Positions 1 through 64,000 of a stretch of 64,000 nt of DNA are shown here, one piece after another (position 1 is the first letter of the stretch; every line of letters starts with the position of its first letter). The position numbers were made by a program, and so were the translations under genes. The stretch is from Heliocybe sulcata (Eukaryota > Basidiomycota > Agaricomycetes > Gloeophyllales > Gloeophyllaceae). The notes under the pieces are model-generated. The model searched no databases. It was not told where the DNA came from and worked only from the letters and a program-made list of their open reading frames with translations. The DNA is taken from NCBI GenBank assembly GCA_004369045.1, contig ML213532.1:62001-126000 (forward strand), in the 5' to 3' direction.

Positions 1-1266
1 TGCCGGACCCCCAATGAGGAAGGCCACTCGTCCGGCACAGGTTACGGCACTCCCCACCAACTCTTACTCCCAATACCTATTCCTAGAACTCTATCCTCGT
101 CGTCCTTTTACTCACTTGGAGCTCTACTGAAATTGTAGTCCTATTTTCAGGGATCGCAGCACTTTGCCTTAGGATTGGTGCGACGATACCTCATTGTCGG
201 CTGCGGGGCGGGCGCAGTGCTTATCCACCGCCACCCGAACTAGCGAATATACCGGACATTTCTGCAGTTCTCTCGGTCATACGAGGGCTCGGGAGGTGCT
301 GGGGCACCGTGCATCAGTCTCGGCCGCTTATCAGTCTCCATCGAAGACTGGGTTAAACGTTAATTATTGGCGTCCATTCCGTTAATGAAACTGACGTGCG
401 GCAAACATGTAGGTCGCTCGGGCTCCATCAACACGCAGCGCCTTCGCCGGGAGGGTCGCGTATACACTGGGGTAGATCTTACTAACTCCACGTAGAGGGT
501 CATACAATTCCGCAAAGGCGTAAATAGCCACGACGTGCCAGACAGATGCTCCACGAACCGGCGACCTTGAGGCGGGAGATTTCTGTCAGCTGTGTTGCTT
601 GCTGCTGATGCGAGTCCCTGTGTGTGCGTTCTTGCTTTTCATTGCCTTGACACTGGCCAGGAAAGCACAAGCGAACTTTGACACCGAATTGGAGTGAAAG
701 ATCATGCCGTTAAGTTCCTCCCTGGATCAACTCACCGTTGATCTGTTTCAGGATGTTCAGAAGCCTTAATTACACCGGGAAACCACAATCGCTTGCTTCC
801 CGGCTCCGTGCTTCGACATATCTGCTCCGCTTCCACCTCGAGTCTCCATTAATCATTCTCTGCGACGGCACAGACGTACAATGTCGAAAGTGGCGTCTCC
901 TCCGACATCTGGTCTCAGCTGGTCTTTTCGGGCTCTGACGTCAATATTAAAGTCATGTACTTGAGTTAATCGTGATCTAGTCACCGACCACAGGTTCCGC
1001 ATCAATTCGCACAACGACCTCGGCATCGCTTTCTTGATCCCAGCATGTGCGCCACAGTATATCATACCGGAGGTGGCGTTTAGTCGGAGTGGCTTCACAG
1101 AGCTCTGATCCGCCGACTTTGGTACCTGTACTGCGATCATCATCGGTAAACGCCTCACTGATCCGGCTTGGGTCATCTTGCGTCTAACGTTCGTACATCC
1201 CATTTCTATCGATACAAGACATTATTCGATACATGACGCTCTGGCCAGTCAACCACCGCGCATCCT
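1..1266. other. Stretch with no supportable gene
   Basis: I see no recognisable domain here. The only ATG-initiated frame of note is on the minus strand at 853-1203 (116 codons). It has no motif I know, no spliced extension and no codon pattern like the neighbouring dioxygenase, so I do not call it a gene. Part of this stretch is probably the 3' flank of the dioxygenase that ends at 1267. Confidence 0.5.
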
Positions 1267-2703
1267 TTATCGACCGATCTGTGCTCCAGTCTGAGCCTGC
1301 CTTTCGTACTGCAATGGCAACAATCAGACGCGTACAACAATACACCCGAAGAACTCACCGAGCCCGGGCCACTCTGCCCACCCTCAGCAGTATCGAGACC
1401 AAGCGCTTCGCGGCGAGACTGAGCGTTCGGGTCGAAGTACGGTTTCTCAGCGAGAGCGGTGACGCGAGTGCCGTGCCTCGCTTCCTGGCCTTCGTAATCC
1501 CAGCTTGCGATATGGATGGTGATACGGTTGTCCTGAACATAATGGGTGAGTACCGATAGTTCCTACCGCGCAGGTCTAAACGGACTTACCCATAGAGCAG
1601 ATGCACCCGGAGTCCACTTGAAGCGGCATTGGATGTCGACGTTGCGCTCGTACACGTCGTACAAGTAGTTCAGGATCAAATCTGCATCAACGTCAGTTCC
1701 AGAAAACGTCGACACGATGTATACGCACCACTCTCCGCCTTATCAAAGCCCAAAATCCGCACCGTCATCGCCCGGTTCACGAACAGACTCTTCCACCCGG
1801 TCACCGGGTGCACCCTGACAATCGGGTGCACGCGTTCGAGGTACTTTGGCCCGGCTTCGGGGTGGTCCCTGTCGAGGTACGGATGCGCGCTGCGGAAGAC
1901 CCCGAGCTTGCCGTCGATGATCTTGCGGAACTCGGGCGAAAGCTTGTCGTACGCGCTGTACCCGCTCGCCCACAGAGTGTCGCCGCCGTACTCGGGGACG
2001 GTGTCGTTGTGGAGGTGGGTGACCCCGGCGGGCTGCAGCTCGTGTACGAGATCGGTGTGCCCTTGAGGTCACGAAAGCGGTGTTAGAACGGAATCAGACG
2101 CGGGATCGGGAGGTGCTCACAGCCAGAGGCTCCGCCGGGTTGCCTGAAGTTCGCGTTCCGCCCTTCGGCTATAGCCAAGTCGGGCCACATCACGGTGACA
2201 CCAGGATTACCAGGCACTTGTGGCACCTGCGGATGGACCTCGACGACTCCGTAGTACGCCCCGAGCGCGAGCTGTTCTGGAGGCGTAATATCCTGATCGC
2301 GGAGAAAGACGACAGAGCGCTCAGCGATCAACAGCGCGAGCTCGTCCTTTTGCTGGCCTGTGAGTTTGGAGAGCTGTACGCCCTCGAGCTCTGTGCCGAT
2401 GTGGCGCGCGAGGTGGGTGACCTTGGTCGCGGCGCCGAAGAGCGCCTTCTTCTCTGGGTCGGCGTACTTGCCTCTGTCGTCGTGCTCCCTGGAACGACTA
2501 TGGTATCGTGAAGCTTCTCAACGATGACAGAGTCGGACGTACCAGGGCTCTCCACGGATCTTGTAGACTTCATCCAAGAACTGCGGCTTCTGGGGACGAG
2601 TAGGGTACGCCGTGGGGTCGATACCGCCTCGGATGAGCTTGTCTCTAGTCCGCTCGGGCAGCGTCAGACCAAGAGTCGGGGAGGTTGCGTCTGGAGGAGG
2701 CAT
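1267..2703 (-). CDS. TauD/JLP1-type alpha-ketoglutarate-dependent sulfonate dioxygenase
   Basis: Fe(II)/2-oxoglutarate dioxygenase of the TauD family, close to fungal JLP1 enzymes, which oxidise taurine or other sulfonates to release sulfite as a sulfur source. Hand splicing gives six exons: MPPPDATSPTLGLTL start, then GGIDPTAYPTRPQKPQFLDE, RSVVFLRDQDITPPEQLALG, a GASG-WHTDLVHEL junction, THLHNDTVPEYGGDTLWASG, LYDVYERNVDIQCRFKW, DNRITIHIASWDYEG and RHGTRVTALAEKPYF. The HTD pair supplies two iron ligands, the His in ITIH is the likely third, and the Arg in RHGTRV fits the 2-oxoglutarate site. Introns have GT-AG ends (GTACGT, GTGAGC, GTGCGT, GTAAGT and GTGAGT donors). The last short exon ends in AQIGR and a TAA at 1267. 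The protein is about 380 aa, normal for the family, and looks intact. The start is the only ATG ahead of the conserved YPTRPQKPQF segment. Family assignment is firm; the exact substrate is inferred. Confidence 0.88.
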
Positions 2704-2763
2704 GGCGGGTCACTATAAGGAGATCTAGGCGAACGAGTCCACTGTACAGGCTCGGTTCACGCA

Positions 2764-2770
2764 TTATATA
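2764..2770 (-). promoter_or_regulatory. TATA box of the sulfonate dioxygenase gene
   Basis: Reading minus, TATATAA lies about 60 nt ahead of the ATG at 2703. This is a normal distance for a fungal core promoter with a short 5' leader. Confidence 0.5.
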
Positions 2771-5248
2771 GGAGGTACCTGAAGATGTCGCCTGACCTTC
2801 TAACGCAGTGGCGACATCTTGCGTTATTCCACCCCTTCTCTCGCTCACAGTATCCGCAATATAAAGCCAGATAAGAATTTCAATTGTATGATAGGGCAGA
2901 AGGCGTACGTACTGTGTCAGCAGGACCGCGATCACGACAATGCAAGGTAGTATTGCGAAACAGGGCTTCTAACCGTCCAGTCATCGAGTCTACTATCTTG
3001 TAAGCTAGTTATAGGTGGTAGGTCCAGCATTGTCGGGGATAGCTGATTCATCCACTTAGATGTATGCCATGACTTGCGAGTCGGCGAGATGGATACCCAA
3101 TATTTGATCAATAGCAAACGCTGCATTCAGGAAGCGCCCGATTACTTCAGAATCTATAATTAACTGCGTCAAAAGGCTTGCTACTAATTATGCCACACTG
3201 AGCCTTCAGTGAACTCCATGGTCAGAAACAGCCAACGGTCAACTAGCCAGATCTGTCGTATCCAGCTATCCGAAGAAGAGCTCGGAAAACGGGTTGGGAG
3301 ATGCGTGACTCGAGAATCACGTGGGGAATTTAGGGCAGGTCCTGTTGCGCGCAAGAGCCACAATGGCGTGAAAAATGTGGCGCGACAAGACAGTAGGGCC
3401 GAAGGCCAAGTGGCGAGCATATTCCGCCTGACTTCTTACTCTCCAGCACTGCCAACTGGGTGAAAAGGACAGCAGAGTGAAGAGGACAACGAGGAAGAGA
3501 CGAGAGAGGGTCGTATCCTAAAAGATATGTCCCTGCCTAGGCACCACACAGCATGTGCTCCCATGCTCTCTCACTCGCAAGCTCGCTAGCACTCTTGAGG
3601 TGCGTAGAGTTATATCACGATTCAGTAAGACTTGTACTATAATGCCGGCGTTTGTCTTGACCATACTCGCGCGCACGGGATGAATGCAAGCTGGAAGTGC
3701 AAAGATGCCTGTCGCTGTCGTTTTGGTTCCAGTACTAGCGAGCACGTGCAATGGAGAGGTGTGGGCACTGCACGTCTCCAAGACATTGCTCGTCTCGCAG
3801 ACAACGTCCTCGACCGGAAGGCCGCGGTGCAACGTCGGTCGGGAGAGCGAGATATTGCCACGGCCTGTATTGCGCCCGAGAGAGCAGCCATTTGCACGGA
3901 CCCACATGTACGCCTCGTCCGGTGATACCTTGATATGGGCGGCATCTATACAACTGCAGCACGTACTATCGGCATGCTTTCGAGCGGCGGTCTTTCCGAT
4001 GATTGATGTCCCTGCGTCAGTGGAAGGCGTGAGTCGTCGTATATGCCTGGTGCGAAAGGACTGACGGCAAGGTCAAGTCTCGCTACGAGACTGGATTGAT
4101 AGACCCACTCTGCTCATGCATGATGAGAAGTTGTGCGCTGTTGAATGACCGTGCGACATCTCGGCACTCGCACTGCACCGAAGCCGAAGCGCACTGCTTA
4201 CCTCGCGATCTAGACGCCTATAGAGACACCGGTTATCGCTTCGAAGGCAGAAACAGGCCGCTAGTGAGATGCTTTGCCTCTCACGCTCCCAGAAACCTCC
4301 GTCCCCTTTGACAAAATGAGATGAGACGAGACAAGCTGGGCGTTTTGATAATAGACGATGATGACTGCGTATACACTGCGCAGCCCGTCGACGGGGTATT
4401 GGTGATAGATTGCAGTTACACAGCCGTTTCAACGAATCGCATCGTCAGTGCCGAATGCCGAACGGTTGGTACCAGTACACGCACTACGTCTAGCGCGTTA
4501 TTGGCTAGCGACAGGGAAGAGGTAGACTAGTGAGGGGGCCGTGGACTAGTAACGATGGTATGCTGTTGACAAGCAGCGCCTAGGTCCACTAGTCGCCTGC
4601 TGGTGAAACGATCTCGTGAGGAGACGGTGCGGGATCTTAGACGCTCGAGGTGCATCGTCCGCAAATGATGTCAGACTGATCGATTCAACAGAGTAGCAAC
4701 GCCTAGTTCGTCAAAGAGCTGTATCGGCATTTAACAGAGTTTGCCGAAAAGACGCAGCAGTCAGATGACCGAGTGTATTAGATGATGATGAGGTTGACCG
4801 GACACACGGAAGTATCTAGACCAGTGCAATTCGATACAGGCCACGTCGCTGGCGCACTAGCACCAACTCGACCCACCGCCCACTCCGGTTGTTCACAAGT
4901 CCACAGCCAAATCAGCGCACCACCACTAGCAAGTTTGCATCTGAGACACTGAAGCAAAACATAGCCTAGGAACGACAACAGCTGGCATTGGCGGAGGACA
5001 TGGCAGTGGTCATCGATGAGATGCCCGGCATTCAAGCGGGAAGCCCTAACCCCGCCCAGACGCGGAGCCAAATATAAACCACTGAGCACCCCGATCGGAT
5101 CTCCCTCCGTCGACTCATTTTCCTCCTCCTCGGCTACTAACACGATATAAGACAACCAGCACTAGTAAGTGGGCCTCTAGTCACTATGGGCGCAACACCA
5201 GCTGAGCTACTTCCTGTTCGTCTTCCAGTCAGGCCCTGCTGCAAGACA
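2771..5248. other. Intergenic stretch with no supportable gene
   Basis: Several frames of 60-130 codons exist on both strands (for example 3518-3907 minus, 3684-4064 plus, 4778-5155 minus). None shows a known domain, a repeat of another feature or a convincing splice pattern. The overlapping frames at 3.5-4.1 kb on both strands look like chance openness. I would leave this region unannotated. Confidence 0.45.
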
Positions 5249-7511
5249 ATGGCTGCACTGCGAGAAGACGGGTGGACGCCGGGGTCGTGGAGGACGAAGC
5301 CATTTGCCCAGGTCCGGGAGCTCTTATACTTATGCTGCAGTACGCTTACTTTTCGTGTAGGCTGTTCAGTACCCAGACGAAGCCGAGCTCGAGTCGTACG
5401 TCGTCCACTGCCCTGCCCGTCTCCGCGCTAACGTCGAACAGAGTCCTCGGCACGATCAAGACCCTCCCGCCCCTCGTCACCCCCTCCGAAGTCAGTCTTA
5501 GAATCTCACGCATAGCAGCAGATGCTGATAGCCGGACAGATCGACCGCCTGCGCGACCAGGTCGCTGCCGTGCAGCGCAACGAGGCCTTCCTCCTGCACG
5601 CCGGCGACTGCGCGGAGAGCTTCGAGGCTTGCACCGAGGTATGCCGTATCCCAACTTCTCCGCTTCCCCTCCAACGTCATTTCTCCAGTCCAACCTCCGC
5701 TCAAAACTCGGCCTCATCCTTTCCGTCTCCCTCATCCTCATCTGGGGCGCCCGCGTCCCCATCGTCCGCGTCGGCCGCATCGCAGGCCAGTACGCCAAGC
5801 CTCGCTCCGCCCCCACCGAAGTCGTCCAGATCCGCGGGGAGCCCGTCGAGGTGCCCAGTTTCCGTGGAGACAATGTGAACGGGTGCGCGCTTTCTGGTCT
5901 TCTTCTCCCACTTGTCCTCCTAATCTTCTGAGTGCGCGTGGATAGACTATCCCCAACCGACCGCACACCCGCCCCCGCGCGCCTCCTGCAGGCCTACTTC
6001 TACTCCTCCGCGACGCTTAACCACCTCCGCGCGCTCCTTGCAAGCGGGTTCGCGAGTCTGGGCGAGAACCACCCGAGCGGGTGGAGTCTCGGGCATGTGC
6101 GGAGCCGCGAGCTGAGGTGAGGCCCCGCGTTCTCCCATTTCCGAGCTTCTGCGTTCCATTCGGGATACTAACCTCCTCACCTCCTCACAGGGCCGAATTC
6201 ACAGCCATCGCCTCCGCCCTCTCCGACGCGCTCGACTTTTCACGCGTCATCGGGCTCTCTCCGTCGTCCTCCTCCTCTTCGCCCTCTCCCTCGTCCCTTC
6301 CCCCCTCTTCCTCTTCCTCTTCCTCCTCAACAAAACCCTCACCCGCGCATCCCCACTCCCACTCGCCTCTAGACGAGGTCGACTTTTACACGAGCCACGA
6401 AGGTCTCATGCTGGGGTATGAAGAAGCCCTCACCCGGGCCTCTCATTCCGTATGTACCCTGCCCCCCCTTCGCCTTCCCTCCCCCACTAATGCACGTAAC
6501 AGACCCCACACGCGTACTACAACACCTCCGCACACCTCCTCTGGATCGGCGACCGCACGCGGCAGCTCACGGGCGCCCACGTCGAGTACTTCCGCGGGAT
6601 CCGCAACCCCATCGGCGTAAAAGTCGGGCCGTCGGTGCGTCGTGCGCTTTCTTTCGGTATGGCTGCGCGTACTGATGGTGCGGTAGATGGGTGGCAGCGA
6701 GATCGTGGAGTTGCTGGATAGTAAGTTAGGTGTATCTGGTCTTCTTATGCTCTTATCTTACTTCCCTTTCGTCTCGTAGTACTTAATCCTGACAAGGAGC
6801 CCGGTAGGATTACGCTCATCACGCGGTACGGCGCGGGCAAGGTCGACGCGCACCTCCCGACGCATATTCGAGCTGTGAGGGAGAGCAGACATCCTGTTGC
6901 GTGGATTTGTGATCCGATGCATGGGAAGTGAGTGTCTTTTCTTCTCCCTTGTTGCTCGTGCATCCTTGCCTCGTTCCCCGAAAAAAGACGCACTCCCGTT
7001 CTCCGTATCCCGCTGAATTGGCACTAACGCCCGGCTCGCAGCACGCAAACTACCCCCTCTGGGATCAAGACGCGCCATTTCAGCACGATCATCGCGGAGC
7101 TCACCGCGAGCTTTCGGATACACGCCGAGAACGGGAGCAGGCTGCAGGGTGCGTTTTTGCTTCCCTTCCCACTTCCCCTCCCCCCTTCCTCGGTTGACCA
7201 CCCCCCAGGCGTCTCTCTCGAATTCACAGGCGAGCTCACAGGCGACGGGTTCTCAGTGACCGAATGCCTCGGCGGGTCGATGGGGCTCCGCGAAGATGAA
7301 CTCAGCTTGCGGTACCAGACCTTCTGTGATCCGCGGTTGAATTTCGAGCAGAGTTTGGGTGCGTGTGGCAGCCTTCTTCCTGGTGTCTTTTGTCTTGCTC
7401 ACCATCCACTTTTGGTTAGACCTCGCGTTCCTCGTCGCGGACCACCTCCGTAAGGAGCGACGGGGCGGAGCGGAGAGTGCGGTGTATTCTGCGTTGCGGA
7501 ATGGGGTGTAG
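5249..7511 (+). CDS. Class II (plant-like) 3-deoxy-D-arabino-heptulosonate 7-phosphate synthase
   Basis: DAHP synthase condenses phosphoenolpyruvate and erythrose 4-phosphate, the first step of the shikimate pathway (EC 2.5.1.54). About twelve 45-75 nt introns are visible. Spliced segments in order: [193 protein letters not shown] and [11 protein letters not shown]. The Cys of GDCAES, His of PMHGN, Glu of EFTGE and Asp of CDPRLN are the four metal ligands expected for class II enzymes. The reading ends ALRNGV and TAG at 7511. I chose the ATG at 5249 because it immediately precedes [13 protein letters not shown]; an in-frame ATG at 5186 is the alternative. A Ser/Pro run of about 45 residues sits before VDFYTSHEG. 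The gene looks functional. Confidence 0.9.
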
Positions 7512-8312
7512 GAACATGTACCTTATTTATTTATTGAGCAGTGTGGTATTTATGATGTGGGACTGTATGGTTTTCGTGTTTAGTTGTAGCGACGGTATGG
7601 CTCTGGAGGAATGGTCGCGTAGAACGAGGTTGTACGGTATGTACATGTAATGTGTAGCGCGCGCGGGCGGGGGTCTTCGCAGAATGTGTTGACTCGTGCT
7701 ATATATATCTAGATCTAGAGGCGTAGCAGGGAGCTTTCCACGACCTCTGCTCATAGGTTATAGTCGAAACGCACAGCTGAGATTTACTCCGATTGACTGA
7801 GACGTCGTCCGTCAGCAAGCTTCAAGTCCAGATCAATGATCGATAACCCTGGCCGTACTGATGACTTTGCGTTGGACTATGGTCGGCCGAGTAGAGAGAT
7901 AGACGAATCGGTAGCTAGAGTGGTGGCGTTAGCAGAAGTGTTTCGCAGCGCCTCTAGATCTCGTGCAACAGCTCCCCGCGGGCAATTGAATGGTACCATC
8001 ATGCATCAACCTCGAAGTTCTCCTCGGTCGCTGGCAGCGAGTCCAAGCTGTTGTTCCCGAGTTAGCGTATAGAACCCGAGGCGGAACAGCAGAATGACGC
8101 CCGACACGGATCTTCGGGCTTTCTTCCTTCACCTCTCTCATGAACACGTTTCTGTCCTAGTCGGCGTCTCCTACACGTAAACGGTCTGCAGCTGTGTCTA
8201 CACCCTCGCCAGCAGCCAGCGCGACACACTACAAATGGCGGACTTGCGTTATTCTGACGGTTCAGAAGGGTACGCTCCACAGTCCTCGTCTGCAGCCTAA
8301 CATCAACAGCTT
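7512..8312. other. Intergenic stretch and 5' region of the coiled-coil gene
   Basis: No domain is recognisable. An ATG at 8235 opens a 19-codon frame (MADLRYSDGSEG...) that stops just before the next gene. No GT-AG splice joins it in frame to the start at 8313, so it is at best an upstream ORF in the leader. Confidence 0.4.
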
Positions 8313-10973
8313 ATGCCTAGCTCGGCTCTACGCGACCACGTAGACCGGTGGCAAGCTCAAACTACAAACGACCCGCCCGACAACCACTCCCCGCGCGACT
8401 CCCTTCTCTCCCCCGGGTCTCACTCTACAGACTCCCTAGACGCCAGGCGACATCGATCGAGGACAACCTCGCGCCGGCGCACGCGGAGGGGCGAGTATTC
8501 GTTGTACACGACCAAGGAGCTCGCGAAGATCCTCGCAGAGGACGAGTATGAGGTGCGAGAGCTCAGGCGCGCGTATAACCACGCCCTCGATAGGGCCGAA
8601 GCGGAGAGCCAACGCGCGGCGTATGCAGAGCAGCGTGTGCTGGACCTCGGGCATAGGCTGAGGGAGGCGAACGATCTGCGGATCCAGGCGGAGATGGAGG
8701 CTGCGCGCGTCAAGGAAGAGGCTGCGTTGTACAGGACGCAGTATGCGGCTGCTCAGAGGGAGATATTGACTGCGCAGGATTATGTCAAGGATGTGGAGGC
8801 GAAGAGGGAGGATGCGGAGGCGGCGGCGGCGAGGGCGAGGAAGACGGCGAGGGCGTTGAAGCAGGAGAAGATGGTCAGTCTCGCAAGGGAGGAGGGCAGG
8901 AGGGCGGGGTATGAAGAGGGGCTGAGGGCAGGGAGGAGTATGGGTTATGACGAGGGGAGGAACACGGGGTACGACCATGGGCAGGTTGATGCGCGAGATG
9001 AAGCGTGCCGCGGAGTGAGGAGGATGATTGAAGAAGACGGCGATTACGGTGAGGAGGACAGCGAGCCCGAGGACGAAGAAGCATATGACCAGTTCCCGTC
9101 TGGCGAGCGCAGAACCCGCCAGTACGCCCGGAACGACGACGCCCGCCCTCCCATCCATTCTCGCGACTACGCCACATCCAACCCCCGCCGTCACTCGCCG
9201 CGTCCCAACCCTCACCCTCACTCGCCCCGCCCCAACCCCCTCCCTCCCCCTCCCGAACCAGTCCGCACCAACACACCGTCCCGCGCCCCTCCCATGCCCG
9301 CCCCCATCCCCACCCGCCCCTCCCCCCTCCTCACCCAAATGCCCGACCCGCCCCCAAGCTCAAGCCCCAACCTTCCCCCCGTGCCGATCCACCACGCCGC
9401 CCCCTCCCCGCGGCACGCCCCCGTCGACGTGCCGCCCGACAACTGGATCCCGACGCCGGGCGGCGACGGCTACATCCACCTCCCGCCGCCGCACGAGCTC
9501 GGCGGGCGCATGAGCCCCGGGTTCGAAAGGGCATATTCGCGCTCTCCGGACCCTGAGTCAAGGTCGCCTGCGTATGGGCTGCCTACGCGCTCGCCTGGCC
9601 CCAGTGTCGCGGGCCTCCCTCACCGACCGCAGGACATCCGCCGCTCGCCATCCCCCGCGCCCCCTCCTGTGCCCCCCAAATCCGGCCCCATCCTGACGCG
9701 CGACTTTAAGACCCAGCTGCAGGCGCAGCCTTCCTTCCCTTCCTTCCCTGAGCGCATGGGCGGGCTGGGGCTGAATACCTTCCGGTCGCCTGGCCCCGCG
9801 GCGCCGTTGAGTGTGAGTAGGGCTGGGAGTGCGGAGGGGGGCGGGCGGAGGTTGAGTGTGATTGAGGAGGGCGTGAGCGAGAGGGGGAGCGCGAGGAGTG
9901 CGTATGGGAGGAGGAGTAGGGGGGATGTGCGCACGCCGAGTGGACAGAGGCTCTATGAAGGGAGTCCGGCGAGGAGCCAGAGTGAGCTCCCGGATGGGTA
10001 CCGACAGCCGCGACCCGATGTGAGTTTCGTGTTTTGTCTACTCGTACTGTGGCGATGTGTTGAATGTGTATGCCTCCTAAAGCAGCCCCGGCAGGACAGC
10101 TTTTACAGCTCACGACGTCGGCCTTCGCATCTCACCACCCCGGCTCCTCTCGCGCCGGGCACGTACTCTCACCCGCCACGACACCAGCGGTCATTCTCGA
10201 TGGCGTCTCCCCGTCGCACCCCAGCTGACCTAGGCCCGGGTGGAGGAGGAGGGAGCTATCATCGCCGTGCGACGTCGATTGACGCTGAGCCTCCCCCGAA
10301 CATAAGCGTCCAAGGCCCCGTACGTCTTCCATTCCATTTATCCATCCCAGCTAGACTGATGATGTATACCATAATAAAGTCTACGGAGACTTCGAGACGA
10401 ACTACAGTGCACTCTCACATGGCCAGCCCGAACCCGACGTACCTCGCTGCCTCTCCCTCCCGGCGCCGTTCTCCTCGTCTCTCACAGCAGCAGCAGTTTT
10501 CCGACACCCGCCCACCGTCCCGGCTGGGCGATGCACGACGCAGCCCGGTGCCGGTCCCCGCGCCCATCTTCCCTCCCGCCGGCAGCGCGCACGAGCCCAT
10601 CTATATGCGCCCGCTTGAGTCCCCAGCGTCCCCCGCACCGCTCTACGCACCTGCACCCCCAATCCCGAACCAGCACCGCCCCATCTACACAAACCCGAAC
10701 CGCAGCCACCCCTCCCTCTCCCCCGGGCCGTCGAACCGCAGCTGGAGCCCCCAACCACAATATGTAAACGTCGAGGAGAGGCCACCGCTGCTGAAGAAAG
10801 TCTCGTTGGCGTCGTCGATGGGGTCGCGCTCGTCGTACGGGCGGTATAACCCCGCGGAGGACCTGGACCCGAGTACGTTTGTGGAGAGCGAGTTGGTGAA
10901 GGACCCGAGGGGGATGGCGAGTCCGGAGCCGAAGATGACGAGGGTGAGGGTGAGTTCGGAGGGGGGGTTTTGA
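8313..10973 (+). CDS. Coiled-coil and proline-rich protein of unknown function
   Basis: A large open frame of 886 codons that contains two candidate in-frame introns, one of 66 nt at about 10021-10086 (GTGAGT...GCAG) and one of 60 nt at about 10320-10379 (GTACGT...AAAG). Splicing both gives about 844 aa. Residues about 60-230 are highly charged heptad-like sequence (KELAKILAEDEYEVRELRRA, then many EA/RA runs), so a coiled coil is expected. A Gly-Tyr-Glu rich stretch follows (GYEEGLRAGRSMGYDEGRNT), then an acidic patch, then about 500 residues of low-complexity Pro/Ser/Arg sequence with many SP motifs. There is no signal peptide, membrane segment or catalytic motif. I do not recognise the family; a cytoskeletal or scaffold role is possible only by analogy. 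GC is raised in the proline-rich part. Confidence 0.75.
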   Translation: MPSSALRDHVDRWQAQTTNDPPDNHSPRDSLLSPGSHSTDSLDARRHRSRTTSRRRTRRGEYSLYTTKELAKILAEDEYEVRELRRAYNHALDRAEAESQRAAYAEQRVLDLGHRLREANDLRIQAEMEAARVKEEAALYRTQYAAAQREILTAQDYVKDVEAKREDAEAAAARARKTARALKQEKMVSLAREEGRRAGYEEGLRAGRSMGYDEGRNTGYDHGQVDARDEACRGVRRMIEEDGDYGEEDSEPEDEEAYDQFPSGERRTRQYARNDDARPPIHSRDYATSNPRRHSPRPNPHPHSPRPNPLPPPPEPVRTNTPSRAPPMPAPIPTRPSPLLTQMPDPPPSSSPNLPPVPIHHAAPSPRHAPVDVPPDNWIPTPGGDGYIHLPPPHELGGRMSPGFERAYSRSPDPESRSPAYGLPTRSPGPSVAGLPHRPQDIRRSPSPAPPPVPPKSGPILTRDFKTQLQAQPSFPSFPERMGGLGLNTFRSPGPAAPLSVSRAGSAEGGGRRLSVIEEGVSERGSARSAYGRRSRGDVRTPSGQRLYEGSPARSQSELPDGYRQPRPDVSFVFCLLVLWRCVECVCLLKQPRQDSFYSSRRRPSHLTTPAPLAPGTYSHPPRHQRSFSMASPRRTPADLGPGGGGGSYHRRATSIDAEPPPNISVQGPVRLPFHLSIPARLMMYTIIKSTETSRRTTVHSHMASPNPTYLAASPSRRRSPRLSQQQQFSDTRPPSRLGDARRSPVPVPAPIFPPAGSAHEPIYMRPLESPASPAPLYAPAPPIPNQHRPIYTNPNRSHPSLSPGPSNRSWSPQPQYVNVEERPPLLKKVSLASSMGSRSSYGRYNPAEDLDPSTFVESELVKDPRGMASPEPKMTRVRVSSEGGF

Positions 10974-11630
10974 GGTGAGGTGGAGGTGTGTTGGATTTTG
11001 GATGGGTATGTTTATGTGTCGGTATGAGGTGGTTGAGCCGCTCACTGGCACCACATTATTATGCTTGCAGAGACTGATACACTATACACTGCGGTCCGGC
11101 AACAACCCACGTATGAAATGGCATCGCACCAAGATTCTTCTGTTCTAATCAAGATGTCGCTCCTGACAAGCAATTTGGACTGCTTATGTTATAGGTGTAA
11201 TCTCTCTCAAGACTCGTGTCCCAAAGCGCGTGGGTCATAATATCGCATACACGCATCTGCATTCACCTTGTACGTCCCAATCCGCGTACTAAGGCTCCTC
11301 CCACCGATCGACAGCGTGCGGGGGCCTTAGAGTGACCAGGATATCTTGTTTCTTTGAGAGCTTCACGCAAAATATCCCACCCAAGTCATTCAAGGAATCG
11401 GGCGGAGTATCTTCACATATTAATAAATGGACACCTTCATACCTGCTTTGTCCTGGCTAATCCAGCGCCCGTGGACACGCAGTTTATTCGAAGAGATGCC
11501 GCCGTTGTCACAGAGATGAGATGCTGAGCGACCTTCTCAGCAGGTTCGATTTGCGAATGGAGCAAAAGGATGATGCTAATTCACGCATAGACTATACGCC
11601 GTTCCTTCCAGCATCTATTACAAACATAAG
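10974..11630. other. Convergent intergenic stretch, nothing recognised
   Basis: This lies between the 3' ends of the coiled-coil gene (plus) and the DM9 gene (minus). I see no gene, repeat or domain in it. Confidence 0.5.
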
Positions 11631-13742
11631 TTAATCTCGACACGACGGATACGTCCAGAACGCGTACAGTATCTCGTAGTCCTCGGTGAACAAGCGCGTT
11701 GCCGTCCCCCAAGGGATGCGGCATCCTCCCCTTTATAATCGCGTGGGTGAATATTGCAGTGGTATAAAAGATCACAGTGAGCTTACAACTTTACACCACA
11801 CTTTCCCGGCACACTCAGGACTGCCTCACAGCACCGGATACGCGCAAGCACATGATGGAGCTTTTCGCACCCACCTGCTTCGTACCCTCCTCCGACAGGG
11901 TCGCGACCAGGTGGTATATGACCATACGACGTCTTGACCCATTCCATCGCCTGAGAGATAAGCGGGATAAGATAGTACATGCCTTACAGTATCTTCTCGT
12001 TCCAGTCATCGCTGTCTGGTACTCGTACAGAGTACGGTGCAAGCTGCGGAGCAATTTTGCATGGATGTAACCCCCCGCTTATTTCAACTGCTCCCAGGTA
12101 AAGTGGAGAGCCATCGAGGTCGTACCCTACAGGAGGACCGACGTCCAAAGTCGGGAGCGCGCAGTTGCTGTCTAAGAGCAACGACTTCAAGGTCCGTTCG
12201 GGGTCAACGGAAGAACTCCAGCATCTGGCAAGTCATCAATTAAGAAAATAATGTATCGTTTAGGGTTTACTTACAAGACATCATAGTCCTGCGAAATGCA
12301 GCGCACAGAATTACCGAAGGGGATTCGACACCCGCCCCTAGATAGAGCATGTTAACGGAGGACCGCCAAGATTTGCCCAGTTCGGAGACCTACAAGGTGG
12401 CTCCACACATACCAGGGACTTTTAATGTGCGGTCCGGAGAGACTTGGATATCGGCCAGCGCATAGAACAGCTTCGATTTCACGTCTTCGCCATGCCCAGC
12501 TTCTACTGCTGTCCTGCCTTCAGGGAGACGACCTCCGGACGTTCTAACCCACTCCATTGTCAGTCGATCGAAGTGGAGGATGGCATAGCGACCTCGTGGC
12601 GTCTCCTCTTTTCGATCGAGGATGTGCGGCACTCGGACTGGCAACGGCGCCAGACGAGGGCATACTTTACAAGGATATAGCCCACGTCCCATCTCGACAA
12701 CACCGAGGTATACGGGAGCACCGTCCATGTCGGTTGCTACTGGAGGTCCGATCAGTGAGCTCGGAGGCAGGACCGAGTTCGTATCCAGGTACAACATGTT
12801 GATACGAGCTTCCGCTGACTGCAGCGGTTTCTCGGGTGACGTGGAAGCCTCCCCCGCACGGCCCGTGTATTCTGACTTTTATATAACAATATTAGCGCGA
12901 AGCTGCTCCCTTGCAATTAATCCTCTCACTCGTGTGGCGGCTAATGGGGCGTCCAGAGCCTTCAAGGATTGCCGACGCTCCTCTCCATTTTCTGTTATTG
13001 CCTTTAGCGTAGCAGTCCCACTGCGTGCGATAGTTGTGATGGCGGCATCAGACCCGTCGTTTATGGCCTTCAATACCTCGCTGTGCCTTGTACGACCATC
13101 GACAGCGGCAGCAATGTTCGTAGCCACCTGTGATTATGTTAGCGGCTGGTTATTCCATGGTATTCGCAGGCAGACACACGAGAAACCTCAAGTGAGCTTG
13201 CATCAGCAGTTTCTCGCCTCGCGTGATGATGTCGGCGTGGGCCTTGCTTGGAACATCCGCAGTGCCTTGCTCTTGCTCCGGAGCGCCTTCATTTCGACAG
13301 TAATCAGTTCGAGATCCCTAGAGAGGTCGTAGCTTGGAATCCGCAACTGAAACGTTACGCCGCGACGAAGATTGACCCACTTTCCGAAAGCAATAATGTG
13401 CCTAGTTAGGCTGGGTTCAAGGTCTCGCTCGAGCTTGTTCTTGGTCGCATCAACCAACACTTGAACCACTTCTTCGGCTCGTTGTCTCAAGTCCGAGCAG
13501 CCATCTTCATTCGACTGAGCCGCCTTTGTAAGGAATCAGTTGGGCTAAGCACAAAAGCCGCGATGAGGACTCACCTGCGCCAGCTCGATAAATTGATTCA
13601 GCGTCGAACACACGGCCTTCAGGACTGGAACATTGAGCCCACCATCAGCCAGCCCGCCGACGACGCCAAGTACGGTATGAGTGTGATCCAGAATAGAACC
13701 AGCTTTCCGTGAGGATTTTCGTCTGAGACTCGGCACAGGCAT
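11631..13742 (-). pseudogene. Helical (4HB-like) N-terminal domain fused to two DM9/DUF3421 units, probably decaying
   Basis: The minus strand reads as one multi-exon gene. Exon 1 starts MPVPSLRRKSSRKAGSI and continues GGLNVPVLKAVCSTLNQFIE, then a spliced helical segment (LRQRAEEVVQVLVDATKNK, VEMKALRSKSK, GEKLLMQA, VATNIAAAVDGRTRHSEVLK). This pattern resembles the N-terminal four-helix adaptor domains of agaricomycete NLR-like and MLKL-like proteins. After a candidate 69-nt intron come two DM9 units. Unit one has GPPVATDMDGAPVYLGVVE, MEWVRTSGGRLPEGR and KVPGMCGATL; unit two has GPPVGYDLDGSPLYLGAVE, MEWVKTSYGHIPPGR and SVPGKCGVKL. The units are joined by a GTAAGT...CCAG intron that continues DYDVL into CWSSSVDPERTLKSLLLD, so they belong to one gene. 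The end is FWTYPSCRD and TAA at 11631. DM9 proteins elsewhere are mannose-binding lectins. I see about two apparent breaks, so the copy may be dead. The fusion itself is inferred from splicing. Confidence 0.6.
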
Positions 13743-14340
13743 AATGAGTGTCTTGCTCAGAAGCTGCAGCTGCTAGTAGCTTGATGGACCGACCACAGCA
13801 GAGGTACATGTACTGCGCTGTGACTTCGTCGGAGCAGATGGCTGTGATCAGCATGACCAAAGTCGAGCGCTCATTTGCATTCCCTGGGAAACCGAGGCAG
13901 TAGTCCCGTCATCCACGTGCATGGCGTACTATTAAATTCGTGAGACGCAGTCGAGGCAGCAGAAACACTAGCAAGAGAAGTGCTGGTCCAGCGACATCTG
14001 TCCTAGACGTACTTGACCTTATCCCGGGTCTGGCTGTTTACCGACCACAGCAAGGACGTGAATACGCCTCACGGCGATGAGACGCGATACTGTATCGAAC
14101 GAGACACTAGTGGGCGTAGCCATAATATCGGGAACCGAGAGCCATGTAAAGTTGCGGAGCTTACTAGTAGGGCGATACCTTGGCGATACAGGGACTGGAG
14201 GCAAGTAGTCGCGCTAGACCGTAAAGTCGAGTAAAATTCCCACGGAGCCATGCCACTATCCAACATACTATAGCTAACGAATGAATTCAGGTAAGTCCGC
14301 TGTCTCTGAGGACCAGCACACATCAATGCTAACTCTGTCC
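13743..14340. other. Intergenic stretch, nothing recognised
   Basis: This holds the 5' flank of the DM9 gene and the 3' flank of the secreted protein gene, both on minus. No domain or repeat is seen. Confidence 0.4.
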
Positions 14341-15053
14341 TCATACTGAGAAGAGGCACAGATCAACCGCGTAGCATGAGTCGACGTCGTAAGCCGTACT
14401 ACCGGTTGTGCCGTTATACACAACCTCGGCGAAGCTATTCTCTCCCGTCCTCTCACAGATCAAGAATAGGTTCGTCCGACCGTTGGCGGCAAGGACGGGG
14501 TATCCTCCACACATGTTATCGGTCTGCTATACACGCCCATAAGCCGTGGCGAACGACGAACATCCACGAAGACGTACCACGGCACAGAAGATGGGAGCAG
14601 GCATAACGGAGCCTTCCGTGCTCACAATAAAATCAAACTCATGATCGCTGGAGAGCGACAAGACAGCGGTGGTGGAGTCCGCATCCAAGTTGGCAACAAG
14701 GCCACCAGCGTCCAAGCTGAACGAGACTTGATTCAGAGCCGGGTATGGATACGAATACGTCTACCATGGACGATAAGCCCAAGCTAAGTGACAGACAAAG
14801 ACGCACTTACTGCCAAGACGTACTGCGTGTACCCATGGTACGACAGATCGTCTCCGAGAATGAGAGGCGCCCCCGTGCTGTTCGCGTTCGGCAGGGTGGT
14901 GTTATAGGCGGTGATCGTGAAGTTGCTCAAGGTGTTTAAGCCACCGCTATCCAAGCCTGCGCATGAGGACGCGAGGCCTTCTGGCGCAGAAGAGGGCATG
15001 GCTGAAATCCCCGACGCAAGGGCGGACACACCGAGCAACGAGGCGAAGATCAT
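14341..15053 (-). CDS. Small secreted protein, SSP family copy 1
   Basis: Three exons. Exon 1 begins MIFASLLGVSALASGISAMP, a signal peptide, then NFTITAYNTTLPNANSTGAP and ends at YVLA before a GTAAGT donor. Exon 2 includes VSFSLDAGGLVANLDADSTT and STEGSVMPAPIFCAV. Exon 3 includes GGYPVLAANGRTNLFLICE, EVVYNGTTGSTAYDV and CYAVDLCLFSV, then TGA at 14341. The exon layout and the motifs NTTLPNAN.TGAP, NGRT..F.IC and VYN.T.GS.AYDV.(T/S)CY are shared with the genes at 61491 and 63211, so this is the diverged third member. The predicted product is a secreted protein of about 190 aa with Asn-X-Thr glycosylation sites and conserved cysteines. No function is known to me. Confidence 0.75.
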
Positions 15054-15131
15054 GAGCAGTGTTGGTTCTCCTGAAGAAAACAAAATGCAGGAAGAGCAAA
15101 GACAGTGACCTACTGGGATGCACACTCGCTA

Positions 15132-15138
15132 ATTTATA
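15132..15138 (-). promoter_or_regulatory. TATA box of SSP copy 1
   Basis: TATAAAT on the minus strand, about 80 nt ahead of the ATG at 15053. The TATA boxes of the two SSP copies at the right end lie at similar distances. Confidence 0.5.
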
Positions 15139-15489
15139 TTGATTTGACACGGCGAGAGGTGTCCTTCCGCCACGGAATAACCGGGCTGAATTAAACTTCA
15201 TGAGAGTGAATCAGCACAGCAACAGCCAACGAAGACATCCCTTACCGACGCATGCCGTAACGTTTCCTCGCAACTGCATCTAGCGCTGAGGCAGTGCCAC
15301 AATGATCTGTAGGGTTCGCCGGCTGCCCACTTCAGTTAGTGGGACCTAGGTCCACCCTGCGAGCGGGCCAGAGATCAGTGGAAGGAGTAAGGCGTGCACA
15401 CTCGCACGAGAAACGGCCAAGATCTCTAGGTGTTTAATAGCGCCCGAGTCTGTCTAGGCTCGATGATGGATGAGTGATGAGCATCCAAC

Positions 15490-15845
15490 GAACTCCAACA
15501 GTGCCGCCAAGAATGCATAGCCTTCCTTAGAACTTGGGCAGCTCGACAACGACCAGAGAGACACTAGTCCAGTCCAGTTTGCGGATTATGTCCGAGCTGG
15601 ATGCGACGCACCCGGAGTGTGGATGATCCCGAGCGCCAGTGCATACCGGCCAACGTAAGCCGGTATCCTGCCAGGCGTCGAAATAAACCTCGTACCATTC
15701 TATGGACATGCGGCCTTTGGTCTTGACGTGACGGCGATTTCGTCAACTGGCTCCAATTGATTCTTACTTCCACAATAACTACACTCGAAGCAAAACACAA
15801 GACAAGCATAGAAGCGAACAGGCCAGGGCATATCAGCTCATGATT
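15490..15845 (-). repeat. W block, copy 1
   Basis: A block of about 350 bp found five times. It contains GATTATGTCCGAGCTGGATG, ATGGACATGCGGCC, CTTGACGTGACGGCGATTTC and GGGCATATCAGCTCATGATT. In four other places it lies directly beyond the 3' end of a U gene. Here no U gene follows, so this copy is an orphan. Minus-strand translations such as SSSDIIRKLDWTSVSLVVVE recur between copies, suggesting an old exon. Confidence 0.6.
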
Positions 15846-16376
15846 CAACCCATTCACTGCGTTCAGACCGTCGCTGTTCAGCATGCGAACAGGGGCAAAC
15901 AGCCTAGAACGGCAGTACGGATCGCAGACGTCGAACAGGCGGCCCGTTCTAACCCTTGATCTGTCCCAGTTGCCTGGGAGGCTTGCAGCTAGCCACTCCT
16001 GCAACACGTCTATCTGACCAGCTCCTTCGAACAGCGACCTGAACGCACCTGTTTGGTATTCAAGTAGGTATGACCATGTATTTGTACCTGCTGATAGCTT
16101 GCAATAGACTTCCCCTTTCTAAGTCTGTGCTTCCGATGTACACCTTGCACCCAACATGAAGTCCTCGGACAACCACCACCTCCGCGGGAAATGCAAAGTT
16201 GCATCAATTTCGCGTTCTCGGCATTTCCCTGCAGCAGGACATGTCATGCACTACTGTGCCGTCCGCCATGTATATATACCTGCTACGCATTGTCTACTCC
16301 TGTCTCTGACTTCTCCCCACACGTCGTCTGCCCCCCGCCCTGATGCGGCTTCTTGTCTTCGACCAGGCTGGGCGTG
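15846..16376. other. Left flank of the transposon, nothing recognised
   Basis: A frame at 16156-16376 on plus is cut by the transposon end. I cannot assign it to a gene. Confidence 0.35.
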
Positions 16377-16393
16377 CATCAGGAAAAACCCCT
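16377..16393 (+). repeat. Left terminal inverted repeat of the Plavaka element
   Basis: CATCAGGAAAAACCCCT. It matches the reverse complement of the right end except at one base. Confidence 0.75.
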
Positions 16394-16532
16394 GCTGCTG
16401 ATTAGATAGAAAGTAGCTTTAATTATTGCTAAGGGAGTCTAAGCCATGTAATCGTCCTCATGAGAGGTAATTCGGAAGTGGGCGGTACTAATAGCAGTCG
16501 ATTATCAACAATAATTTATGCATTACATTCTA

Positions 16533-19500
16533 CTAGACCTGTGTCATGTAGCTATGCCGGTCGAGAAATGGGTTAACATAGAACACAGTTGCCTCGTCTA
16601 ATACAGTGCTGGATGTCCACTCGCGCGGTACAGTGGGACCCCATTTGGGATAGAGATGGACACTGCGTCGAATCTGGAGCACGGGAATGATGCTTGCGAG
16701 ACGGTCGCCATCACGGAGGGATCGGGATATTTTGAACAGACGGCTATTGGGCTCAGGTGAGGATGTAAATGGTGTAAACCATTCTACATATGCAAGGTGT
16801 TGGGGCGGCAGGCGGCGGGGAAAGAGGAGTTGTGTCACACGTGGTGGGAGAGTGAACACTACTCGCACTTGCGCGACACGGTAGCCTTGACAACTGTCAG
16901 TTAAATGTCTGAACCATACTGAACGGACGTACCGGATATCCCAACTTCCTTACCCGATCCAAGATTCACCAGAACCGTGTCAAAGAGTGATGGTACGGGC
17001 CGACCACGCTTGTCAGACTTCTTTGGCCTAACATGTACGGCATCCGGTGAGGTAAAAGACGCCCCGTCCAGCCGTGATACATCAGCATGGAGAAACTTGA
17101 TTTTGTGGTACACAGGTAGCGTCTGGAAAGGCAAAAAGATATCTCCGGAAGCATCCTCAACTTGTTGAGGTGAGAATTGAGGATTATTGAATTGGACGAT
17201 GAAGCGGGCAAAGGCATCTGCAAAGAAAAGTGCACCGTAGTCCTGTCGTACCGCAGCGAGTGGTACAGCCCGCAGAGTCGGGTGTTTGGCCATATGCAGT
17301 CCAGGTGTATTTTGACAGGTCTGCGTCGGCGGTGGTCGAGACTCCTGAGTGGTTGATGGAGGTTCTGGTGCGGGCTGAGTACGGACTTGCCTTGCAAGGG
17401 ACCATTCGATATATTTTGCATGCCGTAGTACCTTTTCGCGACGTTCAAGCCAGGCTGTCATCTGCGGATACTCGTCCTTATGGTTTGTCGCCCGATATGC
17501 ATCCTTTGCAAGGTCGATATGAAGTCGTTCTGTATACTCCGTGTTGTAGTTGTCTGTAGTCCCAAAGAGCTGGATCGATAGGAAGTAATGGATCAGTGCA
17601 TGGAGCTTTGGAATGTTGAACTGTTCTCGTATTCCAAGCTCGACAAAGATATGCTTGCTGTCATGGAAACGTCGCAGAGCATCGCGCAAATGCTCAAGAG
17701 TGCTCTCGGTATGCACAGGGTATTGAGCAAGGTACAGGAAGTCGAGAAGAGCTCGTATTGCCCTGACCAGAGTTGCCGACGAGAGGGAGTTCGGTAAGCA
17801 TACATCGAGGACAAGCCCGAGCAGCAGTTGACACATCTGCGCATGCTCTCGACCGGTGACTCGCGACAGCGTACTGATACCCTTCTGGAATATACGAATG
17901 CCATGGTTAGGGGGAAACCTTCGGCAGCGAGCATCTATCTCAGCGGCGGAGCAGGCACTAGTAACCCAAGCTATAACGTGCTTCATTACACCCTGATACA
18001 TCTGGTGAAGGATGTCGGGTGTCATTGCCTGATAAATGTTGACGTACGGTAGCTCCTCCCAGAATGGCTGCTGTATCGGCTTAATACCTGCTGCCTTACA
18101 GGCCTTCACAAATGCATCCGCACCATCCGCTAGCGTGGCTAGCGCATCGAGACTGTTCTCCATGGATCGGAGCTCATACTCGTCATCTTCGTCATAGTCA
18201 CCAAGCGCGTCATGCGGTACTGGGCATTTTGGACAATCGCCGTATTTGGTGCCGGCAACAAGAACCTGTTCAGGATAGTCGCCGACGAAAGTTGCAAAGA
18301 TCGGGTGACAGCGTCGCCATACGCCATCGCCACTAACCATTGCGAGGCCGGACTGGCCTGCCTGCTTCAGCGGATGGAGAATTCGTCGGACACAGGAGTG
18401 AAAGAGGTTAGCGAGAGTACGGCGGCGGGCGGCCTTGTTGGTAATGTGAACGAGACGAGTTGTGGGCAGGTAACCAAGTAGTACGTGCCCACCTCTTGAG
18501 GGCTTCCGCCGGATCTCCTTCGACAGATTCCCAATCGTCATGTAGATAGGGTAAGCAGATTTGTTGCCAAAGAGTGTAACCTGTGTCTTGTCAGACGAAA
18601 TGATGACCGGAACTATTGTAGCACCGGGAGTATTCAATTCGACTGCCTTCTGCCGTAGAGTCATCATGTCAGCCTTACTGCTCCATATTTACCATTAGCA
18701 GTAGCAGTACGACATACCTGGGTATTCCACCACCATTTGCCGGTATGCATATCAAAGTACGTCCGCGTCATCTTGTCAGGGTCTGCGTAATGCCGCTCCG
18801 GAGCAAAGATGAGATGTTTCGCAAACTCTGGATCGCCATTCAGAGCCCTGATACATTTGATGACATCACGGTAGTATAGCTCAAAGGCCTCGCCAGCGAT
18901 TACAACTTCTTCCCGTCGGAAATGGGGTCGGCTAGGAAGTGAGTCGATCTTCTTGTTCAGCTCGTCAGCAGTCCTGAATGACAGCCCAAGTGCGTCCTGC
19001 AGCTATAAGATCTTTAGTGGGTTGTATAGGAAGAATTATGGTTGACGTACTCCTTCTATTCTTAACAGTTCTGTCAGGGATGTTGACCCCGGACCACGAA
19101 GCTTTGCCCACCGTGCCACCTCCCAATCCAGCCTGGAACAAAACGGAAACCAGGTGTCCGAAGAGGGGGTATGGAGCTGAGATGCATAGAGATGATACTC
19201 CGATGAGGCAGTGTCTGCATGGCGAAGTGGTTTGCCAGCTGAATTTGAGGGGAAATGCTCGACTATCGTGGAGTTTGGCAAGGTCTCTGCAGCCTGTTCC
19301 CGTAGCATCTGAATCTCACTTGCATCTTCCTCAGACACCATTTCCACATCTGGATCGGGCGACGCAGGAGCTGCAGGAGGATCAGGTTCCCAGCCCTGCA
19401 ACTCTATCTCTTCGTCGTCAGTCAGACCACTGCTATCTGAGTCTCCTTCGCTTATCCTCTCCGCATCCGACTGGACATCGTCATGTCCGAAGTCGTCAGG

Positions 19501-19728
19501 ATGATAATCTGAGCCAAAGAAGTCACCTGTGAAGATGGGTGGATTGTCCGGGATGGTAGGGGAAGTCCGTCGACTAGTATCTGCGTGAGTCGTAGCATCC
19601 TTCAGACCAGGCATATACGATTCATGTGCCTCATATATCGCCCGACATGGTGGGTTTCTGGTCTTTCGAAGATGCTGTGTATACCCGGGATATGTGAATG
19701 AGCGTCTGCAGCCCTTACAGTCCACCAT
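16533..19728 (-). CDS. Plavaka transposase
   Basis: Four exons. The start MVDCKGCRRSFTYPGYTQHL gives a C2HC/C2H2-like finger (CKGC...H...C) at residues 3-27, followed by an acidic Ser-rich linker. Exon 2 holds RPHFRREEVVIAGEAFELYY and FDMHTGKWWWNTQ. The long exon 3 includes NTPGATIVPVIISSDKTQV, LTIGNL-like YMTIGNLSKEIRRKPS, CPKCPVPHD, ELPYVNIYQAMTPDILHQMY and QFNIPKLHALIHY, the landmarks of Plavaka transposases. Exon 4 includes LAYVEWFTPFTSSPEPNSRL and WTSSTVLDEATVFYVN and ends DRHSYMTQV with a stop at 16533. The protein is about 1,000 aa. I see no internal stop once GT-AG introns are removed. I start at the ATG directly before the zinc finger; an open frame continues upstream to 19995 but looks non-coding. 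It acts in the nucleus by cutting and joining the element's ends. Confidence 0.85.
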
Positions 19729-20033
19729 AGTCGACGGATCGCCAGAGTTTCTGCTGAGAGCGTGCGGTTGTAATCGGAGTACTTGCGCGTGATAACACGG
19801 GTACACATTCATGCACATTGCCATGGCTATGTAAGCTATCGGGGCGATAGAAGCGGCCATCAATATATCGCTCAACCACATAAACCAAAATAAACCTGAA
19901 ACATACGATACAAGGCACGCCAATTTTCGTTCTTGCCCCCATACCACTACCTTGTTCTCCCCCTCCACTAAACTGTCATTTCTCGTCCATCCCACCGCTC
20001 ATTTGAATCTGACTGCATCTATTTTGATATACC
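19729..20033. promoter_or_regulatory. Shared divergent promoter region of the two Plavaka genes
   Basis: 305 bp separate the transposase ATG (minus) from the DUF6532 gene ATG (plus). Such head-to-head spacing suggests a bidirectional promoter. A TATA-like GATATA lies just ahead of the plus-strand ATG, closer than a usual TATA box. Confidence 0.4.
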
Positions 20034-22597
20034 ATGTCCCAGCGTCGCGGCGCTGCAGACTCTAGGGTGAAAACCCAGGTACCTGCTAAACGTACTCCAC
20101 CTATGACAGGTGTCAATACAAAAGCAGGTAGCGCCGACAAGCCCGGGCTACGTGATACTCCTGTTCAGGAACCAGCAAGAGGTCAGTAACGACAGTCATG
20201 GCTGCGGATACACTTACTCACTATCAACTCGGAGCACCAGCATCTCGCAATGCGAAGACCAAGGCCCTTGCGAATCAGAGTACGTAGTGATATCAGTATA
20301 TCTCACCGGTTGAATACGATCCCCGCTGTAGTCTGGCTACAGGATGCGGGAGGTGCACGCAAACGTGCGGCTCCGTCGAACACAACGGTGCACGCAAAAC
20401 GTGCGGCTCCGTCGAACACAACTCAGGACGCTGCTGAGAATGTCAAGCGGACTAAAAATCGTAAGAACATCATTAAGGATCACTGCATCTAAGTCTCGTC
20501 CTCACCGATGTCAACAGTAGACAGGGATAATGAGGCATCCCGCAAGCGCTCTCGTACTGGTGAGTGAGCCTCTCGATCTACGTATTTGTGCAATGCCTTG
20601 AAGGTTGCATGGACAGACCGTATGCGCTTCCGCGCTGCGGAGCTCGAATCGGATAACTCCGAGGATGATTTAATCCCCGCGAAGAGCAACGGTTAGTGGA
20701 ACTGGACTATACCTCATATAATACTAACAGGCTTGCACATTAGGCAAAGGTCGCCAGCCGCAAGAGAACTCTAGCGCCGTCGCCCCATCTGACTCTGAGT
20801 ATCTGTCTCATGACGAAGGTGAGAACCTCAGTGGTGAGTCTGAGAATGAACTTGAGGAAGTCGAGGATGAGGAGGATGGGCTGGAGCGACTGGACCCGCG
20901 TCGGCTTGCAGAAGAACTGGACAAGGAGGTAGGCATGAAGTTATTTTACACGTCGCAGTGTCTATGAGTCTATTTGCGTGTGTTGGTCCTGCTTATGAAT
21001 CAATTAAGCAGGTGGCGTCGTGGAACATGTCCGACGAAGAGCAACCCCATGGCAACACTCGTGTGAACAGAACCTCAACAGCACGCAAGTCATCCCGCAG
21101 GAGAGCACCCTCCGCTGCGGAGCTCTTCGACGATGATGATGACATATCCGTAGTGCATCCGCCGAAGAAGGGGAAGACAGTTAATAAGGTACGGACTATC
21201 AGTCAATTCATGAGCACATATCAGGGCTTTAATATGGGACTACTGATAGGCGAGCAAAGGAAAACGTCAACTCGCTCATGAAGCCGAGGTACATTATTCT
21301 TGTTTTGCTGTAATATGTTACTGATATATCAAAGGTCCCTCAGTGGTCGGGGCAGCTCCCACAGACGCCAGTGAAGAAACGGGGTGCAGCTGTCAAGATC
21401 CCAGTTTCTCCCTCTTCGCTCAACTACCCTGGCGACAACGAAGACGATCAATCTGACCAAGACTCGCAGAACGATGAGGACAATGAAGAGCACATGCAGC
21501 CACCGCCTGCTCCACCGCCTGCGATTGTTCCGGCTGGCACTGACCTCGTCCTCAATGAGCGCGGCCGGGTCAATCTCAGGGACCAGCCACTCCTCGTTCA
21601 GGCCATCGCCAGAGAAGCTATCAAAAGTGTAAGCGTCTATCTTGGCTTCCAGGACGCATTTCCCGAGATTGGGGGCCGGACTGTTCTGTCGCAAGATTGT
21701 CTGGTGTCAGCGGCGCAACAGAGTGCGAGGTATCATCAGATCCTTAATCGGCTGGTGAACGAGGATGGCTACGGAAAAGCCCTGGGCCAGATCGTGAGTG
21801 ACGCATTTATCTCTCTCTTTTTTCTTTGTTTCTGACCTCGATGCAAACATCCACCTCAAGCCCGATGGTCGCATCAGTACTTGGCGGAGGCTTGCATACT
21901 CCATAGGCAGCAATCACGTCGTGGGTGGCTATGGTCTTAGGCCTGGATGCGAGAAGCTGGTCGCTGGTCTTCTCAAACGCCAGAGGTATATTTTCCCCGT
22001 GACTCCGGAGGTAAGAGCCCATTCTTGTACTCGATCGTCATGCCTGAAGTCGGTCAGACACCCACACAGATCCGTGAACATGAACCCTATAAGCATCCGA
22101 CGATACTCGCCATCATGCAAGCCCTCTATTTCTCTGGATCTGGTGCTCTCGGCGTTCAACACGTCGATCGGTTTGCATCGTCTTTGGCCACTGATCCCGA
22201 TGCCGAGGTCCCGATATCGATGGTCGCCCTTGTCGCAACTGCAGTACGAAGTCTCCTTCTGTGTCACTATCTTAAGGCTGATGCTTTCGTGAAGATCCAC
22301 AATTCCTTAATGGAGTGGCAAACCGGCACACGCTCACCCCGGGAGTTCTCCGCACTCAATTGTGGGGATGTATACCGCACACATGTAGGTATTCTCGAGA
22401 AGATCAAGAGCAATAAGCCCGTGTTCTTCCATAGGATGATGTCTGACCTTTATCGTGACGCGCGGTATGTCTGGACTCTTTCCGGATGTTTCGTGATCGA
22501 CTAATTTATGTATACTAGTGCTGCGACTGCTCCTGAGGCTCGGGTCGATTCAGAAGACAGCGCGTTCGCGCTCATGGACCTTTCGGCATACAACTGA
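20034..22597 (+). CDS. DUF6532-domain protein carried by the Plavaka element
   Basis: A multi-exon gene with about ten short exons. It starts MSQRRGAADSRVKTQVPAKR. The first half is low complexity, charged and nuclear-looking (Lys/Arg, then Asp/Glu runs). The second half has LVLNERGRVNLRDQPLLVQA, YHQILNRLVNEDGYGKALGQ, HEPYKHPTILAIMQALYFSG, DAEVPISMVALVATAVRSLL and PVFFHRMMSDLYRDA. It ends LMDLSAYN with TGA at 22597. This late segment matches what I know of DUF6532, a domain greatly expanded in agaricomycetes. Exons 1 to about 5 are hard to place exactly. Its position inside the transposon, back to back with the transposase, suggests an accessory transposition or regulatory role; this is inference. 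Confidence 0.7.
20353..20422 (+). repeat. Tandem 34/35-bp repeat inside the DUF6532 gene
   Basis: Two nearly identical copies, each containing GTGCGGCTCCGTCGAACACA, encode the peptide HAKRAAPSNTT twice (first copy ARKRAAPSNTT). The sequence is nearly identical between copies, so the duplication is recent. Confidence 0.75.
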
Positions 22598-22963
22598 ACG
22601 CTAATCGGCGGCGTTGTAATGTCCATACTTGCACCACGATTTCATTCCTTTGTGATACCCATCTGCCTCGGTTCTCTTACTCCGGCCTTTTTGGCGCCAC
22701 CCCGTCGTCTTTCTACCTTCATTCTCTACAGTACTTCAGAGTCCTTTTGACAATATAATGCATATACCTGATCTCTGCGTGATCTTAAGTGAGAGAAGAG
22801 ATACCGAATAGTGATCATTTTGATGCAATTTACAGTAAAGTAGGTCAGATTTGTCGAGGGCCAGCATCGAGTGTCTAATCAGGACTAATGTAATAATGGA
22901 TCTAAGCAGAGATATTTAGACGTGATCTGTAGCAAATACACACGAATAGACGTGATCAGAGGG

Positions 22964-22980
22964 AGGGGTTTTCCCTGATG
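22964..22980 (-). repeat. Right terminal inverted repeat of the Plavaka element
   Basis: AGGGGTTTTCCCTGATG on plus, which is the inverse of the left end with one mismatch. Direct copies of GACGTGATC lie just inside (about 22919-22956) and may be subterminal transposase sites. Confidence 0.7.
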
Positions 22981-23603
22981 TGTCGTCCTCGACTGCACCT
23001 GGTAAGCTCTCATCGACAATCAACAATTGTACCCAGCACAACGAGTACGACTGCACCGGCACGTTCTCGTCCACACTATTCGACACAGCCTCAGTGCCGA
23101 CACGCCGCTAGCGCCAGGACTCGACGCGCTGCCTGTTCCGCTGATCGTACGCAGCAAAGTGACTACAACTGCGCCCGGCGCGTTCTCGTCGAAGCTACTC
23201 GACACCTCGCTGGATCGGGAGTTGACGCGCCGATTGTATCCAGCAGGATGACTGCAACTGCGCCCGGCGCATTCTCGTCGACACGCAGCTGGATCGGGCC
23301 TGGGCATGCTGCCAGCTCGGGGACTTGACATGTCACTAGCTCCAGGACTCGGTGTGCTGCCTGTTCCGTAGGGTGTACCCAGCAAAACGACTACGACTGG
23401 GCCTGGCGCATTCTCGGAGACGCTACTCGACGTGCCGCTGGATTGCGGACTCACCTGCTCGCACCGAGCAAAGAGTCTCAGCTGACAAAACCCTCTACTC
23501 GCAACCGCAAGCCCACTACGCTCGGTCTCATGCCCGCGCTCGCCATGGAAACCGGCTGCTGCTCGACTTGGTGCCAACGAACAGTTGACACTCACGCGCC
23601 AGC
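22981..23603 (+). repeat. Degenerate tandem repeat, about four units
   Basis: Units of roughly 85-145 bp from about 23031 to 23480 share ACTGCGCCCGGCGCATTCTC followed by a TCGACGCTACTCGACAC-like run, and often GCGCTGCCTGTTCCG. In one frame they encode TTTAPGAFSS.LLDT-like peptides, but stops prevent one open frame across all units. The repeat begins just beyond the right end of the Plavaka element. Confidence 0.55.
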
Positions 23604-24089
23604 ATGCCTGGCTCCGACGTGATGGAGGGCATCGAGGACGAGTCCATTGCTGCGGTGAGTACCCATATATATCCTCGAACACGGCTGCTCATCTACCTAT
23701 CGACTGCCTAGGCTCAGGTCGATAGCAGACCTACCCGGATCATCCTATTCCGATCGTACACCCTCCCTGCTTTCGAACCTGAGCGATACTGTTCCCGCGA
23801 TGACTTGGAGTCACTATATGCATCTTCTCCTGGCTTGTCTGCATGTTGCGACACCCCAGAGATGTCCTTGATGCTGGACCGCAGACTCGTACACCTTCCA
23901 ACTCCGATAGTCCTGCTCTTAGTAGATGTTGTTTTGTGGCCTACGGTAAGCTGTCCTATTGTTCAACCGGAAACTAGATGGGGCAGCGTGACATGGCGCC
24001 AGAGGGTTGGCGGATGGCGCACGACGCGTTGTGGCGGGCTTTTGTATTCTGTATTCTGTAACATTTGTATTTGTATTCTTTCAGTATAA
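23604..24089 (+). CDS. Small hypothetical protein, two exons
   Basis: ATG at 23604 opens MPGSDVMEGIEDESIAA, followed by a GTGAGT...CCTAG intron, then AQVDSRPTRIILFRSYTLPA, FEPERYCSRDDLESLYA and a hydrophobic LPTPIVLLLVDVVLW run, with the stop at 24087-24089. Splicing keeps the frame. I recognise no family. The hydrophobic segment might be a single membrane helix. The second half could instead be untranslated, because a GTAAGC donor follows at about 23945. Confidence 0.35.
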
Positions 24090-24409
24090 TGGGATTAATT
24101 TCGCGGTATCATGTATCCTAGTAGAATGTTCAAACAGGCTCACTGTTTCGAGCTACCCGACCGTTCAACCAGGGCTGCTGTTCCAACCTGCTCGGCCCTT
24201 CAGCCAGTCAGGCTGGCCTCATCTGCTCGAAGGGTGGAATACATCATCAGATTGAACTTCAGACAGGTGCGAGTGGTCGTCCACTTACACCTGATCAAGG
24301 GTAATGTTAGCCAGCAGGTTACATGTTGGAATAGGTTGGAGTAGGTAAGCTGTTTGCACCTGCTCTAAGGCGCAACTAGGGGTACATAGTACGCAGTGAT
24401 TCTGCGAGG

Positions 24410-25663
24410 TCAATGTGCTTGGAGAACCTCATTATCGAACAGAATGGCCAGCGCTCTCGATAAGCGGCCCCGCGATTCCCCGCCCCGCTGAGGCCGGTCG
24501 ACATCGACCGACCACGGAATCCAAGATTGACGACATCGAGGACCGGGACTACGTGCCATAGCCAAGCCGCCCTCCTTAGGTTCTGGCATCCAGTACGCGT
24601 CATCAGGGCCCTCTGATTTTGTCAGTTCGATGAGTTTGACGATACGGACGATGACGGTGCGGGTGCCCTTGTGCTCCGGCAGTGTAGAGCATTCAAACTG
24701 AACCAGAGCTCTCCCTGAGGATTATAAGGCTACTTCTAAGTCTTTCAGACTAAGAGCGGTCGGTAGCAACACACCTGTGAATGGCGTGCGATTGACTCTC
24801 TTGCTTATCCCAGTGCTTCCTGATTCGCAGACCCTGACCGAGAACAGACGCTGTAGATAAAGTCGTTCCGCCGTTGAGTTTCCTATAACCCAAAGATACA
24901 CATAGTGGCTCTGAAGGTCGATTAAAAATCTCTGTCCGAACTTCCAAATGAGAAGGCTGCCGGCGGCTGGACGGCGTATCTCTGGCCCGTGGGAACCAGA
25001 AATGTCCAGGGCAGTGTCCAGCACCTTTGCTGTTACCAGCTTCTCGGAGAGAAGATGTGCACGAAGACCAGAGTACTTTGACTCGCGAGCAATCTCGAAG
25101 AGCGACATGTGCCAAATTCGGCCGTCTGGCAGCTGCAAGTCCCGCCCGCTTGGAAAAGTAGCCGGGTCAGAGGATGTCGTGATGCGAAAGCGGACCTGCC
25201 CTGATAAAGGCGGCGCAGCCTTCTCGAGATGCCAGTAGAGGAATCCCTGAGCATCCATGGGGAATGGTATATTCTTTTGGAAATAGTGCAATTGAAGCCT
25301 AGGTTGTTCAGGTGCCATTGCAAAGCGCACAGTTTCCGTTATCCACCCAGTAAGATCAACAAAGTCTTCAGCGTCTAGTCGACTCTGATTCAGGGTACGC
25401 AGCAGCAGAGCTGAGGTACGGAGCCCGGCGGCGGTGGTAGTATGGATGTTTGACTTGGGAATACGCGGCTTGTCTTGATAAACGAGCGCCTTTGCCGCGG
25501 GTGCATACCGCTTTTGCATAAGAGTACTGTTTATAGATGGGAAATAGGGCAATAGCGTCTGCTGGCAGCTTGAAACATGGACGAGATGCCTCCTGTTGCG
25601 AACGTCTTGCCAATAACGAATCATCAGCTTCGAGGCACTGATTATGCCGCTCATAGGCGCCAT
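24410..25663 (-). CDS. U1: member of the tandem U family (unknown function)
   Basis: Two coding exons. Exon 1 starts MAPMSGIISASKLMIRYWQD and ends in the conserved TPFTG just before a short intron. Exon 2 continues GRALVQFECSTLPEHKGTR and MPEPKEGGLAMAR and ends LAILFDNEVLQAH with TGA at 24410. Family landmarks present: LLRTLNQSRLDAEDFVDL, GFLYWHLEKAAPPLSGQ, RFRITTSSDPATFPSGRDLQ and SLLIWKFGQRFLIDLQ. The protein is about 400 aa. This copy lacks the TGACGTCA/CACGTG upstream element of its relatives and is the most left-lying and diverged. The basic, Arg-rich first 60 residues could be a mitochondrial presequence, but that is only a guess. I do not recognise any catalytic motif. Confidence 0.72.
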
Positions 25664-26589
25664 CACCTCATAGAATCTGCGATCAGAGAATGACGCTCGA
25701 GAGGCCTGAGTATGTCCCTACGGTGAACGAGGCTCAGATTCAAAGCGCGAAGAGTCAGGCAGAGCCACAAGACACACTGAGGAAACATGCCGGAATTCAC
25801 AAAAATGTATGCCACGTGGGCACGGCTGTATCCGGTTTAAACTCGTGGCCTCCTGTGCGGGCATAGTTCTCTGCCACACCGGTGCCCGTCAAGGATTCGC
25901 GAACGCTCAGATCGTCCGGATGGCCTGCAAATCTAGAAAGAGAGGCCAAAACAACACAATAAGTTAGCGTAGTATACGACAGGGCTCGAGAAGGTCAATA
26001 ATTATGACACAACACATAGGGTCATGAAGATCAGCGGCAAGAGGGGATGTAATCCAGAGAAAGAGATCCCTTGCGTGCGCGGAAGTAAGTTCATCCATAT
26101 ATCAGCGGAGTATGATAAGTCTAGGAAAGGTGAGTTCGGTCAGATCGTGTACATGCCGTGAGCGTAAGCGAAGGTGGTATGTCAAGGGCCTTTCCACCCA
26201 GTGCTTCCCTTGACTCACCACGCTCACACTGCTCGCCGCGAGCGGGCTGCTCCTGTACACCGGCTTCCGCGTCCTAGGCGTAGCTCGATGGCGGGTAGTA
26301 CGAGGCGAGACATCCCGCACCGTACAGGCTGCCCGTTGTTGGTCATATCACGTTGGCGACGATGCCGCCCAAATCGACGTCGCTGGATGCTGCGATGACG
26401 GGATCGACGAGGCAGCCGTTGCCCGAGGGAGGGGGCTCAGACTGTTTTGTGAAGAACGCTTCCTGTTTCCTGCTGTGAGCGCACGATACTTGGGCGGGAG
26501 TCAGAACTGTCTCACCGCGCCGCGGGTGGGTCGTCGCGGTAGTCGTGCATCGGCAGCTCGTCGTCATCCTGGAAGTCTTCACCGGCGAG
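25664..26589. other. Intergenic stretch, nothing recognised
   Basis: The 5' flank of U1 and the sequence replacing the missing end of the SSP remnant. No domain is seen in frames such as 26174-26398 plus. Confidence 0.4.
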
Positions 26590-26815
26590 GGGCTGCGAGC
26601 CCGTGCTATTGGCGTCCGGCAAGGTTGTATTATACGCGGTGATCGTGAAGTTGCTCATGGTGTTGAATCGCTGCGCCACAGACCTGCACACGGAGACGTG
26701 GGATCTTGCGACGCGGAATAGGGCATTGCTGGTATACCTGACGCAAGGGCAGACAAAACGAACAACGAGGTCGGAGCTGCAGAAACAAAATGCAGAAGGC
26801 GCGAAGACCGTGACC
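26590..26815 (-). pseudogene. SSP family remnant (exon 1 only)
   Basis: Minus-strand pieces LFVLSALASGIPAMPYSA, PTSPCAGL and NFTITAYNTTLPDANSTG match exon 1 of SSP copy 1 (LLGVSALASGISAMPSSA, ASSCAGL, NFTITAYNTTLPNANSTG). The pieces lie in different frames, and exons 2 and 3 are missing; unrelated sequence begins near 26600. It is the left end of the 26620-27535 segmental duplicate, so it was probably truncated when that block was copied. Confidence 0.65.
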
Positions 26816-27535
26816 TAGTGTGATGCGCATTCACCGATTCATACTGATTCAATAGACGAGAGGTTGCCTTGCGCTACAAAATAGATGGTCTGAATCCCAT
26901 TTCATGAGAGTGTATGAGTACAGCAACACCCAACGAAGATGATCGCTTACCGAGGCATGCAACGATGATCTGTAGAGTCCGCCGGCTGCTCACTTCGGTT
27001 AGCCACAACCAGGACCACCCCGAAAGCGGGATAGAGATGTGAAAGGTTAGCTGTAAACGGAGCTAGATGCGTAGAAGTTCGCCGGAGAGGGCCAAGACTA
27101 GCCATTTAGTAGCGCCGGTACCCTTCTATACCTTCGATAGTGGACGGGTGATATCGATAACCAGTTGCAAACCTGAACAATGCTGCTAAAAGATCATGAC
27201 CTTCCTCTCGTGAGCTGAACTTGGTCAGCTTGATGACGACTAGAGAGACGCTGGTCCAGTTCAGTTTATAGATTATGTCCGAGCTGGGCGTGGCGCACGT
27301 GCAGTAGAGACACTGCCCACCGCAGTCCATACCGGCCAATGTAAGTGTGTACATCCAGCGTCGAAATAAAGCTCCAAGTACTCCATGGACAGGCGGCCTC
27401 TGATCTTGACGTGTCGGCGATTTCGTCAACTGGTCCAACTTGAATTGGTTCTAACTTCCGGAGTCACTACACGCAAATTGAAGCACAAGTGAAGCATAGA
27501 AGCGAAGAGGACAGGGCATTATCAGCTCCGGATCC
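26620..27535. repeat. Segmental duplication, right copy (partner about 14920-15845)
   Basis: SSP exon 1 and promoter flank followed by a W block, in the same order as at 14920-15845. In this copy the W block runs straight into the 3' end of U2, so the ancestral order was probably SSP - W - U. Confidence 0.6.
27110..27535 (-). repeat. W block, copy 2 (3' of U2)
   Basis: Contains AGATTATGTCCGAGCTGG, TTGACGTGTCGGCGATTTCG and a longer open minus-strand reading (27106-27438) with SSDIIYKLNWTSVSLVVIKL and SSREEGHDLLAALFRF. This is the least broken reading of the block and hints that W derives from an exon. Confidence 0.55.
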
Positions 27536-27551
27536 AACTCTTCCCACGAGG

Positions 27552-28792
27552 TCAACGTGCTTGATGAGCCTCATTATCGAACAGAATGGCCAGCGCTTTT
27601 GATGAGGAGCGCTGCGATTCACTCCACGACTGGGGCCCGTCGACATCAAACGACCACGGAGTCCAATGACGACGGGGTGTACGGGTCATAACCAAGCCGC
27701 CCTCCTTGGGTTCGGGCATCCCGGAGGCATCAAAGCCCTCTGACTTTGTCAAATCGATGAGCTTGACGATACGGAGGACGACGGTTCGGGTGCCCTTGTG
27801 CTCTGGTAGTGGCGAGCGTTCGAACTGAACCAGAGCTCTCCCTGGAGATTATAGAGCTGCTTGTAAGTCTCTCAAGCCAAGAACGGTTGTAGAAACATAC
27901 CTGTATATGGCCTGTTATAGATTCTCTTAGCGATTCCGGTGCTTCCGAATTGCTGGATCTGGACCGAGAACAGGTAGTGCAAGCGAAGCCGTTCTCCAGT
28001 TAAGTTTCCTATAATCCAAGGCACCACCTCAAGGCTTTGAAGATCCACAAGGAATCTCTGTCCGAACTTCCAAATAAGAAGGCTACCAGTGGCTGGATGG
28101 AGTATCTGCTTCCCGTGGGAGGCAGAAATGGTCATGGCAGCATACAACACCTTTGTGGTTACTAACGTCTCGGAGATAAGGTGCGCACGGAGCCCAGAGT
28201 ACGTTGACCGGCGAGCAATATCGAACAGCGATATATTCCACGTCCCGCCGTCTGGCAGCTGCAAGTCCCGCCCGTTTGGAAAGGTAGCCGGGTCGGAGGA
28301 TGTCGTGATGCGAAAGCGGACTTGGCCTGATAGGAGAGGTGCATCAGGGTCGAGGTGCCAGTAGAGAAATCCCCGAGAACCAGGAGGAAATCGTATTTTC
28401 CTAGGACCTAAGTTGAAATAGCGCATCTCAACGCTAGGTTGTTCAGGCGCCAGTGGAAAGCGCACATTTTTTGTTGCTCGCCCAGTAAAATCAAAAAAGT
28501 CTTCAGAATCTAGTCGAGTCTTGTCCAGGGTACGCAGTAGCGTGGCTGAGGTGCGGAGCCCTGCAGCGGTGGTAGCATGGATATTGGATTTGGGAAGGCG
28601 ATGTTCGTCTTGATGGACAAGCGCTTTCGCCGTGGATGCCCACCGCTTCTGCACGAGAGGATACGGGAAGTAGGATGATGACCTGTTCTGGCAGCCTTGA
28701 ACACAGACAAGATGCTTGCTGTTGCGAACGCCCCGCGCATGACGAAGCATCAGCTTCGACATGCTGATTATGCCGTTCATAAACGCCGCCAT
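27552..28792 (-). CDS. U2: member of the tandem U family
   Basis: Start MAAFMNGIISMSKLMLRHA, chosen because MxxxMNGIIsxSKL is the conserved start in all copies; an upstream frame (QQIHE) is the 3' edge of a leader exon. Exon 1 carries LLRTLDKTRLDSEDFFDF, GFLYWHLDPDAPLLSGQVRF, SSDPATFPNGRDLQLPDGG, GLRAHLISETLVTTKVLYA and SLLIWKFGQRFLVDLQ, and ends IYNRPYTG. After a roughly 60-nt intron, exon 2 has the conserved RALVQFERSPLPEHKGTR-type segment and SGMPEPKEGGLVMTRTPRR, and ends ILFDNEAHQAR with TGA at 27552. The upstream element with CACGTG and TGACGTCA is present. The protein is about 400 aa and looks intact. Confidence 0.78.
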
Positions 28793-28919
28793 TTCGTGAA
28801 TCTGCTGCGCGAGAGTGAGACTCGGGAGGACCACCTTATACTCGACGATAACGTACCGGCATAGGAGGATTTTCAGTGTCCGAAGTGCGAACCAACTTGC
28901 GTGGTCAGTTTGTCACGAA

Positions 28920-28965
28920 CACGTGAGCTTTGAGATGACGTCACGCGGCGGGATATCAGCGAAGA
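28920..28965 (-). promoter_or_regulatory. U2 upstream element: E-box plus CRE-like site
   Basis: CACGTG at 28920-28925 and the palindrome TGACGTCA at 28936-28943, followed by ACGCGGCGGGATATCAGCGA. The CRE site is 144 nt ahead of the U2 ATG. The same arrangement recurs ahead of other U genes. Confidence 0.65.
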
Positions 28966-29773
28966 TGTATTAGTCGCGCCTTTGGATTCAACTCGAAGCT
29001 TTCCTCGCTCGCGAGCAAGTGACTCTCTCTTCCTGGTCATCGATCAACATCCAACAAGAGCGGGACAACTGACCTCCATCGTTCAGCCTTAAGCCTCAGT
29101 TGTCTTCTTCCAGCTGGAGTCACGCGCCGCTCTCCCATAACTTACCGTACTTTCCTGCGGTCTACATCCTCCGAGTCTACATTACTGATACTATGTAGTG
29201 GGGGCCTGCCGATGTGAGGCCTGTCTCTATCTCTTGGATAACCTTTGAGAGCGAAGAGGTACTCCGGCTGCAAGTCCCAGAGAGAGCTCTCACAGTCAGC
29301 GGGCGTACCGTGAATGACTAGTGACTAGTGGTCTGCTTCGTTGGATGGAGTATTCACGCTCGAGATGGAGTATTCATGGTCGAGCTCGGTTCATACACCA
29401 CAGATAATAATCGAGAAGAACAGAAGGCTGGTGCTGTCGCTAAAGCGCTAAAGAGCTGCTCACCGGTCCGAGAGCGACTCTTCGCTTCCACCAGTCAACT
29501 CCGACTCTTACTATGTACCTATCCGTACTATGATACCCAACGATGCCACCACACGCGTCTTGTCTGACCCGAGCTTGTGATGCGACGTGGCCGCACGTGA
29601 TGTCACGCTGCCCACGCGACTCAGACGGGAGAGTCTCGGTGACTGCCGAGCCGCGCGATCGACGAATTGCCTCGCTTCGCGGTCTCAGACTTGCCGTCCA
29701 TCGCGCTGCCGCCGACCGACACAACCTCCTCAGGCAAGGCTGTCTCGGGTCGGCTGCCACACACAGTGACGGA
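28966..29773. other. Intergenic stretch, nothing recognised
   Basis: This lies between the divergent U2 and acidic-protein genes. No domain is seen. The long minus-strand frame 29440-30276 is an antisense shadow of the acidic gene. Confidence 0.4.
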
Positions 29774-29779
29774 TATAAG
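29774..29779 (+). promoter_or_regulatory. TATA-like box of the acidic protein gene
   Basis: GGATATAAGGC about 90 nt ahead of the ATG at 29866. Confidence 0.4.
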
Positions 29780-29865
29780 GCGCCCGTGTCCCTCAACTCT
29801 CGCAATCTACACACCGCGCCTTGCTTTATATTCCCGAGACTTCTACGCTCTTCGTATCTGTCATT

Positions 29866-30435
29866 ATGCTGTCCTACGTCTTCGAGAGCTTCGGTAGCAT
29901 CGGCGACATCTGTCATGAAGGCGCCTTCCTCGCGTTGCCCAACACCGACTCCCCTGAGTGGAATGTCCTCGGACAGGATTTCCGCGATGACGGTGATGAC
30001 ATCCGCGACGAGGAAGAGGAGGAGCAGCAGGAGCAGGAGAAGATTCAGAACAACGATAGCTGGGCGGGGCTGCGCATCGCGTATGAGGAATTTTCTGTGA
30101 AGATGGAGACCGCTCGGCACGCGTTGGAGGTGAAGTTGGCGTCGGAAAGGTCGATGTGGGAGCATTTGGTGCGGGAGGATGACGACGTAGAGGAGGCTGA
30201 ACTTGAGGAGGCTGCAATGGTGGACGAGTCGGACGTGGACGTAGCGGATATGAGCATGCTCTCCTACTACTACCACGATGAGTCTTCACTCTCTATCAAC
30301 TTCGATGCTGACGCTCCTCTTATCAGGGATTGCGACTTCGAGGCGGAGGTAGAGGAGGCCCTGGCGTACGAAGCTGATCTGGAGGATTTCGAGGAGGACG
30401 ACGCGTGGGGGTTTGAGGGGCTGTCTATGACGTAG
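29866..30435 (+). CDS. Acidic hypothetical protein
   Basis: A single-exon frame of 189 codons starting MLSYVFESFGSIGDICHEGA and ending EDDAWGFEGLSMT. It is extremely acidic: a run of Asp/Glu/Gln near residues 45-65, EDDDVEEAELEEAAMVDESD in the middle, and more Glu/Asp at the end. A short helical stretch (AYEEFSVKMETARHALEVKL) separates the acidic runs. There is no signal peptide or known domain. A TATA-like box precedes it. I do not recognise the family; acidic proteins of this kind are often histone- or nucleic-acid-associated, but nothing here shows that. Confidence 0.6.
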   Translation: MLSYVFESFGSIGDICHEGAFLALPNTDSPEWNVLGQDFRDDGDDIRDEEEEEQQEQEKIQNNDSWAGLRIAYEEFSVKMETARHALEVKLASERSMWEHLVREDDDVEEAELEEAAMVDESDVDVADMSMLSYYYHDESSLSINFDADAPLIRDCDFEAEVEEALAYEADLEDFEEDDAWGFEGLSMT

Positions 30436-30689
30436 ATGAGGGGGAAAGGGGAGGGGGCGAGGGGTGAGCTAGGGAGGGATGGGGGCGAGGTAAGTATGAT
30501 GCATCATTTCTCTACCAATATCTAGCGGCGGCAGCGGGCACATTTGAAGGATCGCTCGTCGTTACAAAACTAATTAATATAGCTCTATCTCTATCACATG
30601 CAGTCACTCACCTTTTCAGATATTTATGCTCGACAATCCATTCATATTGTACGAACATTCGTTTCCGCTGCAGCCTTCGTGAGTGACTC

Positions 30690-31195
30690 TTATCCCCCCT
30701 TCCTCAGACGAGCATTGTGGGCGTCCGGCCAACGTCCATATTGCTCTTCCCATCTTTCATGCTTATGGCTTGAGTTGATGCTGACTATTCTTTGCGAGGA
30801 ACACCGATCGATTCCTCAAGATACGACTGATCACAGGTCTACATCCGAGGACGGTGAGTAATACTTGGCTTCTTATTCTTGGGTGGAGTGTTGCGTCGTC
30901 CGGCCAACGTCTGCACTGCTTCCCCCGAGCTTTACTCTCGTTTGAACTGCTTCTGACCACCCTTCTTTCGAGGTACCCCGGTCGATCTATGAAGACGTAC
31001 ATCCGAGTCTATACTCGCATACACGGTGAGTCACTCTTTGTTGTTAGTTCTGGGAGACCGGCGCGGCGTCCGGCCAACGTCTGCTTTGCGCTCCCATATC
31101 TATATCTTGCTGTTGGATCGATGCTGACCACGCCTTTATCGAGGTACACCGAACAATTGATGAGCCCATGGCCGCTCACGAAGAAAAGTATGTTC
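30690..31195 (+). repeat. Tandem triplication of an exon-intron unit
   Basis: Three consecutive units of about 165-175 bp share a GTGAGT start, the phrase CGTCCGGCCAACGTC (at about 30721, 30898 and 31069), a TGCTGACCAC-like branch region and a CTTT..CGAG 3' end followed by (G)TAC.CCG. If the GTGAGT...CGAG parts are introns, the intervening exons of about 50 nt would encode EHRSIPQDTTDHRSTSEDG, VPRSIYEDVHPSLYSHT and VHRTIDEPMAAHEEK, which look like diverged copies. This suggests a multi-exon gene enlarged by exon duplication. The overall gene model is not certain. Confidence 0.55.
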
Positions 31196-31492
31196 CTTCT
31201 TTCTCCTTTACTTCTCCATATCGCCCTTTCTTTTGTTCGCGGTCTTGGCCAGCTCGCGAACCCTTTTGTTCCTTACTACTTTTTCTCGTGTCGTCTTCGA
31301 ACATCGTACTGACCCACCTACATACCAGGGCTCTCTCAGGCGCAGCACCTCAACTGGAATTCTAGCCAGAAGATTCATATCGTTGTCCGTTCACTCGCGT
31401 TCCCATCGCGAAAGCGCGAAGCCTCGCCATTTCACTGAGTTCGTAATGTGCACTTTTTTACGCTGCTATGCTCAGGCTCTGACGTTCTTACT

Positions 31493-31577
31493 CATGCAGG
31501 CTATTGCTTCCAGACGATTTGAAGCAGCGTATGAAGCCGTTGAAGCCGTAGTTGGGGAGTGTGAGGACGATCCGTGA
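31493..31577 (+). CDS. Possible terminal exon of the gene with triplicated exons
   Basis: An open stretch reading ASRRFEAAYEAVEAVVGECE then DDP and TGA, helical and acidic, preceded by a CATGCAG acceptor-like site. It may be the last exon of the gene in the preceding repeat, but the joining exons between 31195 and 31493 are unclear. Confidence 0.3.
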
Positions 31578-32213
31578 GTACAGCTTACAGCTCACCTCGA
31601 GTGCGTATCTGACTCTACGATCGTAAGCTTCAGTAGCTCTTGGGAACTCTCTCTGTTCCTCGTACGTGTAAATGTTTATTTGTAATGGAATGATATGCTT
31701 CTGAGCAAACTGTCTATGTAATCGTTTGCTTGTAACTGTGATGCGTGCATTCCCTAAGTCACGTGAGAAATGATGTGACGGACGCGTTCGCCCGCGATTT
31801 GGCTACCCTCTTTCTTCTGAAGCGTCGACCGCTGGGATGGACCCCGGCGCTCCTCTCGACGACGACGACGGTGGTGGAGAGCAAGCTCCTCGGAGTGCTC
31901 TGCTGCGAGCGACGTCGCAATCTGAACTGACGTCGGGGAGAATCGTATCTGCACACGATTGGTTCCTTCTGGACGCGTCCTGGCTGGTGGCTGACCCAGG
32001 GTCCGTGCGCATTTATATCCAGACTGCCAGCCCCTCCTGGTGGGGATATAAACCCGCCTCTTGCGCCTCTCCTCCCCATCGACATCTCTTCTCTCTTCTC
32101 CTACCATCGAGCTAGCCTCAGCTTGTCTTCTACTCTATCACTTCATACACTCGCTCTTCTACATACCCTCTGTCGATCGCTACCACGACGTTCACTCTCT
32201 TACATCTACCATC
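31578..32213. promoter_or_regulatory. Upstream region of the coiled-coil gene
   Basis: Contains a CACGTG E-box at about 31760, two TATA-type sites (TTTATA at about 32012 and TATAAA at 32047-32052) and a pyrimidine-rich leader with TCTACCATC just before the ATG at 32214. The long leader of about 165 nt after the second TATA site is typical of a well-expressed fungal gene. No other gene is seen here. Confidence 0.4.
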
Positions 32214-33251
32214 ATGCCTTTTGCCAAGGAGACCCTCATATCCTTCCAGGCCAAAGCCGCCGACATCAACTTCCTCAAGCAGTCCTTTGTCGCTCGCGTC
32301 CTCAAGAAGGACGAACCTGCGCGTATTTCCCGAGCACCATCGTCCGAGCTCATTGTGTCGCCTCCTTCCGCTACCATCTCGCCTTCATCCTCCACCTCCT
32401 CCAGGCCGTCCACTCCGCCCTCGCCTCCTCGCCGCCACATCCCGCTCACCCCCGAGCACGTCAAGAAGCTATTCAAGACTAAGAAGCCGGCGCCCACCCT
32501 CCTCGAGTCCACTAGGGTCTCTACTCTTGGGGTAAAGCAGGTGCAGGGTATGATCGAAACTATGGCGAGGCAGCTGGTTGAGGCGAGGGCTACTACTGCG
32601 GAGAAGGACGGTGAAATCGAGAAGAGGGACGAGGAGTTGATGAAGCAGAGGATACAGTTCGTCCAGGAGATGCAGGCCGTCACCGACGACGAGCGTAAGA
32701 CGCACAGTGAGCAGCTTGCCCAGGAGAAGATTCAGTACGACGAAGATATGCGGGCTACCATTGACGAGAAGGACGCCCAGATTAAGAACCAGAACGACGA
32801 GCTCACCGCCGACCGCCTTCAGCTCCAGAGGTTGCAGACTCTCATCGCCGAGAAGGACGCCGCGATCAAGGACTGCAACGACCGGCTCGCCATGCAGAAG
32901 AACCAGTACGAGGAGAAGCTTCGCGCCATCGTTGAAGAGAAGGACGCAGAGATCCAGAGGCTCAACGACCAGCTCGCCGACGACCACACCCAGATTGAGA
33001 AGTTGCAGACGGTCGTCGCCGAGAAGGACACCGAGATCAAGGACCTGGACGCCTTCGCTGACGAGCTCGACACTGCCAACAATGACAAACAGACCACCAT
33101 CTACCGCCTCGAACTCGACCTCGAGGACCAGGGCACCATCATCGTCACCCAGGAGTCGCACATCCGGGACCAGGACGACCACATCGCAACCCTCACGCGC
33201 GCCCTAGAGCTCAACAAGATGCACTCGGAGGTGGAGCTGTTCTATAACTAA
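32214..33251 (+). CDS. Long coiled-coil protein of unknown function
   Basis: 345 codons in one exon, starting MPFAKETLISFQAKAADINF and ending ALELNKMHSEVELFYN. After about 65 residues comes a Ser/Pro linker (TSSRPSTPPSPPRR). From about residue 115 to the end the sequence is almost continuous coiled coil, with a repeated 28-34 residue theme: EKD.(E/A)I..(R/L)(D/N)(E/D)(Q/E)L...(R/T)(I/L)Q..Q. Examples are EKDGEIEKRDEELMKQRIQF, EKDAQIKNQNDELTADRLQL, EKDAEIQRLNDQLADDHTQI and EKDTEIKDLDAFADELDT. No catalytic or targeting motif is visible. Regular internal repeats suggest a rod-like structural or tethering protein. The start is the first ATG after two TATA-like sites and has an A at -3. Confidence 0.75.
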   Translation: MPFAKETLISFQAKAADINFLKQSFVARVLKKDEPARISRAPSSELIVSPPSATISPSSSTSSRPSTPPSPPRRHIPLTPEHVKKLFKTKKPAPTLLESTRVSTLGVKQVQGMIETMARQLVEARATTAEKDGEIEKRDEELMKQRIQFVQEMQAVTDDERKTHSEQLAQEKIQYDEDMRATIDEKDAQIKNQNDELTADRLQLQRLQTLIAEKDAAIKDCNDRLAMQKNQYEEKLRAIVEEKDAEIQRLNDQLADDHTQIEKLQTVVAEKDTEIKDLDAFADELDTANNDKQTTIYRLELDLEDQGTIIVTQESHIRDQDDHIATLTRALELNKMHSEVELFYN

Positions 33252-34313
33252 ACTATATGGTGAGTTTCGGTGGTTGTTTGTGATTCTTTGCGACGTCGCT
33301 GACTAGATCGTGTCAGACAGTATATGTGTTTTACGACTACACGACTTTATGACTGTACCATCACCTGCCCGACCACATCACCACCAGCCCTTCGAGGCTC
33401 TCATACCCATTGTAGCAACTAGCGTTTCTTTCAAGGTTCATTACAGGCGTATCATTTTGTGTACCGGATATTTTCTTCTCCATCTTACGCACTATAGATT
33501 ATAAGTTTCGGTCTAGAAGGGTCGCGTGGCTAACAAGCGCCCGGTTATCCATCTCACGAGTAGTATTATTTCCTAGTTCATTGTATCCCCAGTGTATCGA
33601 TAATTAGTGTATAGAATCACAAGAGAAGTTACGAGCATAGTCGTGATACGGTGCGCCGCAGCCGTACGAGATGATAGTTTTGGATTGTGCATAGGACTGG
33701 TCAAAGGCAAGGCCGGTGAAGGCGACGAGGATGAGTTGCAACGCACGGATCACGTTCATACTTTGGATCTGGAAGAACCCAGTGTCTGAAAGACAGGATT
33801 TTATCCTTGACCCTAGGCGTCAGCGGCGACGCCCAGCGGAAAATCATTCGAGGGTCCTGTGGCGTGCAATGTCTCTTGCAGACAATAAGCGATTGATTGT
33901 TAGTGCATTGCAAACTTCAGTGGCGCATTCACAGCCTGCATTGCCATAAGGGCCGCAGTAATTCTTCGTAAAGCTGGCGCCGTGATCGTCACGATTGATA
34001 ATAGACGTGGGCCGGGTGACAGGCCTGCTGTCCGTCCAAATCATATCATCAGCAGAGAGCGGGAATGGCAGATGGCTCACGAGTACTTATTAAGACATCT
34101 CGGAAGCAAACACAGAGGCTATCACAAGCTGCTATCTGAAGCATTCATTCCTGGATTATAGATGACCGCCCATGGCCAGGCACCGGACGCCGTACGTGCA
34201 TTAGACAAAACGTCAGTCGTTTCACCAAGAAATATGAGCCAAAAGGCAAACGATCATCTCAAGCTCGACACATAAGTGAGAGATTGCCTCCGCCGCAGAG
34301 GAAACAAACCACG
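33252..34313. other. Intergenic stretch, nothing recognised
   Basis: Frames of 60-90 codons on both strands, without domain or repeat support. Confidence 0.4.
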
Positions 34314-34505
34314 ATGTTCCAGCGTCTTCCCGCCCTTGCGTCGGTCGCCCTGGTTGCGATGGCCATAACATGCGCAACCCCAACAACCACCTTGCGCCCG
34401 ACCACGGTGTCAGGCCCCGGCTATTATTGCCCTTGTCCAAGCCCGCCTTCTTGCCCGGCGTATTGCTCGAGCTCAACGGCAACAACTACCTCGACCCAAG
34501 CTTGA
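34314..34505 (+). CDS. Small secreted Thr/Pro/Cys-rich protein, copy a
   Basis: 63 codons: MFQRLPALASVALVAMAITC is a clear signal peptide, followed by ATPTTTLRPTTVSGPGYYCP, a cysteine cluster (CPCPSPPSCPAYC) and a Ser/Thr tail. Codon 1 is the ATG at 34314. It resembles the protein at 35474 in layout (signal peptide, P.TTT, P.C.CP.P), so the two are probable paralogs about 1.1 kb apart. After the stop, a GTGAGT...CTCCAG intron-like segment suggests a spliced 3' leader or an alternative longer C-terminus. The small size, signal peptide and cysteines are typical of fungal secreted effectors or cell-wall peptides, but no function is known. Confidence 0.5.
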   Translation: MFQRLPALASVALVAMAITCATPTTTLRPTTVSGPGYYCPCPSPPSCPAYCSSSTATTTSTQA

Positions 34506-35473
34506 CCGTGAGTACGGAGTCATTTTGGAGTGCTTGTAGCATGTAACGCGGTTTTCCTCTCCAGGTGATCCGACCGTATCGTCAGCGGCTAGATTGCTCT
34601 GGAATGCGTATCCATCGACCCGCGTATGATATTGGCATGGTGAAGGGTGTCCAGATGGTGACACCAGGTGATATCACATCTGGTGCTGTTGTGATAAGAA
34701 GCATCGGACTGCAATGTATCCGGACATGTACGTACCATAGACGATGAATTAGAATATTCGTGAATATTGAAGAGAAAACGTTCTGAGACGGCGGAATTTA
34801 GGGCCGTTACTGGACCGCAGTCCTGCCCGTACCTGACGAACATTCGGGATGACTCGCACTGGGTCGACGGCGCACTGCGATGTACTCGGAGTTAGTGAAA
34901 AGCCGCGTTTGTTGCGGAATATGGTAAGAACATACCACTATGGATACCTGAAGCGGCCTGACTGTTGTAACTGATCAGCTACACGCCTGATCACCCGGAG
35001 TTGAACTGTATAATGGAATGATTACCTCAGTCTCTTGAAACTTGAGTCTTGACGATTTAGATCGCATTGCCACTCGAGCACATCAAGAGAACTGAGAGGA
35101 CAGGGCAGTGGTGGTAGATGGTTGCGAATTAATGTAACACGGTGATCGCAGGTGCATTGTAACTCCGTCTGAGACGGCAGAGAATGAATTAAGACAGAGT
35201 CAGTGATAGATTACCATTCTGAGATTATGCTTACGATACTCGTCAGCGACAGGGTACGATGGTCCGGAGTATGTCAGCGCAACACTGGAAATGGCAGGAG
35301 CGAGCGGCGGAGCGCACACCTCAGTTTCACCTTAACATTAGCGCAGACTGGAGAGCGCAGCCAGACCCCTTGATCTACATGTCTGAGATCCGCCACGAAC
35401 GTACGAATGCCTCTGAGTATAATAGACCTCGAGACGGTAAGGATACGCAGCAGAGACCCAACATTGCACCCTC
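34506..35473. other. Intergenic stretch between the two small secreted genes
   Basis: No gene seen. The part from about 35160 to 35260 (GACGGCAGAGAATG, GATGCTCACGAT-like sequence) has a counterpart at about 43950-44050 in V2, so the V repeat relationship may extend into this stretch. Confidence 0.4.
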
Positions 35474-35677
35474 ATGGAGTTCACCCGAGCCGGCGCCCTC
35501 CTCCTCATCACACTTGCCAGCGTCGCCTTGGCATCGCCGGCACCAAGGACCACCACCATCACTTATCCGGTGCTACCAGAGTGCACCTGCCCACCCGGAC
35601 CAGTGCGTGGGCCTGGTCCTATATCGATCGCCACTCGAGCACAAGAGACATGCAGGCCTGTGGCGTGCCCGTACTGA
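35474..35677 (+). CDS. Small secreted Pro/Cys-rich protein, copy b
   Basis: 67 codons: MEFTRAGALLLITLASVALA is a signal peptide, then SPAPRTTTITYPVLPECTCP, PGPVRGPGPISIATRAQETC and RPVACPY before TGA. It is followed directly by GGATGGTAAGG and a CACGCAG acceptor-like site (about 35685-35738), which are repeated at the matching edge of V2, V4 and V5. The last few codons of this gene therefore seem to be part of the repeated V unit, while the rest of the frame is unique to this copy. Confidence 0.5.
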   Translation: MEFTRAGALLLITLASVALASPAPRTTTITYPVLPECTCPPGPVRGPGPISIATRAQETCRPVACPY

Positions 35678-37960
35678 CGGATGGTAAGGCCCTACAGTTG
35701 TTGTTTCCGTCACTGTTGGACGACATTTTCACGCAGGGTAGCGCGAGTCGAACGGCTGGGCTTCAGGGGTTGCACTTGTGGGATTGTAGAACAGATTTAG
35801 GGCCGGCGTACGAGATGAGCAATGAGGCAGCGCGGAAGCCTTCTAGTCAGACAAGGAATAGCTGTCACAACAGAGCACATACCTGATCATCGCGAAGGAG
35901 CACCTCTGCACTCCAAGATCCATCAGCTGTCATCGGAGCCGGCAATGCTGAGTAGTCTTTCAAGGTAACAGCAGCATGCTAGCAGGGAAGATTTTACGCC
36001 GCCGCCGAAGGCATCCTAGTATGAAGAAAACGAGTTGATGTGAGCGATGTACGGAGCACAACAGGAAAGGAGACTCACGCTGACACGCAGAATACGCCCT
36101 CGCGTCCAAATCGAACCTTCAGTGCACCGTACTGACATATATGAAGTTAGTCGCCGCGGACGGGCATCGGACAGTACGGTAGAATGGCAGGAAAATGCGC
36201 GACTTTGAAGTGCCACCAGTTTAGACCTCCAGTCATCTTCCATGAAGAACCTAGGGCGTGTTGCTTCAGGACAGCCCGCACATTTGTAGGAAACGGAAGA
36301 CGCTCACCTGGGCCAGGCAAGTTGAAGTGAGCCTAAGCCAAGAGGCATGACACGATTTCGTTGCACCGGAGATGCTCGACTCTGATCCGATCGCGTGCCA
36401 CATCCTCAACCGTGCCCTGTAAGAGATAAAAGGCACCTTCGCTCTGCAGAGAAAGCGTCAATTCGCGCAGTGCAGTCAAAATGAATCGGACTACACTCGA
36501 TAAATTGTGGTGGACTGGACTAAGCACGTACCGATCAGATCTAGAGGACACCCTGAATCCAGCCCACTGGCATATCAGAAGTCCGTCCGTACCGAAGAAC
36601 TTCTAATACAACAATAGGGTAAAAGTAGATATCCGTCTCAGTGTGGCCCTGATTGAAATAACCAGCTGTCTGCCTGGATCATGAAGGCGAAGACAATGTC
36701 GCTGCAACGAGGAAGGAGTATACGGAGGTTCGTCACCAAGTGCTCCCGATCTACAGCCGTATGGAAGAGAGATGTAGATGTTTGGTTTGAAGAATATACC
36801 TTCCATCCGTCGCGCTGTGACCTGCGATCAAACACAACCTGAGTTAGACAAATCGGTAACAGTGGGATACATTCAGATTGTCAGATATGGGGCACCACTA
36901 GTAGGAGACTCGCGATCCTGCATCGAGCGGCACCAAAGATGTTTAGCTCAGAGACAAGATTCACCAGGAAACGTATACTCAGTAAACAAAAGCGCTTGCG
37001 AACTTGGCTTAAACGTGTAGGCAAGTGAGCTGACACCTGCTTCTGCATCCCAGACCCATTCTTGGCGAACGGGAGGTGAGCGGGCGGCAGAAAGTGTGCT
37101 ACTCGTCGCGGTGGCCTGCATTACCTTAGGTGAAAGAGACAGTATCAACATGCACGAGACACTCAAAAGAAAACGGAAACGACTCACCACATTCTGCGCT
37201 GGCAGTGAATTGATCCTTTACGCACCCAGGCAACAGCTTCGAGCCTACCCCACTGACAACAGCAACCTAGATTGACCTCCGCCTTCACAATAATCTCACG
37301 ACGGAGAGATGCCTGACTCTGCGGCGAAAAACCCAGACCAAGCTGCGACAGAGACAGAAACAGACAGCTTCGCGGTGTATCACAGAGAAGGAGATACAAG
37401 CCGGGCTCCGCGAGTGGTCCAATGTTGTGAGGGGGAAAAACAGTAATTGAAAAGCACTAGGACGTGCCAGGGCAGTGGGAGGGCGGAAGGCAGCAGCAGA
37501 CAAAGGCAAACTACGCGAAAAGCTTCAGGTCGTGAGACACTCGCCTAGTGGATCCTCCCGGAGGATTCCTCTGCCAAGCTCCCCGGATGACGACGACACG
37601 TAGCCCTCCACAAGTGACAAGATCGAGTAGAGCGAGTAAAGCTACCGCTCGAGGCAAGGTTGCGTATAGAGCGGTCGGGAGAGCGTACACAGGGAGGTCG
37701 TTCCTAGCAGAGTACTATACCCTCAGGTTTGGGCCATATCGCAGCATTCGACGTGTGCAATGGGTAGTATTTCCTCAGTGATAGTAGCAAAAAGAGCGAG
37801 CCAGTACATAGCGTTGTTGAGCCGGGTCGTGGTGGTGGGAGGAACGGAAGACGCGGGTTCGACTTACCGCTCCCTCGTGGTACGTATCTCAAGCCTTGCT
37901 CGTTAGTCGTCCACGATATATCTGCCCATGGTCAGTCTTCAAAAGAATCCAAAAGGACAT
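35678..37960 (-). repeat. V1: degraded member of the V repeat/gene family
   Basis: A unit of about 2.2 kb with relatives at V2-V5. Minus-strand coding traces recur between copies: near 36780 there is DGWKVYSSNQTSTSLF, and near 37300 SQLGLGFSPQSQASLRREII followed by exon ends at GTGAGTCG donors. The right end (about 37540-37790) has GACAAGATCGAGTAGAGCGA and GGTCGGGAGAGCGTACACAG, matching V2 and V5. I cannot assemble one intact product. The family is not recognised. Confidence 0.5.
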
Positions 37961-38134
37961 ATCACGATCTTGTGGTATGCATGTCAGGAGAAAAGGGGGG
38001 AAACATGAGGGTGACGCAAACTAGGCCACGGCTCAGAGCAGGTGCAAAACGACAATGCGTAGTACGTTTACAAGATAGTAAGAAAGAGTGTAGGACAAGA
38101 GAAATGGTAAAGGCACTCCGCCCGATAATAAGTA

Positions 38135-38325
38135 CACCGCAAGCTTCAAATCCTTCCAGATCCTTCCTCTCGCCCACAGGCGTGCATTTTACGTGCTTCC
38201 TATTCCGCACAATAAAGTGCGCGAATCAGCTCTCGATCTCCGTGCGTGTTTCGCTTCTGCACACCACGATGACAGTTGCGCCTTTCGTGTCGCCCGCCGC
38301 CACGCCCACCGAGTTTGAGATGCTG
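38135..38325 (-). pseudogene. Truncated 3' end of the HAD phosphatase gene, copy 1
   Basis: CCCACAGGCGTGCA, CACAATAAAGTGCGCG, CTCGATCTCCGTGCGTGT and TGCACACCACGATGACAGTTG match the last ~190 bp of the gene at 57762 (GTCTHT-like C-terminus AVCTSHTRRKIENCGAHYIV). It then breaks off into GCCCGAGCTGGATGTGACGG, which belongs to a W block. The same break is seen in copy 2, so both copies descend from one truncated ancestor. Confidence 0.7.
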
Positions 38326-38500
38326 CCCGAGCTGGATGTGACGGCCAGAATACACCTCCGATTATCCGATGGGCATGCGGCGTGCGGTCTTGACCGGATC
38401 ACGATTTTCTCAATTGGTTCCAGTATCGAGGGGGTCTAACTGCTGGAATTACTTACACGCACAAAAAATCACAAGAGGTGGGTAAGAGTGAAGAGCACCG
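38326..38500 (-). repeat. Partial W block joined to the HAD remnant
   Basis: Contains GAGCTGGATGTGACGG, GGGCATGCGGCGTGCGGTCT, CTCAATTGG and GGGCATATCAGCTCATGATC. It is a shortened W block leading into the 3' end of U3. Confidence 0.5.
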
Positions 38501-38506
38501 GGCATA

Positions 38507-40224
38507 TCAGCTCATGATCACGCCACTTGCATGAGAACCACTTGCCTGCATAGCATCATTATTGAACAGAATAGCCAGTGCATTCGCCGATGAGCCAACT
38601 GATTCACTCCCCCGCAGGAGCACGTCGACATCAACCGACCAGGGCCTCCAGCGATGACTACCGCGTGTACGTGTCATAATCAAGCCGCCCTCCTTGGGCT
38701 CAGGCATCCCAGAGGTGTCGTCGGAGCCTTCTGACTTTGTCAACTGGATGACCTCGACGATACGGAGGACAACGGTTCGGGTCCCGTAGTGTTCTGGTAA
38801 CGTCGAGCGTTCCAACTGAATCACAGCTCTCCCTGAACATTATGCGGCTGCTCGTAAGTATCTCAAGACAGGAAGAGCTGTTTCAGCACACCTGCGTATG
38901 GCATGTGAATGACAGTCTTGCCTGTCCCGTTGCTTCCCGATTCGCGGTCCTGGACCGAGAATAGGCCCCGCAAGTGAAGCACTTCTGCCTCTGAGCTTCC
39001 TATAATCCAAACCGACAGAATGGCACTCCGGAAATCCACAGGAAATCCCTGTCCAAATTTGCAGATAAGAAGGCTGTCGGCGGCTATCTTTTCCCTATTA
39101 CGGTTGGAAATGTTCAGCGCAGTATTCAGGGCCTGCGCCGTCACCAACTTCTCGGAGAAAAGGTGAGCACAGAGTCCGGAGTACTTGGACCCGCGAGCTA
39201 TCTCGAAGAGGGATATGTTCCAAGTCCGACCGTCTGGTAGCTGCAAGTCTCGCCCACTTGGAAAGGTAGCTGGGTCAGAGGATGAGGTGGTGCGAAAGCG
39301 GAGCTGACCCGATAGACAGGGTGCATCAGGGTCAATATTCCAGTAGAGGAATCCCTGAGAATCCGGAGGGAATGGTGTATTGCGACCACGTGAGTAGAAG
39401 TAGCGCATTTCAATGCTAGGTTCTTCAGGTGCCATTAGAAAGCGTGCAGATTTCGTTACTCTCCCAGCAAAATCAACGAAATCTCCAGCGTCTACTCGGG
39501 TCGGGTCCAGGGTACGTAGTAGCAGGACTGGGCGTGTGCGACGGCGGACGGCGGCGGGAGCAGGATTGTTCAGGGCTGCATCCAGCAGCTTTTCTGTTAT
39601 TAACTCCTCATAGAGAAGATGCGCACGAAGACCAGAGTATTTTGATGCGCGAGCGATGCGGGAGAGCGGTATATTCCAAGTCCCGCCGTCTGGCAGCTGC
39701 AAATCCCGCCCACCTGGAAAGGTAGCCGGATCGGAGGATGTCGTGGTGCGAAAGCGGACCTGCCCTGATACAGGTGGAGCATCCGGTTCAAGATGCCAGT
39801 AGAAGAATCCCTGAGAATGCAGAGGGAATGGTATATATTTGTGACCTGACTTGATATAAAGCATGGCGAAGGTAGGTTCCTCAGGTGCCGCTGGAGAGCG
39901 CGCAAATTTCGTTACTTGCCCAGTAATATCAACAAAGTCTTCAGCAGCTAGCCGTGTCTGGTCAAGGGTCCGCAGTAGCAGGCCTGGGCGTCGGTCGGCG
40001 GCGGTAGCAGGTATGTCGGACTTGGGAAGAAGCTGCTGGTCTTCGTCAACGAGCGTTTTCGCAGCAGATATCCACCGCTTCTGCGCAGTAGTGTTGTTTA
40101 TACATCGGCGATAGAACGATATCAGCTTGTTCTGGCAGCATGCAGCATGGAGGAGACGCCTGGTGTTGGGAACGTCTCGCCAATGACGAAGCATCAGCTT
40201 CGAGGCGTTGATTATGCCTTTCAT
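38507..40224 (-). CDS. U3: U-family member with an internally duplicated domain
   Basis: Start MKGIINASKLMLRHWRDVPN at 40224. The conserved region occurs twice in one open exon. The first copy is LLLRTLDQTRLAAEDFVD, GFFYWHLEPDAPPVSGQVRF, SSDPATFPGGRDLQLPDGG and GLRAHLLYEELITEKLLDAA. The second is LLLRTLDPTRVDAGDFVD, GFLYWNIDPDAPCLSGQLRF, SSDPATFPSGRDLQLPDGR and GLCAHLFSEKLVTAQALNTA. It then continues with the single C-terminal part (CKFGQGFPVDF, VWIIGSSEAE) to MPYAG. After the short intron, exon 2 gives RAVIQLERSTLPEHYGTRTV and SGMPEPKEGGLIMTRTRGSH, and ends ASGVIMS with TGA at 38507. The protein is about 550 aa against about 400 aa for the other copies. Upstream it has CACGTG and a TGATGTCA variant of the CRE site. 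Confidence 0.77.
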
Positions 40225-40365
40225 AGGCGCCGCTATCTCGTCGAATCTGCTGTCATAGAATGAGACCTTGGAGTATGGAATTATGGTGGACCATAACCTA
40301 CCGGCGCAGGATGATTTTCAGAGTTCGAAGTCCGAACCAATTTGCGCGGGTCAGTTTGTCACGGG

Positions 40366-40400
40366 CACGTGAAATTGAAGCATGCGTGATGATGTCACGC
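40366..40400 (-). promoter_or_regulatory. U3 upstream element: E-box plus CRE-like variant
   Basis: CACGTG at 40366-40371 and TGATGTCA at 40390-40397, 166 nt ahead of the U3 ATG, in the same order as in U2, U6 and U7. The CRE half carries one change from TGACGTCA. Confidence 0.5.
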
Positions 40401-40938
40401 AACGGTGAGGATGTCAGAAAGTCGGATGTAAGATGGTCTTTCTACGTTCACTACTTATGCATAAGACTTGTCAGCCCACCTTTCAATGCAAATACTGGCA
40501 CTCTAGCGAATGGGCCATTGCAGCACTAAGCTCTTGCGCAAGCCTGTGGTCTCTTCAAAGTGCGCATATTTTCTTCCATTCGACGTACTTACTGCAGTCC
40601 ATGGTTGGGAAAGATAGCGTCTCGAAAGGACAGTGGCGGCCAGCGCGCTGCACCCGGACATGCTACATCTAACTCTGCAAGTCACTGTCGAACTTGGTCA
40701 TCGCGTAAATCAGAACAACGCACACCGATCTCGTATACTTTCTAGAGAACAACCTCTGCCCGCTGGTCTTATTATACAGTATACTACGATCTCATCCATC
40801 GCGTCCACTATATAGGGTACGTCTTCCAGGCACATAGTACACTATGGGCCTGCATGGTGCGAGACAAGCTGCACAATAACAAGCATCCGAGGGAAGAGAA
40901 CCGGGCATAGCAGCCCGCTAGTCAGCACCTTGGCGGGC
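40401..40938. other. Intergenic stretch, nothing recognised
   Basis: Separates the U3 promoter from the orphan U fragment. No domain or repeat is recognised. Confidence 0.4.
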
Positions 40939-41131
40939 TCAACGTGCTCGATGAGTCTCATTATCGAACAGAATAGCCAGCGCTCTCGCTGACGGGCCGA
41001 GTGCTTCACTGCCGGGCAGAAGCCGGTCGACATCAACCGACCACGGTGCCCAATGACGATGGACTCTACGCGTCATCACCAAGCTTCCCTCCTTAGGCTC
41101 TGGCATCCCATGGGCCTCATCAGGGCCCTCT
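40939..41131 (-). pseudogene. Orphan C-terminal exon piece of a U gene
   Basis: Minus-strand GMPEPKEGSLVMTRRVHRHW, APWSVDVDRLLPGSEALG and LAILFDNETHRAR are a clear U-family C-terminus, nearly identical to that of U4. The homology stops abruptly at about 41131, just before KSEGPDEAHG. The sequence beyond matches the stretch at about 49085-49290 near V3. The rest of the U gene is missing. Confidence 0.75.
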
Positions 41132-41700
41132 GACTTTGGGTGGCAGAAGGGGCGAAGGCAGCAACACAGGAACCGCTCACGAGCGAGGGGCACTAGTACC
41201 AGATCTACCAGCCAACCTTCCAGCCTCGATGCGCTCCACTGTGAGATGGCCGGGCACTCTGTCCAGCTGACCGCCGATGAGGAACACACCAACCTTTCAC
41301 AAGTGACAAGATCGGGCGGATCGAGGAATTGCAAACCTCAACAATGCTGCTAAAAGATGATGACCTTCCTCTCGTGAGCTGAACTTCGTTAGCTCGACGA
41401 CGACAGGAGGGACGGCTAGTCCAGTTCAGTTTATATATCATATCCGAGCTGGGTGTGGCGCACGCGCAGTCGAGACGACCCCCAGCGCCGTCCATACCGG
41501 CCAATGTAAGTGTGTGTGTACATCCAGCGCCGAAATAAGTCTCCAACTATTCCATGGACATGCGGCCTCGGGTCTTGACGTGACGCCGATTTCGTCAGCT
41601 GGTCCGAGTTGTATTGGTTCTAACTTCCGGAGTCACTACATGCAAATGAAAGCCAATATAAGCATAGAAGCGAAGAGGAAAGGCCATATCAGCTCATGAT
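41132..41700 (-). repeat. V-edge fragment plus W block, copy 3 (3' of U4)
   Basis: 41132-41334 (GGTGGCAGAAGGGGCGAAGG, CCAGATCTACCAGCCAAC, ACAAGTGACAAGATCGGGCG) matches 49085-49285. 41335-41700 is a W block with CTGCTAAAAGATGATGACCT, CATATCCGAGCTGGGTG and ATGGACATGCGGCCTCGGGT. Identical order at 49085-49660 shows that the two stretches were copied as one unit. Confidence 0.65.
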
Positions 41701-42956
41701 TCAACCCCTTCCGCGAGATCCACCTGCGTGGTCATCCTCATTATCGAACAGAATAGCGAGCGCTCTCGCTAATGGGCCGGTTGCTTCACTGCCCCGCTGA
41801 GGCCGATCAACATCAACCGACCACGGTGCCCAATGACGATGGACTCTACGCGTCATCACCAAGCTTCCTTCCTTAGGCTCTGGCATCCCAGAGGCCTCAT
41901 CAGGGTCCTCTGACTTTGCCAATTCGATGAGTTTGACGATACGGAGGACGACGGTTCGGGTGCCCTTGTGCTCCGGTAATGTCGAACGCTCGAACTGAAC
42001 CAGAGCTCTCCCTGAAGATTACAGGGCCGCTCGTAAGTATCTCAGGACAAGAACGGTTCTGGCAACGCACCTGCGAATGGCATGTGATTGACTACCTTGC
42101 TTATCCCATTGCCTCCTGATTCGTGGATTTTGATCGAGAACAGGCATCGAAGGGAAAGCTTTTCTCCCGCTGAGCTTCCTATAATCCAAAGGTACATCTT
42201 CTGGCTTCGAAGATCCACAAGAAATGTCTGTCCGAACTTCCAAATAAGAAGGCTGCCGGTGGCGGGATGGATTGTCCTTGCCCCGTACGGCGCAAAAATG
42301 CTCAGGGCAGTATACAGCACCTTTGCCGTTACCAATTTCTCGGAGACAAGACACACGCGGATCCCAGAGTACTGTGATCGGCGAGCAATGTCGAAGAGCG
42401 ATATATTCCAGGTCGCGCCGTCTGGCAGCTGCAAGTCCCGCCCGTTTGGAAAGGTAGCCGGGTCGGAGGATGTCGTGACGCGAAAGCGGACTTGGCCTGA
42501 TAGGAGCGGCGCATCAGGGTCGAGGTGCCAGTAGAGAAATCCTTGAGAATCAGGAGGGAATCGTTTTGTCTTAGGACCTAAGTTGAAATAGCGTATCTTA
42601 ACGCTAGGTTGTTCAGGCGCCACTGGAAAGCGTACATCTTTCGTTACCCGCCCAGTAAGATCGATAAATTCTTCAGCATTTAGTAGGGTCTTGTCCAGGG
42701 TACGCAGTAGCAGAGCTGAGGTGTGGACCCCTGCAGCTGTGGTAGCATGGATGTTGGACTGGGGAAGACGATGTTTATCTTGATAGACGAGCCCCTTCGC
42801 CCCAGATACCCACCGCTTCTGCCCAAGAGTATTGGATGTAGATGGCAGGCCGGCCAATAACCTGTTCTTCCCACGGCCTGAAACATTGCCAACATCTCTC
42901 CAATGACGAAGCGTCAGTTTCGATGCGTTGATTATTCCGTTCATATGCGCCGCCAT
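41701..42956 (-). CDS. U4: member of the tandem U family
   Basis: Start MAAHMNGIINASKLTLRHWR at 42956. Landmarks: LLRTLDKTLLNAEEFIDLTG, VRFPVAPEQPSVKIRYFN, GFLYWHLDPDAPLLSGQVRF, SSDPATFPNGRDLQLPDGA, LFDIARRSQYSGIRVCLVSE and SLLIWKFGQTFLVDLRS; exon 1 ends MPFAG. After the short intron come RALVQFERSTLPEHKGTRTV and SGMPEPKEGSLVMTRRVHRH, ending DHAGGSRGRG with TGA at 41701. The protein is about 400 aa and looks intact. U4, U7 and the orphan piece share the SKSEDPDEA/KSEGPDEA type of sequence ahead of GMPEPK, so they are close relatives. Confidence 0.78.
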
Positions 42957-43072
42957 TTCGTGGATCTGTTGTGCGAGATTAATGAGACTCGGGAGCACCG
43001 CCTTATACTCGACGATAACCTACCGGCGTAGGAGGATTTTCCAAGTTCGAACCAACTTGCGCGGTCAGTTCG

Positions 43073-43120
43073 GCAGGACGCGTGACGTTTGTGATGACGT
43101 CACGCGACGGGAAGGTTATC
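43073..43120 (-). promoter_or_regulatory. U4 upstream element with TGACGTCA
   Basis: TGACGTCA at 43095-43102, 139 nt ahead of the U4 ATG, followed by CGCGACGGGA. The E-box position is changed to ACGCGTGA. Confidence 0.6.
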
Positions 43121-43389
43121 CTATGGTCATGCTAAGTACTTCGTACTTATGGCCAGTTCAAGATATAGCCAGTATCAGAGCGCCGTTTGCCTGCCGCTGT
43201 AACTCTGAAAATGAGGTCGACCATGGGATTTGCGTGGATCAAGAACGGTATGTGAGCTCTTTCCAGAAACCGATTTCTGGCCGTATGAGCTGACGATGTC
43301 GGTCCTAATACCTACGCTTTCTTGCGTCACGTCCACTTGTACATGGTGTATATGCATGATATTCCATGTGCTAGCGTACTGTACAACCG
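43121..43389. other. Spacer between U4 promoter and V2
   Basis: Contains AGAAACCGATTTCTGGCCGTATGAGCTGAC-type sequence that recurs at about 51270-51310 and 54385-54410 in the same position relative to U genes. No gene is seen. Confidence 0.4.
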
Positions 43390-45735
43390 GCGGAAATATC
43401 ATTGGAAGAACAGGGTTCGCAACCTACCGCCTTCCGCCGCCTGTCAACACAGTCACCCTCGACAACCGGCTTACCTGCCACCCGTAACTTAAGGAATGCG
43501 CCTACGAAGTTGCAGGAAGCACGCGAAGGCTGGAAGGTCATTGGGTTGCCCAGTTCAGACCATTGTGTGTGGAAGAGGAGGATTGACAAGAAGAGCGGGA
43601 GTGCTCGTAGTCAGACAAGGAACAGATATCACGGAGACCACATACCTGAATATGGCGAACGGCTACCTCCGAACTTCCCTCGATGCCTTGTCCTGACGTA
43701 TCAGAAGTCGGTTCATGGTGAGCAGTCTAGCAACATAACAGCAGGCCGCCAGCAGAGCAGAATCCATGCCGCGCCTGGTCAGCGAAGGTCCGCAAGCATC
43801 CTGGTATTGAGTAGAAGGTCTGATGTCCAGTGATGCACCGGGAGCAACAGGACGCGAGACCGAAGCTGACACGGGGGACACGGAACCTAACATACAGAAG
43901 ACACGTCTTCGCGTCCAAGTCGATCCTTCATACGCCGTACCTAAATCCGTGTGACACGGCAGAGAATACGACAAGACGGAAATAGTGATAGACGGCCATT
44001 CTGAAATGATGCTCACGATGCTCCTCAGCAACAGGCACCAATGGTCCAAGCCAGATTGTCTTTTCCGCGTATCCACGACAGCAGTATATTCAGGATAACC
44101 GCATGCAAGTGCCTGTACTGACGGGTGGTCAGACACTGCGGTTGTTGTTCGCGCCGCCGACTGACGCTATCTTTATGCTGAGTACCGCGAGTAGAACGAC
44201 TGAGCTGCAAAGGACGCACTTGTAAAACAGACTTGGGATCGCTGTAAGAGATGAGCGATACTACAGTCGAGAGTGGGAGCGTCTGTAGTCAGACAAGGAG
44301 CAGATATCACAGAGACTGCATACCTGATCATCACGGACGTGCACTTCCAAACTTCCAACACCCTTCTCGATCCGTTGTCGTGAGGCATCGGAAGCCGACA
44401 CATGCTGACGAGACTGAACGCGCACCTATCGAGTCCAGAGGATGCCCTCGATCCAGCCCACTGAGATATCAGAAGCCAATCTGTGTAAACGGCCTTCTAG
44501 TGTGACAATAGGGCGGATGTGAGTGCCCAACTCTATGCTGCCCACGATTGAGATACTCGGCTGTCTCCTGTGAAGGCCAGAACCACGTAGCTGGACAAGG
44601 AGGGCGGTAGTCACCAAGTACACCCGATCTGCAGCCGCTGGAAAAAGATCCGTAGGTCTCCAGTCCGAATAAAATACCGTCTATCCACCGCACTGGTACC
44701 TGGTGATCGAACTCGGTTGAGTTCGAAGACAGGAAGCAATACGATAGCATTCAGATTGTTCGACTTGCGACACGCCTAGGAGACTCACGGTCTTGATTCA
44801 AGGCAGAGCAAAGACGCGTAGCTTGAGGACAAGATTCATCATAGGCAGTATACTCAATAGAGACAAAGAGCCAACGGAACTATCCTGGCTCCGCGGATGG
44901 TCCAATGTCGCGAGGGGAAGAAACAGTATTAGTCGGTATCTGCGGATATCTTGCGCGACGCGAAGTGGAGCGCCAGGATGGGCAAGGATAGTAAAAAAGG
45001 CGTACGCAGCAGCTAACAATGTTACGAACGGAAGGACGCCCAGAACCACCAACTACTCCTCCAAAGTCGAGACACGCTCCACTGCGAGAGAGAAGCTTGA
45101 GAACGGCCGACACTCGCAGTGGATCCTCTGTCTAGCTGACCCGAGACGAGGAAGACGCGCAACCCCTCCCCATGTGGCAAGATCGAGCAGATCAAGTAAA
45201 GCTATCGGCTCGAGGTGAGAACGCTGCGGGGTCGTCCGTAGGTAGAGCGAGACGAGGTCGTCGCCGGCGGAGTGTAGCCTTAGATCTGGGCATTATATTG
45301 CAGCATATATACGGCATATGCAGTAGGTAGTTATTCCCTAAGTGACAGTGACGGGAAGAGCGGACCAGTTCATAGCGTTGTTGAGGCCGACATGGTGGCG
45401 AGAGGCACGGAAGAAGCGGAGCACCTGCCTCGCCATGTCTCAAGCCATTGCTTGCTCAGCGCTCAGCGCTCAATGCTTGCTTATACATTTGGACTTCGCA
45501 AGAATGCAAAGTGTTCCATCTAGTACCATCTCGTGGTCATATTCTAGGTACAAGTGCTACGCGTGTCGGGAAGACAAGGCGAGACGTGAGGGCAATAACC
45601 AGGCGTATCATGCTAAGGCTGCAATGCAGGTGGAAAGCGACGATGCCGCGTGGGGCGAGTACAAGATAGGGAAAAAGAGTCATGTTAATAATAGAGAAGA
45701 GAGAAAAGACGAGCACCCGATCATAGATACACCGC
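43390..45735 (-). repeat. V2: degraded member of the V repeat/gene family
   Basis: Minus-strand coding traces: RQPSISIVGSIELGTHIRP, EGRLHRLASDISVGWIEG, and a hydrophobic exon VVLGVLPFVTLLAAAYAFFT near 45000. The same peptides recur with changes in V3-V5. The copy contains frames broken in several places. Its left edge has TACTGACGGGTGGTCAGAC, matching the GGATGGTAAGAC edge of the other copies. Its right edge (AAAGAGTCATGTTAATA) is alignable with the sequence between V5 and the HAD gene. Confidence 0.5.
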
Positions 45736-45910
45736 GAACATAAGCTTTATATCCTTCCCCTCACCTACAGGCGTAAACTTCACGCTGCTCCCTATTAACT
45801 ATTCTCCACAATACAGTGTGTGTCGCAGTTCTCAACCTCCCTGCGTGTGTGGCTCGTGCACACCGCGATGACTTTCACGCCTCTCGCGACGTCCGCGGGG
45901 ACGCCCTCCG
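45736..45910 (-). pseudogene. Truncated 3' end of the HAD phosphatase gene, copy 2
   Basis: CCTACAGGCGTAAACTTCAC, TATTCTCCACAATACAGTG, GTGTGGCTCGTGCACACCGC and GATGACTTTCACGCC match the C-terminal coding end of the gene at 57762. Homology ends at GCCCGAGCTGGATG, the same junction as copy 1. It lies between V2 and U5, as expected if a HAD(3')-V-U block was duplicated. Confidence 0.72.
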
Positions 45911-46140
45911 AATTCTATATGATGCCCGAGCTGGATGCGGCGGCCGTGATAGACATCCAATCCATCCGATGCGCGTGCGATGGGTGGTCTTGACCTCATG
46001 ACGAATTTCTCAAATGGCGCCAAGTTCGAGTGGGTCTAATTTCTTCGATTACTTATATACGCGAAGAAATCAATCAGAAGAGGAGCATAAGAGCGAAGAA
46101 AAGCGGACATACCAGGCCACTAGTTAGCATTTTCGCGAAC
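45911..46140 (-). repeat. Partial W block (3' of U5)
   Basis: GAGCTGGATGCGGCGGCCGT, GGTCTTGACCTCATGACGAA and TTTCTCAAATGGCGCC form a shortened, diverged W block joined to the HAD remnant. Confidence 0.5.
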
Positions 46141-47377
46141 TCACTGTGGTTGATGAGCTTCATTATCAAATAGAATGCTCAATGCTTTCGAAAGCGAGTG
46201 CGGTTCACCCCTCGGCTGGGGCCGGTCGACATCAACCGACCACGGAGTCCAACGACGACCGGGCGTACGCGTCATAACTAAGCCGCCCTCCTTGGGTTCT
46301 GGCATGCGGGAGGCATCAGAGCCCTCTGACTTTGTGAAATCAATGAGCTTGACGATACGGAGGACGACGGTTCGGGTGCCCTTGTGCTCCGGTAGCGTCG
46401 AGCGTTCGAACTGAATCAGAGCTCTCCCTGAATATTATAGGGGGGGTGTAGGTATCCAACAAGACGAACAGTTGTAGCAACACACCTGTGTATGGCCTGT
46501 GATAGACACTCTTGACTATACCGGTGCTTCCCCATTCAGAGGCCCTGACCGAGAACAGGTTCTGCAAGCGAAGCCGTTCTCCAGCTAAGCTTCCTATGAT
46601 CCAAGGCTCCATATCACCGCTTTGAAGATCCACAAGAAATCTCTGTCCGAAGCTCCAAATAAGAAGGCTGCCGGTGGCTGGATGGATTCTCCTTGCCCCT
46701 TCCCGGCCAGTGATGTTCAGGGCAGTATACAGCACCTTTGCCGTTACCAAATTCTCGCAGATAAAATGTGCACGGAGCCCAGAGTACCTTGACCGGCGAG
46801 CAATATCGAAGAGCGATATGTTCCAAGTCCCGCCGTCTGGTCGCTGCAAGTCCCTTCCGCTTGCAAAGGTAGCCGGATCGGAGTGTGTCGTGATGCGAAA
46901 GCGGACTTGCCCTGATAAAAGCGGCGCATCAGGGTCGAGGTGCCAGTAGAGAAATCCCTGAGCATCCGGAGGGAATGGTATTTTCTTAGGACCCAAGTCG
47001 AAATAGCGCATTTGAAGCCTAGGTTGTTCAGGTGCCAGTGGAAAGCGCACATCCTTCCTTATCCGCCCATTCAGATGAACAAAGTCTTCGACATCAAGTC
47101 GTGTCTGGTCCAGGGTACGCAATTGCAGGGCTAATCGTGGGCGGCGCTCAGCAGTGGTAGCAGGGATGTCGGATTGGGGAAGACGATGTTGGCCGTGATA
47201 TACGAGTGCTTTCGCCGCAGACGCGCAACGATTCTGCCCAAGAGTATTGTTTGTAGACGAGAGGCAGGGCGATGACCTAACGTTCTGATAGCCCGGACGC
47301 TTTCTGTTGCAAACATCTCGCCAATGACGAAGCATCAGCTTCGAGACACTGATTACGCCGTTCATAGACACCGTCAT
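46141..47377 (-). CDS. U5: member of the tandem U family
   Basis: Start MTVSMNGVISVSKLMLRHWR at 47377. Landmarks: LQLRTLDQTRLDVEDFVHLN, VRFPLAPEQPRLQMRYFD, GFLYWHLDPDAPLLSGQVRF, HSDPATFASGRDLQRPDGG and SLLIWSFGQRFLVDLQS; exon 1 ends YHRPYTG. Splicing a short GTGTGT...TTCAG intron joins RALIQFERSTLPEHKGTRTV and SRMPEPKEGGLVMTRTPGRR, ending LSILFDNEAHQPQ with TGA at 46141. Without splicing, the frame runs on to 46340, which I do not accept because the conserved C-terminus is in another frame. The protein is about 395 aa and looks intact. Confidence 0.77.
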
Positions 47378-47494
47378 GTCATGGAATCTGTAATCAGCTG
47401 ATGAGACTCGGGAGTTCACGTTCAGCCTTATATTAGACGATAACCTACCAGCGTAGGAGGATTTTCCAATCCAACTTGCGCGGTCAGTTTGTCA

Positions 47495-47545
47495 CGGACG
47501 TGTGACATCGAACGATAGGTGATGACGTCACGCGATGGGAAAGTC
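47495..47545 (-). promoter_or_regulatory. U5 upstream element with TGACGTCA
   Basis: TGACGTCA at 47523-47530, 146 nt ahead of the U5 ATG, followed by CGCGATGGGA. The E-box is degenerate (GACGTGTGAC). Confidence 0.6.
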
Positions 47546-47639
47546 CGTCAAACAGCGCGCATCTACATACACATCCCAACACACTAACAGCACACGTATG
47601 CAGCTCTAGGACACACGACAAATTAGCCTACGACAAATC

Positions 47640-49285
47640 GAAACCCGCACCAGCACAGATCCCTTGGACCGGTGAACTCCCATTGCCCGCCTACTCGGAG
47701 TCACTGAGGAGACATCCGCCAGCAAGTCTAGAGCTTACTGCATAACACCATCTCGCTCTGACGGACGGTATGACCCTACAGTTCTTGCTTACATGACCAG
47801 GTGACGACATTTTCACGCAGAGCTTCGGGCTTGCGCTTGCGGGATTGTAAATGTTATTTAGGATCGGCGTACGAGATGAGCGATACTAGAGTCGAGCTAG
47901 TGGGAGTGCTCGTAGTCAGATAAGGAGCAGATATCAGGAAACCGCATACCTCAGCTTCGCGAACGTACCTCCGAACTTCCAACATCCTTCTCGATCCCTC
48001 GTCCTCACACATCGGAGTCAACCCGTGATGCATGATGAGCACTCTTGGGACGAGATGATGGACTATGACACATTCCTGTGCCACATTCTCAACCGCACTC
48101 TGTATAAGGCATCACAACATCTTCGCTTTGCCACAACAGCTTCAGCCTGGGCGGTGCATTCAAAGAGAAACTGAATCACACTCGCCGAGCTTTGGCTTAA
48201 TGGACTGATCACGTACCTACCGAATCTGAAGGACAGCCTCGACCCAGCGTTGTGAGATATCAGAAGTCACTCCGTGTAAACGGCCTTCTAGTATGACAAT
48301 AGGGCGGATGGGAGTGACCACCTCCATGCTGGCCCCGATTGAGATACTCGGCTGTCACCCGTGAAGGCCAGAACCACGAGCTGGGACGAGGCAGAGTCAT
48401 AAGGACGGTAGCCACCAAGTACACCCGACTTGCACCAACTTGAAAGAGCGACGTAGATGTCCAGTCCGAAGAAGATACCGTCTATGGATTGCACGGTTAC
48501 CTGGTGATCGCGCCCGGTTTGAGTTCGAAGACAGGAAGCAATACAATGGCATCCAGATTGTTGGACTTGCGACACGCCTGGGAGACTCACAGTCTTGATC
48601 CAAGGGAGACCAAGAAGCGTATCTTAGACACAAAAATCAGCGCGTGTAATATATTCAATGGACGGAATGCGCTCTCTAGACTGGCTGAAGCTCGTCGCCA
48701 GCCAAGTCGAATCGTGGATACCTACTTCCCCGTTCCAGACGCATTCTGGGTTTCAATTTGAGAAAGGCTGCTGTGTGACAATAGGATGGCCGAGATCTGG
48801 CCACTCGTCGCCGTGTCCTTCATTACCTGCTTCATAGAGACAGAATCAACACGCGCTAGGCATTTCAGAAAAAACGGGAACGACTCACCAAATATTCTGC
48901 CGATGGAAGTGAATATGTTCTCGCCTCAATATTGAGGTCCTCTTGGACACTAGTGTGACGACAGAGAGACGCCGGAGCCAGACGAGAAAGACCGAAGTAC
49001 GCTGCGACGAAGAAGGCCTTGGGTGGCGTAGTACAGGGAAAGGTACACGACAATGACGAGACTATCCTGACCCCGCAAATGGTCCAATGACGGGTGGCAG
49101 AAGGGACGAAGGCAGCAACATAGAAATCGCTCACAAACCGAGGGGTGCCAGTACCAGATCTACCAGCCAACTTTCCAGCATCGATGCGCTCCATTGCGAG
49201 ATCGCCAGGCACTCTGTCCAGCTGACCGCCAATGAGGAAGATACCACCCTTTTACAAGTGACAAGCTCGGGCGGATCGAGGAATT
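47640..49285 (-). repeat. V3: degraded member of the V repeat/gene family
   Basis: Minus traces: MCEDEGSRRMLEVRRY near 48010, SIDGIFFGLDIYVALSS near 48470, and FFVAAYFGLSRLAPASLC and SLPSAEYL before a GTGAGTCG donor near 48890. It contains CCGCCTACTCGGAGTCACTG at about 47695, repeated at about 55324 ahead of V5. Its right end (49085-49285) recurs at 41132-41334. Confidence 0.5.
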
Positions 49286-49640
49286 ACAAACCTCAACAAT
49301 GCTGCTAAAAGATCATGACCTTCCTCTCGTGAGCTGAACTTGGTCAGCTTGACGATGACTGGAGAGACGCTAGTCCAGTTGAGTTTATAGATTATATCCG
49401 AGCTGGATGTCGCGCACGCGCAGTCGAGACGATCCCAGCGCCGTCCATACCGGCCAATGCAAGTGTGTACATCCAGTGCCGAAATAAATCTCCAACTATT
49501 CCATGGACATGCGGCCTCGGGTCTTGACGTGACGGCGAGTTCGTCCGAGTCGACTGGTCCAGCTTGAATTGGTCCTAACTTCCGGAGTCACTACATGCAA
49601 ATCAAAGCACAATATAAGCATAGAAGCGAAAAGGACAGGG
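49286..49640 (-). repeat. W block, copy 4 (3' of U6)
   Basis: CTGCTAAAAGATCATGACCT, TTATATCCGAGCTGGATG, ATGGACATGCGGCCTCGGGT and TTGACGTGACGGCGA, in the same order as the copies near U2, U4 and U7. Confidence 0.65.
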
Positions 49641-49644
49641 CATA

Positions 49645-50915
49645 TCAGCTCATGTTTGAACCTCTTCCGAGAGATCCACTTGTGTGCTCAGCCTCATTAT
49701 CGAACAGAATCGCCAGCGCTCTCGCTAATGGGCCGGTTGCTTCACTGCCCCGCTGCGGCCGATCGACATCAACCGACCACGGAGCCCAATGACGACGGAC
49801 TCTACGCGTCATAGCCAAGCTTCCCTCCTTGGGTTCTGCCATCCCGGAGGCATCAAAGCCCTCTGTCTTTGTCAAATCGATGAGCTTGACGATACGGACA
49901 ACGACGGTTCGGGCACCCTTGTGCTCCGGCAGAGTCGAGCGTTCGAACTGAACCAGAGCTCTCCCTGGAGATTATAGAGCTGCTCGTAAATAGCCCATGC
50001 CAAGGACAATTGTATACCCATACCTGCATATGGCCTGCAATAGATGCTCTTAAAGGTTCCGGTGGTTCTCGATTCACGGACCTTGACCGATAACAGGTTC
50101 TGCAAGCGAAGCCGTTCTCCAGCTAAGCTTCCTATAATCCAAAGCATCAAAGCGGGGCTTTGAAGATCCACAAGAAATGTCTGTCCGAACTTCCAAATGA
50201 GAACACTACCGGTGGCTGGATGGAGTATCTGCTTCCCGTGGGAGGCAGAAATGGTCAGGGCAGCATACAACACCTTGGCGGTTACTAACTTCTCGGAGAT
50301 AAGGTATGCACGGAGCCCAGAGTACCGTGACAAGCGAGCGATATCGAAGAGCGATATATTCCATGTCCTGCCGTCTGGCAGCTGCAAGTCCCGCCCGTTT
50401 GGAAAGATAGCCGGGTCGGAGGATGTCGTGATGCGAAAGCGGACTTGGCCTGATAGGGGCGGCGCATCCGGGTCGAGATGCCAGTACAGGAACCCCTGAG
50501 CATCCGGAGGGAACGGTACAGTGTTCCCACCTGGTCCGAAATAGCGCATTGAAAGCCCAGGTTGTTCAGGTGCCACTGGAAAGCGCACAAATTTGTTCAC
50601 TCGTCCACTAAGATCAACAAAGTCCTCAGCATCTAGTCGGGTCTGGTTCAGAGTGCGTAATAGTATGGCTGAGTTTCTGCGGAGCCCTGCAGCGGTGATA
50701 GCACGGATGTTGGACTGGGGGAGGCGATGTTTGTCTTGATAGACGAGCCCTTTCGGCCCAGATTGCCACCGCTTCTGCATAAGAGTATTGTTTGCAGATG
50801 AGAGGCAGGGCGAGAACCTGTTCTGGTAGCCCGGACGCTTTTTGTTGCAAACATCTCGCCAACGACGAAGCGTCAGTTTCGACGCGTTGATTATTCCGTT
50901 CATAGGTGCCGCCAT
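49645..50915 (-). CDS. U6: member of the tandem U family (best-resolved copy)
   Basis: Start MAAPMNGIINASKLTLRRWR at 50915. A single 59-nt intron at 49965-50023 (GTATGG...CTCCAG) joins CRPYAG to GRALVQFERSTLPEHKGARTV in frame, giving 403 aa. Landmarks in order: KRWQSGPKGLVYQDKHRLPQ (residue ~45), LLRTLNQTRLDAEDFVDLSG (~85), VRFPVAPEQPGLSMRYFG (~110), GFLYWHLDPDAPPLSGQVRF (~140), SSDPAIFPNGRDLQLPDGR (~165), LFDIARLSRYSGLRAYLISE (~190), SVLIWKFGQTFLVDLQS (~235), LWIIGSLAGERLRLQN (~255), PEPKEGSLAMTRRVRRHW (~350) and LAILFDNEAEH (~385). The first 50 residues are rich in Arg/Lys and Ser. No known fold or active site is recognisable, and there are no membrane spans. Confidence 0.8.
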
Positions 50916-51042
50916 TTTGTAAATCTGCTGCGCGAGAATGTGACTCGGGAGGACAGCCTTATACCCGACGATAACATACCGGCGTAGGGAGATTTTCAGA
51001 GTTCGAAGTGCGAACCAACTTGCGCGGTGAGTTTGTCACGGT

Positions 51043-51095
51043 CACGTGACGTCGAACGATATCCAAGACGTCATGCGACGGGATATCAGCGAAGA
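51043..51095 (-). promoter_or_regulatory. U6 upstream element: E-box plus CRE-like variant
   Basis: CACGTG at 51043-51048 and AGACGTCA at 51066-51073, 151 nt ahead of the U6 ATG, followed by TGCGACGGGATATCAGCGAA, almost the same as at U7. Confidence 0.6.
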
Positions 51096-52435
51096 TATAA
51101 TCGAATTTTTTACTATGCTCACTACTGATCATGAGCACTACTGAGTACTTATTTGTAGTCCAAGGAAGAGCCAGTACCAGTCCTAAGGCCTAAGGCCTAG
51201 AGAGCCAGTCTCCTGTTACTGTAAGTCTGCAAACGATCTGTGCGTACAGATCAAGCCTAATGTGAACTCTTTCTAGAAAACGATTTCTGTCCGTATGAGC
51301 TGACAGATGTCGGTACTAATACATACGATCGCTTGCGTGGCATTCAATTGCACTGTAAGTGCATAATATCCCCTGTGCTATGATACTGTTCAACACAGTA
51401 ATATTTATGTTACCTCAAGAACGGGGCTCGTAAACTACCGCCTTCCGTGGCCTCTCGGCACATTTACCCTCCATCACTGCACGAGATCTCGACCCTGTCT
51501 CGCCTGCCATCCAACATTTGAGGAATGCCCTTGCGGGGTTGCAGATCAAGGAGACACGCGGGCCCGTACTGACGGATGGTAAGACACCGCGGTTTATTGT
51601 TTGGGTCGCTGACTGACGTTACAGTATCTTCGTGCAGAGTAGCAGAACGAGACTTTAGGCTTGCGCTTGCGGAATCAAAAACCAATTTAGGATCGGCGTA
51701 CAAGAAGAGAGACACTGCAGTCGAGAGCGGGAGCGCCCGTAGTCAGACAAGGAGCGGGTATCGCACGTTCGCGAACGTGTACTTCCGAACTTCCAACACC
51801 CTTGTCGATCGGTCGTCTTGACACGTCGAAGTTAATCCGCTCTGAGCAGTCTTACGGCGGGATGACGGACTCTAACACGTTCCTGTGTCACATCCTCAAC
51901 GACGGTCTGTATGAGGCATAACAGCATCTTCGCTGTTCAGCCACGGCTTCGGACTGGGCAGTGCATTCAAGAGAAAATGAAGTACAATCGCTGCGCTGTG
52001 GCACACTAGACTGACCACGCACCTTACGAGTACGGAGGACACCGCAATGCAGCCTCCTGACTTGTCAGAAGTCAATCAGTGAAGGCGGCCGTAATATGAC
52101 AACAGGGCCGACGTGAGTGCCCAACTCTACCCCGGCCACAATCGTGATATTCGGCTGTCTCGCGCGAAGGCGAGAACCATGGGCTGCGACGATCGAACTC
52201 GGTTTGAGATCGAAGGCAGGCAGCAATACGATGGCATTCAAATCGTTGGACTTGCGACAAGCCGTACTCAACCTCCTTCTAGAGCCACTCCAGACGAATT
52301 TTGAGTTTCAATTGGAGGGAGGCTGCCATGTGACGATAGGATGGCAGAAAAGTGGGCTACTTGTCGCTGCTGCCTTCATTGCGTCGCTTCCGAAAGACAG
52401 GACCAGACAGTGGCAACCCGAGCTTTGTAGGCGTT
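51096..52435 (-). repeat. V4: shortened, degraded V unit with its left spacer
   Basis: The part from 51096 to about 51390 is the spacer type also seen beside U4 and U7 (GATTTCTGTCCGTATGAGCT). From 51390 the unit matches other V copies: GTACTGACGGATGGTAAGAC, ACACGTTCCTGTGTCACATC and minus traces NDLNAIVLLPAFDLKPSSI and RQPNITIVAGVELGTHVGP. This copy is about half the length of V2 and V5 and lacks the HAD-proximal half. Confidence 0.5.
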
Positions 52436-52782
52436 CAATAGTGGACGGGTGATAACCATCCAGCGAACCTCAGCGTTGGTACAAGTACCTTCACATTGTC
52501 AGCACGACAACGACTCGAGAGACACTAGTTTAGTCCGGATTATCTTCGAGCGGAACGGTTCCAAGTGCACGTCCATACCAGCCATGTAAGCGGGTATCAT
52601 TATCCGAGCGCCGAAATAAATCTCCGAGTATTCCATGGACATGCGGCCTCGGGTCTCGACGTGACGGCGATTTCGTCAACTGGTCCAACTTGAATTGGTT
52701 CTAAGTTCCGGAGTCACTACATGCAAATCAAAGCACAAGATAAGCATAGAAGCGAAGAGGACAGGGCATATCAGCTCATGTT
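52436..52782 (-). repeat. W block, copy 5 (3' of U7)
   Basis: Shortened at its start but with ATGGACATGCGGCCTCGGGT, CGACGTGACGGCGATTTCGT, TCCGGAGTCACTACATGCAA and GGGCATATCAGCTCATGTTT in the standard order. Confidence 0.6.
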
Positions 52783-54047
52783 TCAACCCCTTCCGCGAGA
52801 TCCACCGGTGTGCTCAGCTTCATTATCGAACAGAATGGCCAGCGCTCTGGATGAGGGGCCCGGTGATTCGCTCCCCGGCTGAGGCCGATCGACATCAACC
52901 GACCACGGAGTCCAATGACGACCGGGCTTACGCATCATAACCAAGTCGCCCTTCTTGGGCTCCGGCATCCCGAAGGCCTCATCAGGGTCCTCTGACTTTG
53001 TCAATTCGATGATTTTGACGATACGGAGGACGACGGTTCGGGTGCCCTTGTGCTCCGGTAGTGTCGAGCGTTCGAACTGGACCAGAGTTCTCCCTGAAGA
53101 TTATAGGGCCGCTCGTAAGTCTTTCAGGCCAAAAACGCTTGTAGGAACATACCTGTGTATGGCGTGTGCTTGACTCTCTTGCTTACCCCATTACTTCCCG
53201 ATTCGCGAACCCGGATCGAGAACAGGTGCTGGACATGAAACCGTTCTGCCACAAAGCTTCCTATAACCCAAAGATGCAAATGGATGCTTCCAAGATCCGC
53301 AAGAAATGTTTGTCCGAATTTCCAAATGAAAATGCTAACAGTGGCTGGATGGAGTATCTCCTTCCCGTTGGAGGCAGAAATAGTCAGGGCAGAATACAAC
53401 ACCTTGGCGGTTACTAACTTCTCGCAGATAAGATAAACCCGGAGCCCAGAGTATGCTGATCGGCGAGCAATGTTGAAGAGCGATATATTCCAGGTCCCGC
53501 CGTCTGGCAGCTGCAGGTCCCGCCCATTTGGAAAGGTAGCCGGGTCGGAGGATGTCGTGATGCGAAAGCGGACTTGACCTGATAGGGGCGGCGCATCAGG
53601 GTCGAGATGCCAGTAGAGGAATCCCTGAGCATCCAGAGGGAATGGTATATTATTTTGGAAATAGCGCAATTGAAGCGTAGGTTGTTCGGGTGCCATTGGA
53701 AAGCGCACATTTTTCCTTGCTGGCCCAGTAAGATCAGCAAAGTCTCCAGCATCCAGTCGAGTCTTGTCCAGGGTACGCAGTAGCAGAGTTGAGGTGCGGA
53801 GCACTGCAGCTGTGGTAGCCTGGATGTTGGACTGGGGAAGACGATGTCTGTCTTGATAGACGAGCCCCTTCGTCCCAGATACCCACCGCTTCTGCACAAC
53901 AGTATTGGATGTAGATGGCAGGTAGGGCGATAACCTGTTCTCGCCGCGGACTGAAACAGAGACGAGATGCTTGCTGTTGCCAACATCTCTCCAATGACGA
54001 AGCGTCAGTTTCGATGCGTTGATTATTCCGTTCGTAGGTGCCGCCAT
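52783..54047 (-). CDS. U7: member of the tandem U family
   Basis: Start MAAPTNGIINASKLTLRHWR at 54047. A leader exon upstream probably ends near 54109, followed by a GTAAGT...CGCGCAG intron in the 5' region. The coding intron at 53094-53152 is 59 nt, as in U6, and the product is 401 aa. Landmarks: LLRTLDKTRLDAGDFADLTG, VRFPMAPEQPTLQLRYFQ, GFLYWHLDPDAPPLSGQVRF, SSDPATFPNGRDLQLPDGG, IFIWKFGQTFLADLGS, RVLVQFERSTLPEHKGTRTV and GMPEPKKGDLVMMRKPGRHW, ending HTGGSRGRG with TGA at 52783. It is intact by eye. It lies nearest the parent HAD gene and carries a full E-box/CRE pair. Confidence 0.8.
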
Positions 54048-54173
54048 TTCGTGAATCTGCTGCGCGAGAATGAGACTCGGGAGGACGCCCTTATACTCGA
54101 CGAGACTTACCGGCGTAGGGAGATTTTCAGAGTTCGGAGTGCGAACCAACTTGCGCGGTCAGTTTGTCTCGAG

Positions 54174-54230
54174 CACGTGCCCTCGAACGATATTTGATGA
54201 CGTCACGCGACGGGATATCAGCGAAGATAT
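54174..54230 (-). promoter_or_regulatory. U7 upstream element: E-box plus CRE-like site
   Basis: CACGTG at 54174-54179 and TGACGTCA at 54198-54205, 151 nt ahead of the U7 ATG, followed by CGCGACGGGATATCAGCGAA. Confidence 0.65.
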
Positions 54231-54681
54231 CATCCAATGTCTTTTGTTATGTCACTACTGAGTACTTATGTGTAGTCCAAGGAAGAGCCAGTACCAGTAC
54301 TAGAGAGCCATTCTCATGTTACCGTAAGTTTGCAAATGGTCTGTGCGTATAGATCAAGTCTGCGGTATGTGAACTCTTCCTAGAACCGTATGAGCTGACG
54401 GATGTCGGTCCTAATAGTCTTGTGAAGACTTTCGATAGCGCTGGCAGTGGCTCCCGAAATTTAGAATTCCCACACAGCCACCGGCCTAATGAAGTAAGAC
54501 TTGACGAATCCGGCATAAGCGAGTGACCTCTGTGGCTGAGCCTCATCGTATGCGGGCCCTGGGGCTGTCTGTAAAGCTCTCGGACGGCTATATGCACTGT
54601 AAAATATCCTCTAGAGTGTCTTAATGGAAGCTTGTTGTTTCTTGTTTACAATCTGCTCGTCAAGACATTTCCGCCATTCAG
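54231..54681. other. Spacer beyond the U7 promoter
   Basis: Matches the spacers beside U4 and U6 in part (GTAGTCCAAGGAAGAGCCAG, CCGTATGAGCTGACGGATGT). No gene is seen. Confidence 0.4.
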
Positions 54682-54960
54682 CTAAGCTTTCGCCGTGAGT
54701 ATAACAATTGTCGTAAGACAGGACCAAGCCACAGGTGCGACAGAGTTGAGTTTCACCTGCATAGCTTCAGGAGAGAGATTACAGAGAAAATACCAGCCCC
54801 ATTTGACACGCGAGCGAAACATATGCTCCTTAACAAGGCGGTCGGCTTCAGCATCGATAAGTTCCAAGATGCGTCGGACTGCGAACTGATCAACCGCTGA
54901 GTTCTTACCGATGGTAGGAGTAATCAATCCAGTTATATGCACCAGAATAGAAGGCGTAGA
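54682..54960 (-). CDS. Possible exon of an unrecognised protein
   Basis: An open minus-strand stretch reading HITGLITPTIGKNSAVDQFA, VRRILELIDAEADRLVKEHM, FRSRVKWGWYFLCNLSPEAM and QVKLNSVAPVAWSCLTTIV before a stop at 54682. Its composition looks coding. There is no ATG at its 5' end, so it would be an exon or a gene remnant; the rest is not visible. I recognise no family. It has no copy beside the other U genes. Confidence 0.35.
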   Translation of the reverse strand, partial: STPSILVHITGLITPTIGKNSAVDQFAVRRILELIDAEADRLVKEHMFRSRVKWGWYFLCNLSPEAMQVKLNSVAPVAWSCLTTIVILTAKA

Positions 54961-55309
54961 TGCATCCTACAATGCATATTCGGGCAGTACGGCTTGCATA
55001 TCCGGGGCTAGCTTATCCTTCTCGCCGTGACGATGCTGGTGCAGGTAGCCAACAATATCCACAGGGCGGCCCCTGTGTCTGTAGTATAGTCCTTGGTTCA
55101 TTTGAGACAATTCTAAACAGGTGGTACATGTTGCTACACGAATACTACAGCCCTTAGAGATTCTTGAGCTCGAGCGTGAGATCTCTCGATCAGATGTAAA
55201 ATTACTCGATTAAGTAAGTCTTAACATACGGAGATGCCCGAAAAGTTGACATGCGAAGCTTTGGGGGGCCACTGCCAACGCTATCGGGACCCTACACAAG
55301 TCTCCCTGT

Positions 55310-57755
55310 GAACTCCCGTTGCCCGCCTACTCGGAGTCACTGAGGAGACGTCCGCCAGCAAGTCTAGGTCCTAATGCATACGATCGCTTGCGTCGCATCC
55401 AATTGTACATACTGTACGTGAATAATATCCTCTGTCATTTTACTGTACAGCCCGCTGTGATGTTATTTCAAGAACGGGGCTCGCAACGCACTTCCGCCTT
55501 CCGCCGCCTCTCGACTCAGTCGCACTCGACAACTGCACGAGATCTCAACCCTGTCTCACCTGCCGTCTAGAATTTGAGGAACGCCCTTACGAGGTTGCAC
55601 ACCGAGGAGACACGGGGGCCCATGCCGTGCCCATACTGACGGATGGTAAGACACTGCAGTGGTTGTTTGCGTCGCGGGCTGACAATATTTTGTGCCGAGT
55701 AGCGCGAGTAGAACGACTGAGATTCGCGGATTACACCTGTGGGATTGCAGCACGAATTTCGGATCAGCGTACGAGATGGGCGATAATGCGGTCGAGAGTG
55801 GGAGCACTCGGAGTCAGACAAGGAGCAGATATCGCAGAGACCGCATACCTAGTCATCGTGAACGTGTACCTCCGAGCTTTTAACATCCTTCTCGAGCCCT
55901 CGTCCTGACACGTCGGAATCAACCCGTGATGAGCAGGCTTAGGACGAGACGATGGACTCTGACACCTTCCTGCGCAACATCCTCCACGACGCTCTGTATA
56001 AGGCATAACAGCGTCTTCGCTCTGCAGCACCAGCTTCAGTCTGAGCGGGGCATCCGAGCCAAAGTGAAGTACACTCGCCGAGCTGTGGCTTAATGGACTG
56101 ATCACGTACCTCTCGAATCGGAAGGATACCCTCGATCTAGCCCACTTAGATATCAGAAGTCAATCCATTTAGACGGCCTTCCAATATGACAACTAGACCG
56201 AATGCGTACCTATCGGGTCCAGAGGACACCCTCGATCCAGCCCACTGAGATATCAGAAGCCAATCCGTGTAACGGCCTTCCAATATGACAATATGCCGGA
56301 CGTGAGTGCCCACCTCCATGCTGGCCACGATTGAGATATTTGGCTGTCTCTGCGAGAACCACGTAAGTCGACGAGGAAGGCGGTAGTCATCAAGTACACC
56401 CGATCTGCAGCCGCTTGTAGGAGCGGAAAATACCGTCTATCCATCGCACTGGTGATTGAACTCGGTTTAAGTTCGAAGACAGGAAGCGATACGACGGTAT
56501 TCCTGTTGTCGGATAGTAGGAGACTCGCGGTCTGTAGCTTGGACGCGCGAATTAGTATATGCAGCATACTCAGTGAACAAAAAGCGTTTTCGAGACTGGC
56601 TGAATCTCGCAGCTAGCTAAGTAGGCACCTACTTCTCCATTTTAGACGCATTTTCGGTCCATCGCATCGGCACCTCGAGCTAGCCCGATTCGAGGAGGCT
56701 ACCGGACGGCAGAAAGCGTACTACGCGTCGCAGTGGCCTTCATTACCTTGCTTCAGAGGGACAAAATCATCATGCGCGAGACACTCAAGAATGAAACTGA
56801 AACGACTCACCAAATATTCTGCCGATGGAAGTGAATAAACTCTTCTCACGTCGACGCAGCACCTTCGAGCCGACCGACTGACATCCTCTGCGTTCACGCT
56901 AGACTGATAACAGAGAGACGCCCGACCCTAGCTAGACCGGGACCACGCTGCGATGAGGACGGACGACCACTGACGAGGCTATCCTGGCTTCACGCCGATG
57001 TCGTCGCGGGAAGGAAAGGTGCTAGTTGGTCTCTGCTGATATCTTGCTGTACGCAAAACGAAGCGCCAGGACGCGCCAGAATAGTAGGAAAGACGTAGGC
57101 AGCAGCGAACAAGGTCATGAACCGAGTGGGCAGCAAGACGATGAGTGGGTAGCAAGACGACTAACTAGCATCCGAGCCAACCTTGAAACGACTCTTAAAT
57201 CCAAGCTGAGACGCGCTCCACTCCAAGATCGCCAGGCACTCTGTACACGTCCAGCTGAACCCCGATGAGGAAGACACCATCCCTTCACAAGTGACAAGAT
57301 CGGGCGGATCGAGTATAAAGCTACCGGCTCGAGGCGAGGTTGCGTGTAGAGTGGTCGGCAAAGCGAAAACAGGGAGGTCGTTGCCAGCAGAGCTCGTACG
57401 GATGTATCGGGCACTGGAGGCCTTAGGTTTTGGCGATATCGCAGCATTCGACATGTGCAGTATTCCATGAGTGACGGAGACCAGTCGTAGTGGTGACCAT
57501 AACAGGAACGGAACACGCGGCTTGCTCGTCGACAGAAAATCGGGCTTTGTTCAAACTCCATAAGAATGCAGAGTATCACATCTATTACGATCTCGTGGTC
57601 ATATTCTATGTACAGATGGTATGCGTATCGGAGGAAAAGAGGAATGCAAGCTAAGCTATTATGCTACAGAGCAGGTGCAAAGCGACGATGCAGGTGCGAG
57701 TACAAGATAAAGAAAAAAAAAGAGTCACGGTAACAGAGGAAAAGAGAAGTAAACA
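55310..57755 (-). repeat. V5: degraded V unit next to the HAD gene
   Basis: The longest V unit. Minus traces: SDNRNTVVSLPVFELKPSSI near 56500, QPNISIVASMEVGTHVRH and EGRYTDWLLISQWAGSRVSS near 56200-56330, and MCEDEGSRRMLEVRRY-like CQDEGSRRMLKARRY near 55880. The left edge has CCATACTGACGGATGGTAAG. The right edge (ACAAGATAAAGAAAAAAAAA then GAGTCACGGTAA) leads directly into the 3' end of the HAD gene and is copied beside HAD remnants 1 and 2. About 56200-56280 contains a short local duplication (GTCCAGAGGACACCCTCGAT region and CAGAAG(C/T)CAATCC). Confidence 0.5.
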
Positions 57756-57761
57756 GCCCAA

Positions 57762-59021
57762 TCACAACATCACCGTAAACTTGAGCTTCATATCCTCTCC
57801 CTCCCCCACAGGCGTACACTTGACCCTCTCCATATTCTCCACAATATAATGCGCCCCGCAGTTCTCGATCTTCCTGCGCGTGTGGCTCGTGCACACGGCG
57901 ATGACCGTCGCGCCGCTCGCGACGCCCGCGCGGATGCCCGACGGCGAGTCTTCGAACACGACGCACTTTTTCGCGTCAAAGCCGAGGCACTTTGCGGCGA
58001 GCAGGAAGGGGTCCGGCGCGGGCTTGCCGGCTTTGAGGCGTTTGTCGTCGGCGGTGATGGTCACGGGCGGGGGGGTGATTCCGACGCGGGTCATGCAGCC
58101 GTAGGCTGGGGAGCTTAAATCAGATTGGGATGAAAAGGACGGTTGGGAGGACGTACCATAAGTTTTCGCACCAGAGGTGGCGACGGCGTACCTTCCCTCA
58201 GGTAGGGACTCGATCATCTTCTTCACCCCGGGCAGAATCTTGACAGACCGATCGACACTCGACGCCTCGAGCTGCCACGCCTGGAGCATATGCTTCGCCT
58301 GCTTCGAATCCGCCGCGACGATCTCCTCCTGGTCCTCCTCCATAATCGGGTCCTCGAACACCGCGCTCTCCGACTCGGGGAGCGAGGACATGCGCAGCAT
58401 GTTGCTGAGGCGCGTGCCGAAGGATTGGCGGCGGAGCGACTGGGAGGGCTGCATGGGCGTGAAGCCCGCTAGAGCGGGGCGGGTGGAGATCGAGAACGAG
58501 CCGGAGCGCGAGGGCGGTTGAGAGGACCCGGGCGTGCGCGAGAGCTCGGGCGTCGCCGCGCCAGACGAAAGCGGCGTCGACACCATCGGCGTCCACGACT
58601 CCGGCGTCGCCGGCTGCGACCCCGGGCCGTGCAAGTTATACGCGTCCGCAAAGTACAAAATCGACTCTTCGAATTTCTGGACTTCGTCGTCCATCTCGTG
58701 TGCGCGGATGTCGGGCTTGAACTCGGCGAGGTTGTCGATGGCGCGCTTGCCGTGGGTGGCGGCGATGACGTGTTTTGGGTCCTGGCCGATGTCTTTTGCG
58801 ACTTTGCCCCAGGCGGCTTCGACGGCTGCGATGGAGTCGGTTAGGGTGCCGTCCTGTCAACACACTTGTGTAGTTAGCGACTGGAGGAGAAGGAAAGGAA
58901 GGATACACACCATGTCGAAGAGGACGGCGTCGGCGTAGAATTCCTGCACGTTGCTGCTCTCGGGGGAGGGCGTGCGGGTCATTGCCGGTGACGATGTTGA
59001 GGATGCGACAGAGGTAGACAT
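57762..59021 (-). CDS. HAD-superfamily sugar/glycerol phosphate phosphatase (GPP/DOG type)
   Basis: Three exons give about 380 aa. Exon 1 starts MSTSVASSTSSPAMTRTPSP and ends VLFDM. After a GTGTGT...GACAG intron, the nucleophile motif FDMDGTLTDS is completed, then WGKVAKDIG and ATHGKRAIDNL. Next is a Ser/Pro-rich insert of about 100 residues (TPESWTPMVSTPLSSGAATP, SRSGSFSISTRPALAGFTPM). Then come KILPGVKKMIESLPEGRYAV, ATSGAKTYAYGC (motif II Ser; 51-nt GTACGT intron inside), KAGKPAPDPFLLAAKCLGF (motif III Lys), CVVFEDSPSGIRAG (motif IV) and KFTVML with a stop at 57762. All four HAD motifs are present. The family hydrolyses phosphate esters such as glycerol-1-phosphate or 2-deoxyglucose-6-phosphate; which one is inference. 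Its 3' end is the source of the two truncated copies at 38.1 and 45.7 kb. Confidence 0.88.
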
Positions 59022-59097
59022 TGTTCGAGTAACTCGAAGAGTGGTAGTATGTTTTGATGAGTGGGTGTTGGTGTTTTCTCCATGGCAGACGTTGGGC

Positions 59098-59104
59098 GAT
59101 TATA
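59098..59104 (-). promoter_or_regulatory. TATA box of the HAD phosphatase gene
   Basis: TATATAA on minus, about 80 nt ahead of the ATG at 59021. Confidence 0.5.
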
Positions 59105-61490
59105 TAGCGACAGAGGACTGGTGACGTAGGGGGTTATAAAATATGAGAAACGAGTTGGAGCAACGCACAAAGGGGACGGCGTCGTAAGGAGAAGCCCGAG
59201 GGGACGGTTCCGAGGATGCCGGAAACGTCGTGCAGGGGCCACTGAGGAGCGCAGAGCTTGGTCTTTCCTTTTCCGTCCAACATACGCGAAATCGATGGAC
59301 GAGTGCCGCCCAGAAAGGCAATTTGCGCGCCTCCCCGATCGCAGAATTTGTAGTGGAGCGTCCGGCAAGCAAACGTTTGACGGCGTCTCCTTATCCGGAT
59401 GCCACCCTTCCGCTCCACGGGCTAATCTCATTCATGCCGCGATAGCTTTCGACGTCGGCATTCAGTTTCGGGGTGCAAAGCTGCACTGCAGATCAAATTG
59501 CACAGGGCACGATAGAGGATCCAACAGAGAAGAAACAGGAGGGTTTGGTTACTCGAGCAGAGGGTCAGGGACACCGAGAATGAATTCTCACGTGGCGCCG
59601 ATAAGCAACGGCTTGACGTCGGCCAGTGGCTGTGTAGCTTCGCGAAGATCAGAAGGTCACCTGGTCCACCTGCGACGTAACTCCACTACCAGATTCAAGA
59701 CCGCCACCGCATGGCCTGGCAGCTATACTGAACGCCAGAAGAGACAGTTGACAGAAACGGGGGCATATCTCGCAAACGCCGTTGGCGTTCCTTTAGGGTA
59801 CAACCCTGCACGGCTCCACTGGACGTAAAATCATCGCGGTTGTACGTACAAGACACTCCTTTGATGCTCAACCGTCCTTTCTTCCCAGCAACACTCATCA
59901 TTAATTGTGCGGCCCCACCGTACGACATATAACTGGCCTACGTAACAGCGTTAATTCCGTCCTTGCGTGCGTGGAGCATCAATTGCGTCTTCCGTCGACC
60001 TTCATCTGAGTTTCCTCACTCCGCGGCCGTCTACAGCCATGTGATTCCACGCCAGCGTACCGTAATCTCAGATCCTCCGTGGACGGAAGCTTAAGACGAT
60101 GGGAGGATAAGGGGGCCACCCTCGAGGTCATCGCGCTTCCGTCGTGATCTTTCCTTTCATGACTGCTTTGCTTTGTTCTTGTGTAAATCAGGGTGCAGCG
60201 GGAGAATCAGGGTGCGATGTATACGCCAGGGATATCCCGAGAGCGGGCGAGGTTTATTTTGAGGGCAGCTTCGAGGGTAAGTTTGACTTTGAAGGTGCGA
60301 GCGGTATGATCGTGGCAATCAATCCCGAGACAGCTGGGACTGCGTACTCGCCGGCGGACGTTTACTGAGGCTGCAGCTGCAGCGCCCGTATGCATGAGCA
60401 CCGATGCCGGTACGTCTGTCGCGATCCTGGCGAGTGCAATAGAATCTTCACAGCCATGGCTCCTACGAGGACGGATTGTATACCGACATCGGATAGATCA
60501 TGTACGATCGCCTGCAGCTCAATGGCCGACCCTCCATATCGCCGTTCAAATCGTCAACGGCTTCTATCACCCTCCGACCTTCCCGTCCTCTCATCTATAC
60601 AGTACAGCACGGCTCATACCCTTTCCTCTCGGACCATGCCCGTAACGTCCCAAGAGCTACTTCCCATGGCCGAGCGCCCACGATAACCCATCTGAGATTA
60701 CGATCGGCCGAGGGTGGTGATGCTTGATGCTCAATTCAATTGGCTCCACGAGATGCGAGATGAGTGGGAGACACGGGATGGGAAGATAGACGCCGAGCGG
60801 TGAAGACCACGGGACCGGCGAAGGCTGGCTGCGACACTACTCTTGGAATTTGTACATGCCGGCTCCGGGACGAAAACGCCACCTGTCCTCTCAACTTCAG
60901 GACGAGTCTCTCTTGCACGCGTAGGCAGCTATCCCGTCTCTAGTCTGGGGCTCGCCATCTCTCCTCTGACCGCAAAGTCTCGTTTGGAACCGACACTCTG
61001 ACATGGGCCCAGATATACCAGCGAACAGGCGCAGGCTCGCGAGGACGGCTGAGATGGATTGGTACGATGCCTGGACCTTGTGAGTCTTTTGCACTTCAAC
61101 AGCTTCCACTATCAAGATTATTAGTTGCTCAAGATAGCTACACTTTCGGCTGATCGATGAGGAGGAGACGACATTAATCTTCCAAGCGCCCGGCTTACGT
61201 TATGCTCGTGCTTAAGGAATGCTTGGCCCAAGTTGGTCGAGTTGCATTTCACGTCCACGGTCAAGCCAATCCACAGCACCCACGAGAGATTTTCTGAGAG
61301 CATCCTATGCACCTTAACAACGTACGAGCGAGCAGCGCGTTACAGGACAATTGAGCGTTACTCCGTATTTACGGTGTGCGTCCCTCTTAATCGTCAGAAC
61401 CCATTCATCGTCTGAACAGCAGCTAAGCAAACTGATTTTATCAAGAGCAAACAGTTCTATCACCACAAAATTAAGAACTCCATCCTAAGC
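59105..61490. other. Long intergenic stretch with no supportable gene
   Basis: Frames on both strands lack recognisable domains. The most gene-like is 60144-60368 plus (CDVYARDIPRAGEVYFEG, then SFEGKFDFEGASGMIVAINP), which has a slightly biased composition but no start context or splice pattern I trust. Position 61350-61490 is the duplicated 3' flank of SSP copy 2. Confidence 0.4.
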
Positions 61491-62139
61491 TCATGTCGCA
61501 GTCGCCACCATATTCAACGTGACCCCATAACACGTCCCCACATCATACGCAGCGCTGCCCTCCGTGGCATTATACACCACCGCGTCAAACTGCCCGTCGC
61601 TGCATATCGAGAACAGATCCGTCCGGCCGTTTATCGCTAGCAGCGGGTACCCGTTTCCTGGAACCTATACGCATATCAGTTATGAAGTAGGAAGGGGAAG
61701 AGGGGAGGGGACGTACGAGGATCCCGCAGAAGCCGGGCACCGGGTCGACGGGCGCGTTGGCGGTGAATTGGAGGAAGGACCCGGGTGTGGCGCTGGTGAG
61801 CGCGGTGGACTGTGCTGTGATGCTGCCGTTGGTTATTGCGAGGCTTGTGTTGGGGGAGGTGGTGACGGGATAGGTCGCTACCGTCTGTCGCCATCCAGAT
61901 TACAACGCGAATGAGGAAGCGAGAGAGAGGAGACGTACTACGAGGTAGAAGTCCTGGGCCCCGTGCGCGGACTCTGCGAGCGTGAGCGGCGCGCCGGTGA
62001 TGTTCGCGTTCGGGAGCGTCGTGTTTATCGCTGCGAGCGTGAAGGTGTGGAACCCGGTGAGGTAGCAGTTGCCCGCGGATTGGCGCGGGGAAAGGGGCGC
62101 TGCTGCGGCGAGAGGAAGTATGAGGGCGAGCCAGAGCAT
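61491..62139 (-). CDS. Small secreted protein, SSP family copy 2
   Basis: Three exons. Exon 1 MLWLALILPLAAAAPLSPRQ is a signal peptide ending in a Lys/Arg-type processing region (PRQ), then CYLTGFHTFTLAAINTTLPN and DFYLV. Exon 2 (after GTACGT...GACAG) has TVATYPVTTSPNTSLAITNG, STALTSATPGSFLQFTANAP and PGFCGIL. Exon 3 has YPLLAINGRTDLFSICSDGQ, FDAVVYNATEGSAAYDVGTC and YGVTLNMVATAT, with TGA at 61491. The product is about 180 aa, secreted, with several N-X-T/S sites and Cys in each exon. It is a near-identical tandem duplicate of the gene at 63211. The function is unknown; no homology to a named enzyme is evident to me. Confidence 0.82.
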
Positions 62140-62203
62140 GATACGCGGGGAGTTGCTTATGGGGGTTAGGACGATGAGGATGGTGAGCAGCCTATGGACA
62201 GCG

Positions 62204-62210
62204 TTTTATA
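62204..62210 (-). promoter_or_regulatory. TATA box of SSP copy 2
   Basis: TATAAAA on minus, about 65-70 nt ahead of the ATG at 62139, within a 75-bp stretch almost identical to that before copy 3. Confidence 0.6.
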
Positions 62211-62215
62211 CCCCG

Positions 62216-62782
62216 CGCTGGATCAAGCGGCCAAGAAGGACGGCAGTCTCGCCAGATGTGCAGCTAGGACAACCATCAGAGGCACATGCTGTCCACGGCA
62301 AGTTCAGGCCGCGCGAGGGGAGACACGCGAGTGTAAGCATACGGAGCTGCATTCTGGGCGGGAAAGAGTGTAAGCATACGGAGCTGCAGCTGGGGCGGAG
62401 AGAAGACCGGGAGAGTGTGAATGTGCGGTGATGTTGTTTGTGTCTGCGGTGAGGAAGGGTCCTTGAAGTCAATATTCAATTCCCACGTGCCCTGCATAGC
62501 CACTGGCCCGCTACTCCACTGGCCCGCTACTCCAGAGATAAAGGACGTCCAAAGCCGCTTCTTGGTGGTGTCGCAAGGCGTCACATCTCTTCTGACCCAT
62601 ACTCTGCCGCCCATATCTTTCGGCGTACCATGGGTACGACAGAGTCGATTGTAGATGAATATATTGCTGGAATTTGAGATTCGAGGTTGTTGAGGTACGA
62701 GCTCGCAAGCTCGCATACGGTTGACCATGTGAAGTAGGCGCGGGTATCGATTCATGCGAAGAAAGGTTTATCATTTCATAGT
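62216..62782. other. Unique spacer between SSP copies
   Basis: A local tandem repeat AGTGTAAGCATACGGAGCTG occurs twice at about 62330-62386, and CCACTGGCCCGCTACTCCA occurs twice at 62500-62533. No gene is seen. Confidence 0.5.
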
Positions 62783-62913
62783 AAGCTCTCCCGCGGTCCC
62801 GTAAGCAAGAGACGGCGAGAGCTCCATATCGCGGGGAAGTGTGGGTATGGTGCGTCATAAGTGTTTTGTCAACGAATTCGCCGTCTCTTGCTTACGGCAA
62901 TGCGGGAGAGCTT
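62783..62913. repeat. 131-bp inverted-repeat element (MITE-like or hairpin)
   Basis: Left arm 62783-62818 and right arm 62878-62913 are inverse copies (33 of 36 positions match), starting AAGCTCTCCCGC and containing CCGTAAGCAAGAGACGGCGA. The 59-bp loop is unique. The flanks show GT on each side, too short to prove a target duplication. There is no coding capacity. Confidence 0.7.
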
Positions 62914-63049
62914 GTTCGACCTGGGCGGTATAAGGAGCAGCTAGAGCGACGCATTGTCTGCGTCCTGGATATCAAGTCTCTTATCCGCACGACCACAGAA
63001 CTCACATACGATTGACATCCTACGTGCGAGCGTAAGAAGATAGTCGAGC
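62914..63049. other. Spacer, nothing recognised
   Basis: Short unique sequence between the inverted repeat and the duplicated 3' flank of SSP copy 3. Confidence 0.4.
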
Positions 63050-63210
63050 GTATTTACGGTGCGCTTCCCTCTTGATCATCAGAGCCCTTTCGTCGTCTGA
63101 ACAGCGGCACAGCAATCAGATCTTATCAAGCGCAAACAGTCCTACCACTCCAAAGTCCATAGGGAAAGGTGCGAGTGATCACCACAAATTATGAGAACCC
63201 CATCCTACGC

Positions 63211-63887
63211 TCATGTCGCAGTCGCCACCATATTCAACGTAACCGCATAACACGTCCCCACATCATACGCAGCGCTGCCCTCAGTCGCATTATACACCAC
63301 CGCATCAAACTGTCCGTCACTGCATATCGAGAACACATCCGTCCGGCCGTTTATCGCTAGGAGCGGGTACGGGTCTCCTGGTTTCTCCTATACGCTCATC
63401 AGTATCTCTTAGGGAAGGGGAAGGGGAAGGACGTACGAGGATCCCGCAGAATCCGGACACGGGGTCGACTGGCCCGTTGAAGTTGGCGGTGAATTGGAGG
63501 AAGGACCCCGATGTGGCACTGGTGAGCGCGGTAGACTGCACGGCGTTGGCTGTGATGTTTCCGCCGGACATTGCCAGGCTTGGATTGGCGGATGTCGTGA
63601 CGTAGGGATATGTGGCTACCGTCTATCCTATACAATCAGGATCAGGGTATGGGAGGATGAGAGGAGAGGACACGCACGGCGAGGTAAAACTCCTGGAACC
63701 CGTAGACGGAGATGTACTCCCCGAGCATGAGCGGCGCGCCCGTGGTGTTCGCGTTCGGAAGCGTCGTGTTCATCGCGGCGAGGGTGAAGTTGTGGAACCC
63801 CGTGAGGGTACAGTCGCCTGCGGATTGGCGGGCGCTGAGGGGCGCTGCGGCCGCGAGAGGAAGCAAGGTGAGGGCGAGCCAGAGCAT
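63211..63887 (-). CDS. Small secreted protein, SSP family copy 3
   Basis: Start MLWLALTLLPLAAAAPLSAR, then CTLTGFHNFTLAAMNTTLPN, ANTTGAPLMLGEYISVYGF and EFYLA. Exon 2 has TVATYPYVTTSANPSLAMSG, STALTSATSGSFLQFTANFN and SGFCGIL. Exon 3 has YPLLAINGRTDVFSICSDGQ, FDAVVYNATEGSAAYDVGTC and YAVTLNMVATAT, with TGA at 63211. Both introns have GT-AG ends (GTGCGT...GATAG, GTACGT...GTATAG). It differs from copy 2 mainly by short insertions (TANAV, NFNG). The last exon is nearly unchanged between the copies, consistent with a recent duplication under constraint. Confidence 0.83.
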
Positions 63888-63966
63888 GATGCGTGGAAGT
63901 CGAGGGAGGAGTTGCTTAAGGGGGTGTAGGACGAGGATGAGGATGGTGAGCAGCCTATGGACAGCG

Positions 63967-63973
63967 TTTTATA
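63967..63973 (-). promoter_or_regulatory. TATA box of SSP copy 3
   Basis: TATAAAA on minus, about 80 nt ahead of the ATG at 63887, in a flank shared with copy 2 (ATGGTGAGCAGCCTATGGAC). Confidence 0.6.
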
Positions 63974-64000
63974 CCCCCGCGCTGGTTCAGACCGCCGACG

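Follow-up and report, generated by a model that had tools for sequence, protein, structure and literature searches.

Lineage-expanded families of tandem orphan genes are familiar in fungi, where they grow by birth and death, lie in clusters together with relics of former copies and carry no annotated domain. In plants, the restorer-of-fertility-like PPR genes are described, in the passages available from PMC5138203, as clustered nuclear paralogs with mitochondrial products, built from tandem repeats and given to local duplication. Here we describe seven genes, U1 to U7, from a 64-kb stretch of the Heliocybe sulcata genome (31.6 Mb on 51 contigs), C30:62001-126000, which we refer to as the window. 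They resemble the restorer-like clusters in being clustered paralogs with tandem repeats and local duplication, as far as the same passages go (PMC5138203), and we infer the mitochondrial part of the likeness. The clustering is pronounced, with the seven genes lying within 30 kb and 20 of the at least 54 loci of the family on contig C30. The repeated unit differs, as the PPR repeat is 35 aa long and the U module about 140 aa (about 167 aa when its spacer is included), and the PPR models of Pfam gave no match to the U proteins. With the fungal orphan families the U genes share growth by birth and death, relics and the lack of an annotated domain, and they differ from these in having a variable number of modules in a conserved frame, a presequence-like N-terminus and co-copied fragments of a HAD-type hydrolase gene that provide an internal neutral control.

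The first-pass annotation of the window had placed seven minus-strand genes of one layout in this region, each with a single coding intron, measured as 59 nt in the two genes at the upper end of the array; all seven were found in these positions, and the intron length holds for U6 and U7, with a range of 58–60 nt across the set (Table 1). Starts were taken as the first in-frame ATG and are putative. Every intron has the form GT...CAG and lies in phase 1, and the spliced proteins contain no internal stop in any of the seven genes, so that the earlier statement that the frame is kept after splicing is borne out. Since the reading frame is recovered by splicing in every one of the seven although the intron lengths are unequal modulo 3, these introns are very likely genuine. 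The spliced proteins are 59–74% identical in pairwise comparison (the first module of U3 excluded), and the best blastn match for each of the 21 pairs extends over 1.0–2.4 kb at 69.9–82.5% identity with E < 1e-100, which takes the likeness beyond chance. The greater length of U3 is due to two core modules in tandem. Elsewhere in the window lies a Plavaka transposase (16901-18688). Plavaka transposases have 39 matching pieces genome-wide and, like the short introns, would fit a mushroom-forming basidiomycete.

Table 1. Positions of the U genes and of associated sequences in the window (position 1 is the first base of the window)
Feature	Position	Strand	Parts	Remarks
U1	24410-25663	-	exon 1 24775-25663; intron 24715-24774 (60 nt); exon 2 24410-24714	397 aa, one module
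U2	27552-28792	-	exon 1 27901-28792; intron 27842-27900 (59 nt); exon 2 27552-27841	393 aa, one module
HAD 3'-end copy, decayed	38154-38306	-		directly downstream of U3; 57% identity over 51 aa
U3	38507-40224	-	exon 1 38892-40224; intron 38833-38891 (59 nt); exon 2 38507-38832	552 aa, two modules
U3 modules		-	39562-39981 and 39106-39525	
Relic of a further copy	40933-41138	-	C-terminal exon, partial	between U3 and U4
U4	41701-42956	-	exon 1 42071-42956; intron 42012-42070 (59 nt); exon 2 41701-42011	398 aa, one module
HAD 3'-end copy, decayed	45724-45914	-	separate pieces	directly downstream of U5; 63% identity over 38 aa and 70% over 20 aa
U5	46141-47377	-	exon 1 46486-47377; intron 46428-46485 (58 nt); exon 2 46141-46427	392 aa, one module
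U6	49645-50915	-	exon 1 50024-50915; intron 49965-50023 (59 nt); exon 2 49645-49964	403 aa, one module
U7	52783-54047	-	exon 1 53153-54047; intron 53094-53152 (59 nt); exon 2 52783-53093	401 aa, one module
Spacer X	55305-57939			HAD gene to U7, including the end of the HAD frame
HAD-type hydrolase gene	57762-58856	-	open frame of 364 aa	HAD_2, E 1.5e-11; 3' end co-copied with U genes

The U genes have flanks in common, and these flanks carry pieces of other sequence. Decayed pieces of spacer X sit between U2 and U3, U4 and U5, U5 and U6, and U6 and U7, and pieces of the HAD 3' end occur not only downstream of U3 and U5 but also beside plus-strand relatives of the U genes at C30:133613 and C30:152764. 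Beyond its first 62–66 nt or so the spacer was met on C30 only, save for one 94-nt match on C7, among the matches listed. Judged from these matches, the simplest history would be the repeated duplication of a block made up of the HAD 3' end, the spacer and a U gene, in which one arm, at about C30:130-155 kb, became inverted. The co-copied HAD fragments thus provide a control for decay within the U duplications themselves: in the U blocks the HAD and spacer pieces are broken and the U frames intact, in keeping with the earlier description of the surrounding DNA as degraded.

The family reaches well beyond the window. Counting broken ones, no fewer than 54 loci are spread over 8 of the 51 contigs (20 on C30, 12 on C7, 8 on C44, 6 on C6, 4 on C19, 2 on C4 and 1 each on C14 and C27). 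One U protein used as query gave 113 matches genome-wide, and these, with the places added by further searches, were merged into loci by a 900-base rule; the count is a minimum, because only the best candidates are scored in such searches, and it is affected by C7:7293-11497, which may be two genes. Several of the loci lie towards contig ends, which raised a possible subtelomeric placement; a telomere pattern gave no match in the assembly.

The members are built to one plan, consisting of a basic N-terminus, one to six copies of the module, a linker, the intron and a C-terminal part. Matches to models of four of these parts (that of the module built on seven of the eight modules in the window, with the U5 module left out) formed 45 chains in the genome stretches examined. 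Read by eye, 25 of the 45 have the complete order of N-terminus, module or modules, linker and exon 2 on no more than two frames, with 1, 2, 3 or 5 modules; in the remaining 20 the N-terminus cannot be recognised, the chain runs off the end of the stretch, or it is incomplete or disrupted. At C30:185282 a frame of six modules is open over 1223 aa and exon 2 is split, and six module matches each, seen as matches only, occur at C30:197500 and C30:209669. On C6 the entire unit of module, linker, intron and exon 2 occurs three times in succession. The exon boundary in divergent members was placed by homology, and its region contains a frame change or stops in L042, L044, L047 and L049 and a short in-frame insert in L048. 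In a module tree, many branches of which are weak, the nearest relative of a module from a multi-module frame lies in another gene in 30 of 37 cases and in its own gene in 7, which suggests that whole genes have been copied as well as modules. Exon 2 was also considered as a diverged copy of the module; this was not supported, as the local profile–profile score (10.7) was exceeded by the highest among 60 controls with shuffled columns (19.5).

Searches of the libraries for relatives agree with the first-pass annotation, which had recognised no family. Pfam gave no significant family match in the U proteins, and with six members as queries neither Pfam nor NCBIfam returned any family; two profiles run against the PDB at E up to 10 matched no chain. 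By sequence search, the U family is absent from the libraries used (Pfam, NCBIfam and PDB). Weak Pfam hits to Nitr_red_assoc (E 0.22, one frame, in a search up to E 1) and A2M (E 0.067, one of the seven members) involved a single protein each and were taken as chance. A match to a transposon-encoded protein, named earlier as a finding that would count against an unrecognised gene family, was likewise not found in the U proteins by Pfam. Prokaryote genomes, viral contigs (searched with two profiles) and phages, collections not meant for fungi, yielded no relative, and literature searches aimed at such a family gave none among the papers listed, which were mostly on mitochondrial genomes. Two AlphaFold2 predictions from shallow, window-only alignments had mean pLDDT values of 35.3 and 37.3, too low for fold matches to carry meaning. 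Similar 'hypothetical proteins' may occur in other mushroom genomes.

Whether the frames are maintained by selection can be judged from the substitutions and the gaps. The dN/dS ratio (Nei–Gojobori, the first module of U3 left out) lies between 0.42 and 0.62 in all 21 pairs, with a mean of 0.48, so that the comparison among copies proposed earlier finds no pair near 1. Pooled by part, it is 0.57 for the N-terminus, 0.37 for the module, 0.67 for the linker and 0.40 for exon 2. Neutral evolution simulated with the transition bias of the spacers (kappa 3.31; 60 runs for each of the total distances 0.15, 0.3 and 0.4) gave ratios that averaged 0.81, 0.79 and 0.79, respectively; in the same order, the 5% points were 0.58, 0.66 and 0.62, and the lowest ratio in any one run was 0.48, 0.60 and 0.51. 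Single pairs such as U2–U6 (0.62) are inside this neutral range, and the case for selection therefore rests on the whole set together with the open frames. Gap runs come in multiples of three in 55 of 60 cases in the exons and 22 of 80 in the flanks; those that do not number 5 of 60 in exons, 10 of 10 in introns, 58 of 80 in flanks and 25 of 28 in spacers (15 pairs, U3 left out, for exons, introns and flanks; five chosen pairs for spacers). Mismatch is 0.209 and 0.172 in the exons, 0.281 in the introns and 0.312 and 0.344 in the 150-base flanks; the exon values are not below that of the best-aligning spacer pieces (0.209), which were picked for aligning. Recent copies have a pooled pN/pS of 0.57, in the modules (29 disjoint pairs) as well as in exon 2 (19 disjoint pairs). 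Taken as a whole, the U set is constrained, and the constraint is moderate; the selection that had been proposed from the intact genes is thus upheld by ratios below the neutral mean and by stop-free frames.

The N-terminus, already described as basic in the first-pass annotation, is also poor in acidic residues: the first 60 residues of 31 copies hold on average 9.90 basic and 1.55 acidic residues, compared with 7.00 and 6.04 per 60 residues in 63 modules. Motif and amphipathicity were assessed in the 29 of these 31 N-termini that begin with Met and exceed 60 residues in length. The motif [QRP][KR]Rxx S occurs at residues 36–60 in 24 of the 29 (0.7% in shuffles), and once in 8709 module residues. 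An R followed by an S two to four residues on is found near the motif position in 6 of 7 rows of a divergent alignment, the rows of which are 37–40% identical to the first and include three incomplete N-termini. The mean hydrophobic moment is 0.56 vs 0.42 in shuffles, and, taken singly, 9 of the 29 copies are amphipathic at the 5% level over their first 40 residues. In the part of PMC7723863 available to us, the processing peptidase is described as cutting two residues after an arginine, with R-2 and R-3 cleavage rules; the N-terminal motif fits the R-2 rule as given there (PMC7723863) and resembles a cleavage site. The U N-terminus resembles a mitochondrial presequence, with the amphipathicity as weak evidence, and on these features the U proteins are probably imported into mitochondria.

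These observations have to be set against other readings of the array. The copies might have been freed from constraint and be open by chance, the low dN/dS being inherited from an older functional gene. The ratios are indeed only moderately low, with recent pairs pooling to a pN/pS of 0.57, and broken relatives exist, among them C7:195386, C30:145288 and the relic between U3 and U4. Chance openness is hard to reconcile with the simulations, where neutral copies acquired 2.9, 5.0 and 5.9 stops at the three distances before frameshifts are considered and 4, 0 and 0 of 60 runs stayed free of stops, whereas the seven genes have none; the exon gaps, nearly all in threes, speak against it too, and we regard such a dying array as improbable. 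That the U genes are encoded by a transposon, or are otherwise selfish and self-spreading, appears less plausible still, to the point of being very improbable. The many copies on eight contigs and the nearby Plavaka transposase would fit such an origin, but Pfam shows no transposon domain in any U protein, inverted repeats at least 80 nt long were looked for in the 64-kb window and not found, and the common flanks of the copies carry pieces of unrelated genes, as segmental duplications do.

A rival that leaves the family real concerns only its site of action, in that the basic N-terminus could have a different purpose, for example contact with nucleic acids or import into the nucleus, with the proteins active in another part of the cell. 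Amphipathicity is not singly significant in 20 of the 29 N-termini, and the spacers between modules are, by eye, basic as well. Against this stand the scarcity of acidic residues, a motif resembling a cleavage site that 24 of the 29 copies have at a constant distance from the start, and the recurrence of its R-x(-x)-S version in 6 of 7 members of the alignment with 37–40% identity to its first row; we consider a non-mitochondrial role unlikely, if the most serious of the three alternatives. The explanation that we favour, with some reserve, is that U1 to U7 are functional nuclear genes of a strongly expanded, modular family that is imported into mitochondria and has grown by birth and death.

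Under this favoured explanation, a presequence would direct the U protein into mitochondria and be cut off near residue 47–55, to leave a mature protein of one or more modules of about 140 aa, the linker and the C-terminal part coded by exon 2. The local array grew by repeated block duplications, in tandem and in one arm inverted; selection held the U frames open, and the pieces copied along with them decayed. At other loci modules were also duplicated within genes, to as many as six per frame, which gives the family a variable valency. In the mitochondrion, the module may bind a ligand, a protein or RNA, and additional modules and paralogs would widen or strengthen the binding. The module as a binding unit is a tentative proposal, made because the module alone is repeated in frame and the N-terminus and C-terminal part are usually single. 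It is a good deal more doubtful whether the family is a fungal counterpart of the plant restorer genes, with modules that track a mitochondrial target which changes or is selfish, in a birth-and-death arms race.

To our knowledge, few fungi would be expected to have a large nuclear family with a changing number of modules that acts in mitochondria. For a module that the libraries used do not recognise, a minimum of 54 loci in 31.6 Mb amounts to a sizeable gap in annotation and, if import into mitochondria is true, nuclear–mitochondrial conflict would become testable in this fungus.

To the left of the array of seven minus-strand paralogs (U1-U7), an ordinary biosynthetic gene has two exons with matches to class-II DAHP synthase. 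A Pfam search with the 890-aa open frame on the same side of the array returned only Yae1_N, at a sub-threshold E of 0.0057. The Plavaka transposase encoded in the window has 39 matching pieces across the genome.

Features located in the window and on contig C6
Feature	Location	Strand	Remarks
Class-II DAHP synthase gene, two exons	window 5206-6620	+	family matches, E 5e-23 and 2.4e-08
890-aa open frame	window 8301-10973	+	GC-rich DNA, short tandem repeats
Plavaka transposase, 595-aa open frame	window 16901-18688	-	E 1.1e-89
399-aa open frame, interval between paralogs U2 and U3	window 32052-33251	+
Module-linker-intron-exon 2 unit, three in tandem	L043 (C6:449001-459000) 2326-5368	+

The 399-aa frame reads by eye like a coiled-coil protein; it gave no Pfam family over the cut-off and a single weak coiled-coil match, and four further copies are present at 78-88% identity (two on contig C20 and one each on C30, which carries the window, and C16).

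The flank of the U2 block (26600-27538) has a counterpart about 1 kb long, 68% identical, at 14872-15849, with no adjoining U gene there. A direct repeat pairs 61364-62225 with 63049-63989 (948 nt at 78% identity); the open frames tried there contained no Pfam family, and a 75-nt piece of it also matches 14851-14925. A short repeat, about 62 nt long, at 55305-55366 is dispersed: among the matches listed, it occurs at 28 places outside C30 with 85-100% identity; a search of the window found no tRNA or Rfam family.

On contig C6, the three tandem units, each comprising the module, linker, intron and exon 2 of the U family, apparently form one gene.
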